From Bacteroidota bacterium (lineage in GTDB: Bacteria; Bacteroidota; Bacteroidia; 2-12-FULL-35-15), in contig CANJYB010000019.1 in NCBI GenBank assembly GCA_947479085.1, positions 27,119-91,118 of the forward strand: 64,000 nucleotides of DNA. Direction: 5' to 3'. A program made the translations under genes and the position numbers. Under the pieces are notes generated by a model. It was not told the DNA's origin. It worked only from the letters and a program-made list of their open reading frames with translations, and made no database searches. Positions 1 through 64,000 of this stretch are shown here, one piece after another; the first letter of the stretch is position 1, and every line of letters starts with the position of its first letter.

Positions 1-384
1 AACATCACTTGGCATATAAAGTGAATTGTCCCAAGAGGATGCTCCCGTATTATCATAAGTTGAAAAATCAATACGGCCACCTGCCGAACCTGCCGTTCCA
101 ATGGTAACAGAAAAAGGAATTTCTGAAGCATTATCTATATCATAATAAGGAAGTGTATAGGTTCCTGTTGAATTGGAAATGTTCCAGCGGATAATATTGG
201 TTTCGCTTTCCGACACAATTCTTCCTCCTGTACCTAACTGCGTAATACCGGTCGCACTGCCAGTATTAATAACCACATAAGCACTGTTGTTCAGGATTAT
301 AAATGGGTCATTATTCATTAGTATCCCCTGTGCAAATGCAGAAAAGGAAAATATGGAAAGTATAATAATGATAATTTTTTTCAT
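1..384 (-). CDS. Secreted protein, N-terminal part only (runs off the left edge)
   Basis: The reading frame starts at the ATG complement of 382-384 and stays open for 128 codons to base 1, so only the N-terminus is visible. Residues 1-19 form a typical signal peptide (MKK start, a hydrophobic Ile-rich core, Ala-Phe-Ala before Gln-Gly). The mature part begins with Asn/Ser/Thr/Gly-rich beta-type sequence (ILNNSAYVVINTG and similar), as in large Bacteroidota surface proteins, several of which lie in this window. It sits upstream of, and on the same strand as, the next gene's 3' end, with 35 bp between. No catalytic motif is visible in this part. A T9SS cargo is likely from style and context, but the diagnostic C-terminus is outside the window. 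Confidence 0.7.
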   Translation of the reverse strand, partial: MKKIIIIILSIFSFSAFAQGILMNNDPFIILNNSAYVVINTGSATGITQLGTGGRIVSESETNIIRWNISNSTGTYTLPYYDIDNASEIPFSVTIGTAGSAGGRIDFSTYDNTGASSWDNSLYMPSDV

Positions 385-419
385 TTCTAAATAGTTGTAA
401 TTGTTACAAATATAATAAG

Positions 420-1865
420 TTATTTTTTAGGTTTTACAAGTTCCATTTGTTTTGCCTCTTTTTGCAAGGTCATATAATCAATAAAGCCAGCAGGCATTGG
501 AGTTTGTTTCCAGTTCTTTTTTTGTTCTTCCCAAAATTTCACACATTTTTCGTAATCAATTGGAGGTGGTGGAGCATATTGAGCATACTGGCGTGTATCG
601 CCAGAACCCCAAACAGGGTCATTACCAAAACGATGATCCTGAAAGTTCATTCGCTTTGCATTTACTTTGTATGAAAATCCGGCATTGGATGTTCCATGGT
701 TTCTTTCTTTTACCACAAAACTGTTCGTTCCGGGAATCACATATACATCATTTGACTCCCCTTCCATCTGAATAAATACATGCATTGGGTGAGTTGCATC
801 AATGACTACTGTTTCCAGGAATAATGGGTCTAAAGAAATGGTAACCTCTCCATTTATCAATTGGCCGTTACCCATATCGCTAAACCATACTTCTGTTGCT
901 TCTTCACAGTACAAAAGCTGATTACCTTTACTTGTTGCAACAGAAGCAGATTTGGTACCATTTGCAATAACATGATTTCCGTTAAAATAACCGCTGTAAT
1001 TCTGGTTATTAGCCCTCCAGCCAACAACAGCAATATCATTATTTCCGGTAATTATTCCTCCACCAAACCCAATACCATTAACCCCAATCCCAAATGCTGC
1101 GCCATTATAATAACCAAGAACACCCATACGCTGACTTCCACTGGCTATAGCATTGTAACCTACTACCCCTCCCCCGCCTGCATTTGCTGCAGGTGTGGAA
1201 CAGACACCATAAACACCAGCCCTTGTGTTGGAAGTACCAGTACCATTATAATTTCCCAAGCAGCCTGATCCGGCTCCAGAACCTCCATAAACACCCTGTA
1301 ATGCAGAAAATGCTGTTGTGGATGCTGCCAATATCTCACCCCAGGTTCCGGAACCATTTTGAGCACTGTAACCATTTACTGCAAAAGTAAGTGTAGGTGT
1401 GGCCACTGCTGCAAGCTCGTCACCAGCATAAGGCGAAGCTGTAGCACCTACCACCATTTCTCCATCAGTTGGGTTCAGGCGGAAACGTTCAATATTGTTA
1501 CTATAAAATTTAACGGCCTGAGCATTTACAGAACCTAGTTTTTCTGTTCCTGCCAAGGTATTCCCTGCCAATGCCCATCCGTTATTTGTGCCTAAGGTTT
1601 CTACCTAAATTGCCCCGTTATAATACCAAAACGTTCCTGTGGTGGTATCATAAACTTTGAGCCCGGTAGCAGGCGCAGCTATTGCTGTTCGCTGAGCAGT
1701 GATCATGCGGGGGATAAGTAATCCTGAGGTAGTGGAAGAGATATCGAGCATGGCCGAAGCTGCTGGAGATGCTCCTGACCCATTAATTGCTACGTTTTGT
1801 GAATATAAAAAAGATGTGATTAAGAATAGTCCTAAGAAAACAATGAATTTAGTTTGTTTTTTCAT
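420..1865 (-). pseudogene. Secreted fibre-like protein interrupted by one in-frame TAG
   Basis: Two open stretches in the same minus-strand frame, 1865-1608 and 1604-420, are separated by one TAG at 1605-1607. The first has an ATG, a signal peptide (MKKQTKFIVF..LYSQN) and a segment common in Bacteroidota surface proteins (MLDISSTTSGLLIPRM, then FWYYNG). The second continues seamlessly (VETLGTNNGWALAGNT), then has a Gly/Ala/Asn-rich region resembling a fibre shaft and a C-terminal domain rich in acidic and aromatic residues ending in a charged tail. The context FWYYNGAI*VET suggests TGG (Trp) changed to TAG. Without the stop it would be 481 aa. No T9SS sorting domain is obvious at the end. It could be a recent nonsense mutation, a sequencing error or readthrough; no second defect is seen in the frame. 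Confidence 0.75.
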
Positions 1866-2176
1866 TGGTCGGAGTTTTAATTTTTAGTTGAAATTTTAAA
1901 TTATTTAGCTTACTATTTATGTCTTCTAATATTAAGATGCAAAAATGAACAAAAAGGTTGCATTTGAAGTTTAATTATTGGAATTTTAGTTCCCTTTTAG
2001 ATTTGATGTTGAATTTTCCTTTTTAATTTGCTACTAATGGGAGACTTTACTCAAAAAAATCACAGGACTGGTTTGCTTCTTAGTTAAAATATATTTAATT
2101 AATTTTATTTGATGCAACTTTTATTCAATTATTTGCATCTATTAGATAAAACACTCATTTTAAAAAACAAACCATA
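1866..2176. other. Divergent intergenic promoter region
   Basis: AT-rich 311-bp spacer between divergent secreted-protein genes. It must hold promoters for both, but no clean TTG-N19-TAnnTTTG pair could be placed. No repeat or small ORF was recognised here. Confidence 0.5.
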
Positions 2177-4261
2177 ATGAAAAAAAAATTATTACTTATT
2201 TGCCTTTCCTTTTCCTTGTCAATCTATTCTCAGCCTAATATTCAATGGCAAAAATCGTTTGGAGGTACCAATGCTGAAGTTGCTAATTCCGTTGTACAAA
2301 CCAGTGATGGAGGTTATGCGGTGGCAGGTTACTCCGATTCAAATGATGGTGATATTACTGGTCATCATGGAACTACCGTTTATTCGGATTTCTGGATTAT
2401 GAAGTTAAATGCTTCCGGAGCCCTTCAATGGGAAAAATCAATCGGGGGCTCTGGCGATGATATTGCTTATGCAATCATTCAGACGAACGATGGTGGTTAT
2501 GCAGTAGCAGGATATTCGCAGTCCAATGATGGCGATGTAACTGGTCATCAGGGTTTGTTAACGCAGGCAGACTATTGGATTGTAAAACTGGACACTTCAG
2601 GAACAATAGAGTGGCAAAAATCATTTGGAGGAACAAAAAGTGATGTTGCCTTTTCGATTATTCAAACTGCTGACAATGGTTATGCTATTGCAGGATATAC
2701 TTTCTCAAATGACGGAGACGTAATTGGGCAACATCTAAGTGGGCCCAACCAGGTGGATGATTACTGGATACTGAAATTAGATTCGGCCGGAACAATTGAA
2801 TGGCAAAAATGTCTTGGTGGAGTTTCGAATGATGAAGCTCATTCCATTATTCAAACTGCTGATGGCGGATATGCAGTGGCAGGTATTACCAGTTCAAATT
2901 ATAGTGGCGATGTCACTCAGAACCATGGCAGTTATGACTATTGGGTGGTAAAGTTAGATACAGTAGGTACTTTACAATGGCAAAAATTATTTGGAGGAAA
3001 CAACTATGATTATGCATGGTCTATATTGCCCTCAAGCGATGGAGGTTATACAGTTGGTGGGTATTCCAATTCTACTAACGGAAACGTAACCGGCAATCAT
3101 GGTAACGAAGATTACTGGATTATTAAAATTGATTCGGCAGGAACATTGCAATGGGAGCATACTTATGGGGGAACAGGTTTCGAGAATACAGCTACCCTTG
3201 TAAAAACTTCAGAAGGAGGATATGCGCTTGGAGGATATACCACTTCCAACAACGGTGATGTAACAGGTAATCATGGTGCAAGCGATTTCTGGTTGGTAAA
3301 AATGGATTCATCAGGAATAATTGAATGGCAAAAAACAATGGGAGGGACAAGTAATGAAGCTTCCTATTCCCTTATCCAATCAGCGGATGGTGGTTATTTA
3401 CTGGCTGGGCATGCTACTTCATCGGATGGAGATGTTACCAGTAATCAGGGTACTTATGATTACTGGCTGGTTAAATTATATTCCTGTGTCACCAGTTTAA
3501 ATACTATTAATGAAACTTCCTGCAACAGTTATACGTTAAATGCTCAAACCTATATTTCAAGCGGAACATATACACAAACGTTTAATAATGCTCATGCTTG
3601 TGATAGTATTCTTACTATTAATCTGACCATTAATACTATTGATTCGACCACTGTTAATGCTTCCGCTTACTGCAGTTATACTTTAAATTCGCAAACCTAT
3701 ACTGCTTCCGGAACTTACACTCAACAGCTTACTAATGCACATACCTGCGACAGTGTCGTGGTTTTAAACTTAACCATCAACACCATTGACCCAGGAGTTA
3801 ATCAGGCAGGCGTGAGTTTAACTGCTGTTGAACCAGGAGCTGCTTATCAGTGGATAGATTGCGGAAATGGCAATTCCCCGATTCAGAGTGAAACTAACCA
3901 GACTTTCATTGCCACTTCCAATGGCAATTATGCAGTCATAATTTCTAATGGTAATTGTATTGACACCTCAGCCTGTATGTCGGTTTTTTCTGTCGGTGTT
4001 AATTCTTTAACATTAGATGACAATGAATTAATAATTTCACCCAACCCGTTTAAGGAACAAACAACGTTATCCTTTGCCAATGAGCAAAAAAATACTGTTA
4101 TTAAAATAACTGATATTTTGGGAAAAGAAGTTAATAAAGTGATTCTTTATGAAGGGAAAAACCTGACTATAGAAAGAAAAGACATGAGGACAGGAATCTA
4201 CTTTATTGAGGCAACCACTAATGATTTAAAAATTATAAGGAAGAAGATTATCATTGATTAA
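2177..4261 (+). CDS. T9SS type A cargo with seven propeller-like repeats
   Basis: 694 aa. A signal peptide (residues 1-18, ending YSQ) is followed by seven repeats of about 58 aa, each with the pattern W-x-K-x-x-GG, then S-x-x-Q-T-x-DGGYAVAGY, then NGDVTGNHG, then DYWIVKLD. Seven such units suggest a seven-bladed beta-propeller. Next come two copies of a 50-aa Cys-containing unit (SCNSYTLNAQTY, then HACDSIL..LTIN), an Ig-like stretch, and a type A sorting domain at about residues 618-694 (ISPNPF, DILGKEV, GIYFIEA). It should therefore cross the outer membrane through the T9SS and be surface-anchored or released. No catalytic residues are evident; adhesion or glycan binding would be a guess. 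A strong terminator follows at 4284. Confidence 0.88.
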   Translation: MKKKLLLICLSFSLSIYSQPNIQWQKSFGGTNAEVANSVVQTSDGGYAVAGYSDSNDGDITGHHGTTVYSDFWIMKLNASGALQWEKSIGGSGDDIAYAIIQTNDGGYAVAGYSQSNDGDVTGHQGLLTQADYWIVKLDTSGTIEWQKSFGGTKSDVAFSIIQTADNGYAIAGYTFSNDGDVIGQHLSGPNQVDDYWILKLDSAGTIEWQKCLGGVSNDEAHSIIQTADGGYAVAGITSSNYSGDVTQNHGSYDYWVVKLDTVGTLQWQKLFGGNNYDYAWSILPSSDGGYTVGGYSNSTNGNVTGNHGNEDYWIIKIDSAGTLQWEHTYGGTGFENTATLVKTSEGGYALGGYTTSNNGDVTGNHGASDFWLVKMDSSGIIEWQKTMGGTSNEASYSLIQSADGGYLLAGHATSSDGDVTSNQGTYDYWLVKLYSCVTSLNTINETSCNSYTLNAQTYISSGTYTQTFNNAHACDSILTINLTINTIDSTTVNASAYCSYTLNSQTYTASGTYTQQLTNAHTCDSVVVLNLTINTIDPGVNQAGVSLTAVEPGAAYQWIDCGNGNSPIQSETNQTFIATSNGNYAVIISNGNCIDTSACMSVFSVGVNSLTLDDNELIISPNPFKEQTTLSFANEQKNTVIKITDILGKEVNKVILYEGKNLTIERKDMRTGIYFIEATTNDLKIIRKKIIID

Positions 4262-4283
4262 ACTTCGAAATTTTACTTTCCTG

Positions 4284-4318
4284 AAAAAGCAATCTCATTC
4301 AAAAGAGATTGCTTTTTT
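4284..4318 (+). terminator. Rho-independent terminator
   Basis: A perfect 13-bp stem (AAAAAGCAATCTC with its complement), an 8-nt loop and a T run lie 22 bp after the stop of the 694-aa protein gene. Confidence 0.9.
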
Positions 4319-4430
4319 ATTTGATTTAAACCTGGAAAAGTGTTTTTTTGCGGTGTGGAAACATTCTATTCCGCTGTACCTCAGTTTGATGCTTTAAAAT
4401 TCGAATACTTATAACATTGACTTTATTGCT

Positions 4431-4619
4431 TAGAACCACGTTATGACATACATAACCATGGTTCCGACACACATAACCATGGTTCCGACACACATAACCA
4501 TGGTTCAGACACACATAACCATGGTTCGAACACACCTCACCAACGTTATGACACACACAACCATGGTTCGGACACACTTAACCAACGTTATGACATACAT
4601 AACCATCGTTAGGATAGGC
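4431..4619. repeat. 21-bp tandem array A with palindromic cores
   Basis: Nine consecutive units of exactly 21 bp. Units at 4452, 4473, 4494, 4515 and 4557 carry the perfect palindrome AACCATGGTT, and CCATGG recurs at 4456, 4477, 4498, 4519 and 4561. The other units carry a CGTT or AACGTT variant (for example ACCAACGTTATGACACAC), so two unit types are interleaved. The array lies between the 3' ends of convergent genes and has no upstream promoter motif. The open frames across it follow from 21 being a multiple of 3. Confidence 0.95.
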
Positions 4620-4671
4620 CAGGAGTATAAACTAAATTACATAAACAAGTAAACTATTATACATTTTAATG

Positions 4672-4703
4672 AGATTCCTCAATTCGCTCGGAATGAGGAA
4701 TCT
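4672..4703. repeat. REP-like hairpin
   Basis: Inverted repeat AGATTCCTCA..TGAGGAATCT with inner ATTC/GAAT pairs around GCTCG. It lies in the convergent intergenic region next to array A and looks like a dispersed extragenic palindrome. Copy number elsewhere cannot be judged from this window. Confidence 0.6.
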
Positions 4704-4802
4704 GAATTTGTATAGTAGATAAAAAAACTCTTAATATGCTTGATTTTTTAGAGGAAATTGTCCTAAAAAAGTGTAAAACCTTCTGAATCTATTAGAACAT
4801 AG

Positions 4803-4836
4803 AAAAAGACCGGTAAACAGCTTACCAGTCTTTTTT
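4803..4836 (-). terminator. Terminator of the GloVer-repeat gene
   Basis: A stem GACTGGTAA with TTACCGGTC (read on the minus strand, one G-U pair) is flanked by A and T runs, 20 bp after the stop of the minus-strand gene. The symmetric A/T flanks could make it bidirectional. Confidence 0.85.
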
Positions 4837-4855
4837 ATAATAATATAATAACTAC

Positions 4856-6256
4856 CTATTTTTCTCTTACAAACTTTTCTGTCAGACCGTTTTTTGTTTT
4901 TGCAAAAAACACGTTTGGAAAAGAAGTAATGTCAACAGTAGTTTTGGTTAATGCAGAGGTTTTAATAGTTGAAAGTTCTCTGCCTAAAACATCAGTAAAG
5001 TTTATCACCTCCTCATTTTCCGAATTGGAAACAGTAAGCGAGTTTACAGCAGGATTAGGATAAATGCTAATTCCTGAGTTAGAGGTTAAAGAAGCTACAC
5101 CTACACTGGCAAATTCTGGAGTAATGGTTATTTCTCCATTAGGATGAGCACCAGTGGTAAGAGCACTGAAATCAGCTAATTTAGTATAGGTATTGATAGT
5201 AAAATTAATACTGAAAGAAACTCCTTCTCCGGTTGCACCGCCACCGTTGGTAGTTCCAAACAACATATTTCCGGATTGTGTTAAACTCCTGGTAGGATTA
5301 GCACCATTTGATCCGTTGAAATCAAGAATATCAGTAAATGCATTGGTAGCAGGATTGATACTGAATACAACACCCTGAGAAAAACTTCCTCCATAAGGTG
5401 TCATTCCATAAATCATTCCATTAGCTGCCTGAACTAAACCACCAACCGGGCCGGAACCCTGTAAACCATCAAAATCATGAATATCAGTAAATGTACCAGT
5501 TGAAAGGTCGAAGCTATAAACGATACCGTTATTGCTTGCTCCTCCCATTGAAGTCATACCATATATTTTACCATCTGTTCCTTGCATTACATCTCCAAAT
5601 TTAGGATGAGCTCCACCTACTCCATCAAAAACATAGAGCTTTGTGTAAACACTGGTTGCAGGGTCGAAACTGAAAATAACACCGTCTCCGTTAGCTCCTC
5701 CATTAAATGTAGTTCCATATAATTTCCCGTCAGGAAATTGAGTTAAACCACCATAAGGATTGCCTCCATTAACATTATCAAAATCAAAAATATCATAATA
5801 TTGATCATTAGCAGGGTCTATTTTAAAAATAACTCCTCCCCCATTTTGCCCACCGGCTGCACAGGTTCCGTACATTTTTCCATCACTTGCCAGCATCATT
5901 CCGCTCCATGATTCCCAACCCAATAAGGTGTTAGCAAATAAATCATGAATATTAGTATATGTTCCCGAAACGATGTCATATCTGAAAGAAACACAGCTAT
6001 CTCCAAAGCCGCCTAACTCCGTACATCCGTAAAGACTTCCATTACCTGCCAGGCACATACGCCCTACCGGCATTGCCCCGGAAGCATTAATAAAATTGTA
6101 AACTGTATGGAAATTATTTCCATTACCATCCGCAGAAAAAATAGTTCCTTGTCCGGTTGCTCCGCCACTGTAAGAAGTACCCCAAATCTGGGTTTGAGCG
6201 GTTGCGCTCAAGCTGATGAAAGCGAGCAGAATTAAAGATTGTAGAGTTTTTTTCAT
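4856..6256 (-). CDS. T9SS type A cargo with GloVer-type tandem repeats
   Basis: 466 aa with a signal peptide ending ATAQ at about residue 21. Seven repeats of about 55 aa contain YGTTxxGGANGDGVIFxxDP followed by a Tyr/Leu/Phe-rich strand and a GGxPxGGL turn. This is the signature of the GloVer repeat family, and seven units again fit a seven-bladed propeller. The C-terminal domain of about 75 aa (ISIYPNPAVNSLTV, FTDVLGREL, then FFAKTKNG) is a type A sorting domain. The first two repeats are the most diverged. It is divergent from the next gene, with 171 bp between. The function of the propeller is unknown; surface exposure is inferred from the sorting domain. Confidence 0.87.
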   Translation of the reverse strand: MKKTLQSLILLAFISLSATAQTQIWGTSYSGGATGQGTIFSADGNGNNFHTVYNFINASGAMPVGRMCLAGNGSLYGCTELGGFGDSCVSFRYDIVSGTYTNIHDLFANTLLGWESWSGMMLASDGKMYGTCAAGGQNGGGVIFKIDPANDQYYDIFDFDNVNGGNPYGGLTQFPDGKLYGTTFNGGANGDGVIFSFDPATSVYTKLYVFDGVGGAHPKFGDVMQGTDGKIYGMTSMGGASNNGIVYSFDLSTGTFTDIHDFDGLQGSGPVGGLVQAANGMIYGMTPYGGSFSQGVVFSINPATNAFTDILDFNGSNGANPTRSLTQSGNMLFGTTNGGGATGEGVSFSINFTINTYTKLADFSALTTGAHPNGEITITPEFASVGVASLTSNSGISIYPNPAVNSLTVSNSENEEVINFTDVLGRELSTIKTSALTKTTVDITSFPNVFFAKTKNGLTEKFVREK

Positions 6257-6427
6257 AATTGTAGATTTAAAGGTTTGTAATTATTCTGTAAGATTACTGA
6301 TAATACTTTAAATTTCAAAGCTTTATTTATTAACAATTTCATTTGTAAGTAATATTAAATTAACTTTGTTTTGAATTTCATGATTGCAAATTTGCATTTA
6401 ACATAACAATCTAAACATCAGAATACC

Positions 6428-8635
6428 ATGAAAAAACATGATCATTTATTTTCTAAATCTATTTTATCCTTTTGTTTTGCTGTTTTGTTATTTTTTGTTG
6501 CAAAACCTTTGGTAACTGCTCAATGTCCTCCAATTTCTGTGGTTGCTTCTGCTTCTCCTTCCATTGTATGTAATGGAAACACCTCTCAGTTAAATGTAAC
6601 AGCAGGAGTTACTGGAGGAGGATACACAGTATCTCAGATAAATTACAACCCGATTGCCGGCTCAGGAACAATGGTTACTTTGGGAGACGATGTACTAAGC
6701 ACGATGTTACCCATTGGCTTTAACTTTACTTTTTTTGGTAATGTATATAGTCAATTCAATATTTGCTCTAATGGGTTTATTTCTTTTCTTGCTGCTAATT
6801 CGCAAACCTTTACCCCTTCAGCGATTTCCAATGTATCTCTTCCCAACAACATGGTGTGCGGATCATGGGCCGACCTGAATCCGAATAATGGAGGAACAGT
6901 TAGTTATTTCACCACCGGATTTGCTCCAAACAGAAAATTAGTAGTCCGATTTGACAGTGTAATGCATTTTACCGGAGGAAATCCGATAACTATGGAATAT
7001 GTATTGTGCGAAACCACTAATTTTATTGAACTTCATAATACCTCCGTAATAGCTACCAATACCAACCATGTTCAGGGAATTGAGGATGCAAATGGGCTAA
7101 ATGGCCTGCCCGTGCCAGGCAGAAATAATACCACGTGGACTTCAATAAATGAAGGGTGGAGATTTTCTCCTGGCATAATCAACCTGAATTATTCCTGGAG
7201 TACTTCAGGTTCATTAACCAATCCTACCAGTGTTAATCCTGTCGCTTCTCCATCGGTCAGTACATTATATACGGTTATTGTTACTGATATCAATGGATGC
7301 ACCGACTCCACTTCTGTAAGTGTGATAGTTAACAATCCCCCTACTTCTATTACCGCTAATCCTTCCACCATTTGTGCCGGAAGCAATTCTCAATTAACAG
7401 CTTCGGTAACCACTACCAGTACAAACAATTATGCGGTAACTCCAATTACTTATTCTCCCGTAATAACGGGGATTGGAACACCTGTAATTTTAGGAGACGA
7501 CCAGGTAAGCAGCCCATTACCCATTGGCTTCAATTTTAGCTTTTATACACATTACTATTCACACTTCTTTATTGGTTCAAACGGATTTATTACGTTTGAT
7601 TCTGCTGCTTCTACTAATAATTATCAAGGATGTTGTTCCGGACAAATGCTTCCGAATGCTGCTAATCCGAATAACCTGATAGCAGGTGCTTGGGAAGATT
7701 TGAATGTTCCTGCCGGGGGAGGAGTAAATTATTTTGTTACCGGTACTTTCCCAAACAGAAAACTGGTAGTGAATTTTAATTCTATACCTCATTCCCCTGC
7801 GAGAGATTCATTAACCTTTCAAATTATTTTATTCGAAACTACAAATATTATAGAAATTCACACGGCTGACATGCCGGGTAATTCTCATGGTTACTGGTGG
7901 GGACATACACAAGGAATTGAAAATGCTAATGGCACACTTGGTTTGGCGGTTCCGGGAAGAAATCATGACAACACCTGGACTGCAACAAATGATGGGTGGA
8001 GGTTTTCTCCAATAAATACTTTTACCTATAACTGGAACCCTGTTGCTTCATTGTCAAATGATACCATTTACAATCCTTTAGCATCTCCTTCCGCCACCAT
8101 CACCTACACTCTTTTAGCTACAGATGGAAACGGATGCATGGGTACTGGAAATGTTACAGTGAATGTTAACCCATTGCCTTCCCCTCCGGTAATAAGTTAT
8201 CCGGGATTTGTATTGTATTCTACTTACGGAACCGGAAACCAATGGTATCTGAATGGAAACATACTTACAGGTGCTATTTATCAAACCTATTATCCTACCC
8301 AAATTGGTATATATACGGTAACATATACAGATGGTAATGGCTGCACTTCCACATCCGAACCTTTTAATGTAACTATACTTGGAGTTAACGAATTAGGAAT
8401 GGATATAAATGTGAACGTTTTTCCAAATCCGGTTACCGATTTACTTACTGTAAATGTTGACAATAACCTTCCTTCTGAAATTGTACTTTATGATATCACT
8501 TCGAGAATAGTATTTCAACAGAAATTCAGTTCTGCACTTTCTGTTTCTACCGAAACACTTGCAAAAGGTATCTATCTTTATGAAATAAGGAATAAAAATG
8601 AAGTAGTAAAGAAAGGTAAACTGGAAAAGGAATAA
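6428..8635 (+). CDS. T9SS type A cargo with two nidogen-like domains
   Basis: 735 aa. The N-terminus is a long signal peptide with a hydrophobic core at about residues 13-30, ending TAQ. Two homologous domains of about 200 aa follow (about residues 55-270 and 330-530). Each has LGDD, LPIGFNFxFF, a GFI(S/T)F strand, a WxDLNP turn, NRKLVVxF, then QGIExANG and W..N(E/D)GWRFSP. Their layout resembles nidogen-type extracellular domains. Each is followed by a short Ig/PKD-like segment. The last 75 aa (VFPNPVTDLLTV, LYDITSR, GIYLYEI) form the sorting domain. The same nidogen-like fold seems to recur inside the giant adhesin at 52.0-52.7 kb. No terminator was found downstream. Confidence 0.85.
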   Translation: MKKHDHLFSKSILSFCFAVLLFFVAKPLVTAQCPPISVVASASPSIVCNGNTSQLNVTAGVTGGGYTVSQINYNPIAGSGTMVTLGDDVLSTMLPIGFNFTFFGNVYSQFNICSNGFISFLAANSQTFTPSAISNVSLPNNMVCGSWADLNPNNGGTVSYFTTGFAPNRKLVVRFDSVMHFTGGNPITMEYVLCETTNFIELHNTSVIATNTNHVQGIEDANGLNGLPVPGRNNTTWTSINEGWRFSPGIINLNYSWSTSGSLTNPTSVNPVASPSVSTLYTVIVTDINGCTDSTSVSVIVNNPPTSITANPSTICAGSNSQLTASVTTTSTNNYAVTPITYSPVITGIGTPVILGDDQVSSPLPIGFNFSFYTHYYSHFFIGSNGFITFDSAASTNNYQGCCSGQMLPNAANPNNLIAGAWEDLNVPAGGGVNYFVTGTFPNRKLVVNFNSIPHSPARDSLTFQIILFETTNIIEIHTADMPGNSHGYWWGHTQGIENANGTLGLAVPGRNHDNTWTATNDGWRFSPINTFTYNWNPVASLSNDTIYNPLASPSATITYTLLATDGNGCMGTGNVTVNVNPLPSPPVISYPGFVLYSTYGTGNQWYLNGNILTGAIYQTYYPTQIGIYTVTYTDGNGCTSTSEPFNVTILGVNELGMDINVNVFPNPVTDLLTVNVDNNLPSEIVLYDITSRIVFQQKFSSALSVSTETLAKGIYLYEIRNKNEVVKKGKLEKE

Positions 8636-8850
8636 GAAACACCTTATTTACCCTCCATTTGATTTAAACCCCTTTCCCTGCTTTCTGAGTTTTATAATAG
8701 TGATTATTGTCTTTGCAAATAGTTATTGCTATTCCATACCTGCCTTGCTTTTTATCTCTGCTTTTGGTAATTCTTGTTTATTCTTATCATTAATTAAATA
8801 ACCGATTTGTTAATTAAACCAAATAAAAAATAATTAATTGACATATCAAC

Positions 8851-8858
8851 TATATTTG
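8851..8858 (+). promoter_or_regulatory. Promoter -7 box of the MarR gene
   Basis: TATATTTG matches TAnnTTTG and lies 23 bp before the ATG. A TTG at the expected distance is not obvious. Confidence 0.55.
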
Positions 8859-8881
8859 TATCAGAATCAACAATCACCACG

Positions 8882-9310
8882 ATGGAAAAACTGGACCAGA
8901 TTATCTTTTATTCACTTGAAAAATCAATTAAAACATACCGTCAATATGCGCAACGGCAAATAAATCAGCAAAATTTTGATATAACCATTGATCAATGGTT
9001 GGTATTAAAAACCATACAGAACAATCCGTCAGCATCTCAGCAGGAAATAGCTGAAAGTGCATTTAAAGACTATGCCTCCATCACCAGGATGATTGAACTG
9101 CTTGTAAAAAAAGAATACCTTTCAAGGGACTTCCACTCCACCGACCGAAGAAGATTTGAATTGTCGATAACCGAAAAAGGAATAGAAATAATAAACGACA
9201 TTATGCCCATTGTTAAAGCCAACCGGAAACAGGCGCTCAAATCTTTTTCCAAAGAAGAGATTGAATCATTAAAAATATCATTAAATAAAATAATTAACAA
9301 TTGCAAGTAA
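8882..9310 (+). CDS. MarR-family transcriptional regulator
   Basis: 142 aa, the usual MarR length. An N-terminal dimerisation helix is followed by the winged helix (about residues 38-100). ITIDQWLVL, SQQEIAESAFKDYASITRM (recognition helix) and DFHSTDRRRFELSITEKG (wing with the D-x-R-R motif) are all recognisable. It should bind an inverted-repeat operator as a dimer and respond to a small ligand; the ligand is unknown. It begins a row of three plus-strand genes (gaps of 30 and 44 bp) with a protease and a serine hydrolase, so it may control them and itself. Confidence 0.9.
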   Translation: MEKLDQIIFYSLEKSIKTYRQYAQRQINQQNFDITIDQWLVLKTIQNNPSASQQEIAESAFKDYASITRMIELLVKKEYLSRDFHSTDRRRFELSITEKGIEIINDIMPIVKANRKQALKSFSKEEIESLKISLNKIINNCK

Positions 9311-9340
9311 TCAATACAAACCCATACTAATCAACCGACT

Positions 9341-10096
9341 ATGAAAAAAATCATACTCTTCCCTATTGTTGTTATTGGTTTAATTCTTTTGCAATCATTG
9401 GTGGTAAGAGATGATGTGCCGGATGCTAAGTTTATTGAACTCGCAAAACAATATCCACAGATTGCTCATTTTGCTATGGGGGAAGGAACAGTAATTGACT
9501 CCAGCTGGATACTTACTGTAGGGCATATTGGGAGAGACTTAAAACGGGATATAACCAATGGCCGCAATACTGCAGTAACCTGCAATGGGAAAAAGTATGA
9601 TTTGGAAAAAGTAATAGTGCATCCTGATTTTGATGATACTCCGAGAGGTGTGGTAAACGATATTGCATTGGTAAAAATAAAAGGAAGTATCAAAGATATA
9701 GTACCCGGAAACATTTACAGGGACAAAAAAGAAACGGGCATGGACATTACCATAGTAGGAATGGGTGATATAGGAACAGGTTTAAAAGGTCCGAAAGTAT
9801 GGGATAAAATTACAAGAGCAGCAACAAACAAAATAGATGGAGCAGACAGCCTTTGGATACATTTTACATTTGATGCTCCGGGTTCAGCTAATGTAACTAA
9901 ACTGGAAGGGGTGAGTGGTCCCGGTGATAGCGGAGGACCTGCATTTTTTGAAGTGAATTCAAAACGATACATTGTCGGAATCAGTTCACATCAGCGAAGT
10001 ACAAATGGAAAAGGGCGATACGGAGCGGTGGAATATTACACCCGGGTAAGTACCTTTTACAATTGGATTTTGCAAAGCATGAAAGAAAAATCCTGA
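9341..10096 (+). CDS. Trypsin-like (S1 family) serine protease, exported
   Basis: 251 aa with an N-terminal hydrophobic segment (residues 3-20) acting as signal or anchor. The catalytic triad is visible: His62 in TVGHIG (replacing the usual TAAHC), Asp107 in NDIALVK and Ser197 in GPGDSGGP, followed by YIVGISSH as in the S1 fold. The single Cys of the mature part leaves the usual trypsin disulfides absent, which is common in bacterial relatives. It should act in the periplasm or outside the cell. It sits 30 bp after the MarR gene, probably in one operon. The substrate is unknown. Confidence 0.85.
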   Translation: MKKIILFPIVVIGLILLQSLVVRDDVPDAKFIELAKQYPQIAHFAMGEGTVIDSSWILTVGHIGRDLKRDITNGRNTAVTCNGKKYDLEKVIVHPDFDDTPRGVVNDIALVKIKGSIKDIVPGNIYRDKKETGMDITIVGMGDIGTGLKGPKVWDKITRAATNKIDGADSLWIHFTFDAPGSANVTKLEGVSGPGDSGGPAFFEVNSKRYIVGISSHQRSTNGKGRYGAVEYYTRVSTFYNWILQSMKEKS

Positions 10097-10140
10097 CACC
10101 AACTATTCTTAATTATTAACCAACTAATAAACCTTCTGCC

Positions 10141-11562
10141 ATGAAAAATTATTTTAAACGCATCCTTTTTTCGGTAGTTCTATCTGCTGTTCTTTTTAGC
10201 TGTTCTTCCGCTCCGGTTATTCCTGTCGAAAGGCTGGATTCACTTTTAAACAAGGCCATATCCATGAACCTTTTTTCGGGAAATATACTCATAGCGGATG
10301 ATAAAGTAATAGCTTACGAAAAGTCGTTTGGTAAAGCCGATTATGAAAAAAACATAGCAAATACCAGCGAAACAAAGTTTCAACTTGCTTCCATTACCAA
10401 GGATTTTACCAAAGTGATGATTCTGCAACTGATAGAACAACACAAACTCTCGGCAACTGATAATATTGGGAAATACCTTCCGGGCTTTTCGGATGAAGTG
10501 AACCAGGTAACTGTTCAGCAATTGCTTAATTTTACTTCCGGACTTGGCGATTATCATAATACACAGGATTTTGAACAACTGCAGGGCAGCACCATCACCA
10601 TTCCTGATATTATTCCTATTATTCAAAAAGAAAAGCTTCAGTTTAAGCCAGGTTCTCAGTTTTTCTATTCCAATTCGGGCTATGTGGTTCTGGCTGCTCT
10701 AATAGAAAAAATAACCAACCGAAATTATTACCAGGATTTGGAAGAAATGATATTGGAAAAACTAAACATGAATAATACTTCGTTTAACGGTTATGCAAAG
10801 CCAATGCCCGGAATAGCCACCGGTTACCTTACCAACCAGATAGGGCCTTTGCAAAACAACTCAGAATGGCACCTGGCAGGTGCAGGTGATGCAGGAATAT
10901 ATACTACCACCCATGATTTGCTTGCGTTCATTACTTCGGTATTTTATGATAATAAACTCCTGACTGATAGCAGCAAACTGAAATACGTTTCGGAAATGAT
11001 GCGCGAAAGCAAAATAAAAACATGGAACGATTTTCAAAAAAACGGACGTTATTCCCCGGCAGGTGGTGCCCCGGGAGTAAGTACTATGTTTACCGTAAAT
11101 ATGCAAACCGGCAACATTGCCATCATTTTATCCAATTATGATGAAGGAACTGCAGAAGAAATAGGAATAAGAATTTCAGCCATTTTGAACAATAAACCTG
11201 TTCAGCCTCTTAAGGAGCCTGCTCCTAAATATCTCTTCAACCTGATTAAAACAAAGGGAGGAAAGTATTTTGAAGAAAACTATAAGCAGGAAATAAAAAA
11301 TTCAGGAATGAGGGAAAAGGATGATATGATGCTGCTGAATGCCGGACAAGCCCTTTTGCAGGAAAAAGACTATGATAATGCCATTTCGCTTTACAGAGTC
11401 TATACAAAGGAATTCCCGAAAATAATCATTGCCTGGAACGATATGGGCGAAGCTTACCTAGACAAGGGAGATAAGGAAAATGCTTTGAAATGCTTTGAAC
11501 AGGCATTGAAGATTATGCCGGATAATAAACGAGCCAAAAACAACCTAGAGCATTTGAAATAA
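10141..11562 (+). CDS. Beta-lactamase-family serine hydrolase lipoprotein with C-terminal TPR
   Basis: 473 aa. A lipobox (LFSC, Cys21) predicts a lipoprotein. Residues 30-350 form a class C beta-lactamase/DD-peptidase-type domain with the SxxK motif Ser84-Ile-Thr-Lys87 and the YxN motif Tyr176-Ser-Asn178. The third (KTG-type) box is not clear; GGAPGVSTMF near residue 305 may be the equivalent. The last 80 residues hold two TPR-like units (AGQALLQEKDYDNAISLY, then GEAYLDKGDKENALKCFEQAL). Family members are peptidases, esterases or transpeptidases, so the substrate cannot be given. Last of the MarR-protease-hydrolase row. Confidence 0.85.
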   Translation: MKNYFKRILFSVVLSAVLFSCSSAPVIPVERLDSLLNKAISMNLFSGNILIADDKVIAYEKSFGKADYEKNIANTSETKFQLASITKDFTKVMILQLIEQHKLSATDNIGKYLPGFSDEVNQVTVQQLLNFTSGLGDYHNTQDFEQLQGSTITIPDIIPIIQKEKLQFKPGSQFFYSNSGYVVLAALIEKITNRNYYQDLEEMILEKLNMNNTSFNGYAKPMPGIATGYLTNQIGPLQNNSEWHLAGAGDAGIYTTTHDLLAFITSVFYDNKLLTDSSKLKYVSEMMRESKIKTWNDFQKNGRYSPAGGAPGVSTMFTVNMQTGNIAIILSNYDEGTAEEIGIRISAILNNKPVQPLKEPAPKYLFNLIKTKGGKYFEENYKQEIKNSGMREKDDMMLLNAGQALLQEKDYDNAISLYRVYTKEFPKIIIAWNDMGEAYLDKGDKENALKCFEQALKIMPDNKRAKNNLEHLK

Positions 11563-11602
11563 AATCCCAGATGATTTTATTAAGTAATTTTACTGATTAA
11601 CT

Positions 11603-11667
11603 ATCATTTTATATAAAATGATGGTCATTTAATACAAAGTGAGGACCGTTTTATATAAAGTCGAGGT
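11603..11667. repeat. 21-bp tandem array B (three units)
   Basis: Three 21-bp units start at 11605, 11626 and 11647 and align as CATTTTATATAAAATGATGG, CATTTAATACAAAGTGAGGA and CGTTTTATATAAAGTCGAGG (last base omitted). Bases 11603-11622 form a perfect 20-bp palindrome centred on ATATAT-like sequence. The array lies between a plus-strand stop and the next plus-strand promoter. The rest of the 11563-11877 spacer is AT-rich and otherwise empty apart from the glmM promoter. Confidence 0.85.
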
Positions 11668-11740
11668 TTATCTTTTTTTGTTAACATCTTTCCCCTGTTA
11701 TTTGTTATTAAATAATTAGTTCATCAAGTACCTAAAAACT

Positions 11741-11748
11741 TATCTTTG
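11741..11748 (+). promoter_or_regulatory. Promoter -7 box of glmM
   Basis: TATCTTTG matches TAnnTTTG. The -33 position has a weak GTTC rather than TTG. It implies a 5' leader of about 120 nt. Confidence 0.55.
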
Positions 11749-11877
11749 CAATCCGAAAAAATGTTCTTAACGCAAAGTCTGGAATCATAATTGATATACA
11801 GTAAAAAAGTTTAGGAATTAACCAATAGGGTTATTGTTTTTAACTCCATACATTAGAATTTATACTAAAAAGAAAAT

Positions 11878-13311
11878 ATGTCATTAATAAAATCAATTTC
11901 AGGAATAAGAGGAACGATAGGTGGTAAGCCTGGCGAAGGATTGAGTCCCCTGGATGTTGTAAAGTTTACTTCAGCTTATGCTACCTTTATTAAAGGGAAA
12001 TCGAAGAATAAAAGAATAAAAATTGTCATTGGTCGCGATGCACGTATTTCGGGCGAAATGATGAATAATATTGTTATCGGTACACTTCAGGGCATGGGTG
12101 CCGATATTGTGGACATTGGTTTATCCACCACTCCTACTGTGGAAATAGCGGTAACCGAAGAAAAAGCAGATGGTGGAATTATACTTACCGCCAGCCATAA
12201 CCCTAAGCAATGGAATGCCTTAAAGTTACTGAACGAAAAAGGCGAATTTATCAGTGAAAAAGACGGGGCCGAAGTGCTAAGCATAGCCGAATCTGAAACG
12301 TATGTATTTGCTGATGTTAACTCTCTTGGTAAAGTAACTAAGAATGATACTTATTTTAAGAAACACATAGATAAAATACTGGCCTTATCTTTAATTGATG
12401 TGGCTGCCATTAAAAAAGCCAACTTTAAAGTAGTTATTGATTGTGTTAACTCTACCGGGGGAATCATCGTTCCTCAATTGTTGGAAGCGTTAGGAGTAGA
12501 AAAAATAGTGAAACTGTATTGCGACCCTACGGGGGAATTTCCTCATAACCCGGAACCATTGCCTGAAAACCTGCGTGACATAGCAAAGGTTGTTAAAAAG
12601 GAGAATGCAAGCCTTGGTATTGTGGTGGACCCTGATGTGGACCGCTTGGCATTGGTTTGCGAAGACGGAGAAATGTTTGGAGAAGAATACACATTGGTAG
12701 CTTGTGCTGATTATGTATTAAGCAAACGGACACCTGCCGAAAAAGCGGATGGTAAAAAAGCAAATACAGTTTCAAACCTTTCTTCTACCCGGGCATTGCG
12801 TGATGTTACCGAAAAACATGGTGGTATTCATTCTGCATCTGCAGTAGGCGAAGTGAATGTGGTAAAACTAATGAAAGATACAAAAGCCATTATTGGCGGA
12901 GAAGGAAATGGAGGGGTTATATTACCCGAACTTCATTATGGCCGCGATGCCTTGGTGGGAATTGCTTTATTTCTTTCTCACCTTGCTAAACATGGTAAAA
13001 GCTGTTCCATGCTTCGTTCTACTTTTAACGATTATTATATTTCTAAAAACAAGATAGAGTTAACCAACGAGATAGATGTTGATAGAATATTGCAGGACAT
13101 TAAGGAAAAATATAAAAAACAACCTGTAAATACAGTAGATGGGGTAAAGATAGAATTTGATAAAGAATGGGTACATTTGCGGAAGTCTAACACCGAACCG
13201 ATTATTCGTATTTATTCGGAAAGCGAAAGCGAAACGACTGCTGATAATCTGGCGAAAAAGATAATGGCAGACATAAGAGATTGTATTAAAAAACAACAAA
13301 TAACAGCTTAA
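11878..13311 (+). CDS. glmM: Phosphoglucosamine mutase
   Basis: 477 aa alpha-D-phosphohexomutase. The start SLIKSISGIRGT, the phosphoserine loop TASHNP (Ser106), the metal loop DPDVDR (Asp251, Asp253, Asp255), the sugar-binding GGEGNGGVI and the C-terminal phosphate-binding RKSNTEPIIRIYSE are all present. The RGTIGG N-terminus and overall form match the Bacteroidota GlmM type, which converts glucosamine-6-phosphate to glucosamine-1-phosphate for peptidoglycan and LPS; a phosphomannomutase role is the alternative. A second paralogue of the superfamily is encoded at 22907-24313. The cysteine desulfurase gene follows after a 53-bp gap holding a hairpin. Confidence 0.85.
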   Translation: MSLIKSISGIRGTIGGKPGEGLSPLDVVKFTSAYATFIKGKSKNKRIKIVIGRDARISGEMMNNIVIGTLQGMGADIVDIGLSTTPTVEIAVTEEKADGGIILTASHNPKQWNALKLLNEKGEFISEKDGAEVLSIAESETYVFADVNSLGKVTKNDTYFKKHIDKILALSLIDVAAIKKANFKVVIDCVNSTGGIIVPQLLEALGVEKIVKLYCDPTGEFPHNPEPLPENLRDIAKVVKKENASLGIVVDPDVDRLALVCEDGEMFGEEYTLVACADYVLSKRTPAEKADGKKANTVSNLSSTRALRDVTEKHGGIHSASAVGEVNVVKLMKDTKAIIGGEGNGGVILPELHYGRDALVGIALFLSHLAKHGKSCSMLRSTFNDYYISKNKIELTNEIDVDRILQDIKEKYKKQPVNTVDGVKIEFDKEWVHLRKSNTEPIIRIYSESESETTADNLAKKIMADIRDCIKKQQITA

Positions 13312-13319
13312 ACCACTTT

Positions 13320-13350
13320 CCCCTGTTAGGGTTTTGAACCCTGACAGGGG
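13320..13350. repeat. CCCTGACAGGG-type hairpin
   Basis: CCCCTGTTAGGG, TTTTGAA loop, CCCTGACAGGGG, with one non-Watson-Crick pair. There is no T tract, so it is a poor terminator. It shares its core with the hairpin at 56128-56157, suggesting a dispersed element. Confidence 0.75.
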
Positions 13351-13364
13351 TATTACACAAACCA

Positions 13365-14513
13365 ATGAAAGTATATTTAGACAACGCAGCTACCACAGCA
13401 TTAGATAAAGAAGTATTGGACGAAATGCTTCCTTACATGACCGATTTTTTCGGCAACCCATCCTCTATCCATTCTTTTGGAAGAAAAACAAGAACTGCCA
13501 TAGAAGCTGCCCGTAAGTCCGTGGCCAAATCGCTAAACGTTTCTCCATCAGAAATATTCTTTACTTCAGGCGGTACTGAGGCGGATAACATGGCTATCCG
13601 ATGTAGTATTCATGATTTAGGGTTAAAGCATGCAATAACTTCTCGCATAGAACACCATGCTGTTATGCACACCCTGGAAGCATTGGAACACGAAGGTTTA
13701 ATAAAATTAAGTTACGTAAATTTAACTCCCGATGGTCATGTTGACCTGAACCACCTCGAGCAATTATTAAAAGAAAACGAACGGACGCTAGTATCGTTAA
13801 TGCATGCCAATAACGAGATTGGAAATTTACTTTCTTTAGAAGAGGTGGGTAAAATATGTGAAAAATACGATGCCATTTTTCATTCCGATACAGTTCAAAC
13901 AATGGCGCATTATGCCTTTGATTTACAGAAAATAAATATTCATTTTATTACCTGTGCTGCTCATAAATTTCATGGTCCTAAAGGGGTTGGGTTTTTATAC
14001 GTAAACGGAAAAATAAAAATTAATCCATTAATTTACGGAGGTTCTCAGGAACGCAATATGCGTGGAGGTACCGAAAACTTATATGGTATTATTGGTCTTG
14101 CAAAAGCATTGGAAATTGCCAACCGTGATTTGGAACACCATCAACAGCAAATTACCGGGTTAAAAAAACACATGGTGGAACAATTAAAAGCAAACATTAA
14201 AGGAGTTGAATTTAATGGTTCCTGTCTTGATAATTGTTTATACACAGTTCTCAGCGTTCGCTTTCCGCACACCGAAAATGCAGAGATGTTTTTATTTAAC
14301 CTTGATATTGCAGGTATTGCCGCATCGGGAGGAAGTGCTTGTACCAGCGGAAGTGATAAAGGTTCGCATGTATTGGCAGGTATTGGTGCTGATGTTACCA
14401 GACCATCTGTTCGCTTTTCGTTCAGTAAACATTCTACTAAAGAAGAAGTTGATTATACCATCAGCAAATTAAAGGAGATGTTTAAATTTAATGAAGTAAA
14501 ACAGGAAGCTTAA
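13365..14513 (+). CDS. Cysteine desulfurase (class V aminotransferase fold)
   Basis: 382 aa, the normal IscS/NifS length. It has an N-terminal YLDNAATT, the TSGGTEADN phosphate loop, the PLP lysine Lys201 in AAHKFHGPKG, RGGTEN, and the active-site Cys326 in SGGSACTSGS. It releases sulfur from cysteine as an enzyme persulfide for Fe-S clusters and thio-modification. The Cys loop has the longer IscS/NifS (group I) form rather than the SufS form. The C-terminus overlaps the convergent broken gene by 4 bp (TTAA shared by both stops). No Fe-S scaffold gene is adjacent. Confidence 0.92.
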   Translation: MKVYLDNAATTALDKEVLDEMLPYMTDFFGNPSSIHSFGRKTRTAIEAARKSVAKSLNVSPSEIFFTSGGTEADNMAIRCSIHDLGLKHAITSRIEHHAVMHTLEALEHEGLIKLSYVNLTPDGHVDLNHLEQLLKENERTLVSLMHANNEIGNLLSLEEVGKICEKYDAIFHSDTVQTMAHYAFDLQKINIHFITCAAHKFHGPKGVGFLYVNGKIKINPLIYGGSQERNMRGGTENLYGIIGLAKALEIANRDLEHHQQQITGLKKHMVEQLKANIKGVEFNGSCLDNCLYTVLSVRFPHTENAEMFLFNLDIAGIAASGGSACTSGSDKGSHVLAGIGADVTRPSVRFSFSKHSTKEEVDYTISKLKEMFKFNEVKQEA

Positions 14514-15482
14514 AAAGCTGTTCGTATTCTTATTCCGCCCCAACTGTGGTTTCCCTGTCCGTTAAATTCTTCACTTAAAAACACATGAGAATATTCAAGG
14601 TAAACCTTTTTTATCCTGATGGTGACACCAAAACTATTCTGTAAGTTAACCCTGTTAAGTTTATCTCTATCCACAATATAAGGACTGCTGTCATTAAACA
14701 TGCCTCCCTGCATGGTGGCATAGTAACCGATGATACTAATTAAAGGTTGTTCATAAAAACAATCTAAAATTTCTTTGCTGATTTGTTTTCAATTGACTTA
14801 AAAGGAGAATCAAAATAACCAAACATCATTGTAAAACCCAAGCCTGCTTTATCGCTCAATGTTCCTAAATGCAGATTAGCTTCTGTGCAAAGCATGAAAA
14901 GACTTTTATACGAAATGAGTTCCTGTTGATGAAAGACCTTAAAATTCAGCACTACATCATTCTGAATTTGATGCTCCCATCCTAGCGGTTGTATATTATT
15001 TACCATCTGTGAATGGACTTTTGCATATCCGCACCACCGGCTAAAGGGCCAATTATACCTAAAGTAATGGAGGAAGTTATTCTTTTATGTTTTACAGTAT
15101 CTGTTGAAATTACAAACGTATTCAAACAAAAAACAGCAGCAAAAGGCCGGTCGTTCAGTATTATTTCTTCGTGACGAATACTGGAAGGAGTATAACCTTC
15201 ATGAACCAAAGCCAAACCATATTGCAAAGAACTATTTTTAGTTTTTAATAGAATTCTTGTTAAAGGATTGAATTTTAATTTTGAAGAAATGACTTCAAGG
15301 TTAATTCCCTGAGTATAATATTGATCCGTAGAAGCAAAAAAATCATTGTCGTAGTGCAGACGAATGTAGCTTTTACTTTTTATATTCCTGTAAATAGCTG
15401 TATTATCGGTAGCCTGGGCGAAAAACAGTAAACTGTGAAATAAAAATACGGAACTAATTAGGATTCTTAATTTGAGATGCAT
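14510..15482 (-). pseudogene. LpxR-family outer-membrane lipid A deacylase-like gene, two frameshifts
   Basis: Three open segments in three minus-strand frames join head to tail. The first (15482-15000) has a signal peptide, then YIRLHYDNDFFASTDQYYTQG, LNDRPFAA and LGIIGPLAGGADMQKSIHRW. The second (from about 15006 to 14764) continues VNNIQPLGWEHQIQND. The third (about 14763-14510) continues IGYYATMQGGMFNDSSPY and ends with an aromatic beta-barrel C-terminus. DNDxxxxTDxxYTxG, NDRP and GWxxQ are the signatures of the LpxR/DUF2219 family (lipid A 3'-O-deacylase). Breaks fall near 15000-15006 and 14760-14770, each explained by a single-base indel. The repaired length of about 323 aa matches the family. 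Decay or sequencing indels are both possible. Confidence 0.8.
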
Positions 15483-15639
15483 CTAACAAACATACGAAGA
15501 TTTTGTAGTTTTAGTTTTACTAAAGCTATTATTGATATGCAATTTAAAGCTTCATTTGTGAATAAAATCTCCTTAAAACTTAAACCATATCAAATATATT
15601 TTATAAATTGCGTCACTTTTAACTAAATTCATTAACCAA

Positions 15640-18126
15640 ATGAAAAAAATAAAAACACTTGCACTTTTCACAATTTCAGTTTTAAGCTTATCGTTACGCA
15701 ATGACGTGCACGCACAAACTTCAAAATCGGCTCCAACGGTTTATTCTGCAAATGATTTGCAGCTATTAAAAGGGTTTGATGCTCAATCTGTGATTAATGA
15801 ATTAAAAGCAAAAGGTATTCCTCAATCGGAATTTCCCGGTATCCTAAAACATAAAAAGGCTCTTTACCTTTCTCAGCAAAAAGGAGAAAAAAAACTAACA
15901 TCAATTCCAAGCAATCCCCCTCAGGGTGGAGGAGGTCCTTGTATAAACTCCGGTTTTGAAGATGTTAATTTTAATATGTGGACCGGAGCAACGGGTTTAG
16001 TTCCGGGAACAGTATGGACACCAGGTTTCATTAATGGTGGACTTAATGCTTCCGCTGCAGGACCCTCCCGTCATACCATACTTACCAATGTAGCGGGCTT
16101 TGACCCTGTTGCTTTAAATGCTGTTACTAATTTACCAGAAATTCCTTTAACGGCGCCGGGTGGCGGAGGTGTTTCTGTTCGTTTAGGTAATTATGATACT
16201 GGAGGAGAGACAGAAAAATTAGATTATCCTATTACAGTTACTCCTCAAAACACTTCTTTTACTTACCAATATGCCGTAGTTTTAGAAAGTCCTACAGGGC
16301 ATAATAATGCAGAACAACCAAGATTTAACATACAGGTTTTTGATCAGTTTGGCACTCCCGTATCAGGACCTTGCGGTGTTTATGCTGTTGAAGGGCTTGC
16401 CGCTGCCGGAGATACAACATTTCATCCTTTTAATGCAGGTGGAGTTGCTGCTTCAGCAGGTGGATTTTATAAAAAGTGGACAACTGTTGGTATCGACTTA
16501 ACTCCATATATAGGAACTACTGTAACTATAGAATTCCAAACTGCTGACTGCACACTTGGGGGGCACTTTGGATATGCTTATATCGATTGCTCCTGCTCCC
16601 AATTGCAAACAAATATCGCTTTTTGTCCTAATGATACCATACTTATGTTAACCGCTCCGGGTGGCTATTCCACTTACCAATGGTATGATAACAACAATAT
16701 TCTTATCCCGGCAGCCCAAGGAGGAACTAATGATACTTTGTTTATCCATAATCCTGTCATTGGACAAATATATTCTGTTAGTATGTTTTCTCTGTCCGGA
16801 TGTAACACTTCAATTACAACTACATTGCAATATACTTCAATGCAAATCACTGACCATTTTTCAAATGTATCCTGTTTCGGATTGTCAGATGGTTTGATTT
16901 ACGTTACTTTAACCGGAGCTAATCCGCCATATACTTATACTTGGACTAATCAGGCTACGGGAGGAAGCGCAGGAGGAAATAATGATAGTTTAATTAATTT
17001 AGGTCCCGGAGACTATGTGGTTCATATTACTTCAACGGGAGGTTGTTCGGGAACAGATACAATACATATTACCCAACCAAATGTTTTACCTGATACAACT
17101 GCTGCGAGTGTTGTTCTTATGTGTCCTAACGACACAACAGTTACTTTAATTGCCCCGGCCGGAGCATTAGGCTACCACTGGTTTCAGAATGGATTGCCTG
17201 TTAGTGATGCTTTGGGTGGTCATAATGTTGTGCTAACTTTACATCCGCCAAATATGCCAAGTATTGGAGATACCCTTTATTGTGCGCTTGATTGTCCTCA
17301 TTGGTCTGCTGTTACATTGCAATCAAATAATATTCAGATTACTGATGGGCATACCGATGTGACGTGTTACGGCAATAATGATGGTTCTGCCTTTGTCAAT
17401 ACTTCAGGACCAGCAGCGGGTCCTTACTTTTATTCTTGGACCAATAGCACCGGTACCGTAGTAAATACTACTGCTACTTATAATAATGCTTACGCAGGTA
17501 CTTACTATGTAAATGTCCAGACGTATGGAGGTTGCGGGAAAATGGATACCATAATAATCAATCAACCATCTAACCCCGAAGATTCCATTAATTTATATAC
17601 AACCTTTTGTATGGAAGATAAAAACATTGTACTGCGTGTTCCTGCAGGCTTAGGAACTTATACCTGGTATGCCGGAACTGATACTTCAGCAAGCGGAATT
17701 GTACTTTCTACTGATGATACTTTGCTAATTCCTAATCCTGTAGTTGGCAGTATTTATACAGTCTGGGTGCATCCTCCTATTGGTTGTGATTATATGATTT
17801 CTTCCAGTTTACAATATTCTCCACCACCAAATTTACCTAACTATATTGTTACTACAAATGTATTCTCTCCTGATGGCGATGGGGTTAATGATAAATTTGA
17901 TTTGAATCAATTTACTTATACAAAAGATTTCCATGTGGAAATATTTAACCGTTGGGGTAAAAAAGTTTTTGAATCCAGTGATGTACATACACAATGGGAT
18001 GGACGAATTAACGGAAACCCTGCAGAAGAAGGAGTTTATTACTGGATGGCTTCTTATACTTCGCTTTGTACTCCGGGTGGAGAATCTCATGAAAGCACCG
18101 GATTTGTCCAGGTGGTTAGAAAATAG
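15640..18126 (+). CDS. T9SS type B cargo with SprB-like repeats
   Basis: 828 aa with a signal peptide ending VHAQ (residue 26). Residues about 100-300 form a jelly-roll-like domain (CINSGFEDVNFNMW, then VSVRLGNYDTGGE, then GHFGYAYIDCSC). After that come Ig-like units and two SprB-type repeats (VSCFGLSDGLIYVTLTGANP..YTYTW and VTCYGNNDGSAFVNTSGP..YFYSW, each ending in a TI.I.QP strand). The last 90 residues (TTNVFSPDGDGVNDKFDL, VEIFNRWGKKVFES, WDGRINGNPAEEGVYYW) are the gliding-motility-associated type B sorting domain. Known members are large surface adhesins. A strong terminator follows. Confidence 0.9.
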   Translation: MKKIKTLALFTISVLSLSLRNDVHAQTSKSAPTVYSANDLQLLKGFDAQSVINELKAKGIPQSEFPGILKHKKALYLSQQKGEKKLTSIPSNPPQGGGGPCINSGFEDVNFNMWTGATGLVPGTVWTPGFINGGLNASAAGPSRHTILTNVAGFDPVALNAVTNLPEIPLTAPGGGGVSVRLGNYDTGGETEKLDYPITVTPQNTSFTYQYAVVLESPTGHNNAEQPRFNIQVFDQFGTPVSGPCGVYAVEGLAAAGDTTFHPFNAGGVAASAGGFYKKWTTVGIDLTPYIGTTVTIEFQTADCTLGGHFGYAYIDCSCSQLQTNIAFCPNDTILMLTAPGGYSTYQWYDNNNILIPAAQGGTNDTLFIHNPVIGQIYSVSMFSLSGCNTSITTTLQYTSMQITDHFSNVSCFGLSDGLIYVTLTGANPPYTYTWTNQATGGSAGGNNDSLINLGPGDYVVHITSTGGCSGTDTIHITQPNVLPDTTAASVVLMCPNDTTVTLIAPAGALGYHWFQNGLPVSDALGGHNVVLTLHPPNMPSIGDTLYCALDCPHWSAVTLQSNNIQITDGHTDVTCYGNNDGSAFVNTSGPAAGPYFYSWTNSTGTVVNTTATYNNAYAGTYYVNVQTYGGCGKMDTIIINQPSNPEDSINLYTTFCMEDKNIVLRVPAGLGTYTWYAGTDTSASGIVLSTDDTLLIPNPVVGSIYTVWVHPPIGCDYMISSSLQYSPPPNLPNYIVTTNVFSPDGDGVNDKFDLNQFTYTKDFHVEIFNRWGKKVFESSDVHTQWDGRINGNPAEEGVYYWMASYTSLCTPGGESHESTGFVQVVRK

Positions 18127-18150
18127 AACTAATAAATACAAGCAATATTT

Positions 18151-18180
18151 AAAAAGCCTCACATAAGTGAGGCTTTTTTT
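18151..18180 (+). terminator. Rho-independent terminator
   Basis: Perfect 12-bp stem AAAAAGCCTCAC, ATAA loop and a T7 run, 24 bp after the stop of the type B cargo gene. Confidence 0.93.
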
Positions 18181-18210
18181 GTTCCAGATACTTTTTATTT
18201 TATTTTCTAT

Positions 18211-18242
18211 AAATAAAATTTAGACTAGCCTAAATTTTATTT
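18211..18242 (+). promoter_or_regulatory. Operator: 13-bp-arm inverted repeat before the metal-regulator gene
   Basis: A perfect inverted repeat, AAATAAAATTTAG and its complement, around ACTAGC, centred at 18226.5. The core TTTAGACTAGCCTAAA has the layout of DtxR/MntR-family boxes (TTAGG-type half sites). It ends on the -7 box and covers the -33 region, so binding would block transcription. Autoregulation by the encoded DtxR-type protein is inferred. Confidence 0.8.
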
Positions 18243-18249
18243 ATATTTG
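18242..18249 (+). promoter_or_regulatory. Promoter -7 box of the mntR-type operon
   Basis: TATATTTG matches TAnnTTTG, abutting the operator and 17 bp before the start codon. Confidence 0.65.
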
Positions 18250-18266
18250 TACAAAATTATTTCATT

Positions 18267-18926
18267 ATGAATTCTCATACGGAAGAAAATTATTTAAAAG
18301 CAATATATAAGCTCATCGAACATGATACAGATGTGGTTACTACCAATGCTATTGCTGATAAGATAAAGACAAAAGCAGCCTCTGTAAGTGATATGCTTAA
18401 AAAACTTGCTGATAAAAAACTCATTAATTATCAAAAATACCAGGGGGTTAGCTTAACTCCTAAAGGACAAAAGGTGGCGTTGAATATTATCCGTAAACAT
18501 CGTTTATGGGAAATGTTTCTTGTGGAGAAACTGGATTTTAAATGGGATGAAGTTCATGATGTAGCTGAGCAACTAGAACATATCCATTCTGATAAATTAA
18601 TTGCAGAGATAGATAAATTCCTAAATTATCCGAAAGTTGACCCGCATGGGGATCCTATACCTGATGTAAACGGGAAATTACAATTGCAGAAATCGAAATC
18701 GCTTTCAAATTTCAGCACTGGGGATATATTAGTTATTACCGGGGTGGTTGACCATTCCCCTGCCTTCCTAAGGTACTTAGACAAGTCCGGATTAGCCCTT
18801 GGATTTGAAATTAAAATAAAGGAAATTATTGAGTTTGATAAGTCTCTTCAGATTATGATAAATAAAAAGAATACTCTTTTTATTAGTCTTGAAGTAGCTA
18901 AAAATATTTTAGTAATTACAAAATAA
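18267..18926 (+). CDS. DtxR/MntR-family metal-dependent transcriptional repressor
   Basis: 219 aa. The N-terminal winged helix (SHTEENYLKAIYKL, then KAASVSDMLKKLADKKLINY) is followed by the metal-binding and dimerisation helices (IIRKHRLWEMFLVEKL, then VHDVAEQLEHIHSDKLIAEI, then DPHGDPIP) and a C-terminal SH3-like FeoA-type domain (about residues 150-219). The HxxE/ExxxH metal ligands of the family are visible. It probably senses Mn2+ or Fe2+. The next gene, 2 bp downstream, encodes an NRAMP metal transporter, and a palindromic operator covers the shared promoter. This is a self-contained metal uptake and repression unit. Confidence 0.92.
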   Translation: MNSHTEENYLKAIYKLIEHDTDVVTTNAIADKIKTKAASVSDMLKKLADKKLINYQKYQGVSLTPKGQKVALNIIRKHRLWEMFLVEKLDFKWDEVHDVAEQLEHIHSDKLIAEIDKFLNYPKVDPHGDPIPDVNGKLQLQKSKSLSNFSTGDILVITGVVDHSPAFLRYLDKSGLALGFEIKIKEIIEFDKSLQIMINKKNTLFISLEVAKNILVITK

Positions 18927-18928
18927 TC

Positions 18929-20806
18929 ATGAAAACTCATTCCGACAAATCCTTATCAGAAGTCCACTCCAGTATTGATACAACACAAAAAAAAGGGTTC
19001 TGGAAAAAACTATTTGCATTCATTGGCCCTGCTTATTTAGTTTCTGTGGGTTATATGGATCCTGGTAATTGGGCTACTGACATAGCAGGGGGAAGTCAGT
19101 TTGGTTATACTTTACTTTGGGTTTTATTAATGAGTAATCTTATGGCGTTGCTCCTTCAAAGTTTATCCGCCCGTCTTGGTTTGGTTCGGGGATTAGATTT
19201 AGCGCAAGCCTCCAGAGTGTCTTATCCACCCGCAATTAATTTCATGAATTGGGTTTTGGCTGAAATAGCAATTGCCGCTTGTGATTTGGCGGAAGTTATA
19301 GGAATGGCTATCGGGTTGCAATTATTATTTCATATCCCGATGCTTGTTGGTGTATCAATTACAGTATTAGATACTTTGCTGATATTAGTATTACAAAAAC
19401 ATGGTATCAGAAAAATGGAAGCATTTATCCTGGCACTAATAGCTACTATAGGATTTGCTTTTATTGCTGAATTAATTTTTGCAAAACCTGATGGAGCTGA
19501 ACTGTTGAAAGGATTTATTCCAACATTTCCAAACAGCGAAGGGGTATATATTGCAATTGGAATAATAGGCGCAACAGTGATGCCCCATAACCTTTATCTT
19601 CATTCATCACTTGTGCAGACCCGCAAAATAAACAGGACTTCAGCGGGAATAAAAGAAGCCATAAAGTTCAATTTTATTGATACCGTCATCGCTTTAAACC
19701 TCGCTTTATTTGTAAACGCAGCCATTTTGATACTTGCAGGTGCCGCATTCTTTACCTCCGGACATAATGAAGTATCTGAAATACAGGATGCACATCGTTT
19801 GCTGAATGATATTTTGGGAACCAGCTTCGCCCCTATTCTATTTGCTGTTGCCCTAATCGCAGCCGGACAAAGCTCTACTCTTACAGGAACCCTCTCCGGC
19901 CAAATTGTGATGGAAGGGTATCTTAATTTAAGAATACAACCTTGGTTAAGAAGATTAATAACAAGGTTGATTGCAATTGTTCCTGCCTTTCTTGTTATAT
20001 ACATTTTGGGCGAAGGCGCAACCGGGCAATTACTCATTTTAAGTCAGGTTATTTTGAGTTTACAGCTTGGATTCGCAGTTATTCCTCTTATTCACCTAAC
20101 TTCCGATAAAAAATTAATGGGCGAATTTGTTAATAAAAAATGGGTGCAAATTACCGCTTGGTTGGTTGCTTCTATTATTGTTTTATTGAACGGGAAATTG
20201 GTTTTTGAAACTGTCGGAGGCTGGGTAAGCAATTCTGAAAATCCAGTAATCCTTTATTTTACAGTAGTTCCATTAGTTGTAATCGCAGGACTGTTATTGA
20301 TATACATCACTTTTACTCCAATTGTCAAAAAGGCAAAGGAAAAAGAAAAACAAGTACCGGATGGACTGCCTGATGATTTGAAAATAATAACTACGAAAAA
20401 TTATAAACGTATTGCAATAACAGTTGACTTTAGCAACAGCGATAGCAAAGCAATTAGTAATGCACTATCTCAGGGCGGAAAAAATGCTAAGTACATTCTG
20501 ATTCATATTGTGGAAACTGCAGGAGCAAGAATGATGAATAATGAAATTGATGATCTGGAAACTGTTTCAGATAAGGTTAATCTGGAAAAATACAAAGAGG
20601 AACTTATCTCTAAAGGATATGAAATAGAAACTCAATTAGGTTTCGGAAATCCTAAAAAAAGCATTCCTGAAATCGTAAACAATTGCAATTGTGATTTATT
20701 GGTAATGGGGGCACATGGTCACCGTGGATTGAAGGATATACTCTTTGGGACCACCCTGGATGCTGTAAGACATGGGGTAAATACACCTGTATTAATTGTT
20801 AAATAG
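18929..20806 (+). CDS. NRAMP divalent-metal transporter fused to a UspA domain
   Basis: 625 aa. Residues about 25-450 are an NRAMP transporter with about 11 membrane segments. The metal-site motifs are Asp44-Pro-Gly-Asn47 in TM1 and Met218-Pro-His-Asn221 in TM6; the retained Met argues for Mn2+/Fe2+ rather than Mg2+. After a charged linker (KKAKEKEKQ), residues about 475-625 form a universal-stress domain with the nucleotide-binding GAHGHRGLKDILFGTT loop (GxxG-9x-G(T/S) type). The cytosolic Usp domain may couple ATP binding or stress state to transport (inference). Co-transcribed with the DtxR-type repressor 2 bp upstream. Confidence 0.92.
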   Translation: MKTHSDKSLSEVHSSIDTTQKKGFWKKLFAFIGPAYLVSVGYMDPGNWATDIAGGSQFGYTLLWVLLMSNLMALLLQSLSARLGLVRGLDLAQASRVSYPPAINFMNWVLAEIAIAACDLAEVIGMAIGLQLLFHIPMLVGVSITVLDTLLILVLQKHGIRKMEAFILALIATIGFAFIAELIFAKPDGAELLKGFIPTFPNSEGVYIAIGIIGATVMPHNLYLHSSLVQTRKINRTSAGIKEAIKFNFIDTVIALNLALFVNAAILILAGAAFFTSGHNEVSEIQDAHRLLNDILGTSFAPILFAVALIAAGQSSTLTGTLSGQIVMEGYLNLRIQPWLRRLITRLIAIVPAFLVIYILGEGATGQLLILSQVILSLQLGFAVIPLIHLTSDKKLMGEFVNKKWVQITAWLVASIIVLLNGKLVFETVGGWVSNSENPVILYFTVVPLVVIAGLLLIYITFTPIVKKAKEKEKQVPDGLPDDLKIITTKNYKRIAITVDFSNSDSKAISNALSQGGKNAKYILIHIVETAGARMMNNEIDDLETVSDKVNLEKYKEELISKGYEIETQLGFGNPKKSIPEIVNNCNCDLLVMGAHGHRGLKDILFGTTLDAVRHGVNTPVLIVK

Positions 20807-20872
20807 GATAAATGCAACCATCTTATAAAGTTTAATTTTACCTATCCGCAAAACAATTTAAAAACGACATAG

Positions 20873-20901
20873 TTGCAAAACATATAAAACCTCTATCTTT
20901 G
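20873..20901 (+). promoter_or_regulatory. Promoter of smpB
   Basis: TTG (20873-20875), an 18-bp spacer and TATCTTTG (20894-20901) make a near-consensus Bacteroidota promoter. The start codon is only 7 bp past the -7 box, so the leader is very short or absent. Confidence 0.75.
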
Positions 20902-20908
20902 CACTACT

Positions 20909-21361
20909 ATGACTTCCGAAAATACCATTAACATAAAAAATAAAAAAGCGTCTTTCGAATTCACCTTTATTGATAACTACACAGCAGGAATTCAACTGAC
21001 CGGTACGGAAATAAAATCCATACGGGAAGGAAAAGCGATAATTAATGAAGCTTTTTGCATTTTCAACAAAAACGAATTACATATCCGCAACATGCATATT
21101 GCTCATTATTTTAATGGCACATATAATAACGTTGAAGAAAAAAGAGACAGAAAACTACTCCTCAATAAAAAAGAACTTAATAAACTTCAAGGAAAACTCA
21201 AAGACCAAGGGCTTACCATAATACCCATCCGATTATTTATTAATGATAAAGGATATGCAAAACTTGACATCGCTTTAGCAAAAGGAAAAAAGCTCTACGA
21301 TAAGCGCGATGATATTAAGAAGCGTGATACAGAAAGAGAAATGAGTCGAATGATGAAGTAA
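20909..21361 (+). CDS. smpB: SsrA-binding protein
   Basis: 150 aa, the normal SmpB size. The N-terminal [29 protein letters not shown], the [12 protein letters not shown] segment and the basic C-terminal tail ([20 protein letters not shown]) are all diagnostic. It binds tmRNA and brings it to stalled ribosomes for trans-translation. It is a single gene with its own promoter, convergent with the LptF/G gene. No tmRNA gene was recognised in this window. Confidence 0.97.
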
Positions 21362-21381
21362 AAAGAATGAAATATTTTTCT

Positions 21382-21418
21382 TTAACTCTTGGCTTTTTAG
21401 AAGAAGGGTTAGTTTTTT
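21382..21418 (+). terminator. Probable terminator between smpB and the LptF/G gene
   Basis: TTAACTCTT pairs with AAGGGTTA (one G-U) over a loop of about 13 nt, followed by GTTTTTT. A weaker hairpin than the others in the window. Confidence 0.45.
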
Positions 21419-21439
21419 ATTAAATTAATTTCCCTCTGG

Positions 21440-22873
21440 CTATTCTTGAACTTTTTTCTTTTTCATAAAAAAGTTCTTTATTGGCAGTATATAAGCGTCC
21501 ACATCAAATAGCGCGCTGTCAGCAGTAGCTTTATAGGTAAGAAAAACACCTACAGGTAAAAGGATTAAGGTGGCCATCCACATACCTTGATAGGCTTGCA
21601 GACTTCCTTCCTTTGCAAGTTTTTCACCTGTAATAGATAATATATGAAATGTAATAAAAAAGATAACTGAAACTACAACAGGCATTCCTAGTCCTCCTTT
21701 TCGAATGATTGCTCCAAGAGGAGCACCAATAAAAAATAAAACTAGGCATGCGATGGATAAGGTAAATTTCCTATGCCACTCTACAAGAAACATAACCCTG
21801 TTATATTCTGACGACTCGGAATCATTACCTACTGAATCCGCATAAGCCTTTGCGCTGCGGGCAAGATTAGCGGCACTTTCTATTAATGCCAATTGCTGTT
21901 GCCGAGGCAATTCCGAAAATTTGTTTTCTTTTATTACTTTCTTTTTAGCAGGATCCATCTGTGAAATAGATGTCATTGAATTTGTATAGTAACTTTTTTT
22001 GAGTTGAACAGCAAAATCAAATTTCCTTTTTGCTGATTTTATTTCCATTGAGTCAACAGACTGACTTAATTGTGAAAGATTCATCATTTGAGAATTATTC
22101 TTAAATAATTCTTCATTTGTTCTTGATAACTGGAAAGCAGATAAATCAAATCGAATAATGCGTTTAGAAAATTTATCACGTACCATCGGATGAGTCTGAT
22201 TATCTTTAGGATTATCCATAATGTCTTTATAACTCACTCCTTCATTTAATGTTAGCACTAGGTACATTTTGTCCCCGGTTTCTTCCATTGTACCACTTTT
22301 AGCATAAATCACCAGATTATTCCCTTGCATGGCGCGATGGTCATATATTAAAATGTCTTTCAGTGTTTTTCCATCTTTTTCCTTTTTCCCGACACGCATA
22401 CTAAAACCATCAATACTATGATTAAATACTCCATCCTTAAACATCAATGCAGGTTTGGATTGTCGAATATCGTATAATAATGAACCTGCCCTTAAATTGG
22501 TAACAGGCAAAATATTATTTGAAAAATAAAAGGCTGAAATGGAAAGTAAAATAGTGGTAACCAATAAAGGAAACATTATTTTCTGAAGTGATAAGCCGGC
22601 ACTTTTCATTGCTGTCAATTCAAAATGTTCTCCAAGATTACCAAACGTCATTAACGAGGAAAGCAACACTGCAAGAGGCAATGCCATAGGTATGGTAGTA
22701 AATGAATAATAAAAAAATAGTTTAGCAAGCAGGCTTGCTTCCAGCCCTTTCCCCACGAAGTCATCAATGTATTTGAAAACAAACATCATGAAGAATACAA
22801 ACACAGCAATAAAGAAGGTCAGTATAAAAGGACCTATGTAGGATTTTAAAATGAATTTATGCAGGGTTTTCAA
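21440..22873 (-). CDS. LptF/LptG-family permease (LPS export)
   Basis: 477 aa. The N-terminus LHKFILKSYIGPFILTFFIAVFVFFM and the PLAVLLSSLMTFGNLGEHFELTAMKSAG segment are typical of the YjgP/YjgQ family. Three membrane helices (about residues 12-34, 58-80, 100-122), a long periplasmic region and three C-terminal helices (about 370-450) match the LptF/G fold. The periplasmic region is longer than in the E. coli proteins (about 360 aa), as is common in Bacteroidota. With LptB it would extract LPS from the inner membrane. Last gene of the minus-strand cluster starting near 29.8 kb. Confidence 0.9.
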   Translation of the reverse strand: MKTLHKFILKSYIGPFILTFFIAVFVFFMMFVFKYIDDFVGKGLEASLLAKLFFYYSFTTIPMALPLAVLLSSLMTFGNLGEHFELTAMKSAGLSLQKIMFPLLVTTILLSISAFYFSNNILPVTNLRAGSLLYDIRQSKPALMFKDGVFNHSIDGFSMRVGKKEKDGKTLKDILIYDHRAMQGNNLVIYAKSGTMEETGDKMYLVLTLNEGVSYKDIMDNPKDNQTHPMVRDKFSKRIIRFDLSAFQLSRTNEELFKNNSQMMNLSQLSQSVDSMEIKSAKRKFDFAVQLKKSYYTNSMTSISQMDPAKKKVIKENKFSELPRQQQLALIESAANLARSAKAYADSVGNDSESSEYNRVMFLVEWHRKFTLSIACLVLFFIGAPLGAIIRKGGLGMPVVVSVIFFITFHILSITGEKLAKEGSLQAYQGMWMATLILLPVGVFLTYKATADSALFDVDAYILPIKNFFMKKKKVQE

Positions 22874-22906
22874 AGCGGGACAAAGATAGCAATAAGTGTG
22901 CTAAAT

Positions 22907-24313
22907 TTATCCTAACAATGTTTTCTCCGCTGCCTTTAAAATAGCAAATGCTTTTTCTGTCGTAGATGATTCAGCATAATTACGAAGTACAGGTTCTGTT
23001 CCAGAAGCACGAATCATAAGCCACTCATCGTTATCAAAGAAATATTTCCAGCCATCAATTGTTTCTACTCTTCTTACTTGATAGGGTCCAAATGAGGTAT
23101 ATTTATTGTTTTTACAATTCTCAACTATCGCTACTTTTACTTCTTCCTTCAAGTGCATATCACTTCTTTCGAACTTAAATTCCCCGACAATTTTATATAC
23201 TTCCTGAATTAATTCGTCAAGGGTTTTGCCTGATTTTACCATGTATTCCCAAATGGTTAACCCCATCCAGATACCATCTCTTTCAGGAATATGTCCTTTA
23301 ATAGCAATACCCCCGCTCTCTTCTCCACCAAGCAAAACATCTTCGTTAATCATAATGGCCGCGATGTATTTAAAGCCAATTTTAGTCACAACGTATTCCA
23401 GTCCATAATACTCACACATTTTTTTGACACGTGGAGTTACAGAAAAAGCATTCACCACTTTTCCGGTCATTTTCTTTTGTGCAACCATATAATTAATAAG
23501 CAACAAAATAATATGATGCGAATCTACAAAGTTTCCCTTACTGCCGTAAAGTCCTATTCTATCGGCATCTCCATCAGTTGCCAAACCACAATCAATATCA
23601 CCACTTTCAGAAATTAAAGTTGAAAAAGGAATCAGGTTTTTATGAATAGGCTCTGGTGCTTGCCCTTCAAATCCCGGATTGTAATCACAATGCATGAAAG
23701 TGATATCAGGTAATAATCTGCGCATTACATTTTGACCTGCTCCAAACATGGCATCATAAGCAAAATTCATTTTTGTATTGCGAATAGCTTCCATGTCAAA
23801 ATTTTTCTCCACATGATCCACATACATGGTTTCCAGATCAACATATTCAATCATTCCTGATTTAATAAAATCTTCAATGGAAAGTTTCTCTACATCTATT
23901 GTGTTGGTATCGGGGATAATATCTTCAATCTCCTGTATTTTTTCCGGCAACAAGGGGCCTCCGAAATTTCCTTTTAACTTATAACCATTATAGGAAGGAG
24001 GATTGTGAGAAGCAGTTATAATAACTCCAAGAGCACCTCCCAATCTTTTTGTTCCCAAAGAAATCATTGGAGTAGATACAAAATCCCTGGCAAGAAAAAC
24101 TTTTATTCCGGCATTTGCAAATACTTTAGCTGCTGTTTCTGCAAACAACTCACCTGCAAAACGACAGTCATGTCCAACCACAACTGTAGGATTATCAAAG
24201 TTCTTTTTTACCCAGGCTGCTGAGGCAATTGTCACCCTTGCAACATTATCAACAGTAAAATCTTTTGCTATGATGGCTCTCCATCCGTCTGTTCCAAATT
24301 TAATTTTTGTCAT
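22907..24313 (-). CDS. Phosphoglucomutase/phosphomannomutase family protein
   Basis: 468 aa with the phosphohexomutase signatures: KFGTDGWRA, phosphoserine loop TASHNP, metal loop DGDADR, GGEESGG and RASGTEPVLRNYAE. It interconverts the 1- and 6-phosphates of glucose or mannose; the substrate cannot be decided by eye. It is distinct from the GlmM-like paralogue at 11.9 kb, which has SISGIRGT and DPDVDR instead. It lies 33 bp upstream of the LptF/G permease gene and may feed sugar nucleotides for LPS. Confidence 0.9.
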   Translation of the reverse strand: MTKIKFGTDGWRAIIAKDFTVDNVARVTIASAAWVKKNFDNPTVVVGHDCRFAGELFAETAAKVFANAGIKVFLARDFVSTPMISLGTKRLGGALGVIITASHNPPSYNGYKLKGNFGGPLLPEKIQEIEDIIPDTNTIDVEKLSIEDFIKSGMIEYVDLETMYVDHVEKNFDMEAIRNTKMNFAYDAMFGAGQNVMRRLLPDITFMHCDYNPGFEGQAPEPIHKNLIPFSTLISESGDIDCGLATDGDADRIGLYGSKGNFVDSHHIILLLINYMVAQKKMTGKVVNAFSVTPRVKKMCEYYGLEYVVTKIGFKYIAAIMINEDVLLGGEESGGIAIKGHIPERDGIWMGLTIWEYMVKSGKTLDELIQEVYKIVGEFKFERSDMHLKEEVKVAIVENCKNNKYTSFGPYQVRRVETIDGWKYFFDNDEWLMIRASGTEPVLRNYAESSTTEKAFAILKAAEKTLLG

Positions 24314-24383
24314 TGTTTTTTATTTAAGGTCGCAAATATAATTGAATTCCGTGAATAGGCTTTTTCATATTTTCAATAAAATA

Positions 24384-25442
24384 TTATCGGATTCCTTTGC
24401 TGTCTAAAGCATCGTGATATTTTTTCGCATAAATCTGGTGCTGTTCATAGGTTTTTGCAAAATAATGTTTGCCTGATAAATCTTCTTTCGCACACATATA
24501 TATATAGTCGCTTTTGGTATAATTAAGAACTGCATCAATGCTTGAGCCTTGCGCAAAGCCAATAGGACCTGGCGGCAACCCTTTATTTACGTAAGTGTTG
24601 TATGGCGAATCTGTTTTCTTTTGTTCATTATAAACCCGTTGAATAGTAAAGTCTCCAATTGCAAAAATTACTGTTGGGTCAGATTGCAGAGGCATATTTA
24701 TTTTTATTCGATTGATATAAAGTCCCGCAATAATTTTTTTTTCATCATTATCACAACATTGCTCTGCCTGCACCACAGATGCTAAAGTAGTTACCTCGTT
24801 TTGAGAAAAACCAATTGCTTTTGCCTTTTTTCGCCTTGCTTCCGTCCAGAAAGTTTTATATTCTTTTGCCATTCGGTCAAAGAATTCATCCACAGAAGTG
24901 TTCCATTTAAACTCATAAGTATTAGGAATAAACAGCAGTTGTATATTATCAGAATTAAATCCATATTTACTTACATAGCCGTTATCAGCAATCGCTTGTC
25001 TTAAAGCCAATGAATCGGCTTCAATGCGTCTCCCTACCCTACTAATAAACTGGTCAACAGTATGCAATCCATTGAAGTTAATTTCTACAGGTTCCTGCAA
25101 TCCGGCTCTCAATAAGTTAACGAGTGCATTGTTATTCATTTTTGCAAGGATCCTGTATTTACCCGGTTTAATTAAATTCTTATATTTTTTTTTCTCCGCA
25201 AGCCATTCAAAGGTGGATACATTTTTAAGAATATTGTTATCAATTAAAATGCGCTCCACATCTTCAAACTTAGAGCCGGTTGGGATATAGATAATCTGTG
25301 ATTTTTTATCTCCAAGGTTTACATTGGGTTGGTAAATAGTTTTGTAAGCATAGTAACCACCCACAGCACCACCCAGGACCAACAGGATAAAAAATGCCTG
25401 AAGTGTTTTTTTTAATAAAAATTTATTTTTCTTTTTAGCCAA
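24384..25442 (-). CDS. mltG: Endolytic murein transglycosylase
   Basis: 352 aa with one N-terminal membrane helix (about residues 12-32), a LysM-like region and the YceG/MltG domain: FIPNTYEFKWNTS, ASVVQAEQCCDNDEKKIIAGLYINRI (catalytic Glu in the QAE segment), MPLQSDPTVIFAIGD, and SPYNTYVNKGLPPGPI. The QAEQCCDND stretch replaces the more usual ASIVEKET form, common in Bacteroidota. It cleaves nascent peptidoglycan and limits strand length. It is part of the minus-strand envelope cluster with dapF and LptF/G. Confidence 0.93.
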   Translation of the reverse strand: MAKKKNKFLLKKTLQAFFILLVLGGAVGGYYAYKTIYQPNVNLGDKKSQIIYIPTGSKFEDVERILIDNNILKNVSTFEWLAEKKKYKNLIKPGKYRILAKMNNNALVNLLRAGLQEPVEINFNGLHTVDQFISRVGRRIEADSLALRQAIADNGYVSKYGFNSDNIQLLFIPNTYEFKWNTSVDEFFDRMAKEYKTFWTEARRKKAKAIGFSQNEVTTLASVVQAEQCCDNDEKKIIAGLYINRIKINMPLQSDPTVIFAIGDFTIQRVYNEQKKTDSPYNTYVNKGLPPGPIGFAQGSSIDAVLNYTKSDYIYMCAKEDLSGKHYFAKTYEQHQIYAKKYHDALDSKGIR

Positions 25443-25528
25443 TTGACCGTGAATTAAGAATAGATATGAATTTACAAATCTATGTATATTCTATAATTAA
25501 ACAATTTTTATGATTTGTAAATTATTAT

Positions 25529-27559
25529 TTATTTGTAATTAGTCATTGAAATTTGGCTTAGCACTTTCTTAGCCTGCTTGTTATTCGGGTTTCTAATTAA
25601 AATCTCTTTTAATAAATTTGCAGCCTTTTTATAATCCTTTTTATAGATATTCAAACCTACAACATTCATCAATAACGGTTCATAATCAGGGTCAAGCTGT
25701 AAGGCCCGATTATATAATTTTTCTGCTTTGTCTGCTTGCCCCGAAACAAGGCTTGCATAACCAAGGTTATTTAGTGCCGGAACAAATTTAGAATTCTCTT
25801 TTACTATCATTTCAAAAAGAGGGATGGCTTCGTTTACTTTGTTTTGAGCCATAAACGAAGCTCCAAGTTTATTTTTAAATTCAGGATTAAAAGGTGCAAG
25901 CTCATCTGCTTTTTTATAAAAGGTATATGCATCCAAAATATTTCCTGTGTTATAATAAGATTCTCCAATGCGGTACAATGTCCATGCATTATCATTACTC
26001 CATGATTTTTTAATAAGGAGCGTATTCAGCAAATTATCTTTACCCACCTGTGTTACATAAGCAAGTATTTTAGCATAATCCTGTTTAATAAAATACAAAT
26101 GAACCAATGTTTCAAAGTTTTGTTTTATATCAGTTACCGTAACATCCGGCAAATAAGCTTTAGCAGAATCAAGGTACGCTGGATTATATTCGAATTTATC
26201 ATATTGCTGTATATAAGCTTTTGCTTTGGTTGCGTTGGAAGGCTTTTTTTCATTGATTGCATATAACCCTATAAATTCCTTTACCTTTTCCACTTCTTCC
26301 TTTTTCAAAGGTTTGCGGATGTAATGGTCGTGAACTGTAACGTGAGGAATATCTATAGAGCCCGATTTAGGCATATGGCAGCTAACGCAATTATCAGCAA
26401 CTTTCATTCGTACTTCTGCTTTTTCAGAACAAAGTCCGTTATGTTTTACTTCATTATGGCAATTCTTACAGGCATTATTAAATACTTCTTTCCCGGTTAC
26501 CTTTACACTAATGTGCGGATTGTGGCAGGTTACACAGGTCAATGCATTTTTATAAGGACGCAAGGTAGTCGAATCTGTTTCGGGTTTAAAACTCTTAATA
26601 AAACATTTGCTTTGTTTTAACCGGTCGGCATGAGAAGCCATGATAAACTTATCATCCGCATTTTTATACCTTGGTAAAAAAGTAGTCATGTAATCCGAAA
26701 GTTTCATCCCGGGTCTGAAATCAAAAAAGGATTTCCCTTCCTTTAATACAGTGTTTCCTTGCAAATGGCAACGTTGACAAACATCAAACTGTATATCAAT
26801 AGGCAGTTTGCCGGGGTTAACAATGGAATAATCGATGTACCTGGAGGTATCAATTTTTTCTCCGGAAGAACGCTGTCTTACGTGAATACTTCCCGGACCA
26901 TGACATCTCTCGCAACTAACACCTTCGGGCAATGCATTAAATTTATTTTCGGAACCTTCCACAAAATCGGGTAATGAATTATGACAACTCATGCATTCCA
27001 ATCCTATTTTTCTCGAAAAACGGGTATTAAAACCATTCTCGAAACCGGGAGGCAGGTCCCATTGCCCTTTCTGAGTATAAAAGGTCATTGGCATCTGATG
27101 CAAATAACCGTTGGTGTTCATGATGTGAGAATTGGTATGTTGTCCCGAACCAACAATATAATCAACCTTTTCGATATGTTTATAAATGGTATCTTTTCCT
27201 TTTAAACGGAACTCCATAATCTTTAAACTATCCTTGTCCCAAAACGGATGATAATAAAAGTCTTTGTATTTATCATAAATGACGGTGTGTTTATCAAGCT
27301 TTGCGGAACTTTTTTGTTTACCTGCATGATCAAAACTTTTGCCCATACCTGTTTCTATAAATGAATTGTAAATATCTTGGTGGCAGAGTTTGCATTGGCT
27401 CATGCCCACATAATGAGCAGAGTCGCCATGGTTTAAGTATTTATCAGTATTAATGGAGGAAAGGTTGCTTTTTTCATTGCCGTTTCCGCAATAAACCATG
27501 GAGAGAATAACGATACCGGAAAAGGAGAATAAAAAAAGATTGCGGGCAGATAGTTTCAT
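25529..27559 (-). CDS. Heptaheme c-type cytochrome with C-terminal TPR domain
   Basis: 676 aa. An N-terminal hydrophobic segment with Cys24 may be a lipoprotein or signal anchor (the Tyr at -1 is unusual). Seven CxxCH haem sites occur at about residues 56, 189, 216, 261, 342, 364 and 391, with distal-type His between them, as in cytochrome c554-like multihaem proteins. Residues about 490-670 hold four or five TPR units (YRIGESYYNTGNILDAYTFY, ALNNLGYASLVSGQADKAEKLYNRAL). It should act in the periplasm as an electron carrier or reductase; the partner is unknown. It sits between the GNAT gene and mltG. Confidence 0.88.
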   Translation of the reverse strand: MKLSARNLFLFSFSGIVILSMVYCGNGNEKSNLSSINTDKYLNHGDSAHYVGMSQCKLCHQDIYNSFIETGMGKSFDHAGKQKSSAKLDKHTVIYDKYKDFYYHPFWDKDSLKIMEFRLKGKDTIYKHIEKVDYIVGSGQHTNSHIMNTNGYLHQMPMTFYTQKGQWDLPPGFENGFNTRFSRKIGLECMSCHNSLPDFVEGSENKFNALPEGVSCERCHGPGSIHVRQRSSGEKIDTSRYIDYSIVNPGKLPIDIQFDVCQRCHLQGNTVLKEGKSFFDFRPGMKLSDYMTTFLPRYKNADDKFIMASHADRLKQSKCFIKSFKPETDSTTLRPYKNALTCVTCHNPHISVKVTGKEVFNNACKNCHNEVKHNGLCSEKAEVRMKVADNCVSCHMPKSGSIDIPHVTVHDHYIRKPLKKEEVEKVKEFIGLYAINEKKPSNATKAKAYIQQYDKFEYNPAYLDSAKAYLPDVTVTDIKQNFETLVHLYFIKQDYAKILAYVTQVGKDNLLNTLLIKKSWSNDNAWTLYRIGESYYNTGNILDAYTFYKKADELAPFNPEFKNKLGASFMAQNKVNEAIPLFEMIVKENSKFVPALNNLGYASLVSGQADKAEKLYNRALQLDPDYEPLLMNVVGLNIYKKDYKKAANLLKEILIRNPNNKQAKKVLSQISMTNYK

Positions 27560-27592
27560 TAATCCTTTGCTTCTCCGTATTGTATGGTTATT

Positions 27593-28111
27593 TTATTTAA
27601 TTCGCTGAAGCATCAACTCATCCTTATACTTTGCTCCATCTCGAACCCATTGTTTTTTTATGCCGGTTATTAAAAAACCATGTTTCTGAAATAACAAAAC
27701 ACTTGGTTCATTATCAATGGTGATATTACAATATAGCTGGTGAAGGTTTAATGTTTCAAAACAATAATCAATCAGTAATTCCAATGCATCTGAAGCATAT
27801 CCCTTTCTTCTGTCTTCCTTATCAGCAATCAGAATTCCAATTCCTGCACGAAGGTGATTGGGTTCGAACTCAAATAAATCAATACAACCTATAGGGTTGC
27901 CTTGCGCCTCACAAATCATGAGTCGTAGTTGTTTTACGCTGTAAATGTCCTGGTGAGCAGTGGCAATGTATTCTTCCAATACTTTTCTTGAGAAAGGAGT
28001 TTGTGTGCTGCTTACCTTCCAGTTTTCAGTATTGTTTTCCCATTGATACAAAACATCAATATCAGAGGGTTCCATAGCACGAAGGGAAATATTTTTAGAT
28101 TGTAGTTTCAT
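27593..28111 (-). CDS. GNAT-family N-acetyltransferase
   Basis: 172 aa RimJ/RimL/SpeG-type acetyltransferase. ISLRAMEPSDIDVLYQWENN is the N-terminal strand-helix, IGCIDLFEFEPNHLRAGIGILI covers the central strands, and DRRKGYASDAL is the acetyl-CoA pyrophosphate loop (RxxGxA), followed by YCNITIDNEPSVLLFQKHGF. The acceptor (protein N-terminus, polyamine or other) is unknown. It is separated from dapF by a 120-bp repeat element, so it may not be strictly co-transcribed. Confidence 0.9.
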   Translation of the reverse strand: MKLQSKNISLRAMEPSDIDVLYQWENNTENWKVSSTQTPFSRKVLEEYIATAHQDIYSVKQLRLMICEAQGNPIGCIDLFEFEPNHLRAGIGILIADKEDRRKGYASDALELLIDYCFETLNLHQLYCNITIDNEPSVLLFQKHGFLITGIKKQWVRDGAKYKDELMLQRIK

Positions 28112-28115
28112 TTTC

Positions 28116-28230
28116 TTACCACTAAAACACGCAGTTCACAAGGAACACTAAGGTTTCATTATTATGACTTCTATTCATTTTCCTTTTTCTTTTATTTTCA
28201 AAGTGTTTCTTAGTGCCTTAGTGGTGAACC
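28116..28230. repeat. Dispersed-type element with CACTAAG inverted ends
   Basis: The left end has TTACCACTAAAACAC and AACACTAAGG; the right end has CTTAGTGCCTTAGTGGTGAA, its imperfect inverted counterpart. The middle is AT-rich and non-coding. It looks like a short non-autonomous element with terminal inverted repeats, squeezed between the GNAT and dapF genes (the dapF stop is at its edge). Confidence 0.6.
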
Positions 28231-28232
28231 TC

Positions 28233-29015
28233 TCATATCTCCACTTCTCCTCCAAACACATAAGTTGCCGGCCCTTCTAACCACACATCTGTAAACGAGT
28301 TGTCAGGATGTTTATTAAACTTTACTTTTAATTTCCCACCCAGGGTTTGAATATCACAATCGTTCTGGGTAGTTGAAACATTTCTCAAAGCTGCAACCAA
28401 AGCTGCTGCTGTCACACCTGTGCCGCAGGATAAGGTTTCATCTTCCACCCCCCTTTCGTATGTACGAACGAATAAGTCATTGTATTTTTTTTCCACAAAA
28501 TTTACGTTCACTCCTTTTTCTTGAAACCGGCTGCTGTTACGCACCTTTTGGCCCTCTTCAAAAACATTAAACTTTTCCACATTATTCACAAAAGCTACAT
28601 AATGAGGAGACCCTGTATCAAGTAAAGCAAAGGGAGCCGTAATTTCTACTTCCTTTACATCTTTCATCTTTAAACTTATAAAGCCCGGTTTCACCACTGC
28701 TTCATGATTTCCATCAATAGCAAAAAAAATGGCTTTATCCTTTACAAGACCTAAAGTTCTTGCAAATTCAACGATGCATCTCCCGCCATTTCCACACATA
28801 CTGCTTTCATTTCCGTCCGAATTATAATACACCATTTCAAAATCGTAACCGGTTTTATTCTGCAATAGTATCAATCCATCAGCACCAATGCCAAATCTCC
28901 GGTCGCAAAGCTTTTTAACAAGATCATTGTTTGCCCTGTTAAATTTCAGTTCACGGTTATCGATTACAATAAAATCGTTCCCTGTACCCTGGTATTTCTG
29001 AAATTGAATTTTCAT
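28233..29015 (-). CDS. dapF: Diaminopimelate epimerase
   Basis: 260 aa. YQGTGNDFIVID at the N-terminus, the first catalytic Cys in MCGNGGRCIVEFA and the second in LSCGTGVTAAALVA are diagnostic, with HYVAFV and RTYERGVEDET between. It converts LL- to meso-diaminopimelate for peptidoglycan cross-links and lysine. It is slightly shorter than the E. coli enzyme (274 aa), normal for the phylum. Downstream of a small membrane protein gene (30-bp gap). Confidence 0.96.
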   Translation of the reverse strand: MKIQFQKYQGTGNDFIVIDNRELKFNRANNDLVKKLCDRRFGIGADGLILLQNKTGYDFEMVYYNSDGNESSMCGNGGRCIVEFARTLGLVKDKAIFFAIDGNHEAVVKPGFISLKMKDVKEVEITAPFALLDTGSPHYVAFVNNVEKFNVFEEGQKVRNSSRFQEKGVNVNFVEKKYNDLFVRTYERGVEDETLSCGTGVTAAALVAALRNVSTTQNDCDIQTLGGKLKVKFNKHPDNSFTDVWLEGPATYVFGGEVEI

Positions 29016-29045
29016 TTTATTTTGCGCGGTATCTTACCTGACGGA

Positions 29046-29783
29046 TTATTTTAACCTGGCTAAAATACTTTCATCCGAAATCTTTTCGTAAGGTTTTAGT
29101 TCACTGGCATAGTCAAGCTTATAAACTGCTCCCTGATTTTTCAGATATATTCCATCCTCCGATTTAAACAGTTTTAGTCCATCAGCGGCAACTATTCCAT
29201 ATAATACAATTTTGTACTTACTCATCCTGTAGCCCTTATAATTGATAGGCGATTGCCAGAACTCGATGTTTAATAACTGTTTGTTATTTTTATCATCCTG
29301 CACTCCGCTTACTTTCTGCAACAATGAATCCTTTGAGTTTGCCTTTGCTGACGCAGGATTAAGATTAATTACTTCCAATGTTTTTGTTGAAAGCAATTCA
29401 TCCTTTCTTACCACTATCTCATCCTGTGTTTCTTCATTGGTGATTAAACTATCACTTGAATTTGAACTGGTGTTTACTGAGTCCACATCCCCGGCAGGTC
29501 CTGACTTTGCTAAGCTTGTTTCCGCTGAATCGTTCCCTAATGTAAATTTATGTTGAGCACTTGTAGTGACAGAGGTGTTTTCCTTAGAGCTATTGTCTTC
29601 TTTATTGTTATCGGCTGTTTCGGAAACTTTTGTTTCGGAAGTAAAGGTATGAACCAGGGACTTGTAGAAATTTAATTCTTTAAAATAGTTATCCAGTTTG
29701 AGTATAAAAAAACCGCCTGCAATTAATAAACCTAACATCAAGCCCATTATAAACGGCTGCGTTTTTTCTCTGAATCTGCCCAT
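29046..29783 (-). CDS. Single-pass membrane protein of unknown function
   Basis: 245 aa, not recognised. A basic N-terminus (GRFREKTQP) precedes one membrane helix at about residues 13-30 (MGLMLGLLIAGGFFILKL), followed by a Ser/Thr/Glu-rich linker of about 100 residues and a small C-terminal domain (INYKGYRMSKYKIVLYGI, then LKNQGAVYKLDY, then YEKISDESILARL). The topology suggests an envelope protein with its domain in the periplasm. It starts the minus-strand cluster leading into dapF. Confidence 0.75.
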   Translation of the reverse strand: MGRFREKTQPFIMGLMLGLLIAGGFFILKLDNYFKELNFYKSLVHTFTSETKVSETADNNKEDNSSKENTSVTTSAQHKFTLGNDSAETSLAKSGPAGDVDSVNTSSNSSDSLITNEETQDEIVVRKDELLSTKTLEVINLNPASAKANSKDSLLQKVSGVQDDKNNKQLLNIEFWQSPINYKGYRMSKYKIVLYGIVAADGLKLFKSEDGIYLKNQGAVYKLDYASELKPYEKISDESILARLK

Positions 29784-29882
29784 TAACTTTTTGAGTGTAC
29801 TTTTTTGGTTTTTAAATTGACGGTAAAGTTAATCAACGTTTGTAAACTGGCACAATTATTTTTTATTGTTATTACCAGTTAA

Positions 29883-29890
29883 TAACTTTG
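29883..29890 (+). promoter_or_regulatory. Possible promoter -7 box for the Do-type protease gene
   Basis: TAACTTTG fits TAnnTTTG, but the nearest TTG is only 14 bp upstream and the start codon is 158 bp away, so this is tentative. Confidence 0.35.
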
Positions 29891-30048
29891 CATTTCGTTT
29901 CAGCCTTTACTGGGTTGAAGAATGATGTCCCGTTAATTTCTGTTAAAAACAAGGCGGTTCAGAATAATCGGAATAGAATTTGCAATCTGTTTCGCAATAA
30001 AAAAACAAATTCATTAACAAAAAGTAATAACAATTAAATTCTAAACAG

Positions 30049-31518
30049 ATGAAAAAGATAGCATCAGTATTCTTAATTGCAAGCATTGGCGGAATTACCG
30101 CTTTAGGGTTCAATCATTTTTTAGTTGATAAAAATCAAACAGCATCCCAGTTAACGTATCAGCCTCCGGCCAAATTTGTAAATATGCCCGGTGCGGCTCC
30201 TGAGACCAATGTGGATTTTACCACAGCAGCCGATTTGTCAGTGCATGCCGTGGTCCATGTTAAAACTACTTACCCGATGAATTCCAATCAAAACCAGTTT
30301 TATTACGACCCGTTCCGTAACCTTTTCGGGCAGCAAATGCCTAAACAGGAAGCTCCAATGGCAACCGGTTCAGGGGTTATTGTTTCGGCAGATGGTTATA
30401 TTGTAACCAATAACCACGTGGTGGACGGAGCAGATAAAGTGGAAATTACCTTAAATGATAAACGCAGCTATGTGGCCGATATCATTGGTAAGGACCCAAA
30501 CACCGACCTTGCATTATTAAAAATCAAAGAAACCAACCTTCCTTTTATCAATTATGGTAATTCCGATAATGTAAAAGTAGGAGAGTGGGTATTGGCAGTT
30601 GGTAATCCGTTTAACCTTACCTCAACCGTTACTGCAGGTATTATCAGTGCAAAAGCAAGGAATATTAATATCCTTGGCAATGGCAATGATGAAGCAAAAG
30701 GACTTAGTTCCAGCACCATCGAATCGTATTTACAGACCGATGCAGCCGTAAACCCCGGCAACAGTGGTGGGGCATTAGTAAATACCAAGGGTGAGCTGAT
30801 TGGAATCAATTCTGCTATTCAGTCGAATACAGGTTCCTACACCGGTTATTCGTTTGCTATACCGGTTAACCTTACCCGCAAAGTGGTGGCAGACTTACTT
30901 GAATTTGGAGAAGTGCAACGTGGGTTTATTGGTGTAAAACTTCAGGACTTGGATTCGAAACTGGCTAAGGAAAAAAGCATCAACGAGATCAAAGGGGTTT
31001 ATGTATTTTCAACCATCGAAGGTGGTTCTGGTGATGAAGCCGGAATTAAGGAAGGTGACGTGATTACCAAAGTGGGTGATGTGGAAGTAAACAATGTGCC
31101 GGAACTTCAGGAACAAGTGGGCCGCTACCGCCCTGGCGATAAAGTAAATGTGACCTTAAAACGCAATAACCAGGAAAAAACATTGCCTGTGGTACTTAAA
31201 AACAAAAACGGGAACACCAATGTGGTAGAAAAGCCTAAGGTGGAAGTAGTATCTACATTAGGCGCTACCTTTGAAGAAGTAAGCGATAGTGACATGCGTA
31301 AACTGAACATTCAGAACGGTCTGCGTATTGCAAAACTGGGTGCAGGTAAATTATTAAGTGCCGGAATTCGTGAAGGATTTATCATTACCAATGTCGATAA
31401 AAAGAAAATTAACTCCATAGAAGATATTAAATCATCGCTCGAAAATAAAAAGGGTGGAGTTTTGATTGAAGGAGTGTATGCAAACGGCATGAGAGCCTAC
31501 TATGGCTTCGGAATGTAG
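30049..31518 (+). CDS. Do/HtrA-family periplasmic serine protease with PDZ domains
   Basis: 489 aa. An N-terminal signal or anchor (about residues 4-22) precedes a trypsin-like domain with His123 (TNNHVVDGA), Asp153 (NTDLALLKI) and Ser239 (NPGNSGGAL). PDZ 1 lies at about residues 285-370 (RGFIGVKLQDL, then SGDEAGIKEGDVITKVG), and a second, diverged PDZ at about 405-485 (LGAGKLLSAGIREGFIITNVD). The family removes or chaperones damaged envelope proteins under heat and stress. It is a single gene with a long 5' region, followed by rpoD. Confidence 0.94.
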   Translation: MKKIASVFLIASIGGITALGFNHFLVDKNQTASQLTYQPPAKFVNMPGAAPETNVDFTTAADLSVHAVVHVKTTYPMNSNQNQFYYDPFRNLFGQQMPKQEAPMATGSGVIVSADGYIVTNNHVVDGADKVEITLNDKRSYVADIIGKDPNTDLALLKIKETNLPFINYGNSDNVKVGEWVLAVGNPFNLTSTVTAGIISAKARNINILGNGNDEAKGLSSSTIESYLQTDAAVNPGNSGGALVNTKGELIGINSAIQSNTGSYTGYSFAIPVNLTRKVVADLLEFGEVQRGFIGVKLQDLDSKLAKEKSINEIKGVYVFSTIEGGSGDEAGIKEGDVITKVGDVEVNNVPELQEQVGRYRPGDKVNVTLKRNNQEKTLPVVLKNKNGNTNVVEKPKVEVVSTLGATFEEVSDSDMRKLNIQNGLRIAKLGAGKLLSAGIREGFIITNVDKKKINSIEDIKSSLENKKGGVLIEGVYANGMRAYYGFGM

Positions 31519-31566
31519 ATTGTGAATAAATAGTAAAAAAAATCTAAAATATAGGTAGAGTGGACA

Positions 31567-31596
31567 TTGTTTTTTCAGGTAAAAAGATTACCTTTG
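31567..31596 (+). promoter_or_regulatory. Consensus Bacteroidota promoter of rpoD
   Basis: TTG (31567-31569), exactly 19 bp, then TACCTTTG (31589-31596). A full match to TTG-N19-TAnnTTTG, 37 bp before the start codon. Confidence 0.85.
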
Positions 31597-31633
31597 CACT
31601 CGATTAAAACCACCTAATAAATTAATAACAGAA

Positions 31634-32497
31634 ATGAGACAGCTCAAAATAACCAAATCAATTACCAATCGTGAAAGTGCTTCCTTGGATAAATACCTCC
31701 AGGAAATAGGACGTGAGGAATTGATTACCGCAGATGAAGAAGTAGTATTGGCAAAGAAAATCAGAGATGGGGATCAGGGAGCTCTCGAAAAACTTACCAA
31801 ATCAAATTTACGTTTCGTGGTTTCTGTGGCTAAACAATACCAGAACCAGGGATTAAGCTTACCCGATTTGATTAACGAAGGTAACTTAGGATTGATTAAA
31901 GCTGCAAAACGTTTTGATGAAACCCGTGGATTTAAATTTATATCCTATGCCGTTTGGTGGATTCGTCAATCCATTCTTCAGGCGTTGGCTGAACAATCAC
32001 GTATCGTACGTTTACCTTTGAACCAGGTTGGTTCTTTAAATAAAATCAACAAGGCATTTTCTAAACTGGAACAACAGTTTGAGCGCGAACCAAGTGCTGA
32101 AGAATTGTCAGACTTATTGGAATTGCCACAGGATAAAGTAGCTGACACCATGAGAGTTTCTGGTCGTCACGTATCCATGGATGCTCCTTTTGTTAACGGT
32201 GAAGAAAACAGTTTGCTGGATGTATTGGTGAATCACGATTCTCCGAGAGCAGACAACATGTTGATGAACGAATCCTTACAAAGAGAAATTGAACGTTCTT
32301 TATCTACATTGACAGAAAGAGAAAGAGATGTGGTGAAACTTTTCTTCGGAATAGGTATCAACCATGGATTGACTCTTGAAGAAATAGGTGCGAAATTCGA
32401 CTTAACAAGAGAACGCGTTCGTCAGATAAAGGAAAAAGCCATACGCAGATTGCGTCATAACTCAAGAAGTAAACTCTTAAAAACCTATTTAGGATAA
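31634..32497 (+). CDS. rpoD: Primary RNA polymerase sigma factor
   Basis: 287 aa, the short housekeeping sigma form of Bacteroidota without the long region 1.1. It shows region 1.2 ([16 protein letters not shown]), regions 2.1-2.4 ([19 protein letters not shown], then [19 protein letters not shown]), region 3 ([18 protein letters not shown]) and regions 4.1-4.2 with the helix-turn-helix [20 protein letters not shown]. It should direct transcription from TTG-N19-TAnnTTTG promoters such as its own. Transcribed singly, with a downstream terminator. Confidence 0.97.
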
Positions 32498-32526
32498 AAG
32501 GCTAAGGTTCTTTAAAGAATAATGAT

Positions 32527-32592
32527 AACCGCATAAATATCAGTTGAAAACTACTAAAAATTTCGCTGATGTTTATGCGGTTTATTTTTTTA
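32527..32592 (+). terminator. Terminator after rpoD
   Basis: A long imperfect stem (AACCGCATAAATATCAG with CTGATGTTTATGCGGTT) around a loop of about 22 nt, then TTATTTTTTT. Confidence 0.75.
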
Positions 32593-32626
32593 CTTTCGCG
32601 AAAAAATTTGCAGGCAGAAAAAATAT

Positions 32627-32765
32627 AAACACATAGGTGCATAGAAATAAAGAATAGGGATAGCTCTTCTTCGAAGAGTAAGCATAGCCGGTATATGTGA
32701 TAAGCGAAGCTTCTATTGGTTTCCTTTTATAAAAACAATAATCTATGTTTCTATGTGGTTAAATT
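32627..32765. repeat. Short element with CATAGRTRCATAG-type inverted ends
   Basis: The left end ACACATAGGTGCATAGA and the right end TCTATGTTTCTATGTGGTTAA are imperfect inverted repeats about 139 bp apart. The interior has a small hairpin (CTCTTCTTCGAAGAG). It resembles a miniature non-autonomous element or a dispersed extragenic repeat, and lies in the leader between rpoD and GAPDH. Confidence 0.6.
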
Positions 32766-32832
32766 TTAATCCTTAGAAAATAACAACAGAACAACAACAA
32801 ACAAAAAACTACAAACCACAAACTTATAAACT

Positions 32833-34314
32833 ATGACATTTGACACAAATGAAATTTTGACAGGAGGGCATAAAGGCTCTTATGAATCTGAACTAAACGA
32901 CTGGATTAAACATGAAAAAGCAGCCATCGAACTGATAGGCGTTATCGGAACCCTATGGTTCGAGAAATCAATTGAACTGATCATTTTCCGTAACCAACTC
33001 GTTGACCGCAGTGCAAGCGAAATTATGAAGCTGCACCAGTATGCCAAAGACATAGTGAAAGAACCTATCAATGTAACCGATAGTTTGATGCTGGCCCGAG
33101 AAATTCAAAAGCTGGATGTAGTACCATCTCGTATGGACATTGGCCGCCTTGCTTCGGAATGGAGCCAGGAAAAAGCCAACTACAAAACTGCCGGAGATTT
33201 TATGGCAGATAAACTTAAAGACTACATCGGGGCGGACAAAAACAAGATTACCCCTAAAGACGTGATATTATATGGTTTCGGACGTATAGGAAGATTGGCT
33301 GCCCGCGAACTGATAGGACAGGCTGGTAAAGGAGAGCAACTAAGACTGCGCGCCATTGTTACCCGTACCAATTCTGATGAGGATATCCAGAAACGTGCTG
33401 ACTTATTGCGTACAGACTCTGTTCATGGTCCTTTCCCGGGAACCATTATTGAGGATTTTGCTAACAAAGCCCTTATTATTAATGGTCATACCATACAAAT
33501 GATAGCGGCCAACAAACCTGACGAAATAGATTATACTGCTTATGGTATTAATAATGCCTTATTGATTGACAATACCGGTGTGGTGAGAGACCGCGAAGGA
33601 TTGAGCAAACATTTGGTATCAAAAGGAGTGGCAAAGGTTTTATTAACCGCTCCGGGCAAGGGAGATATTCCGAACATTGTACATGGTATTAACCACCGCG
33701 AATACGATAAGGATGAAACAGTGTTTTCCGCAGCCAGCTGTACTACTAATGCAATTGTTCCGGTACTTGCAGTAATAGACAAAGCATTAGGTATTTCAAG
33801 AGGACATATTGAAACCATTCACTCGTATACCAACGACCAGAATTTGCTGGATAATTACCACCCAAAATACCGCAGGGGGCGTTCTGCTGCATTGAACATG
33901 GTAATTACTGAAACCGGTGCCGACAAAGCAGTGGCAAAAGTATTGCCTCAGTTAGCCGGTAAAATAAGCGGTAACTCCGTAAGGGTACCGACACCTGATG
34001 TTTCGTTGGCTATTTTGAACCTTACCCTTAGCAAAACTACTTCTAAAGAAGGTATTAATGATATTATGAAAGACGCAGCACTTAAAGGCAACCTTGTTGA
34101 GCAGATACAATATTCGTTTTCAAACGAGCTGGTTTCTACCGATTGTATCGGTAACCCTTGTGCCTGTGTGTTCGATAGCCCTGCTACTATTGTTGCCAAA
34201 GATGGCAATAGCTGTGTGCTTTACGTATGGTATGATAATGAATACGGTTATACCCGCCAGGTAATTCGTTTGGCTAAGAAAATATCTGATGTAAACCGTT
34301 TGAGGTATTATTAG
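32833..34314 (+). CDS. gap: Glyceraldehyde-3-phosphate dehydrogenase, long form
   Basis: 493 aa, about 150 longer than classical GAPDH. The extra N-terminal region (residues 1-140, helical, with HEKAAIELIGVIGTLW) is typical of a long Bacteroidota form. The NAD domain starts at GFGRIGR (148-154), and the catalytic Cys303 lies in SAASCTTNAIVP, followed by HSYTNDQNLLDNYH and the C-terminal WYDNEYGYTRQ. It oxidises glyceraldehyde-3-phosphate to 1,3-bisphosphoglycerate (or the reverse). Transcribed alone; terminator at 34376. Confidence 0.94.
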   Translation: MTFDTNEILTGGHKGSYESELNDWIKHEKAAIELIGVIGTLWFEKSIELIIFRNQLVDRSASEIMKLHQYAKDIVKEPINVTDSLMLAREIQKLDVVPSRMDIGRLASEWSQEKANYKTAGDFMADKLKDYIGADKNKITPKDVILYGFGRIGRLAARELIGQAGKGEQLRLRAIVTRTNSDEDIQKRADLLRTDSVHGPFPGTIIEDFANKALIINGHTIQMIAANKPDEIDYTAYGINNALLIDNTGVVRDREGLSKHLVSKGVAKVLLTAPGKGDIPNIVHGINHREYDKDETVFSAASCTTNAIVPVLAVIDKALGISRGHIETIHSYTNDQNLLDNYHPKYRRGRSAALNMVITETGADKAVAKVLPQLAGKISGNSVRVPTPDVSLAILNLTLSKTTSKEGINDIMKDAALKGNLVEQIQYSFSNELVSTDCIGNPCACVFDSPATIVAKDGNSCVLYVWYDNEYGYTRQVIRLAKKISDVNRLRYY

Positions 34315-34375
34315 GTTTTGAGTATTCAGTATTGGATATTGAGTACTTAGTATTGAGATGTGAGATTTAAGATTT

Positions 34376-34411
34376 AAGTCCTGCTTCGGGTAACCGGGGC
34401 AGGACTTTTTG
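34376..34411 (+). terminator. Terminator after GAPDH
   Basis: AAGTCCTGC pairs with GCAGGACTT around a 14-nt loop with an inner short stem, followed by a T run. Confidence 0.8.
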
Positions 34412-34489
34412 TTTTTGGGAGGTAAATATATTTTTCTTACGCTCGTCCTTGCGAGAAACGAAATAATCTCAACATTTACACCCCTCACT

Positions 34490-34837
34490 TAAGCCAAAAT
34501 GACTGAAAAGAAGTGTTTTCTGACGAAAAGACAGCCGAAATTTTAACAAATGCCTCGCGATGGTGCGCGAGAGCAGGCAAATGGTCCGCGAACGATTCGC
34601 AACAGTGCGCGAGAGTATCGCACTTGTGCGCGAACGATTCGCACTGGTGCGCGCGAGCAGGCAAATGGTTCGCGAGAGCAGGGCACTTATGCGCGAACGA
34701 TTCGCGATGATGCGCGAGAGTATCGCACTGGTGCGCGAGAGCAGGCAAACGGTGCGCGAGGGCAAGGCTCTGTGTTTTAATGAAAAGGAAATGGTACGCC
34801 AAGGCAATGAGATGGTAAGAGAAAGATTCCAAAGTGT
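34490..34837. repeat. 21-bp tandem array C, GC-rich, heptad-coding
   Basis: Ten clean 21-bp units (34565-34774) begin GCGCGAGAGCAGGCAAATGG or GCGCGAACGATTCGCACTGG (first 20 bases), with three degenerate units after and about three before (GACTGAAAAGA at 34501 and GACGAAAAGAC at 34522 are 21 bp apart). Unit types contain dyads (GCGAA-CGA-TTCGC and GCGA-GAGTA-TCGC). GC content is far above the surrounding AT-rich DNA. One plus-strand frame (34560-34877) reads as heptads of the type MVRESRQ/LVRERFA. Confidence 0.93.
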
Positions 34838-34936
34838 AAAAAAACAAGGGAGAAGGGAGCTTGACCGAATGAGATAGTGCATCTTTAATAAGAAATGATG
34901 CATAAACGGTAAGAAAAGAGGTCTTATTTCCGGTTT

Positions 34937-35413
34937 TTCATGTCTTGTTCATGAGATTCAATCTTGTGAACGAGAGAATGAATCTCGTGAACGTGAGAAT
35001 CTGTCATCAATCTGGAACCAACTGTCATAAATCTAGCACAACTTGATGGCAGTTCTGGGCAACTTGATGGCAGTTCAGCACAACTTGATGGCAGTTCAGG
35101 GCAACTTGATGGCAGTTCAGGACAACTTGATGGCAGTCCAGCACAACTTGATGGCAGTTCAGGGCAACTTGATGGCAGTTCAGCACAACTTGACGGCAGT
35201 CCAGCATAACTTGACGGCAGTCCAAAACAAGTTCTCATCCATCTGGCACAAGTCCATGGCAATCTAGGACAAGTTATCATCAATCTGGGACAACTTGTTA
35301 TCAATCTAGCACAACTTATTATCAATCCAGGACAACTTATCATCAATCTAGGCCAACTTGTGATCAATCCAGAACAACTTATCATCAATCTAGCACAAGT
35401 TATCGGGTATTTG
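34937..35413. repeat. 21-bp tandem array D
   Basis: Eighteen consecutive 21-bp units (35036-35413), preceded by a few degenerate ones. The first nine are nearly identical (CAACTTGATGGCAGTTCA core with an AACT/AGTT dyad). The later nine form a second subtype (CAACTTATCATCAATCTA and similar). Neighbouring units alternate GCA/GGG/GGA at their first bases. The remaining spacer (35414-35732) shows nothing recognisable apart from AT-rich DNA and short stem-loops. Confidence 0.95.
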
Positions 35414-35732
35414 GCCAAGATTTCCTGCCATTTATTCTACATTGAGGGGCGCATGGTGTCATACTGGCATATTTAAAACACCTCCCAACTCAAATCCCTA
35501 AAGAAGCCGACTTCCATCTTTATTTACGTTGGCAAATCATCCTACCCTAATTCAAATCTTCTCAATCATGATAATCTGTGCTTACAGTCCCGATTTTCTT
35601 TCGGGGTTCCATCCTGCCCTAACTTCACCCACTATTAAATTCATAATTGTAATATTAGGTTCTTAATAATCCACATCCGCCCTTTCTAATTTTATTTACC
35701 TTTAAGCCATAAAAACAATACTGAAAACCCAA

Positions 35733-36203
35733 ATGAAACCAATAAAACTAATAGCTGCTTTTACATTTTTATCCCTGTCAGTTGCCGGACAAACAGCAAC
35801 TCCAAAGAGTATTGCCGCTCCTCCCGATTCTGTTTCAGACCCGAATGATTTGGCAAAAAGAGAAGAGCCCATATTTTTGATTGTAGAGAAAATGCCTGAA
35901 TTTAAAGGTGGGGAAAATGCAATGAAGAAATTTATTTCTGAAAACATTATGTATCCCAAGCAGGAGTATGATAAAGGAATTTCAGGTACCTGTTATGTAG
36001 CATTTGTGGTGGATAAGGATGGAAGTATTACCGATGTGCAGATAAGCAGGGGAATACAGAATGGTCCGGCCTGTAATGCAGAAGCAAAAAGGGTAGTACA
36101 GTCGATGCCGAAGTGGACACCGGGAATACAAAACGGAAGGGCAGTGAAAGTAAGGTACACCATGCCGGTGAAGTTTACCAATGAAAAACCTGCGGGTAAA
36201 TAA
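35733..36203 (+). CDS. Exported TonB C-terminal domain protein
   Basis: 156 aa with a signal peptide (residues 1-18, ending VAGQ). Residues about 65-155 form a TonB_C domain (MPEFKGGENAMKKFISENIMYP, then GTCYVAFVVDKDGSITDVQISRG, then MPKWTPGIQNGRAVKVRYTMPVKF). It lacks the N-terminal membrane helix and Pro-rich spacer of true TonB, so it is one of the stand-alone periplasmic TonB_C proteins common in Bacteroidota. It probably does not drive transport alone. 17 bp upstream of the FRG-domain gene. Confidence 0.88.
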   Translation: MKPIKLIAAFTFLSLSVAGQTATPKSIAAPPDSVSDPNDLAKREEPIFLIVEKMPEFKGGENAMKKFISENIMYPKQEYDKGISGTCYVAFVVDKDGSITDVQISRGIQNGPACNAEAKRVVQSMPKWTPGIQNGRAVKVRYTMPVKFTNEKPAGK

Positions 36204-36220
36204 GTGAAGTAAGAGAAGTA

Positions 36221-37039
36221 ATGATTCCACCGCTGATTAAAACCTTTATTAAAAACAGGAGCTACCTGAAAAAGGCAGGTGTGGTGCTGGAATACGTGGA
36301 AGGCGATGGAGCACCTTATATATATGTAAACAACCCCATTATTATTTCTTCTCTGGCCGGCTACCTCAAAAACCGGAATGCAGAAGAAGGAGTATATTTT
36401 CGGGGAGAAGCCGGTAACCATGCACATGTGGTGCCTTCGCTGTTTAGGGAAAACAGTGGCCCGATGACCGATACCCGCGCCATACAAAACCGATTCAAAG
36501 CCTACAACGAATTAAAAACTGCAGTGCTCAGGCATTATAACAAAACCGTTTCGAGATTTAAAAAAGAAGACATTGATAACCTGTTCCAGCATTATGGTAT
36601 TAAGTCGCCAGTGATAGACATGGTGGATAATATTTATGTGGCCATCTGGTTTGCCATGGATGGAAACAAAGATGAACATGGGTACATAAGGTTTATGAAT
36701 ACCAATTCAAAGAACCTTGTGGTAAGCGATTTGAGAAAGAACCATTCATCGCTTAGTCTTCGCCTGCACACGCAACATGGGCTGATAGCCAAAAAGAATG
36801 TGAAAACATGGAACGCAAAAAACATTCTGTATGATGAATATGAAATAGCCCGGGTAAAGTTCCCGATTAATAAAAATATAGAAAGCGGTATTTTGTTTTC
36901 AGGGGAAAATATGTATCCCGATATTTCGCTGGACAATACATTTAAAATACTCAGAAGTGCTGCATGGCTGAAGGATAAGATAGCTGCCATAGAACAGAAA
37001 TATAAACTCGAGAAAGGGACGTTGGGGGAAGTTAAATAA
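36221..37039 (+). CDS. FRG-domain protein
   Basis: 272 aa, no signal peptide, so probably cytoplasmic. The FRG domain is visible at about residues 60-160: GVYFRGEAGNHAHVVPSLFRENSG, then NRFKAYNELKTAVL, LFQHYGIKSPVIDMVDNIYVAIWFAM. This matches the FRG pattern (FRG..., PSLFR, QHYG.PT.LLD.T..P.VALWFA). Family members are widespread and of unknown biochemistry, some next to defence or toxin genes. No defence partner is adjacent here; its neighbour is a TonB_C protein. Confidence 0.8.
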   Translation: MIPPLIKTFIKNRSYLKKAGVVLEYVEGDGAPYIYVNNPIIISSLAGYLKNRNAEEGVYFRGEAGNHAHVVPSLFRENSGPMTDTRAIQNRFKAYNELKTAVLRHYNKTVSRFKKEDIDNLFQHYGIKSPVIDMVDNIYVAIWFAMDGNKDEHGYIRFMNTNSKNLVVSDLRKNHSSLSLRLHTQHGLIAKKNVKTWNAKNILYDEYEIARVKFPINKNIESGILFSGENMYPDISLDNTFKILRSAAWLKDKIAAIEQKYKLEKGTLGEVK

Positions 37040-37120
37040 TTATAAGTTATGAGATATGAATTATGAGTTGGCGACAATTTGTTTCATAAAAGGTTTTGCA
37101 GGGATGCGAGGCTTTTTTTT

Positions 37121-37314
37121 TGTCCACTTTTCCAATATGATTTCAATATCCAAATAATCTATTTAAAAAATAGGGAAGCTCATTTCCTTAAAAGTGGACA
37201 TATTATTAAAAAGTGGACAACAGAAAATGAACTAAAACAAGCCAAAACCTTCTTTGGTAAAGGCTTTGAACTAAATTCAGTAGGTTGTCCACTTTTGCTC
37301 ATTTGTCCACTTTT
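37121..37314. repeat. Cluster of five TGTCCACTTTT motifs, mixed orientation
   Basis: The 11-mer TGTCCACTTTT occurs at 37121, 37286 and 37304, and its complement AAAAGTGGACA at 37190 and 37209. All lie in the 679-bp gene-free spacer 37040-37718. Opposite orientations allow stem-loop pairing (for example 37209-37219 with 37286-37296). No convincing ORF; the rest of the spacer is AT-rich. Confidence 0.8.
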
Positions 37315-37512
37315 GTTTGTTTTACATACCTATAAAAACAGATAACTTACAACCGGACGGAGTTTGTTGAATCAACTCTAAAAGGGCATAATTAAATTGG
37401 AGTTCCTTTTCAATTCACTTTAATTTAATACTAACAATTCCATTATTTTTTGTCGTTATACAATTTAAAAAGTTGGGAGGTTTATTCAGGAAATAAATCA
37501 AATTTATTTTAT

Positions 37513-37542
37513 TTGGTTATATCAGTAAAAATAGTAGCTTTG
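37513..37542 (+). promoter_or_regulatory. Consensus promoter of the small exported-protein operon
   Basis: TTG (37513-37515), 19 bp, TAGCTTTG (37535-37542): a full match to TTG-N19-TAnnTTTG. It predicts a 5' leader of about 165-170 nt before 37719. Confidence 0.75.
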
Positions 37543-37718
37543 TCGGCTTTTTACATAAAAAAAGAATTGTTGAAAACATTCTAATAAACTTTTTTAAGGT
37601 GGTTTAATACGATTCTGATTTGAAAGTAATTTCACAAAACAAAAAAAAATACAAGTAATTAAAAATTAAACATTAACCAAAACAATTATTAATCTAAAAC
37701 AATTAAAAAACGTAAACA

Positions 37719-38198
37719 ATGAAAAAAATCAACACCATCGCATTAATTTGCACAGCAGCAGTAGCATTAACAGTATCTTCATGCTCTAAAGAACCATTGG
37801 CACAGCCTAAAGGCGTTTGTAGTTATGATAACACCGATGTAAAATCAATTATCAAAGCTGCTAATCCTGAATTGTATACAAGAATGTACGAAAATAAACA
37901 GGAACCAGGAACAATAACTATAATTAAAGGATATCATGATGCCGGTGGAAATTGTACAGATGAAATAGACGAGATCTGTTCTATTATTGTGGTAACCACT
38001 CATCCAGCTTTAACTATCCAAGATTCCATTTCATTATATGATTCCAATCCGAATATTAATTTATCATTTAATGCAAAAGGTGATGCAGTGTTAATAGAGG
38101 CAAAGCCAGATGCACCAACTTCTGCGGATGTTAGAACGGTTGATATTACAGTTGACGCTAACGGAAATAAGACCATTTCCTATGTTCCTTTTCCATAA
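37719..38198 (+). CDS. Small lipoprotein of unknown function
   Basis: 159 aa, not recognised. The N-terminus (KKINTIALICTAAVALTVSSCSKEP) has a lipobox at SSC, Cys22. The mature protein carries Cys pairs (GVCSYDN; NCTDEIDEICSIIV) and a short C-terminal beta-rich part (TVDITVDANGNKTISYVPF). First gene of a three-gene row, 9 bp before the next. A surface or periplasmic lipoprotein is inferred. Confidence 0.75.
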   Translation: MKKINTIALICTAAVALTVSSCSKEPLAQPKGVCSYDNTDVKSIIKAANPELYTRMYENKQEPGTITIIKGYHDAGGNCTDEIDEICSIIVVTTHPALTIQDSISLYDSNPNINLSFNAKGDAVLIEAKPDAPTSADVRTVDITVDANGNKTISYVPFP

Positions 38199-38207
38199 AC
38201 AATTAAC

Positions 38208-39452
38208 GTGTTAAAATTTAAAAAAAATATTTTTTTTCTTTTTTTATTAGTAGTGACTGCATCTCAATTAGTGAGATGCGGTCATTCCGGTAAAAAAAGC
38301 AATCTTAGACTGGAACAATCTTATTTAGTTTCTGACGACAATGGGCTCATCAGAACATTACCTAATAAAATAACCTTAATTGAAGACAGCGTTTTCCGTT
38401 TTTTAGTTCCTCCCGATAAATTTCTTGAATATAACATTAAGACAAAAAAACTGAATGTACTGTTAGACAAAATTGATTTCAATATCGATTCACTGATTTC
38501 TATTACCTATCAACCATTGAATATTCATAAATACCGTTATTATCATCATTCTGATAAAGACCTGAAAAACTATGACCACAATCTTTTTGTGTTGTCTAAC
38601 TTTTCATTTTACAATAACCATTATTACATACCTGTTTCATTAAAAGCATTGGCCGAAAACGTATTTGATGATGTACTTAATTCAAAAAACAAAAGAAAAA
38701 TAGACAGCATTAAAGCCTTATACGGTAACAATAAGGTAAATTCTTTAGAGAGTTTGAGCTATATGCTGGTGACTGACAAAGATTTTAAGCAAACAAATAT
38801 TTTTCCTTTTGATTTGAAAAACAAAGAAGGAAATGTGACCAAAACAAAAGGAAGTTATTATTATGCAGGTAATTATTATTTTCCATTGCATTCCAAAAAA
38901 GTGGTTTGCCCATCTGACTCTATGTCTTTAAAGGGAATGGAACCTGATTATTATTTCAGGGCCTATTCGGTTTCAGAAAATAACATAACTGCCGGAAAAT
39001 TATTGGTAGAAAAAAGTTTAATTCATTCGGAGGAATACAACTGGTCCAGACACCTGATGCAGCGAATAAGTTATTTTGAAAGCGATCAGGGTTTACTTGC
39101 TTCGATGGGTAAAGAAATAATTAACCTGACCGCAAACAAATTATTTTCAATTCAACCAGTGCTCGAATCGGATGAATACGTTTCTAATTTCAGCTTAAAG
39201 GACAATTATTTAATTTACACAACTGAAAAATTTGAGAAACCTGGATTAGGAACTAAAACATACGGTTATGTAAATTCGTTGAGTAGTTGTAATATAAAAA
39301 TGCTGGATATAAAATCTAATAAGATGTTAATTAATGAGCCATTAAAATCAGAAGGTATGTACCTAATTTCTCCTTCCAATTTTCTTTATGAATATGATGA
39401 AAATAAAGATTCGGTTGAAATAAATAAATACTCTTTGCACGCAGATGAATAA
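38208..39452 (+). CDS. Exported protein, possible lipoprotein with propeller-like content
   Basis: 414 aa, starting at GTG (38208), 9 bp after the previous stop; no other in-frame start precedes the hydrophobic segment. N-terminal helix about residues 6-20, then RCGHSG with a lipobox-like Cys (weak). The body has repeated short strands (KITLIEDSVFRFL, then FSLKDNYLIYTTEKFE, then NIKMLDIKSN), resembling the DUF4221 / 6-bladed propeller style of Bacteroidota lipoproteins, but this is a guess. Its end overlaps the next gene by 8 bp, strong evidence for co-translation. Confidence 0.7.
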   Translation: MLKFKKNIFFLFLLVVTASQLVRCGHSGKKSNLRLEQSYLVSDDNGLIRTLPNKITLIEDSVFRFLVPPDKFLEYNIKTKKLNVLLDKIDFNIDSLISITYQPLNIHKYRYYHHSDKDLKNYDHNLFVLSNFSFYNNHYYIPVSLKALAENVFDDVLNSKNKRKIDSIKALYGNNKVNSLESLSYMLVTDKDFKQTNIFPFDLKNKEGNVTKTKGSYYYAGNYYFPLHSKKVVCPSDSMSLKGMEPDYYFRAYSVSENNITAGKLLVEKSLIHSEEYNWSRHLMQRISYFESDQGLLASMGKEIINLTANKLFSIQPVLESDEYVSNFSLKDNYLIYTTEKFEKPGLGTKTYGYVNSLSSCNIKMLDIKSNKMLINEPLKSEGMYLISPSNFLYEYDENKDSVEINKYSLHADE

Positions 39453-39897
39453 AGTAATTATAGTTGTTTTGTTATTGATTTTACAACCAGCTTTAAGCAA
39501 ATCGAATAAAACGGAACAGGCAGACCATTCTGGTAATGTATTTATTTTTACCATTCATTTTGGTGAATGTATTCCTTGTTTAAACAATGCGTATTTACTT
39601 GCTGATTATATCATACAAAGTCACATCCCGAAAGAACGGATTTTATTTATTCTGCAAGAAAAAAGAAAAGGAATAAAAGTAGATTATGAAGAGAGATTAA
39701 GTCATATTTTTGACAGTAAAAAACTATGTTTTATCTGGAACGATAAATTATACAATGATTTGCAAATCGGAGAAGATAAAACAGGCCTTGTTTCACAGAT
39801 ACTTGTTTTTGATACAAAGACCAATACATTTATTTTTAAAGCTGCTTCAAAAAGTTTGTCAAGCTCCAAACTTTGCCCTTACCTTACCTGCCATTAA
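39445..39897 (+). CDS. Exported small protein with a CxxC motif (possible thioredoxin-like)
   Basis: 150 aa with an N-terminal hydrophobic signal (VIIVVLLLILQPALS). FIFTIHFGECIPCLNNAYLL places a CIPC at the end of a beta strand and start of a helix, as in thioredoxin-fold proteins. RILFILQ and SQILVFDTKTNTFIFKAA would be later strands. The cis-Pro of thioredoxin is not evident, so the fold is inferred. It overlaps the upstream gene by 8 bp and ends the operon. Confidence 0.65.
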   Translation: MNKVIIVVLLLILQPALSKSNKTEQADHSGNVFIFTIHFGECIPCLNNAYLLADYIIQSHIPKERILFILQEKRKGIKVDYEERLSHIFDSKKLCFIWNDKLYNDLQIGEDKTGLVSQILVFDTKTNTFIFKAASKSLSSSKLCPYLTCH

Positions 39898-40069
39898 CAA
39901 GTAGTATTTCATTAGAAAAACAACCTGTTTCCGAAGAATAACTAAAGGTTATTTAACAAATTTGTTTTTGTGAAAAAAACCTTGTGAACGGAACAACCCT
40001 TTCAAACCATTCTTGGCATTTGATTTTAGGAGGCGAAATAGTATCAAAAAACTTCCAAAACACCCGAAC

Positions 40070-40093
40070 TTACTAACACGCGACTGTTAGTAA
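40070..40093 (+). promoter_or_regulatory. 9-bp hairpin in the leader of the giant adhesin
   Basis: Perfect inverted repeat TTACTAACA / TGTTAGTAA around CGCGAC, 70 bp before the start codon. It could be an operator or an RNA stem; no T tract follows. Confidence 0.5.
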
Positions 40094-40162
40094 CTGGAAT
40101 TTCAGTAACATTGTACCCTCAAAACCATAAAATAATAAATCTTTACATTTAAAACAAAAAAC

Positions 40163-43100
40163 ATGAGATTAGTAAGATTACTATCAGCAGTTTTATTTAC
40201 TGCATTTGCATTTAACAATGCAGCAGCTCAAACGGTAACGGTGACCAATCCTAATGGCGGGAACGTTCTTTACGTATGTCAGAGTTACACCATTACATGG
40301 ACACAAACAGGAAGCCCCTCCAACTATTGGAATATTGATTATTCTGCAAATGGAGGTTCAACCTGGTCGTCAATAGCAAGTAATTTGCTTGTTGCAAACG
40401 GTCAGTTTGTATGGACAGTACCTAACATACAAACTACTACAGCCTTAATCAGGCTAACGGATACTCAAAATCCCGCAACCACTGATGTGAGTAACAGTTA
40501 TTTTACAGTGAATATACCTATAACTGTAACAGCACCTAATGGTGGAGAAACATGGTCGGCTCTTACAAGTCATAACATTACCTGGAATACTTTAGGTACT
40601 TCGGGTAACTACAATATTTATTATTCGGTAGATGGTGGTGCCTCATGGATTACCATTGCTACTAATTATGCTTCAGCAACCGGAACTTATGCCTGGAACG
40701 TTCCGAATAATCCTTCGGTACAATGTAAAGTAAGGGTAATGGATTATGTTACCAATTGTATGGTAGATGAAAGTAATAACAACTTTACAATATTAGCTGC
40801 CACACCAATATTACTTACTCCAAACGGAGGAGAAACGTTACAGGTAGGATGTAACTATACTATTACCTGGACGGCCTCTACTTTTTTTTCTGCTGTGAAA
40901 TTAGAATATTCAACAAACAATGGTGGTAGCTGGACGACCATTACTACCAGCACGAGCAATACCGGTTCCTATTCATGGACAGTGCCAAATGCAGTATCTA
41001 TCAACTGCCTTATCCGTGCAAGCAACACCTCCGATTTAACAAGTTTTGATGTAAGTAACGCAGTATTTATTATAGCTCCACCCGTTATTGTAACCTCTCC
41101 AAATGGAGGAGAAACCCTGACAGGTTGTAGCAATACAACTATTACCTGGGCTAAATCAAACTGTATCAGTACTTATTGGAATATTTACTATTCTATTAAT
41201 AATGGTACTACCTGGGTAAATATAGCCTATGCTTTATCAGACAATGGTTCTACTTCACAATCTTACAGTTGGTACGTGCCAAACAATTTGGTTTCCGCAC
41301 AAGGTTTAATTCGTATAGAGTCTTACAATAATCCTGGAACTTATTACGATGTGAGCAATGCAGCATTTACCTTTGCTCAAAGTAATAATATACAAGTTAC
41401 CGCTCCCAATGGTGGGGAATCTGTATTAGGCTGTTCAACATTAGCAATTACCTGGACCAAATTGGTTTCGCCATGTAATACCAGTTACAACCTATATTAT
41501 TCTACCAACAATGGAACTACCTATACCTATATAACCAGTGTTACAGACAATGGTACTAACTTTCAATCCTATTCATGGACAGTACCAAATGGCATAACAA
41601 CCACTCAGGCATTAATAAAAGTAGAATCAGGTAACTGGACAAATATCAGTGATGTAAGTAATGCTGCATTTAATATTAATCCAAGTGCTGACATTACAGT
41701 ATCCGCACCGAATGGAGGAGAAAGCTGGCAGGGTTTAACCTCTCATACCATTACATGGACTAACCTTGCAGGAGCTTCCGGTCTTTACACGATACAATAT
41801 TCCATTAATAACGGAAGTACCTGGGCTACTCTGGCAACCAATTATACCGGAAATTCTTACGTTTGGGCTTCTGTACCAAATACTCCTTCTACTACCTGTT
41901 TAGTTAAAGTTATTGATTATTTAAATAACTGTAAGTTTGATGTTAGTAATGCCAATTTTACCATTACTGCCGCCACTCCGGTATTACTTACTCCAAATGG
42001 AGGAGAAAATTTCAGCGTGGCATGTACCGGTTATTCTATAACTTGGAACACAGCTACAATTTATTCAACTGTAAACTTATATTATTCAACCAATAACGGA
42101 AGCAGTTACACAGCCATTGCTACCGGGTTATCAAACAATGGATCTTATAACTGGACAATACCTAATTTTCCATCTACCCAATGTTTAGTTAAAATAGCCA
42201 ATACAGCAGACCTCACTTCTTTTGATGTAAGCAATGCGGTATTTACCATTGCTGTTCCGGTAACAGTAACTGCGCCTAATGGAGGTGAAAGTTGGGTTGG
42301 ATGTACCAGTTACAATATAACATGGACAAAATCAACCTGTATAGGAGGATATTGGAATATCTATTATTCCACAAATAATGGCGGTACATGGACTGCAATT
42401 GTAAATGCTGTTACAGATAACGGAGCAACTTCTCAAACTTATGGCTGGCAGGTTCCAAACGGAGTAACAAGTTCACAGGCTTTAATAAAAGTAGAATCTT
42501 ATTATTATCCTACCTCCTATTTTGACCAAAGCAATGGAGTATTTACTATTTCACCAAGCAATGATATTACTGTAGTTACACCAAATGGTGGTCAAACATT
42601 GGCTTCGCAAAGCAGTTATAATATTACATGGACTAATACGGCAGCGGTTTCCGGAAATTACACCATACAATTTTCAAGCAATAACGGGGCATCCTGGAAT
42701 ACAGTTGCCACTAATATCACTGGTAACTCTTACACATGGACAGTGCCTAACACATCCAGCAGTCAGTGTTTGATAAGGGTGTATGATTATAACAACTCCT
42801 GTCGGATTGACCAAAGTGATGCTACTTTTACAGTTACACCTTCCGGTCCGGTTTTACTAACACCAAACGGTGGAGAAACTGTACAAATTGGATGTACTTA
42901 CAATATTACATGGACAGCTAGTACCTTCATTTCTCCTGTAAAGCTTGAGTATTCTACCAACAGTGGTTCCACCTGGGTTCAGATTATTGCAAGTACCACA
43001 AATAATGGCGTATATGGTTGGGTTGTACCAAATACCGTTTCAGCAAATTGTTTGGTAAGAGCAAGTAATACATCCGACTTAACATTATTTGACTTTAGTG

Positions 43101-46100
43101 ATGCTGTGTTTACAATAGCACCGGCTGTAACAGTAACCGCACCAAATGGAGGAGAAACAATTACCGGATGTTCTAATGTTAACATTACCTGGAACAAATC
43201 GAATTGCGTATCTACTTATTGGAACATATATTATTCAATAAATAATGGAACTACCTGGGTTCAGATAGTAAATGCTTTAACTAATAGCGGAGGAAATTCA
43301 CAAACATACAGTTGGTATGTACCAAACAATTTAAGTTCAACTACCGCATTAATTAAAGTAGAATCATACAGTAATCCAAGTACCTATTTTGACCAAAGTA
43401 ATGCTGTATTTACAATTAATCCAAGTCAGAATATTACCGTAACTTCTCCAAACGGAGGTGAAACGGCTACAGGTTGTTCACCATTTAATATCACCTGGAA
43501 TAAATCAACTTCCCCTTGCAATAGTAATTTTACCATCTATTATTCATTAGATAATGGAGTAACTTACGTTGGCATTACAACTGTTGCTGATAATGGCCTA
43601 GCCTCTCAAACTTACTCATGGAGTGTTCCAAATACACTTACAAGTACACAAGCATTAATAAAAGTGGTTTCTTATGACTGGAATAATATTTTTGATGTTA
43701 GCAATGCTGTATTTACTATTAATCCAAGCGCTGATATAACTGTTACAAGTCCGAATGGAGGGGAAACATGGCAAGGTTTAAGTTCACATACCATCACCTG
43801 GAGTAACTTAGCAGGTGCTTCCGGATTGTATTCTATACAATATTCAACAAACGGAGGTTCCTCTTATACTTCAATTGTTACCAACATTACAGGGAACTCG
43901 TATACATGGAATGTACCTAATATACCTTCAACAACCTGTTTAATTAAAGTTATCGATTACCTTACTCCATGTAAGTTTGATGTGAGTGATGCTCTATTTA
44001 CAATTTCTCCTGCAACGCCAATTGTTTTAACTCCAAATGGAGGCCAACAATTCAACGTTGCCTGTACAACAGGTATAACCTGGAATACCGCTACTTATTA
44101 TTCCACTGTTAATCTTTATTATTCGATAGATAATGGTGCAACATATACAACGATTGCGACCAACCAAACTAATAATGGTTATTATACCTGGACCATACCG
44201 AATTTCCCATCAACAAATTGTTTGATAAAAGTTGCTAACTATGCTAATACTGCTGTTTATGACGTAAGTGATGTTGTATTTACTATTCTTACACCAGTTA
44301 CTGTAACTTCTCCTAATGGAAATGAAAACTGGTATGGTTGCAGCACCTATAACATTACCTGGAATAAATCAACCTGCGTTACTACTTATTGGAATATCTT
44401 TTATTCAATTGATAACGGAAATACCTGGACTTATGTTGTAAATGCGGTTGCAGATAATGGTTCTGCCAATCAAAGTTATGCATGGACAGTACCAAATACA
44501 ATAACAACCACACAGGCATTAATTAAAGTTGAATCTTACTATTCAACCGCTTATACTGATGTTAGTAATAGCGTTTTCAATATTTCACCAAGCAATGATA
44601 TTACCCTTACAGCTCCAAACGGGGGACAGGTTATTGCTGCTCTTTCCACCTATACTATTACATGGACCAACTTAGGAACAGCTTCGGGACAATATTCGCT
44701 TCAATATTCAATAAATGGAGGTTCATCATGGAACAATATTGTATCTAACATTACAGGTAACTCTTACAACTGGACAGTACCAAATACTGCAGTTAGTACC
44801 AACTGCTTAATACGTGTTTTTGATTATATAAATTCATGTAAAATTGATCAGAGTGATGCTGTGTTTACCATTACTCCACCTCAGCCCATTTTATTAACTC
44901 CAAACGGAGGTGAGTCATTACAAATATTATGTTCTTATAATATTACATGGAATGCCAGCACTTTCTATTCTCCTGTAAAACTTGAATACTCAACCAATGG
45001 AGGAGCAACATGGTTTAATATCATAGCAAGCACTGCGAATAATGGAAGTTATAACTGGTCGGTACCGAATACAGTATCTTCTAATATTTTAGTTAAAGCA
45101 AGTAACACCGCTGACTTATCGTTATATGATGTTAGTGACGCATTGCTCGCTATTCCCGCTTCGGTTACAGTTACATCTCCAAATGGAGGGGAAAATCTTG
45201 TTGGTTGCACCAACACTACTATTACCTGGAACAAATCAAATTGTATTGGTAACTGGAACATTTACTATTCATTAAACAATGGAAGCACCTATACTCTAAT
45301 AGCAAGCCCAACAAACAATGGAACAGTTTCTCAATCCTATACCTGGTATGTACCAAATAACTTAACTACTACTCAAGGATTAATCAAAATAGAATCTGCT
45401 TCCTATCCCGGTACCTATCTTGATGTAAGCAATGCTAATTTCAGCATTACTCCAAATCAAAACATTACTGTTACTGCTCCTAACGGAAGCGAAACCTGGG
45501 CAGGATGTAATACCTATAACATTACCTGGACTAAATCAGCTTCTCCTTGCAATACCGGATTCGATATTTATTATTCATTAGATAACGGAGCAACTTATAA
45601 TTATATAACAAGTGTAACGGATAATGGAGCTACCAGCCAAACCTATGCATGGACTTTGCCAAATAACTTAAATAGTATTCAGGCAAAAATAAAAGTGGTA
45701 TCCAGTAATTATAATAATATAAATGATGCAAGTAATAATGCGTTTACTGTTCTTCCAAGCAATGATATTACGGTGACCTCTCCTAATGGTGGACAAACCA
45801 TACAGGGATTAACTACTTATACCATTAGCTGGACCAATTCAATTTATGCTTCCGGACTTTATAATGTATATTATTCTTTAAATAATGGTTCTTCATGGAC
45901 AACTTTAACCACTAATTACTCAGGTAATTCTTACAGTTGGAATGTGCCAAATGTATCTTCAACCACCTGTTTGGTTAGGGTAATGGATTACCTTGCAAAT
46001 TGTCGCCTGGATATCAGTGATGCGGTTTTCACAATCGCACCTGCAACACCAATTCTATTAACTCCAAACGGAGGTGAAACTTTAAACACAGGTGCCACTT

Positions 46101-49100
46101 ATGGAATCACCTGGAATACTGCAACGATATATTCTACCGTTAATCTTTATTATTCCCTGAATAATGGTACAACCTGGACAACGATTGCAACATCTCAAAC
46201 AAATAATGGTTTCTATTCCTGGACAGTGCCGAATGCAAATTCTACCACATGTTTGGTTCGTATTGCAAACACAGCTGATGTAACTATTAAAGATGAAAGC
46301 GATGCTGTATTTACAATTATACCTGCTGTTAAAATTGTTACTCCTAACGGAGGAGAATTACTTGGAGGATGTACAGTTACCTCTATCACTTTTCAGCATT
46401 CACCTACTTATACAAATTTTTCTATTCAATATTCGATTAATAATGGTGTAAGCTGGATTACTATCAATTCAAGTTTCACAAGTGCAGCTAACCCAGCAAC
46501 GCTTACCTGGAGTTTGCCTAATACCGGAAGTACAGTAACTTTGGTTAAGGTTATTCCAAATACACAGCCATCGTATTTTGATTTAAGTGATGCTGTATTT
46601 ACTATCGTTAAACCAGTGACTATTATTCAACCTAATTTTGGTGGAATACTTCAGGTTGGAAGTAATTATAACATTACATGGTCTTCAGATGGTATTTCCA
46701 ACGTATATGATATTTTCTATTCAACAAATGGAGGTGCATCCTATACAAACATTATAACGGCTTATAATACTGCTACCAATCAATATACCTGGACATTACC
46801 TAATACTCCTTCTACAAACTGTAAAGTATGGGTAAGAGATAATACAGCAAGTTGTAAAAATGATACGAGTGATGTGGCTTTTACTATCAGCACAACAGCT
46901 CCTCCTGTTACCCTGTTAACACCAAATGGAGGTCAGACACTCTCAGGATGTCAAAGTTATAACATCACCTGGACAGACTCTCCGGTAATAGGAACTTATG
47001 ATATTGCTTATTCAACCAATGGAGGAACAACGTTTACCAATATTGTTACAGGTTATGCAACTGTTTCAGGAAGTTATTCATGGATACTTCCGAACGGATT
47101 AAGTTCTTCCAATTGTTTGATTCGGGTGCGTTCAACTGCTCAGCCTACAACATTAGATATGAGTGATGCGGCATTTACCATCAACACAGGCAGTATTACT
47201 TCAACAAGCGATACCACCATTTGTGCCAACGTTCCTTTACAACTGAATGCAACTGGTGGCGTTAACTATTCATGGTCACCTGCTACCGGATTAAGCTCTA
47301 CAACCATTGCAAATCCTGTTGCTACCTTAAGTTCTTCTGTAACTTACACTATTACTTCCAATAACGGAGGTTGTATTTATACAGACAACCTTGCTGTAAC
47401 TGTTGTATCAGGAAATCCTGCAGCTACAGTTGCCATTGCAGCATCTCCTTCTAATATAATTTGTAACTCCGCAACAGTGACCTTTACAGCGACTCCAACG
47501 AATGGAGGATATAATCCAACCTATCAATGGAAAGTCAATAATGTGAATGTCGGAACAAACAGTCCAACTTATGTTACGTCATCCTTAACTAATGGACAGG
47601 TGGTTACCTGTGTTATGACCTCAAGTTATGCTTGTGTAACAGGAAGCCCAGCTACCTCCAATGCCGTTACTATGAGTGTATCTAATATTGTTACTCCATC
47701 TGTTTCAATATCTGCTTCGCCTTCATCAACAATTTGTGCTGGTATTTCGGTTACTTTTACAGCAACTCCAACCAATGGAGGAGCCTCACCAAGTTATCAA
47801 TGGAAACTGAACGGAAGTCCTGTTGGGACAAACAGCTCTACCTATACAAGCACTACCTTGAGTAATGGAGATATTGTTGCCTGTGTAATGACAACCAATG
47901 CCCTTTGTTATACATCAGCAACTGCCACTTCTTCCAATATCACTATGACTGTGAATACAGTTCCTACTGCACCATTGGGTATTAACGGAAACGTTTCAAT
48001 TTGCTCTAACAGTTCAAATAACTACAGTATTAACCCTGTTTTCGGTGCTACTTCTTATACGTGGACTTTACCAAGCGGATGGTCAGGGTCTTCAACTTCT
48101 ACAAGTATTGCAACAGTGGCAAATACCGCTGGTGGTTATATTACAGTAACTGCTAACAATGCTTGCGGAAGCAGTACAACCCAAAGTATCTCTGTGAACG
48201 TAAACCTTGTTCCAACACAACCTATAGCAATTACTGGTAATGCAACTATTTGCAGCAGCACCAGCAATATCTATCAGGTGGCGGCTGTAAGTGGCGCAAC
48301 TTCATATACATGGACGCTTCCGAGCGGGTGGACCGGATCTTCTTCGAGCAATTCGATCACTACAACTTCCAGCACTATATCGGGAAATATAACAGTAACC
48401 GCAAATAATGCCTGTGGAAGTAGTTCATCTCAAGTGCTTGCAATAACTGTAAATACAGTTCCAACACAACCCGGAACAATTACAGGAAATGCAACTATTT
48501 GTTCCGGTTCAACAAATACTTATTCTATTTCGGCTGTTGCCGGAGCTACCTCTTATACCTGGACTTTACCAAGTGGATGGAGCGGAGCATCGAGCACAAC
48601 AAGTATTTCTGCCCAGGCAAATACTACCAGCGGAAACGTAACTGTTGTTGCTAACAATTCTTGCGGTGCAAGTACGTCAAGAACATTTGCGGTAACTGTA
48701 ACTAATGCACCAACACAACCTGGTACAATTACAGGAAGTGCCACAGTTTGCGCCAACGCAACAGCTACTTATAGTATTACTGCGGTTAGTGGAGCTACTT
48801 CTTACAACTGGATCCTACCTTTAGGTTGGACAGGAACCTCAACTACCAATTCAATAACTGCAACTGTGGGTGTTTCCGGAGGAACTATATTAGTTTCTGC
48901 TGTAAATTCCTGCGGGGTGAGCAGTGCACAAAGCTTGACTGTGAATGTAAATTCAATAACGGCTCAACCTGGTGCTATTTCCGGAAACAATGTGGTTTGT
49001 AGTAATACATCAAACATTTATACAATTTCCGGGGTTAGCGGTGCTACTTCATACACATGGACATTACCAGGTGGATGGACAGGAACTTCTACAAATACTT

Positions 49101-52100
49101 CTATAACTACCACCTCAAGTGCTACTTCAGGTAATATTACAGTAGTTGCAAATAATTCATGTGGTGCAAGTTCTTCACAATCGTTTGCAGTTACAGTAAA
49201 TACTGTACCTCCACAGGCAGGTGCTATAAGTGGTACAACACCGGTTTGTAATGGTTCGACAAATACATATAGTATAAATCCAATTGGTACTGCAACCTCT
49301 TACACGTGGACTTTACCAAGCGGGTGGTCTGGTACTTCAACCTCTACATCAATTAGTGCAACCGCATCTGCAAATAGTGGTAATATTACTGTAGTAGGTG
49401 TAAATACTTGTGGAAACAGCCAGTCACAAACATACGCTGTAACCGTAAATAATCCTCCTACTCAGCCTGGCGCAATCAGTGGTTTAGCGGCTATTTGTGC
49501 TAATAACACCACTACTTATACCGTTTCAGCCGTTGCAGGTGCAACAGGATATACCTGGACTTTACCGGGTGGATGGTCAGGAACTTCTACCACTAATAGT
49601 ATTACTGCTACTGCAGGGTCAACAGGAGGTGTAATTTCCGTTACTGCCGATAATGCTTGTGGCTCAAGTACGGTAAGAAACTTAACAGTCACCGTAAATC
49701 CTTCACCTACAATTGTTGTTTCAAGTGATGCTACTATTTGTTCAGGAACATCAACTCCTTTAACAGCAAGTGGGGCTGCTACATACACTTGGTTGCCGTC
49801 TGCCAGTTTAAATAACGCCTCCATTGCAAATCCAACAGCGACACCTGCAGTTACCACAACTTATACAGTTACCGGAACTGCTGCAGGTTGCCCTAATACA
49901 AATGTTGTGACCATTACAGTAACTCAAACCCCTACAATAACTGTTTCAGGAACAAACGCAATATGTACAGGAGGAAGTACAAATCTTACTGCTAATGGCG
50001 CAACAACTTATTCATGGTTGCCAGCTGCAAGTTTAAGTAATGCTTCTATTGATACTCCTGTTGCTACTCCTGCTTCAACAACAACTTATACTGTAACAGG
50101 AACTACCAGCGGATGCAGCAATACAGGAACATATACAGTAACAGTAAATTCTATCCCTGTAACATCAGCTTCAGGAACTGCAACAATTTGTGCCGGAACA
50201 AATACAACTTTAGGTGCCACAGGAGCAACTACTTACAGTTGGTTACCTTCTGCAACATTAAACAATCCATCTATTGCTAATCCTGTTGCAACTCCAACTA
50301 CTACTACCACTTATACAGTGACAGGTATATCATTAGGTTGTTCATCTACAGCCACCGTTACTATTACAACTACCACAGCACCAACTGCCAATGCAGGGCC
50401 TGATGCTTCGTATTGTGTTGGTGGAAGTGCTCAGCTTACCGGAAGTGGTGGCGGAACCTATTCATGGTTACCTGCAACCGGTTTAAGTGCAACCAACATA
50501 TCTAATCCTGTTGCAAGTCCAACTATTACTACTACTTATACACTAAGTGTTTCAAATGGAACTTGTTCGGCAACGGATGTTGTTGTTGTAACTGTAAATA
50601 CACTTCCAAGTGCTAACGCAGTTACTGATGTAAGTATTACATGTGGTAACAGCACTAATCTATCTGCTTCTGGCGGAACTACTTATTCATGGAGCCCAAC
50701 TACAGGCCTAAGCAATCCAAATATTGCGAACCCCGTTGCGAACCCTCTTTCAACTACCACCTATACGGTAACGGTAAGCAATGGTTCATGTTCAGGAACT
50801 GATGCAGTTGTTGTGACTGTTAATCCGGTTGTAGCTAATGCAGGAAATGATGTTACTATTAGTTGCGGCAATAGCACTACTTTATCTGCTTCCGGTGGAG
50901 CAACCTATTCATGGTCTCCAACAACGGGATTAAGTAATCCTAACATTGCTAATCCGATAGCTAGCCCAGGTGCAACAACCACTTATACCGTAACTGTAAA
51001 TAATGGAGTTTCCTGTACCGCAACAGATGCTGTTGTAGTAACTGTAACTGCTCTTACAGCAAATGCTGGAAATGACGTAACAATAACTTGTGGTGCAAGT
51101 ACAACATTATCCGCATCTGGAGGTACTACTTATTCATGGAGTCCAACTACAGGATTAAGCAACCCTAATATTGCTAACCCTGTAGCGAATCCTGCTGCAA
51201 CAACTACTTATACTGTTACTGTTAACAATGGAGTTTCCTGTACAGCAACAGATGCGGTGGTAGTTACGGTAAATGCTCTCACAGCTAATGCTGGAAATGA
51301 TGTTACTATCTGCAGCAATACAACAACTACATTAACAGCTACTTCAAACGGAACAGGAGCAGGTTATTCATGGAGTCCAACAACAGGATTAAGCAATCCA
51401 AACATTGCTAACCCGGTTGCAAACCCTTCATCTACTACTTCTTATACATTAACCGTAACAAGCGGAATATGTAATGCAAATGATGTGGTGGTGGTTATAG
51501 TTAATACCGCTCCTACAGTTACTGCAGGAACTCCTGCAAGTATATGTTCAGGAACTACTACTCCGCTGACAGCATCAGGAGGAATCACTTATTCATGGTT
51601 ACCTTCAGCTACATTGAGTAATGCATCTATTGCAAATCCTATAGCTACTCCATTAACCACTATTACTTATACAGTAACAGGTTCAGATGGAACTTGTTCT
51701 TCTACTGCAACAGTATTAATTAACGTTACTGCTTCTCCGGTAGCTAATGCCGGTTCAAATGTAACCATAGCTTGTGGTGCATCCACCACATTAGGAGCAT
51801 CAGGCGGAACAAGCTATTCATGGAGTCCAACTACAGGATTAAGCAATCCTAACATTGCTAATCCTGTTGCTACACCTCCTTATACAACTACTTATACTGT
51901 AACGGTTTCTAACGGAACTTGTTCATCAACCGCTTCGGTAACCTTAACAACAGGCACTTTATCTGTTAATGCAGGGTCTGATGTAACCATTTGTACAGGA
52001 AGCAGCACTACTCTTGCGGGTTCAGTAACAGGTGGAAGTGGTTCTTGGGTGAATATGCATACCAGCTATGTATTTACAGAGAATGTAGGTACTTATGCTC

Positions 52101-55100
52101 CTATCTCAGGTGGAACAGTATTCGTGAATACCGCTTCTGCTTCAATGGACGATGTAGTTTCTGGTGCAATCGCAATTCCGGCATTTACATTTAACAATAC
52201 CGTGTATACAAGTTTATACATTACAACTAATGGTATAGTTTCCTTTGGATCCGCACCAACAGCAATAAGTTTACCTATATCAGGCGGAGATACTTACGCA
52301 GGATGTATTTCAGCATTCGGAATGGACCTTAACAGATCATTTACCGGTGGAACACCTGAAGTAAGATATCAGCAAGTTGCAAACGAATTTGTCATTCAAT
52401 GGCAGGATATGGGAAGATATACTACTGCAACTACTACTTATGACAGATTTAGTTTCCAGATAAGATTAAATACTTCTACTAATCAAATTAAAATAGTTTA
52501 TTCTGCTGTTGCAACTTTAGGTGCTTATGCCACTTATCCTGAAGTAGGATTAAGAGGAGTTGACGGAACGTATGCAACAAATGTAAGTAACAGAAACATT
52601 ATTGCTTCAACCGGTGCCTGGGTAAATTCAACTGCAGGAGTAACGAATGCAAGTACCTGTTATTTCAATAGTGCTACCCCTGGGACAGTACCGGCAGCAG
52701 GAACAACATTTACATGGTCATTACCTGCAACTTCTTCTTATTCATGGGCTCCGGCTACAGGTTTAAGTTCAACAACTATTTTAAACCCGGTTGCTAATCC
52801 AACAACTACTACTACTTATACATTAACTGCTACCAGTGGTACTTGTACTGCAGTAGACATGGTTACCATTACCGTTGGTGGAAGTGTTGCCAATGCCGGA
52901 TCGGATGTTTCTATCTGTTCAGGCAATAATACACAGTTGAATGCTACAGGAGCCACATCTTATACATGGTTACCTGCTGCCGGATTAAGTGCAACGAATA
53001 TCGCAAATCCTATTGCTACGCCTGCATCCACCACTACTTATACAGTAACCGGAACTACCGGAACCTGTACTTCAACTGATGCTGTTGTGGTAACCGTGGT
53101 AGCTCAACCGATAGCAAACGCGGGGGCTGATGTCGCCATTTGTTCCGGCAACTCCACTACTCTATCTGCTTCAGGTGGTACTACTTATTCATGGTCACCG
53201 GCAACAGGACTGAGCAATGCAAACATTGCTAACCCGGTTGCAAATCCATCTTCAACTACATCATATACTGTAACTGCTTCTAACGGATCATGTTCTTCAA
53301 CAGATGTTATGGTGGTAACTGTTAACGCTATTCCTACTGCCAATGCAGGAAGTGACGCTACAATTTGTTCAGGCACAAGTACTACTTTGGGTGCTTCAGG
53401 CGGAACATCTTATTCATGGTTACCTGTTACCGGATTGAATGCTGCAAACATTGCATCACCAATAGCTACTCCGGCTGCTACTACTACTTATACAGTAACT
53501 GTTTCTAACGGAACCTGTTCTTCTACAGACGCAGTGGTGGTAACAGTGAATGCTACTCCGGTTGCCAATGCAGGAACTGACGTTACTATCTGTTCCGGAA
53601 GTACGACCAACCTGAACGCTTCTGGTGGAACTAGTTATTCATGGACACCTTCTACAGACCTAGATAATGCTGCAATTGCTAATCCGATTGCCAGCCCTAC
53701 AGTGACCACTACTTATGTAGTTACTGCAACCACTGCAGGTTGTTCTGCAACTGATGCAGTGATTGTTAACGTAGTGGCTCCTCCGGTTGCTAATGCAGGA
53801 AGTGATGTTGCTATTTGCTCTGGAAATACAACAAACCTAAGTGCTTCCGGTGGAACATCTTATGTTTGGACACCTTCAACAGGATTATCTTCATCTATTA
53901 TTTCTAACCCTGTGGCTAATCCAACATCAACAACCACTTATACAGTTTCTGTTTCTAACGGAACCTGTTCGGTAACTGATGCTGTTGTGTTAACTGTTAA
54001 CCCTACTCCGGTTGCGGATGCCGGTCTTGATGTTACAATATGTTCAGGAAGCTCAACTAATTTAGCTGCCAATGGTGGAACCATCTATTCATGGAGCCCT
54101 GCAACTGGATTAAGTGACCCTAATATTGCAAACCCGGTTGCTTCTCCTTCCGGAACATCCATTTATGTAGTAACTGTTTCAAACGGATTGTGCAGCTCGC
54201 AGGATGCTGTAACTGTTAACGTGGTTTCTCCTCCTGTTGCTAATGCAGGAAATGATGTTACTATTTGCTCCGGAACAACAACTAACCTTAATGCTTCAGG
54301 TGGTACTGTTTACTCATGGTCTCCATCGGCCGGGTTAAGTAATGCTTCTATAGCAAACCCTGTTGCTTCTCCTGGTTTCACAACTACTTATTCGGTAACA
54401 GTTTCTAACGGAACCTGTTCAACAACAGATGCAGTAATTGTAAACGTGAACCCAACTCCTTTAGCTAACGCAGGAAGTGATGTTACGGTTTGTTTAGGAA
54501 ATAACACTACATTGAATGGTTCAGGCGGAACTACTTATTCATGGTCACCGGCAACCGGATTAAGCGACCCTAACATTGCAAATCCTGTGTGTACTCCAAT
54601 CGTCAATACAACTTATATCTTAACTGTTTCCAATGGAATATGTTCAGATAATGATACGGTATCTGTGATTGTAAACATTGCCAATGCAGGTCCGGATGTT
54701 GCTATTTGTTCGGGTGCAAGCACTATTTTGAATGCTGTGGGAGGAACAACCTATTCATGGTTACCAATAACAGGATTAAGCAATGCAAATATTGCTAACC
54801 CGGTTGCAACACCATTAGCAACTACTACCTATACAGCAACTGTTTCCAGTGCATGTGGAACCACTGTTGATTCGATAACAGTAACAGTATTACCTTTACC
54901 TATTGCTGATGCCGGAGTAGACACCACCATTTGTTCTGGAACTTCAGTGATGCTGAATGCAACAGGCGGAGTATCTTATACCTGGTTACCAACCACTGGT
55001 TTAAGTAATGCATCTGTTTCAAACCCTGTTGCTACCCCTGCTGCTACAGCTACTTATACAGTATCTGTGTCGGACGGAACGTGCTCTTCAACCGATATGG

Positions 55101-56110
55101 TAACCGTAACTGTTAATACAACTCCGGTTGCAAATGCAGGTTCAGATGTTAACATTTGTTCAGGAAACACTACAACGTTGAATGCTTCTGGAGGAACAAA
55201 TTATGCTTGGTTGCCTGCTACTGATTTATCAGCAGCGAACATTGCAAATCCGATAGCAAGTCCTACAACCACTGTTACTTATACGGTAACGGTATCTAAC
55301 GGAAACTGTTCTTCTACCGACATGGTAGTGGTGACCGTAAACAGCTTACCTGTAGCTCCGGCTTCTATTTCCGGTCCAACTACTGTATGTGAAGGTTCAA
55401 GCAATATATTCTATGTAGCTACCGACCCTAACATTACCAATTACTTCTGGGCATTGCCAGGAAACTGGACTGGAAGTTCTGTAACGGATTCAATCACTTT
55501 GGTTGCTAACGTAAGCAGTGGTACCTTAGCAGTTACAGCAAGTAACGGTTGTGGCTCTGCTTCACCGGTAATACTGAACATAACATTGAACCCTGCTCCT
55601 ATTGTACAAATTGGTGCCATGGCACATGTTTGTAACAATGCCGGCCCGATTGCTCTAACTACAGGTTTCCCTTCAGGTGCAGGTGGTGTGTATTCTGGTA
55701 TTGGTGTTAGTGGAATCAACCTGTTTGACCCGGGAGTATCTGGTGTAGGTACATTTACTATTACTTATACTTATACAGACCCGAACTCAGGTTGTTCAGC
55801 TTCTGCTAACGGTCCTTTAACAGTTGACTTATGTACAGGTCTTGCTTCAGGAAATAACAATACAGATGTAACTGTTTATCCTAATCCATTCCTTGACTAT
55901 ACCACTGTTAAAATTGGAGATGGAATAACATTAGATAATGCATCCATTGTTGTATTTGATGTATTGGGCAAACAGGTAATTAACATGACCAATGTTACGG
56001 AACATGAAGTGAGAATAGAAAGAAATGACCTGAATTCAGGAATGTATTTCTATAAATTAATCAATAATGACAAAGTAATTACCACCGGAAGATTGATTAT
56101 TTCGGAATAA
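40163..56110 (+). CDS. Giant T9SS type A adhesin, 5,315 aa
   Basis: Signal peptide 1-23 (ends AAAQ). (1) Residues about 24-2345: 24 repeats of about 96 aa with (V/I)TVTxPNGGExW..G(C/L)..(Y/H).ITW, an aromatic YYSxNNG strand and VPN..S..CL(V/I)(K/R)V, resembling Kre9/KNH-type Ser-Thr-rich domains. (2) One Ig-like unit and two SYQWKxNGxxVG Ig units. (3) Seven PKD-like units (ITGNATICSGSTNTYSI, then SYTWTLPSGWSG). (4) About 22 Ig-like units of about 67 aa (NAGSDVTICSGxSTTL.ASGG, then YSWSPATGLSNxNIANPVA, then TTTYTVTVSNG), one of them carrying a nidogen-like insertion. (5) A last PKD-like unit, an Ig-like unit and a type A sorting domain (VTVYPNPFLDYTTV, GMYFYKLI). The repeats are the rigid stalk type of surface adhesins. 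Largest gene in the window (25%). Confidence 0.93.
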   Translation: MRLVRLLSAVLFTAFAFNNAAAQTVTVTNPNGGNVLYVCQSYTITWTQTGSPSNYWNIDYSANGGSTWSSIASNLLVANGQFVWTVPNIQTTTALIRLTDTQNPATTDVSNSYFTVNIPITVTAPNGGETWSALTSHNITWNTLGTSGNYNIYYSVDGGASWITIATNYASATGTYAWNVPNNPSVQCKVRVMDYVTNCMVDESNNNFTILAATPILLTPNGGETLQVGCNYTITWTASTFFSAVKLEYSTNNGGSWTTITTSTSNTGSYSWTVPNAVSINCLIRASNTSDLTSFDVSNAVFIIAPPVIVTSPNGGETLTGCSNTTITWAKSNCISTYWNIYYSINNGTTWVNIAYALSDNGSTSQSYSWYVPNNLVSAQGLIRIESYNNPGTYYDVSNAAFTFAQSNNIQVTAPNGGESVLGCSTLAITWTKLVSPCNTSYNLYYSTNNGTTYTYITSVTDNGTNFQSYSWTVPNGITTTQALIKVESGNWTNISDVSNAAFNINPSADITVSAPNGGESWQGLTSHTITWTNLAGASGLYTIQYSINNGSTWATLATNYTGNSYVWASVPNTPSTTCLVKVIDYLNNCKFDVSNANFTITAATPVLLTPNGGENFSVACTGYSITWNTATIYSTVNLYYSTNNGSSYTAIATGLSNNGSYNWTIPNFPSTQCLVKIANTADLTSFDVSNAVFTIAVPVTVTAPNGGESWVGCTSYNITWTKSTCIGGYWNIYYSTNNGGTWTAIVNAVTDNGATSQTYGWQVPNGVTSSQALIKVESYYYPTSYFDQSNGVFTISPSNDITVVTPNGGQTLASQSSYNITWTNTAAVSGNYTIQFSSNNGASWNTVATNITGNSYTWTVPNTSSSQCLIRVYDYNNSCRIDQSDATFTVTPSGPVLLTPNGGETVQIGCTYNITWTASTFISPVKLEYSTNSGSTWVQIIASTTNNGVYGWVVPNTVSANCLVRASNTSDLTLFDFSDAVFTIAPAVTVTAPNGGETITGCSNVNITWNKSNCVSTYWNIYYSINNGTTWVQIVNALTNSGGNSQTYSWYVPNNLSSTTALIKVESYSNPSTYFDQSNAVFTINPSQNITVTSPNGGETATGCSPFNITWNKSTSPCNSNFTIYYSLDNGVTYVGITTVADNGLASQTYSWSVPNTLTSTQALIKVVSYDWNNIFDVSNAVFTINPSADITVTSPNGGETWQGLSSHTITWSNLAGASGLYSIQYSTNGGSSYTSIVTNITGNSYTWNVPNIPSTTCLIKVIDYLTPCKFDVSDALFTISPATPIVLTPNGGQQFNVACTTGITWNTATYYSTVNLYYSIDNGATYTTIATNQTNNGYYTWTIPNFPSTNCLIKVANYANTAVYDVSDVVFTILTPVTVTSPNGNENWYGCSTYNITWNKSTCVTTYWNIFYSIDNGNTWTYVVNAVADNGSANQSYAWTVPNTITTTQALIKVESYYSTAYTDVSNSVFNISPSNDITLTAPNGGQVIAALSTYTITWTNLGTASGQYSLQYSINGGSSWNNIVSNITGNSYNWTVPNTAVSTNCLIRVFDYINSCKIDQSDAVFTITPPQPILLTPNGGESLQILCSYNITWNASTFYSPVKLEYSTNGGATWFNIIASTANNGSYNWSVPNTVSSNILVKASNTADLSLYDVSDALLAIPASVTVTSPNGGENLVGCTNTTITWNKSNCIGNWNIYYSLNNGSTYTLIASPTNNGTVSQSYTWYVPNNLTTTQGLIKIESASYPGTYLDVSNANFSITPNQNITVTAPNGSETWAGCNTYNITWTKSASPCNTGFDIYYSLDNGATYNYITSVTDNGATSQTYAWTLPNNLNSIQAKIKVVSSNYNNINDASNNAFTVLPSNDITVTSPNGGQTIQGLTTYTISWTNSIYASGLYNVYYSLNNGSSWTTLTTNYSGNSYSWNVPNVSSTTCLVRVMDYLANCRLDISDAVFTIAPATPILLTPNGGETLNTGATYGITWNTATIYSTVNLYYSLNNGTTWTTIATSQTNNGFYSWTVPNANSTTCLVRIANTADVTIKDESDAVFTIIPAVKIVTPNGGELLGGCTVTSITFQHSPTYTNFSIQYSINNGVSWITINSSFTSAANPATLTWSLPNTGSTVTLVKVIPNTQPSYFDLSDAVFTIVKPVTIIQPNFGGILQVGSNYNITWSSDGISNVYDIFYSTNGGASYTNIITAYNTATNQYTWTLPNTPSTNCKVWVRDNTASCKNDTSDVAFTISTTAPPVTLLTPNGGQTLSGCQSYNITWTDSPVIGTYDIAYSTNGGTTFTNIVTGYATVSGSYSWILPNGLSSSNCLIRVRSTAQPTTLDMSDAAFTINTGSITSTSDTTICANVPLQLNATGGVNYSWSPATGLSSTTIANPVATLSSSVTYTITSNNGGCIYTDNLAVTVVSGNPAATVAIAASPSNIICNSATVTFTATPTNGGYNPTYQWKVNNVNVGTNSPTYVTSSLTNGQVVTCVMTSSYACVTGSPATSNAVTMSVSNIVTPSVSISASPSSTICAGISVTFTATPTNGGASPSYQWKLNGSPVGTNSSTYTSTTLSNGDIVACVMTTNALCYTSATATSSNITMTVNTVPTAPLGINGNVSICSNSSNNYSINPVFGATSYTWTLPSGWSGSSTSTSIATVANTAGGYITVTANNACGSSTTQSISVNVNLVPTQPIAITGNATICSSTSNIYQVAAVSGATSYTWTLPSGWTGSSSSNSITTTSSTISGNITVTANNACGSSSSQVLAITVNTVPTQPGTITGNATICSGSTNTYSISAVAGATSYTWTLPSGWSGASSTTSISAQANTTSGNVTVVANNSCGASTSRTFAVTVTNAPTQPGTITGSATVCANATATYSITAVSGATSYNWILPLGWTGTSTTNSITATVGVSGGTILVSAVNSCGVSSAQSLTVNVNSITAQPGAISGNNVVCSNTSNIYTISGVSGATSYTWTLPGGWTGTSTNTSITTTSSATSGNITVVANNSCGASSSQSFAVTVNTVPPQAGAISGTTPVCNGSTNTYSINPIGTATSYTWTLPSGWSGTSTSTSISATASANSGNITVVGVNTCGNSQSQTYAVTVNNPPTQPGAISGLAAICANNTTTYTVSAVAGATGYTWTLPGGWSGTSTTNSITATAGSTGGVISVTADNACGSSTVRNLTVTVNPSPTIVVSSDATICSGTSTPLTASGAATYTWLPSASLNNASIANPTATPAVTTTYTVTGTAAGCPNTNVVTITVTQTPTITVSGTNAICTGGSTNLTANGATTYSWLPAASLSNASIDTPVATPASTTTYTVTGTTSGCSNTGTYTVTVNSIPVTSASGTATICAGTNTTLGATGATTYSWLPSATLNNPSIANPVATPTTTTTYTVTGISLGCSSTATVTITTTTAPTANAGPDASYCVGGSAQLTGSGGGTYSWLPATGLSATNISNPVASPTITTTYTLSVSNGTCSATDVVVVTVNTLPSANAVTDVSITCGNSTNLSASGGTTYSWSPTTGLSNPNIANPVANPLSTTTYTVTVSNGSCSGTDAVVVTVNPVVANAGNDVTISCGNSTTLSASGGATYSWSPTTGLSNPNIANPIASPGATTTYTVTVNNGVSCTATDAVVVTVTALTANAGNDVTITCGASTTLSASGGTTYSWSPTTGLSNPNIANPVANPAATTTYTVTVNNGVSCTATDAVVVTVNALTANAGNDVTICSNTTTTLTATSNGTGAGYSWSPTTGLSNPNIANPVANPSSTTSYTLTVTSGICNANDVVVVIVNTAPTVTAGTPASICSGTTTPLTASGGITYSWLPSATLSNASIANPIATPLTTITYTVTGSDGTCSSTATVLINVTASPVANAGSNVTIACGASTTLGASGGTSYSWSPTTGLSNPNIANPVATPPYTTTYTVTVSNGTCSSTASVTLTTGTLSVNAGSDVTICTGSSTTLAGSVTGGSGSWVNMHTSYVFTENVGTYAPISGGTVFVNTASASMDDVVSGAIAIPAFTFNNTVYTSLYITTNGIVSFGSAPTAISLPISGGDTYAGCISAFGMDLNRSFTGGTPEVRYQQVANEFVIQWQDMGRYTTATTTYDRFSFQIRLNTSTNQIKIVYSAVATLGAYATYPEVGLRGVDGTYATNVSNRNIIASTGAWVNSTAGVTNASTCYFNSATPGTVPAAGTTFTWSLPATSSYSWAPATGLSSTTILNPVANPTTTTTYTLTATSGTCTAVDMVTITVGGSVANAGSDVSICSGNNTQLNATGATSYTWLPAAGLSATNIANPIATPASTTTYTVTGTTGTCTSTDAVVVTVVAQPIANAGADVAICSGNSTTLSASGGTTYSWSPATGLSNANIANPVANPSSTTSYTVTASNGSCSSTDVMVVTVNAIPTANAGSDATICSGTSTTLGASGGTSYSWLPVTGLNAANIASPIATPAATTTYTVTVSNGTCSSTDAVVVTVNATPVANAGTDVTICSGSTTNLNASGGTSYSWTPSTDLDNAAIANPIASPTVTTTYVVTATTAGCSATDAVIVNVVAPPVANAGSDVAICSGNTTNLSASGGTSYVWTPSTGLSSSIISNPVANPTSTTTYTVSVSNGTCSVTDAVVLTVNPTPVADAGLDVTICSGSSTNLAANGGTIYSWSPATGLSDPNIANPVASPSGTSIYVVTVSNGLCSSQDAVTVNVVSPPVANAGNDVTICSGTTTNLNASGGTVYSWSPSAGLSNASIANPVASPGFTTTYSVTVSNGTCSTTDAVIVNVNPTPLANAGSDVTVCLGNNTTLNGSGGTTYSWSPATGLSDPNIANPVCTPIVNTTYILTVSNGICSDNDTVSVIVNIANAGPDVAICSGASTILNAVGGTTYSWLPITGLSNANIANPVATPLATTTYTATVSSACGTTVDSITVTVLPLPIADAGVDTTICSGTSVMLNATGGVSYTWLPTTGLSNASVSNPVATPAATATYTVSVSDGTCSSTDMVTVTVNTTPVANAGSDVNICSGNTTTLNASGGTNYAWLPATDLSAANIANPIASPTTTVTYTVTVSNGNCSSTDMVVVTVNSLPVAPASISGPTTVCEGSSNIFYVATDPNITNYFWALPGNWTGSSVTDSITLVANVSSGTLAVTASNGCGSASPVILNITLNPAPIVQIGAMAHVCNNAGPIALTTGFPSGAGGVYSGIGVSGINLFDPGVSGVGTFTITYTYTDPNSGCSASANGPLTVDLCTGLASGNNNTDVTVYPNPFLDYTTVKIGDGITLDNASIVVFDVLGKQVINMTNVTEHEVRIERNDLNSGMYFYKLINNDKVITTGRLIISE
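40520..46615 (+). repeat. Three copies of a seven-domain super-repeat (about 2.03 kb each)
   Basis: Inside the giant gene, domains 2-8, 9-15 and 16-22 follow the same order A-B-C-D-A'-B'-C'. Copies start at 40520, 42566 and 44600 (2,046, 2,034 and 2,016 bp). Marker segments track the order: TASTF..VKLEYS in B, NTAT(I/Y)YSTVNLYYS in B', SPCN in D, GASGLY or YASGLY in A'. The last C' (domain 22) is the most diverged. Confidence 0.85.
52033..52734 (+). other. Nidogen-like domain inserted within an Ig-like repeat (inside the giant CDS)
   Basis: The Ig unit NAGSDVTICTGSSTTLAGSVTGG is interrupted and resumes as YSWAPATGLSSTTILNPVA. Between lie about 234 aa (SWVNMHTSYVF, then IAIPAFTFNNTVYTSLYITTNGIVSFGS, then VQWQDMGRY-like and VGLRGVDGTYATNVSN) resembling the nidogen-like domains of the 735-aa protein at 6428. 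Confidence 0.75.
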
Positions 56111-56127
56111 GTTAGTCTCTGCGAACA

Positions 56128-56157
56128 AACCTGACAGGTTTTAAATACCTGTCAGGC
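56128..56157. repeat. CCTGACAGG-type hairpin
   Basis: CCTGACAGG, TTTTAAATA loop, CCTGTCAGG, 17 bp after the stop of the giant gene. Same core as the hairpin at 13320-13350. Confidence 0.8.
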
Positions 56158-56165
56158 TTATTATA

Positions 56166-56203
56166 AAAAAATCCTGTTCTTCGAAAGAAGAGCGGGATTT
56201 TTT
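56166..56203 (+). terminator. Terminator of the giant adhesin gene
   Basis: A 17-bp stem (two G-U pairs) capped by a GAAA tetraloop: AAAAAATCCTGTTCTTC with GAAGAGCGGGATTTTTT. Confidence 0.9.
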
Positions 56204-56397
56204 TCTTTCCTTTTTACCCTTAGTAGAAAAAACAGTATACAAAAAATCAAAACCTGACTACTTTATTATTATAGCCAATAAGGTAATAAGGTTGAATAAT
56301 TATCAGAAAGTCTGTTTTTTCTTACATGCTACAATCGAAATTAGTCCTTTCCGATTTTATTGTTTAAAGCATTTTAAGTTTTATTGACTTCCTTACG

Positions 56398-56463
56398 CCA
56401 TTTATGGAGCTCCATACGTCACGTATGGACGTCCATGCGTGACGTATGGAGCTCCATAAATGG
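56398..56463. repeat. 21-bp array E forming a 66-bp near-perfect palindrome
   Basis: Three 12-bp palindromes, ATGGAGCTCCAT (56404), ATGGACGTCCAT (56425) and ATGGAGCTCCAT (56446), are spaced exactly 21 bp with ACGTCACGT and GCGTGACGT between. The whole 66 bp is one palindrome centred at 56430.5, with a single unmatched pair (56424 T / 56437 G, a G-U pair in RNA). The rest of the spacer to 56733 is AT-rich; TACTTTCG just before 56710 may be a promoter box for the DPP IV gene. Confidence 0.93.
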
Positions 56464-56733
56464 CTCAAAAGTCTCCACTTTTTTTATAAAATATTAAAAT
56501 CCAGCTAATTAACTACAAATGAGTCGAATTTCGTAAAAACTCAATTGAGCAAAGCGTAAAAAATGGCTAAAAAATCGCATGTTGGATAAAAGGAAAAATA
56601 TATTGTTAGTATAAAAAGACTTGGTTCATGAGCTACCGAAAATTGATAAAAACTCTTCCTCCCACTCATCACATTTTAATAAATACATAAACCAAATTTC
56701 TCTACTTTCGTGCAACCATTTCAAACAAAAATT

Positions 56734-58914
56734 ATGAAAAAATTCTTCACCATTCTTTTGGCTGTTTTTGCCCTGAATTCTGCCTTCGCTCAAAACAAAA
56801 ATATCACCCTCGAAGACATCTGGAAAAATGGAACATTTGCTTCCAAAGGAATTAGCGGACTTACCTCCATGAAAGATGGTTTACATTATTCCACACTTAA
56901 AAACGATACCATTTTTTGTTATGAATATGCTAAAACTTCCAAACCTGAAATTATCATAAGCAAAAACAATTTGGTGTCAGGAGGGAAAAACATCGGTATT
57001 GATAATTATGAATTTAGTGAAGATGAAAACAAAATTTTAATTGCCACAAATACTGAACATATTTACCGCCACTCCACCCGCGAAGATTATTACATTTTCG
57101 ATAGAAAAACAAAACAACTTTCACCACTTACTAGTGGAGAGAAACAGCAGTATGCAAATTTTTCGGGAGACGGAAACAAAGTAGCCTTTGTAAGAGCAAA
57201 TAATATTTTCATAAAAGATTTGGTTTCAGGAAAAGAAACCCAGGTAACCAAAGATGGATTACAAAATAATATTATCAACGGAGCTACTGATTGGGTGCAT
57301 GAAGAGGAATTTGCTTTTTCGGTTGCCTATTTCTGGAGCCCTGATAATAAGAAAATCGCCTATTATAAATTTGATGAAAGTAAGGTAAAAGAGTTTTCGT
57401 TCAATGAATTTAATAATCAATTGTATCCTTCGGAATATAAATTTAAATACCCTAAAGCCGGAGAAGATAATTCGATAGTTACTATACATGTTTATGATAT
57501 AATAAGCGCAACAGATAAACTGATGGACATAGGAAAAGAAACCAACCAATATATTCCCCGAATCAAATGGACTGCAGATGCAAATGTGCTTTCTATATTG
57601 AGAATGAACCGTCATCAGGATAAACTTGATTTACTTTTTGCTAATGCAGGTTCAGGTGAATCTAAAATTATTTACAGCGAAACCTCTGAAACCTATCTTG
57701 ATATCCATGAGGGCCAGGGAGATTATGTTTATTTTACAAGTGATAACAAAAATTTTATTATTCAATCGGAAAAAGATGGGTTCAATCATTTGTATTTGTA
57801 TGATATCACAGGCAAATTGGTAAATCAAATTACTAAGGGCAACTGGGATGTGATGAGTTATAAAGGAATAGATGAAAAAAACAAAACGTTGTTTTACATT
57901 TCCTCCGAAACTACTGCTGCCGAAAAAGATATTTATTCCATAAAGATGGATGGTACAGGAAAGAAAAAAATATCTGCCTTAAAAGGTGTTAACAATCCTG
58001 ATTTCAGTAATGGAATGAAATATTACATTAATCATTATTCAAGTGCAAACACCCCTGAGTTTATTACAATTAATAGTGCTGATGGAAAACAAATCAGGAT
58101 ATTGGAAGACAATGATAATTTGACCAAAAAGATGGGTGAATTTAATTTATCTAAAAAAGAATTTTTCACTTTCAAAACCACTGAAAATATTGAGTTGAAT
58201 GCCTGGATGATAAAACCGGTAAATTTTGATGCCAATAAAAAGTATCCGGTTTTCCTTGTGTTTTATGGCGGTCCGGGAAGTAACATGGTGATTAATAACT
58301 TTGATAGTAGAAATTATTTCTGGTATCAGATGCTTTCTGAAAAAGGGTATATGATAGTTTGTGTAGATAATAGGGGAACTATGTTCAGGGGAACGGCTTT
58401 CAAAAAATGCACTTATAAACAGCTTGGGAAACTAGAAGTAGCTGACCAGATAGAAGCTGCTAAGTATCTTGGAACTCTTCCGTATGTTGATAAAGCACGT
58501 ATCGGTACATTTGGCTGGAGTTACGGTGGTTATTTAAGTTCATTATGTATTACTAAAGGTGCCGATTATTTTAAAACAGCAATTGCTGTAGCCCCTGTTA
58601 CCAACTGGCGCTATTATGATAATATTTACACAGAAAGATTTATGCAGCTACCTCAGGAAAATGCTTCCGGTTATGACGACAACTCCCCTATCAACTATGT
58701 AGATAAACTAAAAGGAAAGTACCTGTTGATTCATGGTAGCGGAGATGACAATGTGCATTATCAGAATACAATGGAAATGGTAAATGCATTGGTCAAAGCC
58801 AATAAACAATTTGACTTATTTGTTTACCCTGATAGAAACCATGGAATTAGCGGGGGAAACACGCGTTTACATCTTTACACAAAAATGACTGACTTTATTT
58901 TAAATAATTTATAA
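56734..58914 (+). CDS. Dipeptidyl peptidase IV (S9B family)
   Basis: 726 aa from ATG 56734. An upstream in-frame GTG (56710) lies within the probable promoter box and would add residues before a perfect signal peptide (KKFFTILLAVFALNSAFAQ), so it is rejected as the start. The N-terminal half is the DPP IV beta-propeller with ATDWVHEEEFAF (the Glu-Glu substrate-amino anchor). The C-terminal alpha/beta-hydrolase has Ser596 in GWSYGGYLS, Asp in GSGDDNVH and His703 in RNHGI. It cuts X-Pro or X-Ala dipeptides from peptides in the periplasm. A POT peptide transporter gene lies nearby. Confidence 0.95.
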   Translation: MKKFFTILLAVFALNSAFAQNKNITLEDIWKNGTFASKGISGLTSMKDGLHYSTLKNDTIFCYEYAKTSKPEIIISKNNLVSGGKNIGIDNYEFSEDENKILIATNTEHIYRHSTREDYYIFDRKTKQLSPLTSGEKQQYANFSGDGNKVAFVRANNIFIKDLVSGKETQVTKDGLQNNIINGATDWVHEEEFAFSVAYFWSPDNKKIAYYKFDESKVKEFSFNEFNNQLYPSEYKFKYPKAGEDNSIVTIHVYDIISATDKLMDIGKETNQYIPRIKWTADANVLSILRMNRHQDKLDLLFANAGSGESKIIYSETSETYLDIHEGQGDYVYFTSDNKNFIIQSEKDGFNHLYLYDITGKLVNQITKGNWDVMSYKGIDEKNKTLFYISSETTAAEKDIYSIKMDGTGKKKISALKGVNNPDFSNGMKYYINHYSSANTPEFITINSADGKQIRILEDNDNLTKKMGEFNLSKKEFFTFKTTENIELNAWMIKPVNFDANKKYPVFLVFYGGPGSNMVINNFDSRNYFWYQMLSEKGYMIVCVDNRGTMFRGTAFKKCTYKQLGKLEVADQIEAAKYLGTLPYVDKARIGTFGWSYGGYLSSLCITKGADYFKTAIAVAPVTNWRYYDNIYTERFMQLPQENASGYDDNSPINYVDKLKGKYLLIHGSGDDNVHYQNTMEMVNALVKANKQFDLFVYPDRNHGISGGNTRLHLYTKMTDFILNNL

Positions 58915-58921
58915 AGGAATT

Positions 58922-59338
58922 TTATAAAACATATTTTTCAATAAACTGGCGGGAGGTGAGTACTTCTATTTCTGAATAATAAAAACCTGATTTATCCTCA
59001 GAAACTATACATTTGCATGCATCTCCAATGGCAGAATAATATTGCAAGCCATCTTCAAAGTCATGAATCTTTTTATTTTTTTCGACATCCCTCACGCATT
59101 TTTCATCAATAGTGGTGCATCTTAAATGTTCAATCAATAAACTGATTTTTTTTCTTGCCATGTTCGTTCCGTGTTTTTTCTCCGCAAAATAAAATGCAAT
59201 AGCAAGGCAATGAGGTGAAGTAGAAACTGTGAACTTTTGATTATTGGCTAAACTTAAAACCCTTGAACTATAGGTAAAAAGAGGGAATTCCTTATTAAGA
59301 ACTGAAACAAGAACATTGGCATCCAAAAAAATTCTCAT
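58922..59338 (-). CDS. PIN-domain protein (VapC-like toxin)
   Basis: 138 aa. MRIFLDANVLVSVL is the first PIN strand with the metal-binding Asp6. DFEDGLQYYSA holds the second acidic cluster, followed by CIVSEDKSGF and EVLTSRQFIEKY. PIN toxins are Mg2+-dependent ribonucleases, often cutting tRNA or rRNA. The start overlaps the antitoxin gene stop by 4 bp (ATGA), typical of toxin-antitoxin pairs, and the stop is 7 bp from the convergent DPP IV stop. The target is unknown. Confidence 0.87.
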   Translation of the reverse strand: MRIFLDANVLVSVLNKEFPLFTYSSRVLSLANNQKFTVSTSPHCLAIAFYFAEKKHGTNMARKKISLLIEHLRCTTIDEKCVRDVEKNKKIHDFEDGLQYYSAIGDACKCIVSEDKSGFYYSEIEVLTSRQFIEKYVL

Positions 59339-59592
59339 TTTTTTCTGTTTCTGTATTCCTGTTTTTGCTTCGCATAATTTTTAGGCTTTGCAATGTATTC
59401 AGCTTCCCCTTCGGCAACAGCATTAACCCAATCCGAAACAGGCAAGTCTTCAAGGGACTCATATTGGTGAGTGGTAATCTTATCTAATATAAACTCCATT
59501 AATCGGGACAAGCTAATATTATTATTTTCAGCATATCTTTTCGCTTTTTCTATTATTTGTTTATCAAATGATAATGTAATTTTTGCATCCAT
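59335..59592 (-). CDS. Antitoxin of the PIN pair (RHH / DUF6364-like)
   Basis: 85 aa. AKITLSFDKQIIEKAKRYAENNNISLSRLMEFIL is a ribbon-helix-helix DNA-binding domain (beta strand, then two helices). The charged C-terminal half (SDWVNAVAEGEAEY, then KNYAKQKQEYRNRKK) would bind and block the toxin. It should also repress its own promoter in the 59593-59743 spacer, where no operator was picked out. Layout (antitoxin first, 4-bp overlap) supports a type II TA module. Confidence 0.85.
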   Translation of the reverse strand: MDAKITLSFDKQIIEKAKRYAENNNISLSRLMEFILDKITTHQYESLEDLPVSDWVNAVAEGEAEYIAKPKNYAKQKQEYRNRKK

Positions 59593-59743
59593 TGGATTTT
59601 ATTTTATTTAATACGACAAAGATAAATATTTTATACGTACAAAATTCATTTCTTTTGTTTTTTTAATAACTCTTTTCTTTGTAACGATATATTTTTAATT
59701 ATATTCGCCAATTAAATAATTAATCTTAACTAAATTTATTAAT

Positions 59744-61462
59744 ATGTCAGAAGTAAAACAAGGTCACCCGAAAGGATTATATGTATTATTCGTAACAGAA
59801 ATGTGGGAACGATTCAGTTATTATGGAATGCGTGCCATTTTTGTATTGTTTTTAACCAAAGCATTGCTTTACGACAAAGCCTTTGGAAGTGAAATATATG
59901 GTAGTTACACAGGGTTAGTTTATTTAACACCACTTATTGGAGGGTACATGGCAGACAGATATTGGGGAAATCGCAAGTCTATCATAATAGGCGGTATAAT
60001 GATGGCCATTGGACAGTTCTTTATGTTTATGAGTGGGTCTTTTTTCCAGAATCTTGATATGGCAAGGGTATTAATGATGGTGGGTTTAACTTCCTTGATA
60101 ATCGGAAATGGTTTTTTCAAACCAAACATTTCAACAATGGTTGGTCAACTTTATCCGAAAGGAGATAAAAGAATAGATTCAGCATTTACAATCTTTTATA
60201 TGGGGATAAATTTAGGAGCCTTTATAGCCCCACTGTTATGTGGTTATTTAGGTGATACTGGAAACCCAGCAGATTTTAAATGGGGATTCTTAGCAGCAGG
60301 ATGTGGTATGATTTTAAGTTTGGTATTATTCTTATCTTTAAAAGATAAATACATCGTTACTCCTGAAGGTGTTGCAATTGGAAAAATTGCAAACAGTAAA
60401 CGCGAAACAGAAGATATTGATACAATAGCAGAAGCTAAATCCGAGTTCTCGCAGGCACAGATATTTACATGGCTTGGAATTGAAGTTGGTTTGTTTACTT
60501 TATTCTATTTCTTAGGTCAGGGAGTAATTGGCTGTTTCATTTTCTCTTTGTCCATTGCTGCCCCCGGGTTTATCATTTCTGACAAAAGCCTTACAAAAGT
60601 GGAAAGGGAACGCATCTGGGTAATTTACATTGCAGCATTTTTTGTAATATTTTTCTGGGCTGCTTTTGAACAGGCCGGTGCTGCTCTAACCTTTTTTGCA
60701 GAAGAACAAACAAACAGAACTTTATTTGGTAAAGAGATTCCGGCCAGTTACTTTCAATCTATCAATGCCGTTGCTATCGTAATTTTTGCAGGAGTTTTTG
60801 TTGCTCTATGGGGCTTTTTAGGCAAAAAAGGAATGGAACCTGCCTCTCCTTATAAACAATCCATTGGTTTGTTTTTATTGGCCATAGGATACCTTGTTAT
60901 CGCTTTTGGAGTAAAAGGAATTGCGCCTGAAACCAAAGTGGGAATGATTTGGTTAGTAAGTTTATACCTTATCCATACATTCGGAGAATTATGCCTATCG
61001 CCTATTGGCTTGTCCATGGTAAATAAACTTGCCCCTGTAAAGTTTGCGTCTTTATTAATGGGAGTTTGGTTTTTATCGACCGCTTCAGCAAATAAGTTTG
61101 CAGGAACCTTGAGTTCTTTTTATCCTGAAACAATGATTACCGTTTCCGCTGTTGAGGCTGAACAAACTGCACATGCAATAACCTTATGCCCTAAACTGGA
61201 TAAGGCAGAAGACATAAACGGGACAAAATACGTTAGTATTGATTTGATTTCTTTTGCTGATGTAAAATCGAAAGAAGAAAAAGCTTCAATAGTTAGCAAC
61301 ATTTTCAAGGGTTCTATGATAAAAGAAAAATCATTTGCAGGTTATACTATAAATAGTCTTTATTCATTCTTTATGTTATTTGTGGTAATGGCCGGTATCG
61401 CTTCCATTATTCTATTCTTCCTATCGAAAAAACTGGTAAAAATGATGAATGGGGTTAGGTAA
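59744..61462 (+). CDS. POT/PTR2-family proton-coupled peptide transporter
   Basis: 572 aa MFS protein with 12 or more helices. The POT signature ExxERFxYYG is present as EMWERFSYYG at about residues 20-29, with GGYMADRYWGNRKSIIIGG in the first loop. NGFFKPNISTMVGQLY and FTIFYMGINLGAFIAPLL are the TM4-5 motifs, and FAEEQTNRTLFGKEIPASYFQSINA a later loop. An insertion of about 60 aa with charged residues (about residues 465-530) separates the last helices, common in Bacteroidota members. It imports di- and tripeptides with protons and may take up DPP IV products. Terminator downstream. Confidence 0.94.
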   Translation: MSEVKQGHPKGLYVLFVTEMWERFSYYGMRAIFVLFLTKALLYDKAFGSEIYGSYTGLVYLTPLIGGYMADRYWGNRKSIIIGGIMMAIGQFFMFMSGSFFQNLDMARVLMMVGLTSLIIGNGFFKPNISTMVGQLYPKGDKRIDSAFTIFYMGINLGAFIAPLLCGYLGDTGNPADFKWGFLAAGCGMILSLVLFLSLKDKYIVTPEGVAIGKIANSKRETEDIDTIAEAKSEFSQAQIFTWLGIEVGLFTLFYFLGQGVIGCFIFSLSIAAPGFIISDKSLTKVERERIWVIYIAAFFVIFFWAAFEQAGAALTFFAEEQTNRTLFGKEIPASYFQSINAVAIVIFAGVFVALWGFLGKKGMEPASPYKQSIGLFLLAIGYLVIAFGVKGIAPETKVGMIWLVSLYLIHTFGELCLSPIGLSMVNKLAPVKFASLLMGVWFLSTASANKFAGTLSSFYPETMITVSAVEAEQTAHAITLCPKLDKAEDINGTKYVSIDLISFADVKSKEEKASIVSNIFKGSMIKEKSFAGYTINSLYSFFMLFVVMAGIASIILFFLSKKLVKMMNGVR

Positions 61463-61480
61463 TTATAATTCCCATTTAAT

Positions 61481-61521
61481 AAACAGGTCAAATAGTCTTC
61501 TATTTGACCTGTTTTCGTTTT
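61481..61521 (+). terminator. Terminator after the peptide transporter
   Basis: Perfect 15-bp stem AAACAGGTCAAATAG / CTATTTGACCTGTTT with a TCTT loop, followed by T-rich sequence. Confidence 0.9.
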
Positions 61522-61611
61522 TTACTGCCCCATCCCATATAAAATACCGACCTGCTTAATTTCTTTTAAGAGAATTCTCCATCAGAATCATGCTAATATA
61601 AAATCTTTTTC

Positions 61612-61619
61612 TACATTTG
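61612..61619 (+). promoter_or_regulatory. Promoter -7 box of tRNA-Ser
   Basis: TACATTTG (TAnnTTTG), 22 bp before the tRNA 5' end. Confidence 0.65.
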
Positions 61620-61641
61620 CACTCCTAAAAAAATCGGGATT

Positions 61642-61728
61642 GGAGAGATGCCTGAGTGGCCGAAAGGAACAGTTTGCTAAACTGTCGTACTGGAAACGGT
61701 ACCGAGGGTTCGAATCCCTCTCTCTCCG
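61642..61728 (+). tRNA. tRNA-Ser(GCT)
   Basis: 87 nt. Acceptor GGAGAGA/TCTCTCC, anticodon stem ACAGT/ACTGT with loop TTGCTAA (anticodon GCT at 61676-61678), a long class II variable arm and T arm GAGGGTTCGAATCCCTC. Discriminator G. CCA is not encoded. Confidence 0.97.
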
Positions 61729-61795
61729 CTTAGTTTAGAGAATACTTTTTATTAAGTATTTTATAAATTTATTTTTTGCAGGTTGAAAATAATAG

Positions 61796-61803
61796 TACAT
61801 TTG
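61796..61803 (+). promoter_or_regulatory. Promoter -7 box of tRNA-Pro
   Basis: TACATTTG, with a TTG 17 bp upstream (61776), 38 bp before the tRNA. Confidence 0.6.
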
Positions 61804-61841
61804 CACCCGCTTAAAAAGTTCTTTTAATAAGTATTACAGTT

Positions 61842-61916
61842 CGGGGCGTAGCGTAGTCCGGTCATCGCGCCTGGTTTGGGACCAGGAGGTCGCAAGTTCG
61901 AATCTTGCCGCCCCGA
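61842..61916 (+). tRNA. tRNA-Pro(TGG)
   Basis: 75 nt. Acceptor CGGGGCG/CGCCCCG, anticodon stem CCTGG/CCAGG with loop TTTGGGA (anticodon TGG at 61877-61879), T-loop TTCGAAT, discriminator A. CCA is not encoded. Confidence 0.97.
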
Positions 61917-62003
61917 CACATCAATTAGCTAATTAGTTAATTCGTAATTTTTTCTTCCTTGAAGAATAAGTTTTCAGATTGGTTAATTGGCTTTTTTTGT
62001 TTT

Positions 62004-62077
62004 GATCCCATAGCTCAGCTGGATAGAGCAACGGTTTTCTAAACCGTAGGCCTTTGGTTCGAATCCAAATGGGATCA
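62004..62077 (+). tRNA. tRNA-Arg(TCT)
   Basis: 74 nt. Acceptor GATCCCA/TGGGATC, anticodon stem ACGGT/ACCGT with loop TTTCTAA (anticodon TCT at 62038-62040), T-loop TTCGAAT, discriminator A. A terminator follows 7 bp later. Confidence 0.97.
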
Positions 62078-62084
62078 CATTATT

Positions 62085-62117
62085 AAGCCAGTTCCTCTAA
62101 AGGAACTGGCTTTTTTG
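62085..62117 (+). terminator. Terminator after tRNA-Arg
   Basis: Perfect 11-bp stem AAGCCAGTTCC / GGAACTGGCTT, six-base loop, T6 run. Confidence 0.93.
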
Positions 62118-63114
62118 TTTTTTTCTCCTCCATTATTTCCTTTATTTCTTAAAGTTACAAGTTTCTGAAACCTGTCTTCCTTTTTCTCCATACCACGCCA
62201 TTTTTTAACTCAGCAAAATTATTCGAATAAAAATCCCTCTTTTCATTTTATTTCAAAACATCCGAAAGTTTCATTCAATATAGGTTTTAAAAAAGGTTTC
62301 AAAATTTTTAAAATTTAAAAAAATAAATTAAAGAAAAACTGAAACTTAATCTCTGTCCATCAAGTAAAACCGCCTAAAACATCTTATTCATTTATAGAAT
62401 GGTTTGTTGATTTTCGTGACTTGTAATGTATTTACAAATCAAAAAGAATAAATTTTAGTATATAATATTTATAAAAAAAATTAGCGAAAATGAAATAAGA
62501 AGGGCGTTTTTTACTTATGAAGAACTATAAATAGGAGAATGTTCTTCTATTATAGAATCTGTTTAATTAAAACAGACATAGGATTTTTATATCTATCAGC
62601 TGGGTTATTTTTAGGTATCCTTTTTAAAATATAGACTAAAATTTCAAATATCGAAGTTTCAATAAGGATATATAATTTTATAACAAATCGGAGTCTAGTA
62701 TTGGTATTTCAAATATAGTTATTGAAAATAATTTAAATGTGAAAGATGACAATTTTGGTAGTAAAAAAAAGACATCTGTCTATTAAAAAATTTATAGGTT
62801 GAAAATGAATTTAAATAAATAATCATGTATTCAATATTAGAAAAGTACTTTTTTACGGACGAATAAATCATAAGGAGTAAGATTTACACTAATCAAATAT
62901 TCTGTTGCTAAAAACAGATCTTGAATTTTAATATACGGTAGTGTTATTTTCTGCTTCTTTTGAAATAAAAAAATAGTCCTTGCTTTAATTTAACGAGGGT
63001 TTTCTGTTCTCGCAAAAGATATAGATAAAGGCTCTGAAACCTTAAAACTCTAAGATTAATAAAACAAATGAAAAAAAATTAATAAATAAACTAACAATTA
63101 AAAATTAAAACAAA
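62118..63114. other. AT-rich gene-free region downstream of the tRNA cluster
   Basis: About 1.0 kb with frequent stops in all frames and no ORF of note. It contains many A/T runs and short imperfect stems. It could be a decayed region or a very long leader for the small ORF at 63115. No RNA family was recognised. Confidence 0.6.
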
Positions 63115-63219
63115 ATGAGAAATACAAATACAAATACAGTTAATCTGAATAATCTTATAAAAAGATTATTGATTATGGTTCTATTAATGACAATGCTGGC
63201 TGTGACAGTATTCAGTTAA
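63115..63219 (+). CDS. 34-aa hydrophobic peptide, possibly a severed signal peptide
   Basis: MRNTNTNTVNLNNLIKRLLI and then a hydrophobic run (MVLLMTMLAVTVFS) before TAA. The start is preceded by A-rich DNA as at real starts in this window. The stop falls just where a signal-peptidase site would be expected, so it may be the remains of a secreted-protein gene or a small membrane peptide. Confidence 0.3.
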   Translation: MRNTNTNTVNLNNLIKRLLIMVLLMTMLAVTVFS

Positions 63220-63583
63220 AAATATTATCAACCGAATTAAGTGAAGATGAATACTTCCGGAATATTGCAACTAAATATTTGTTTAACTTGTTATGACCTG
63301 TAATTCTGTTGATATGAAACAACGGTAATTGGCAGAAAACTGCGTTAAAAAAATGATGATGATGAAATATAATTAAAAAGAAAGGGAGACGAATTTCTCG
63401 TCCTATAACTTTAATTGCTTGCTTTAAAACAAGTGTGAAATGATTTATTTCAGAATTAAGGGTTGTTTTTTGTATTGTTTTTGGAAATACAATTTGCAAT
63501 TCAGTGTATCTCTTTGCGAAAAAAAATGAAAAAAGGAGATTTTTAATTTTTGTAAAACAAGCCATGGATAAGGATTTCAAATT

Positions 63584-63637
63584 CGGTTTCAAAAAAAATA
63601 AAATAAATAAAAATTAAGTTTATTTTTTTTGAAACCG
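63584..63637. repeat. Perfect 19-bp inverted repeat
   Basis: CGGTTTC with an A/T tail (63584-63602) and its exact complement (63619-63637) around 16 bp. The T-rich arm could make it a terminator of a lost upstream gene. The surrounding 63220-63763 sequence otherwise holds no convincing gene. Confidence 0.75.
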
Positions 63638-63763
63638 GACAATTCTTTATGAGGTATAAGTTAATAAATCGAAATCAAACAATTAACAAATAAAAACAAA
63701 AAATGAAACAAAACAAAAAACAATTAACAAAAACAATTAAATCCAAACTCAACTAAAAAAACA

Positions 63764-63955
63764 ATGAAAAAAACAAGTACAAAACGAACGAAGTTCATTC
63801 ACAGCCTGACGCTTTTATTCCTTTTAGGAATATTAAATGTATCGGCACAAGGTGGATTCAAGGCCTTATCGCAACAAATGTTATTAATTAGTGATACAAA
63901 CATAATGAATAAAAACAGATGTTACTCAAGGTTATTTCCGATAATTTTTTTTTGA
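63764..63955 (+). CDS. 63-aa truncated secreted protein start
   Basis: A good signal peptide (KKTSTKRTKFIHSLTLLFLL, then GILNVSAQG) is followed by only about 33 residues before a stop, within which a large hairpin begins (63927). This looks like the 5' end of a secreted-protein gene cut by an insertion or frameshift, continuing, if at all, past the window. Confidence 0.4.
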   Translation: MKKTSTKRTKFIHSLTLLFLLGILNVSAQGGFKALSQQMLLISDTNIMNKNRCYSRLFPIIFF

Positions 63956-63993
63956 ACCTTTGAGGGTTCAAAAAAATTATCAGAATAACCTTG
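63927..63993. repeat. Long imperfect hairpin at the window end
   Basis: CAAGGTTATTTCCGATAATT, then a T run and GAACC, pairs with GGTTC, an A run and AATTATCAGAATAACCTTG: arms of about 30 nt, a six-base loop and few mismatches. It overlaps the end of the truncated ORF. It may be a terminator-like element or an inserted palindrome. Confidence 0.75.
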
Positions 63994-64000
63994 TGCTATG

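What the first reader, a model, noticed from the sequence alone, without database searches (positions are those of the whole stretch)
4431..56463. Five intergenic arrays with unrelated sequences but one shared 21-bp period
Arrays at 4431, 11603, 34490, 34937 and 56398 all lie between genes and all repeat every 21 bp, yet their units share no sequence. Within most units a dyad or palindrome recurs at the same phase (AACCATGGTT; ATTTTATATAAAAT; GCGAA-CGA-TTCGC; AACT..AGTT; ATGGAGCTCCAT). 21 bp is two turns of B-DNA, so every palindrome would face the same side of the helix. 21 bp is also seven codons. Conservation of period but not sequence points to a process that generates or maintains period, for example a protein array, a nucleoid or termination structure, or a replication-slippage mechanism. 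I cannot name a described element with these properties.
Basis: partly seen in the sequence, partly recalled or inferred. Interest (0 to 1): 0.8.

Follow-up and report, generated by a model that had tools for sequence, protein, structure and literature searches.

The report
Intergenic repeats sharing only a 21-bp period
Between its genes this uncultured Bacteroidota bacterium carries dozens of apparently non-coding tandem repeats whose sequences differ from place to place but whose unit is almost always 21 bases (or 42 or 63), probably because an array passes on its unit length while its sequence is rewritten.

Summary
In 1.264 Mb of the 4.28-Mb genome, self-similarity at lags 21, 42, 63, 84, 105 and 126 covers 7,881-12,409 bases each; lags 20, 22, 41 and 43 cover 160-910; 19 and 23 none. 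I count 77 arrays, 66 intergenic, in similar fractions of co-directional, convergent and divergent regions. They show no sign of coding. Of 22 arrays of 42 bp, 15 are dyadic, with inverted 21-bp halves. Arrays are common in close relatives and nearly absent from 11 other genus members sampled. In relatives they recur at the same gene ends (6 of 19 versus 2 of 111); of eight such pairs compared by sequence, one is clearly related, three weakly, four not at all. Some were copied elsewhere as blocks. Best reading: satellite DNA under concerted evolution, unit length inherited and sequence drifting. Why 21, two helical turns, is unsolved. The kind is known: constant-size, variable-sequence 20-21-nt repeats in Bacillus and other bacteria (PMC8161180). 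New here: the Bacteroidota clade, the inverted 42-bp form and same-site replacement. Coding, curvature and REP transposases are not supported as the cause.

The parts
4440..4610 (.). Array A1, 21-bp unit ~GTTCnGACACACATAACCATG, 8.1 copies, between convergent genes 2177-4261(+) and 4856-6256(-)
   Evidence: TRF; context; a relative array lies in G004:C1 (L162:569-729, 66% over 161 bp); G004 has an unrelated 21-bp array beside the orthologue of gene 4856-6256
11605..11666 (.). Array A2, ~2.9 copies, unit ~CATTTTATATAAAGTGAGGAC, weak
   Evidence: TRF (score 66); not reached by the lag scan
34555..34772 (.). Array A3, GC-rich 21-bp units with 42/63-bp higher-order pattern, about 240 bp downstream of the gap gene 32833-34314
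   Evidence: TRF; 72% copy at G000:C16:18153-18348; stop phases no better than chance
34953..35001 (.). Array A4, unit GAGAATCAATCTCGTGAACGA, 2.3 copies; same family as an array on contig C3
   Evidence: TRF; 80% match over 87 bp of 34914-35000 to C3:27680-27766
35035..35404 (.). Array A5, two abutting sub-arrays (35035-35221 and 35227-35404), 21-bp with 42/63-bp higher order
   Evidence: TRF; units printed
56403..56458 (.). Array A6, near-palindromic unit TATGGAGCTCCATACGTCACG, 2.7 copies
   Evidence: TRF; dyad p 0.005; 79% copy at G000:C12:23730-23888, with one flank shared beyond the array

Best explanation
These are satellite-like, apparently non-coding tandem arrays that likely grow and are rewritten by slippage or unequal exchange in whole 21-bp units, so that the unit length is inherited while the sequence drifts. 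Shown: the period is near-exact and genome-wide; arrays sit between genes without visible regard to gene direction; units are more alike inside an array than at its ends; some arrays exist as whole-block copies at other sites; at the same gene end in related species an array is often still present, with a unit that ranges from clearly related to unrelated. Inferred: a unit with an indel falls out of register, cannot exchange with its neighbours and is lost, so the length maintains itself ('register trap'); the many families in this clade descend from one or a few founding 21-bp arrays by copying plus concerted drift; 42-bp arrays arise when an inverted pair of units becomes the new unit. Not explained by this alone: why unrelated bacteria also have 20-21-nt units, which suggests a two-helical-turn preference at birth.
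For: Period: (lags 21-126 in steps of 21 at 7,881-12,409 bases, against 0-2,079 at all other lags from 8 to 130). Non-coding: 72 open frames against 68.4 +/- 4.8 expected, and at least one open frame in 40 of 58 arrays against 39.7 expected; no 3-periodic variation pooled over 22 arrays (Fisher p 0.91). Gene direction: 41 of 412 co-directional, 8 of 83 convergent and 10 of 129 divergent regions hold an array. Concerted evolution: mean match to consensus 0.645 in the outermost unit, 0.80-0.85 in the second to seventh, 0.38/0.32/0.30 just outside, 28 arrays. Block copying: C4:80379-80819 / C16:36145-36564 (86% over 441 bp, one gap of exactly 21), C16:64670-64974 / C5:1335-1640 (87%), C13/C10 (75%), C8/C1 (69%). 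Site persistence: 6 of 19 gene ends with an array here also have one in a relative, against 2 of 111 without (Fisher p 1e-4; one site counted three times). Drift at one site: downstream of the 596-aa gene beside C4:47718 four species carry arrays; G000-G004 share descent (score 41, null 8.2 +/- 1.8), G000-G015 weakly (p 0.03), G000-G012 not (p 0.82). Register: 421 substitutions against 7 gaps that are not multiples of 21 in eight copy pairs, of which three share members; 1,240 substitutions against 20 indel positions in 27 arrays of 100 bp or more, one of them inside a gene.
Against: The same 20-21-nt size in Bacillus, and by report in other phyla (PMC8161180), cannot be shared descent with this clade; a 15-unit 21-bp array also occurs in a distant Bacteroidota MAG (L042). 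Arrays of other period survive (lags 20, 22, 41, 44, 61, 62, 83, 102, 120), so the trap leaks. Several 42-bp arrays have lag-21 identity at or below background (0.09-0.29), so a direct 21-bp ancestor is not visible in them. The edge decay is partly built in: the scan window lets called ends run past the true array, and units deeper than the seventh fall to 0.76-0.79 (15 units). I have no neutral indel:substitution ratio for this genome, so the rarity of off-register gaps is not calibrated. In some copy pairs in-register identity barely exceeds off-register identity (0.85 against 0.84 for C16/C5), and for C4/C16 it is lower at shift 0 (0.77) than at -21 (0.80), because of the 21-bp gap.
Confidence: 0.48

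Rival explanations
1. The arrays are platforms for a DNA-packaging or nucleoid protein that tiles DNA in two-turn (21-bp) steps with little sequence preference; selection removes out-of-phase indels.
For: 21-bp quantum and almost only even numbers of turns; dyad symmetry of 42-bp arrays, whose two dyad axes lie 21 bp apart (15 of 22); gaps off register are rare; the same size in unrelated bacteria (PMC8161180, whose authors propose a nucleoid protein).
Against: No recognition word common to the arrays (the commonest 6-mer is in 9 of 58 array consensuses; several A-rich words, GGGAA in 12 and AACGTT in 6, do exceed single-base shuffles). No 10.5-bp A+T phasing. Arrays are nearly absent from 11 other sampled members of the genus, so such cells do not need them. 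No protein was identified.
Confidence: 0.28
2. A REP-associated tyrosine transposase (RAYT) or other single-strand HUH enzyme makes and moves the arrays.
For: In G000, G004, G014 and G015, 7 of 7 copies found of one RAYT subfamily have a 21-bp array on their 5' side within 1.1 kb (one of them only 67 bp long), with different units; the 2 copies in G020 and G001 have none. For comparison, 10.6% of 904 genes in G000 have an intergenic array within 450 bp and 15.9% within 1,300 bp, either side, and 1 of 7 full-length IS200-like copies has one nearby. In G014 the only arrays I saw that do not look coding are at its two copies. Whole arrays do get copied.
Against: The RAYTs have their own hairpin beside the gene (TTTGCAGGTG...CACCTGCAAA in 6 of 9 upstreams, a TTGTTGGTG/CACCAACAA variant in 2), including the two copies without arrays. 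Long intergenic regions hold arrays anyway (22 of 61 at 450-700 bp, 27 of 47 at 700 bp or more). For 4 of the 7 copies only 410-640 bp downstream of the match start was available, so the 3' side is not a fair control. Y1 transposases occur in 21 of 25 genus genomes, among them 8 of the 11 array-poor ones. G005 and G012 have arrays but no match to this subfamily at E<=1e-5.
Confidence: 0.08
3. The arrays encode heptad-repeat (coiled-coil-like) peptides; 21 bp is seven codons.
For: At least one frame is open in 29 of 32 arrays, against about 21.5 expected when unit columns are permuted (observed count; the expectation is my sum of that call's per-array values). Some open frames look heptad-like (e.g. 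the 105-aa ORF 34560-34877). One array (L009:1535-1788) varies most at one codon position (p 0.048).
Against: With the number of stop phases held fixed, open frames are as expected by chance (72 against 68.4 +/- 4.8). No 3-periodic variation pooled. The C4/C16 block pair and others have stops in all six frames. Lags 20, 22, 41 and 44, not multiples of 3, occur. No Pfam match for the two ORFs across A3.
Confidence: 0.04
4. The arrays act as transcribed RNA hairpins (regulatory or sponge RNAs).
For: Folding energy is lower than in column-permuted controls (Fisher p 3e-7, 10 of 29 at p<0.05). In 42-bp arrays complementary pairs exceed shuffles (735 against 652.3, z 6.1).
Against: No covariation in 21-bp arrays (1,449 paired against 1,465.8 expected, z -1.0); of the excess of 83 in 42-bp arrays 49 comes from the one array C9:29272. 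No visible preference for gene direction. No Rfam family in the window except three tRNAs. No expression data.
Confidence: 0.08

Closest known systems
Constant-size, variable-sequence bacterial tandem repeats of 20-21 (and 52) nt (Subirana and Messeguer; PMC8161180: abstract, introduction, part 1 of 2 of Results, Discussion, figure legends and tables read)
   Same: Unit length fixed near 21, several unrelated families per genome, mostly not coding, 40-41-nt repeats 'related to' them, sequence species-specific, rich in some species and absent from others.
   Different: Bacteroidota; about 61 arrays per Mb here by my own, looser criterion (the most 20-21-nt repeats among the example genomes of their Table 4 is 30); 42- and 63-bp members with inverted halves; no word common to all arrays; arrays found at the same gene ends across species with changed sequence.
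Eukaryotic satellite DNA under concerted evolution (general knowledge)
   Same: Homogeneous interior and decayed edges, higher-order repeats, rapid sequence turnover with constant monomer length.
   Different: Short arrays (about 60-690 bp) dispersed between bacterial genes.
REP/BIME palindromes and RAYT 'REPtrons' (PMC3733652, PMC6006769; passages read)
   Same: Short intergenic repeats with dyads, found near RAYT genes.
   Different: No constant hairpin or tag word; tandem with fixed period; the genome has separate REP-like hairpins, and the RAYTs have their own.
Plasmid iterons (recalled, not searched)
   Same: Direct repeats about two helical turns apart.
   Different: Iterons keep one sequence per replicon; these do not.

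Membership tests
Constant-size variable-sequence 20-21-nt tandem repeats | Unit length fixed at 20-21 nt across unrelated sequences in one genome | tested here: met
   lag spectrum
Constant-size variable-sequence 20-21-nt tandem repeats | Not protein-coding | tested here: met
   one search leaned the other way under a cruder null
Constant-size variable-sequence 20-21-nt tandem repeats | Several sequence families, species-specific, only partly kept between genomes | tested here: met
Constant-size variable-sequence 20-21-nt tandem repeats | A characteristic short word in the repeats of most arrays of a species (reported for B. weihaiensis; I take it as a reported trait, not as part of the basic definition) | tested here: not met
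   commonest 6-mer in 9 of 58, commonest 5-mer in 16 of 58 consensuses
REP elements mobilised by RAYT | One conserved palindromic sequence with a tag tetranucleotide | tested here: not met
   no common sequence; the RAYT hairpin is separate
REP elements mobilised by RAYT | Copies flank the RAYT gene | tested here: inconclusive
   7 of 7 copies in four array-bearing genomes, 0 of 2 outside; long intergenic regions are rich in arrays anyway
Heptad-repeat coding satellites | One open frame kept, variation 3-periodic | tested here: not met
Nucleoid-protein or iteron-like binding arrays | A protein that binds each unit | not testable with these tools
   Needs biochemistry

The most novel reading that the evidence does not exclude
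The cell has a sequence-blind process that copies, inverts and repairs intergenic DNA in quanta of two helical turns (21 bp): it builds arrays of any sequence, alternating or direct, at preferred intergenic sites, rewrites their sequence between species, and removes steps that break the 21-bp register.
Probability: 0.2. Interest if true: 0.85.

Novelty: new variant of a known kind. Interest (0 to 1): 0.55.

Why it matters
Period conserved without sequence is a puzzle of bacterial tandem repeats that its describers call enigmatic (PMC8161180). This clade offers dense arrays, a related species (G016) with almost none in about 100 kb sampled, and orthologous sites where arrays recur while their sequence changes. 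That makes inheritance of period, physical constraint and protein selection separately testable.

Tried and rejected
Coding: permuting unit columns suggested too many open frames (29 of 32 arrays), but holding the number of stop phases fixed removed the signal. Hairpin covariation: a first count (z 20) was an artefact of mixing two kinds of dyad axis in 42-bp arrays; corrected. Curvature: no 10.5-bp A+T phasing (z -0.2 and -1.4 in 41 arrays of 21 bp; 0.9 and -0.5 in 22 of 42 bp); A+T signals at 5.25 bp (z 6.1 and 6.9) and 7 bp (4.3 and 3.8) in 42-bp arrays and at 3.5 bp (3.1 and 1.4) in 21-bp arrays are unexplained and may come from related families. Perfect palindromes are not enriched overall (Fisher p 0.55). 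Contiguous conservation within the unit is weak (p 0.006, 3 of 22 arrays). RAYT as the maker: see rivals. Flanking dispersed repeats (CCTCACCCCTTAATCCCCTCTCC hairpins; a GACCCGCGCGAAGTATCC terminator-like repeat) are separate families.

Rows dropped before counts: 5 of 27 arrays without 55% identity at lag 21 or 42; arrays under 84 bp (8 of 66); two 41-bp, one in-gene and one 105-bp-like array; arrays of other classes or under 8 units from the edge profile; genes under 450 bp, gene ends within 500 bp of a sequence end and matches under 68% identity; G016 is not.

Literature: searches. Three returned nothing. No Bacteroidota report of this kind appeared in those listings. The main 2020 survey (PMC7549362) is not held; what I say of it comes from the introduction of PMC8161180.
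Full report
What is there. TRF finds 21-bp arrays at 4440-4610, 11605-11666, 34555-34772, 34953-35001, 35035-35404 and 56403-56458. The window is G000:C19:27119-91118 of a 4.28-Mb, 50-contig genome. Its gap gene (32833-34314, glyceraldehyde-3-phosphate dehydrogenase by Pfam) is closest, among the 80 named loci kept of 592 that encode a relative, to unnamed Bacteroidetes MAGs at up to 73% identity.

Is the period real? I took 60 stretches of 20 kb of the same genome and, with the window, scanned 1.264 Mb for self-similarity of at least 70% over 42 bp. Bases covered: lag 21, 9,252; 42, 12,060; 63, 9,489; 84, 12,212; 105, 7,881; 126, 12,409. Neighbouring lags are far lower: 20, 340; 22, 772; 41, 910; 43, 160; 19 and 23, none. 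Odd numbers of helical turns are nearly absent: 31/32, 119/0; 52/53, 224/0; 73/74, 0/0. The largest other lag is 120 (2,079). In the first 464 kb, shuffled intergenic sequence gave nothing at any lag scanned, and genes gave nothing at lag 21. There are 77 arrays (61 per Mb), 66 of them intergenic. They occur in 59 of 624 intergenic regions of 40 bp or more, mainly long ones (22 of 61 at 450-700 bp, 27 of 47 at 700 bp or more), in similar fractions of co-directional (41 of 412), convergent (8 of 83) and divergent (10 of 129) regions. Gene calls are my own open reading frames of 100 aa or more.

Not coding. Variation between units is not 3-periodic (22 of 27 arrays tested, Fisher p 0.91; one array at p 0.048). 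A first test with permuted unit columns gave more open frames than expected (at least one in 29 of 32 arrays). A second test that keeps the number of stop phases of each array gave 72 open frames against 68.4 +/- 4.8, and at least one open frame in 40 of 58 arrays against 39.7. I take the second as the fairer one.

Symmetry. Direct 21-bp arrays are marginally dyadic (6 of 41 at p<0.05, Fisher p 0.016). Arrays whose best unit is 42 bp are strongly dyadic (15 of 22, Fisher p 2.5e-10), several with lag-21 identity at or below background (0.09-0.29), because the two 21-bp halves are inverted. Pairs across the dyad do not covary in 21-bp arrays (z -1.0). In 42-bp arrays there is an excess (735 against 652.3, z 6.1), of which 49 of 83 come from one long mixed array. 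No word is common to all arrays, though some A-rich words, GGGAA and AACGTT exceed shuffles, and A+T is not phased at 10.5 bp.

How arrays behave. Units are more alike inside an array than at its ends: match to consensus 0.645 in the outermost unit, 0.80-0.85 in the second to seventh, 0.76-0.79 in the few deeper ones, and 0.38, 0.32 and 0.30 just outside (28 arrays). Part of the edge effect is built in, because the scan window lets called ends run past the true array. It is what slippage or unequal exchange predicts, but it is not proof. Some arrays exist as block copies at other sites: C4:80379-80819 and C16:36145-36564 are 86% identical over 441 bp and differ by one gap of exactly 21 bp; C16:64670-64974 and C5:1335-1640 are 87% identical; A3 and A6 of the window have copies on C16 (72%) and C12 (79%). 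In eight copy pairs, three of which share members, I count 421 substitutions and 7 gaps that are not multiples of 21; in 27 arrays, 1,240 substitutions and 20 indel positions against the consensus. I could not calibrate this against a neutral rate.

Relatives. In stretches not chosen for arrays, bases in 21-multiples per 100 kb are 2,100 in G004, 1,702 in G015, 974 in G005, 182 in G016 and 0 in G014 (15 kb); G000 has 1,259 without the window. G012 has a 246-bp array in one 15-kb stretch and G005 two more in 20 kb; 20 kb each of G014 and G016 had none. Eleven other genus members have 172 bases in one coding-looking segment in 493 kb; smaller loci add 72 bp in G008 and 66 bp in G017 and a 219-bp stretch in G007 that also has a 36-bp period. 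G014 has arrays at its two copies of one RAYT gene. Among 80 Bacteroidota loci (1.45 Mb) one MAG, L042, has a clear 15-unit array. The other lag-21 or 42 matches there are 7-bp repeats, one low-complexity stretch, or under 100 bp, and L093 has two 63-bp stretches.

Same site, other sequence. Of 130 gene ends comparable between G000 and relatives, 6 have an array in both, 13 only in G000, 2 only in the relative and 109 in neither (Fisher p 1e-4). Part of the loci were fetched because G000 has an array there, and one site counts three times. Eight pairs at shared sites were compared by sequence against column-permuted controls. Four show nothing: A1 and the gap-gene arrays against G004, C13:32844 against G015, and C4:47718 against G012. 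Three are weak or borderline: C4:62267 against G004 (18 against 12.8 +/- 1.9, highest of 200 controls 19), C7:76052 against G004 (14 against 9.1 +/- 1.2, highest 14), and C4:47718 against G015 (p 0.03). One is clear: C4:47718 against G004 (41 against 8.2 +/- 1.8). Coding DNA of these species is only 76-84% identical, so much of this divergence could be neutral; what needs explaining is that periodicity survives it.

Mechanism. I favour satellite DNA under concerted evolution: exchange in whole units rewrites the sequence, keeps the length, and drops units that fall out of register; copying spreads arrays to new sites. The exchange and the loss of off-register units are inferred. The reading does not explain why Bacillus and, by report, other phyla show the same 20-21 nt (PMC8161180); a physical preference for two helical turns, or a protein that tiles DNA in such steps, remains the main rival. 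RAYT transposases were followed because arrays lie 5' of 7 of 7 copies of one subfamily found in four array-bearing genomes; they have their own hairpin, and long intergenic regions are array-rich anyway, so I do not hold them to be the cause.

Known or new. PMC8161180 (abstract, introduction, part 1 of 2 of Results, Discussion, legends and tables read) describes this kind in Bacillus: 20-21-nt units, variable sequence, in general not coding, function unknown, with the remark that the length is two helical turns. PMC6749651 (abstract and part 1 of 2 of Results read) surveys prokaryotic satellites. PMC8625621 (passages) reports transcription of 52-nt satellites. This is therefore a new variant of a known kind.

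Noticed in passing
G004:C1:1-411 (L279), G015:C27:38426-38836 (L296), G000:C5:191925-192320 (L283) and others: A RAYT-like transposase subfamily with its own upstream hairpin (TTTGCAGGTG...CACCTGCAAA); in four genomes all seven copies found have a 21-bp array on the 5' side.
   Followed up: partly
G000:C2:35755-35795 and many places, also in G004, G015, G016: A REP-like dispersed hairpin (CCTCACCCCTTAATCCCCTCTCCAAAGGAGAGGGG), 88-100% identical in the best matches across species of the genus.
   Followed up: partly
window 40163-56110: A 5,315-aa open reading frame with 225-bp internal repeats.
   Followed up: no
42-bp arrays, e.g. G000:C13:57613-57893: A+T content has an unexplained 5.25-bp periodicity in 42-bp arrays (z 6-7), possibly from related families.
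   Followed up: no
G004:C14:47360-47708 versus window 34553-35418 and G000:C7:76052-76263: The array between two genes in G004 lies where gene order differs from G000, and both corresponding ends in G000 carry arrays; arrays may be recombination points.
   Followed up: partly
G005:C312 (L267:894-1035): A 20-bp-period array near a RAYT gene, a minority period.
   Followed up: no
window 61642-62077: Three tRNA genes, the only Rfam matches in the window at gathering scores.
   Followed up: no
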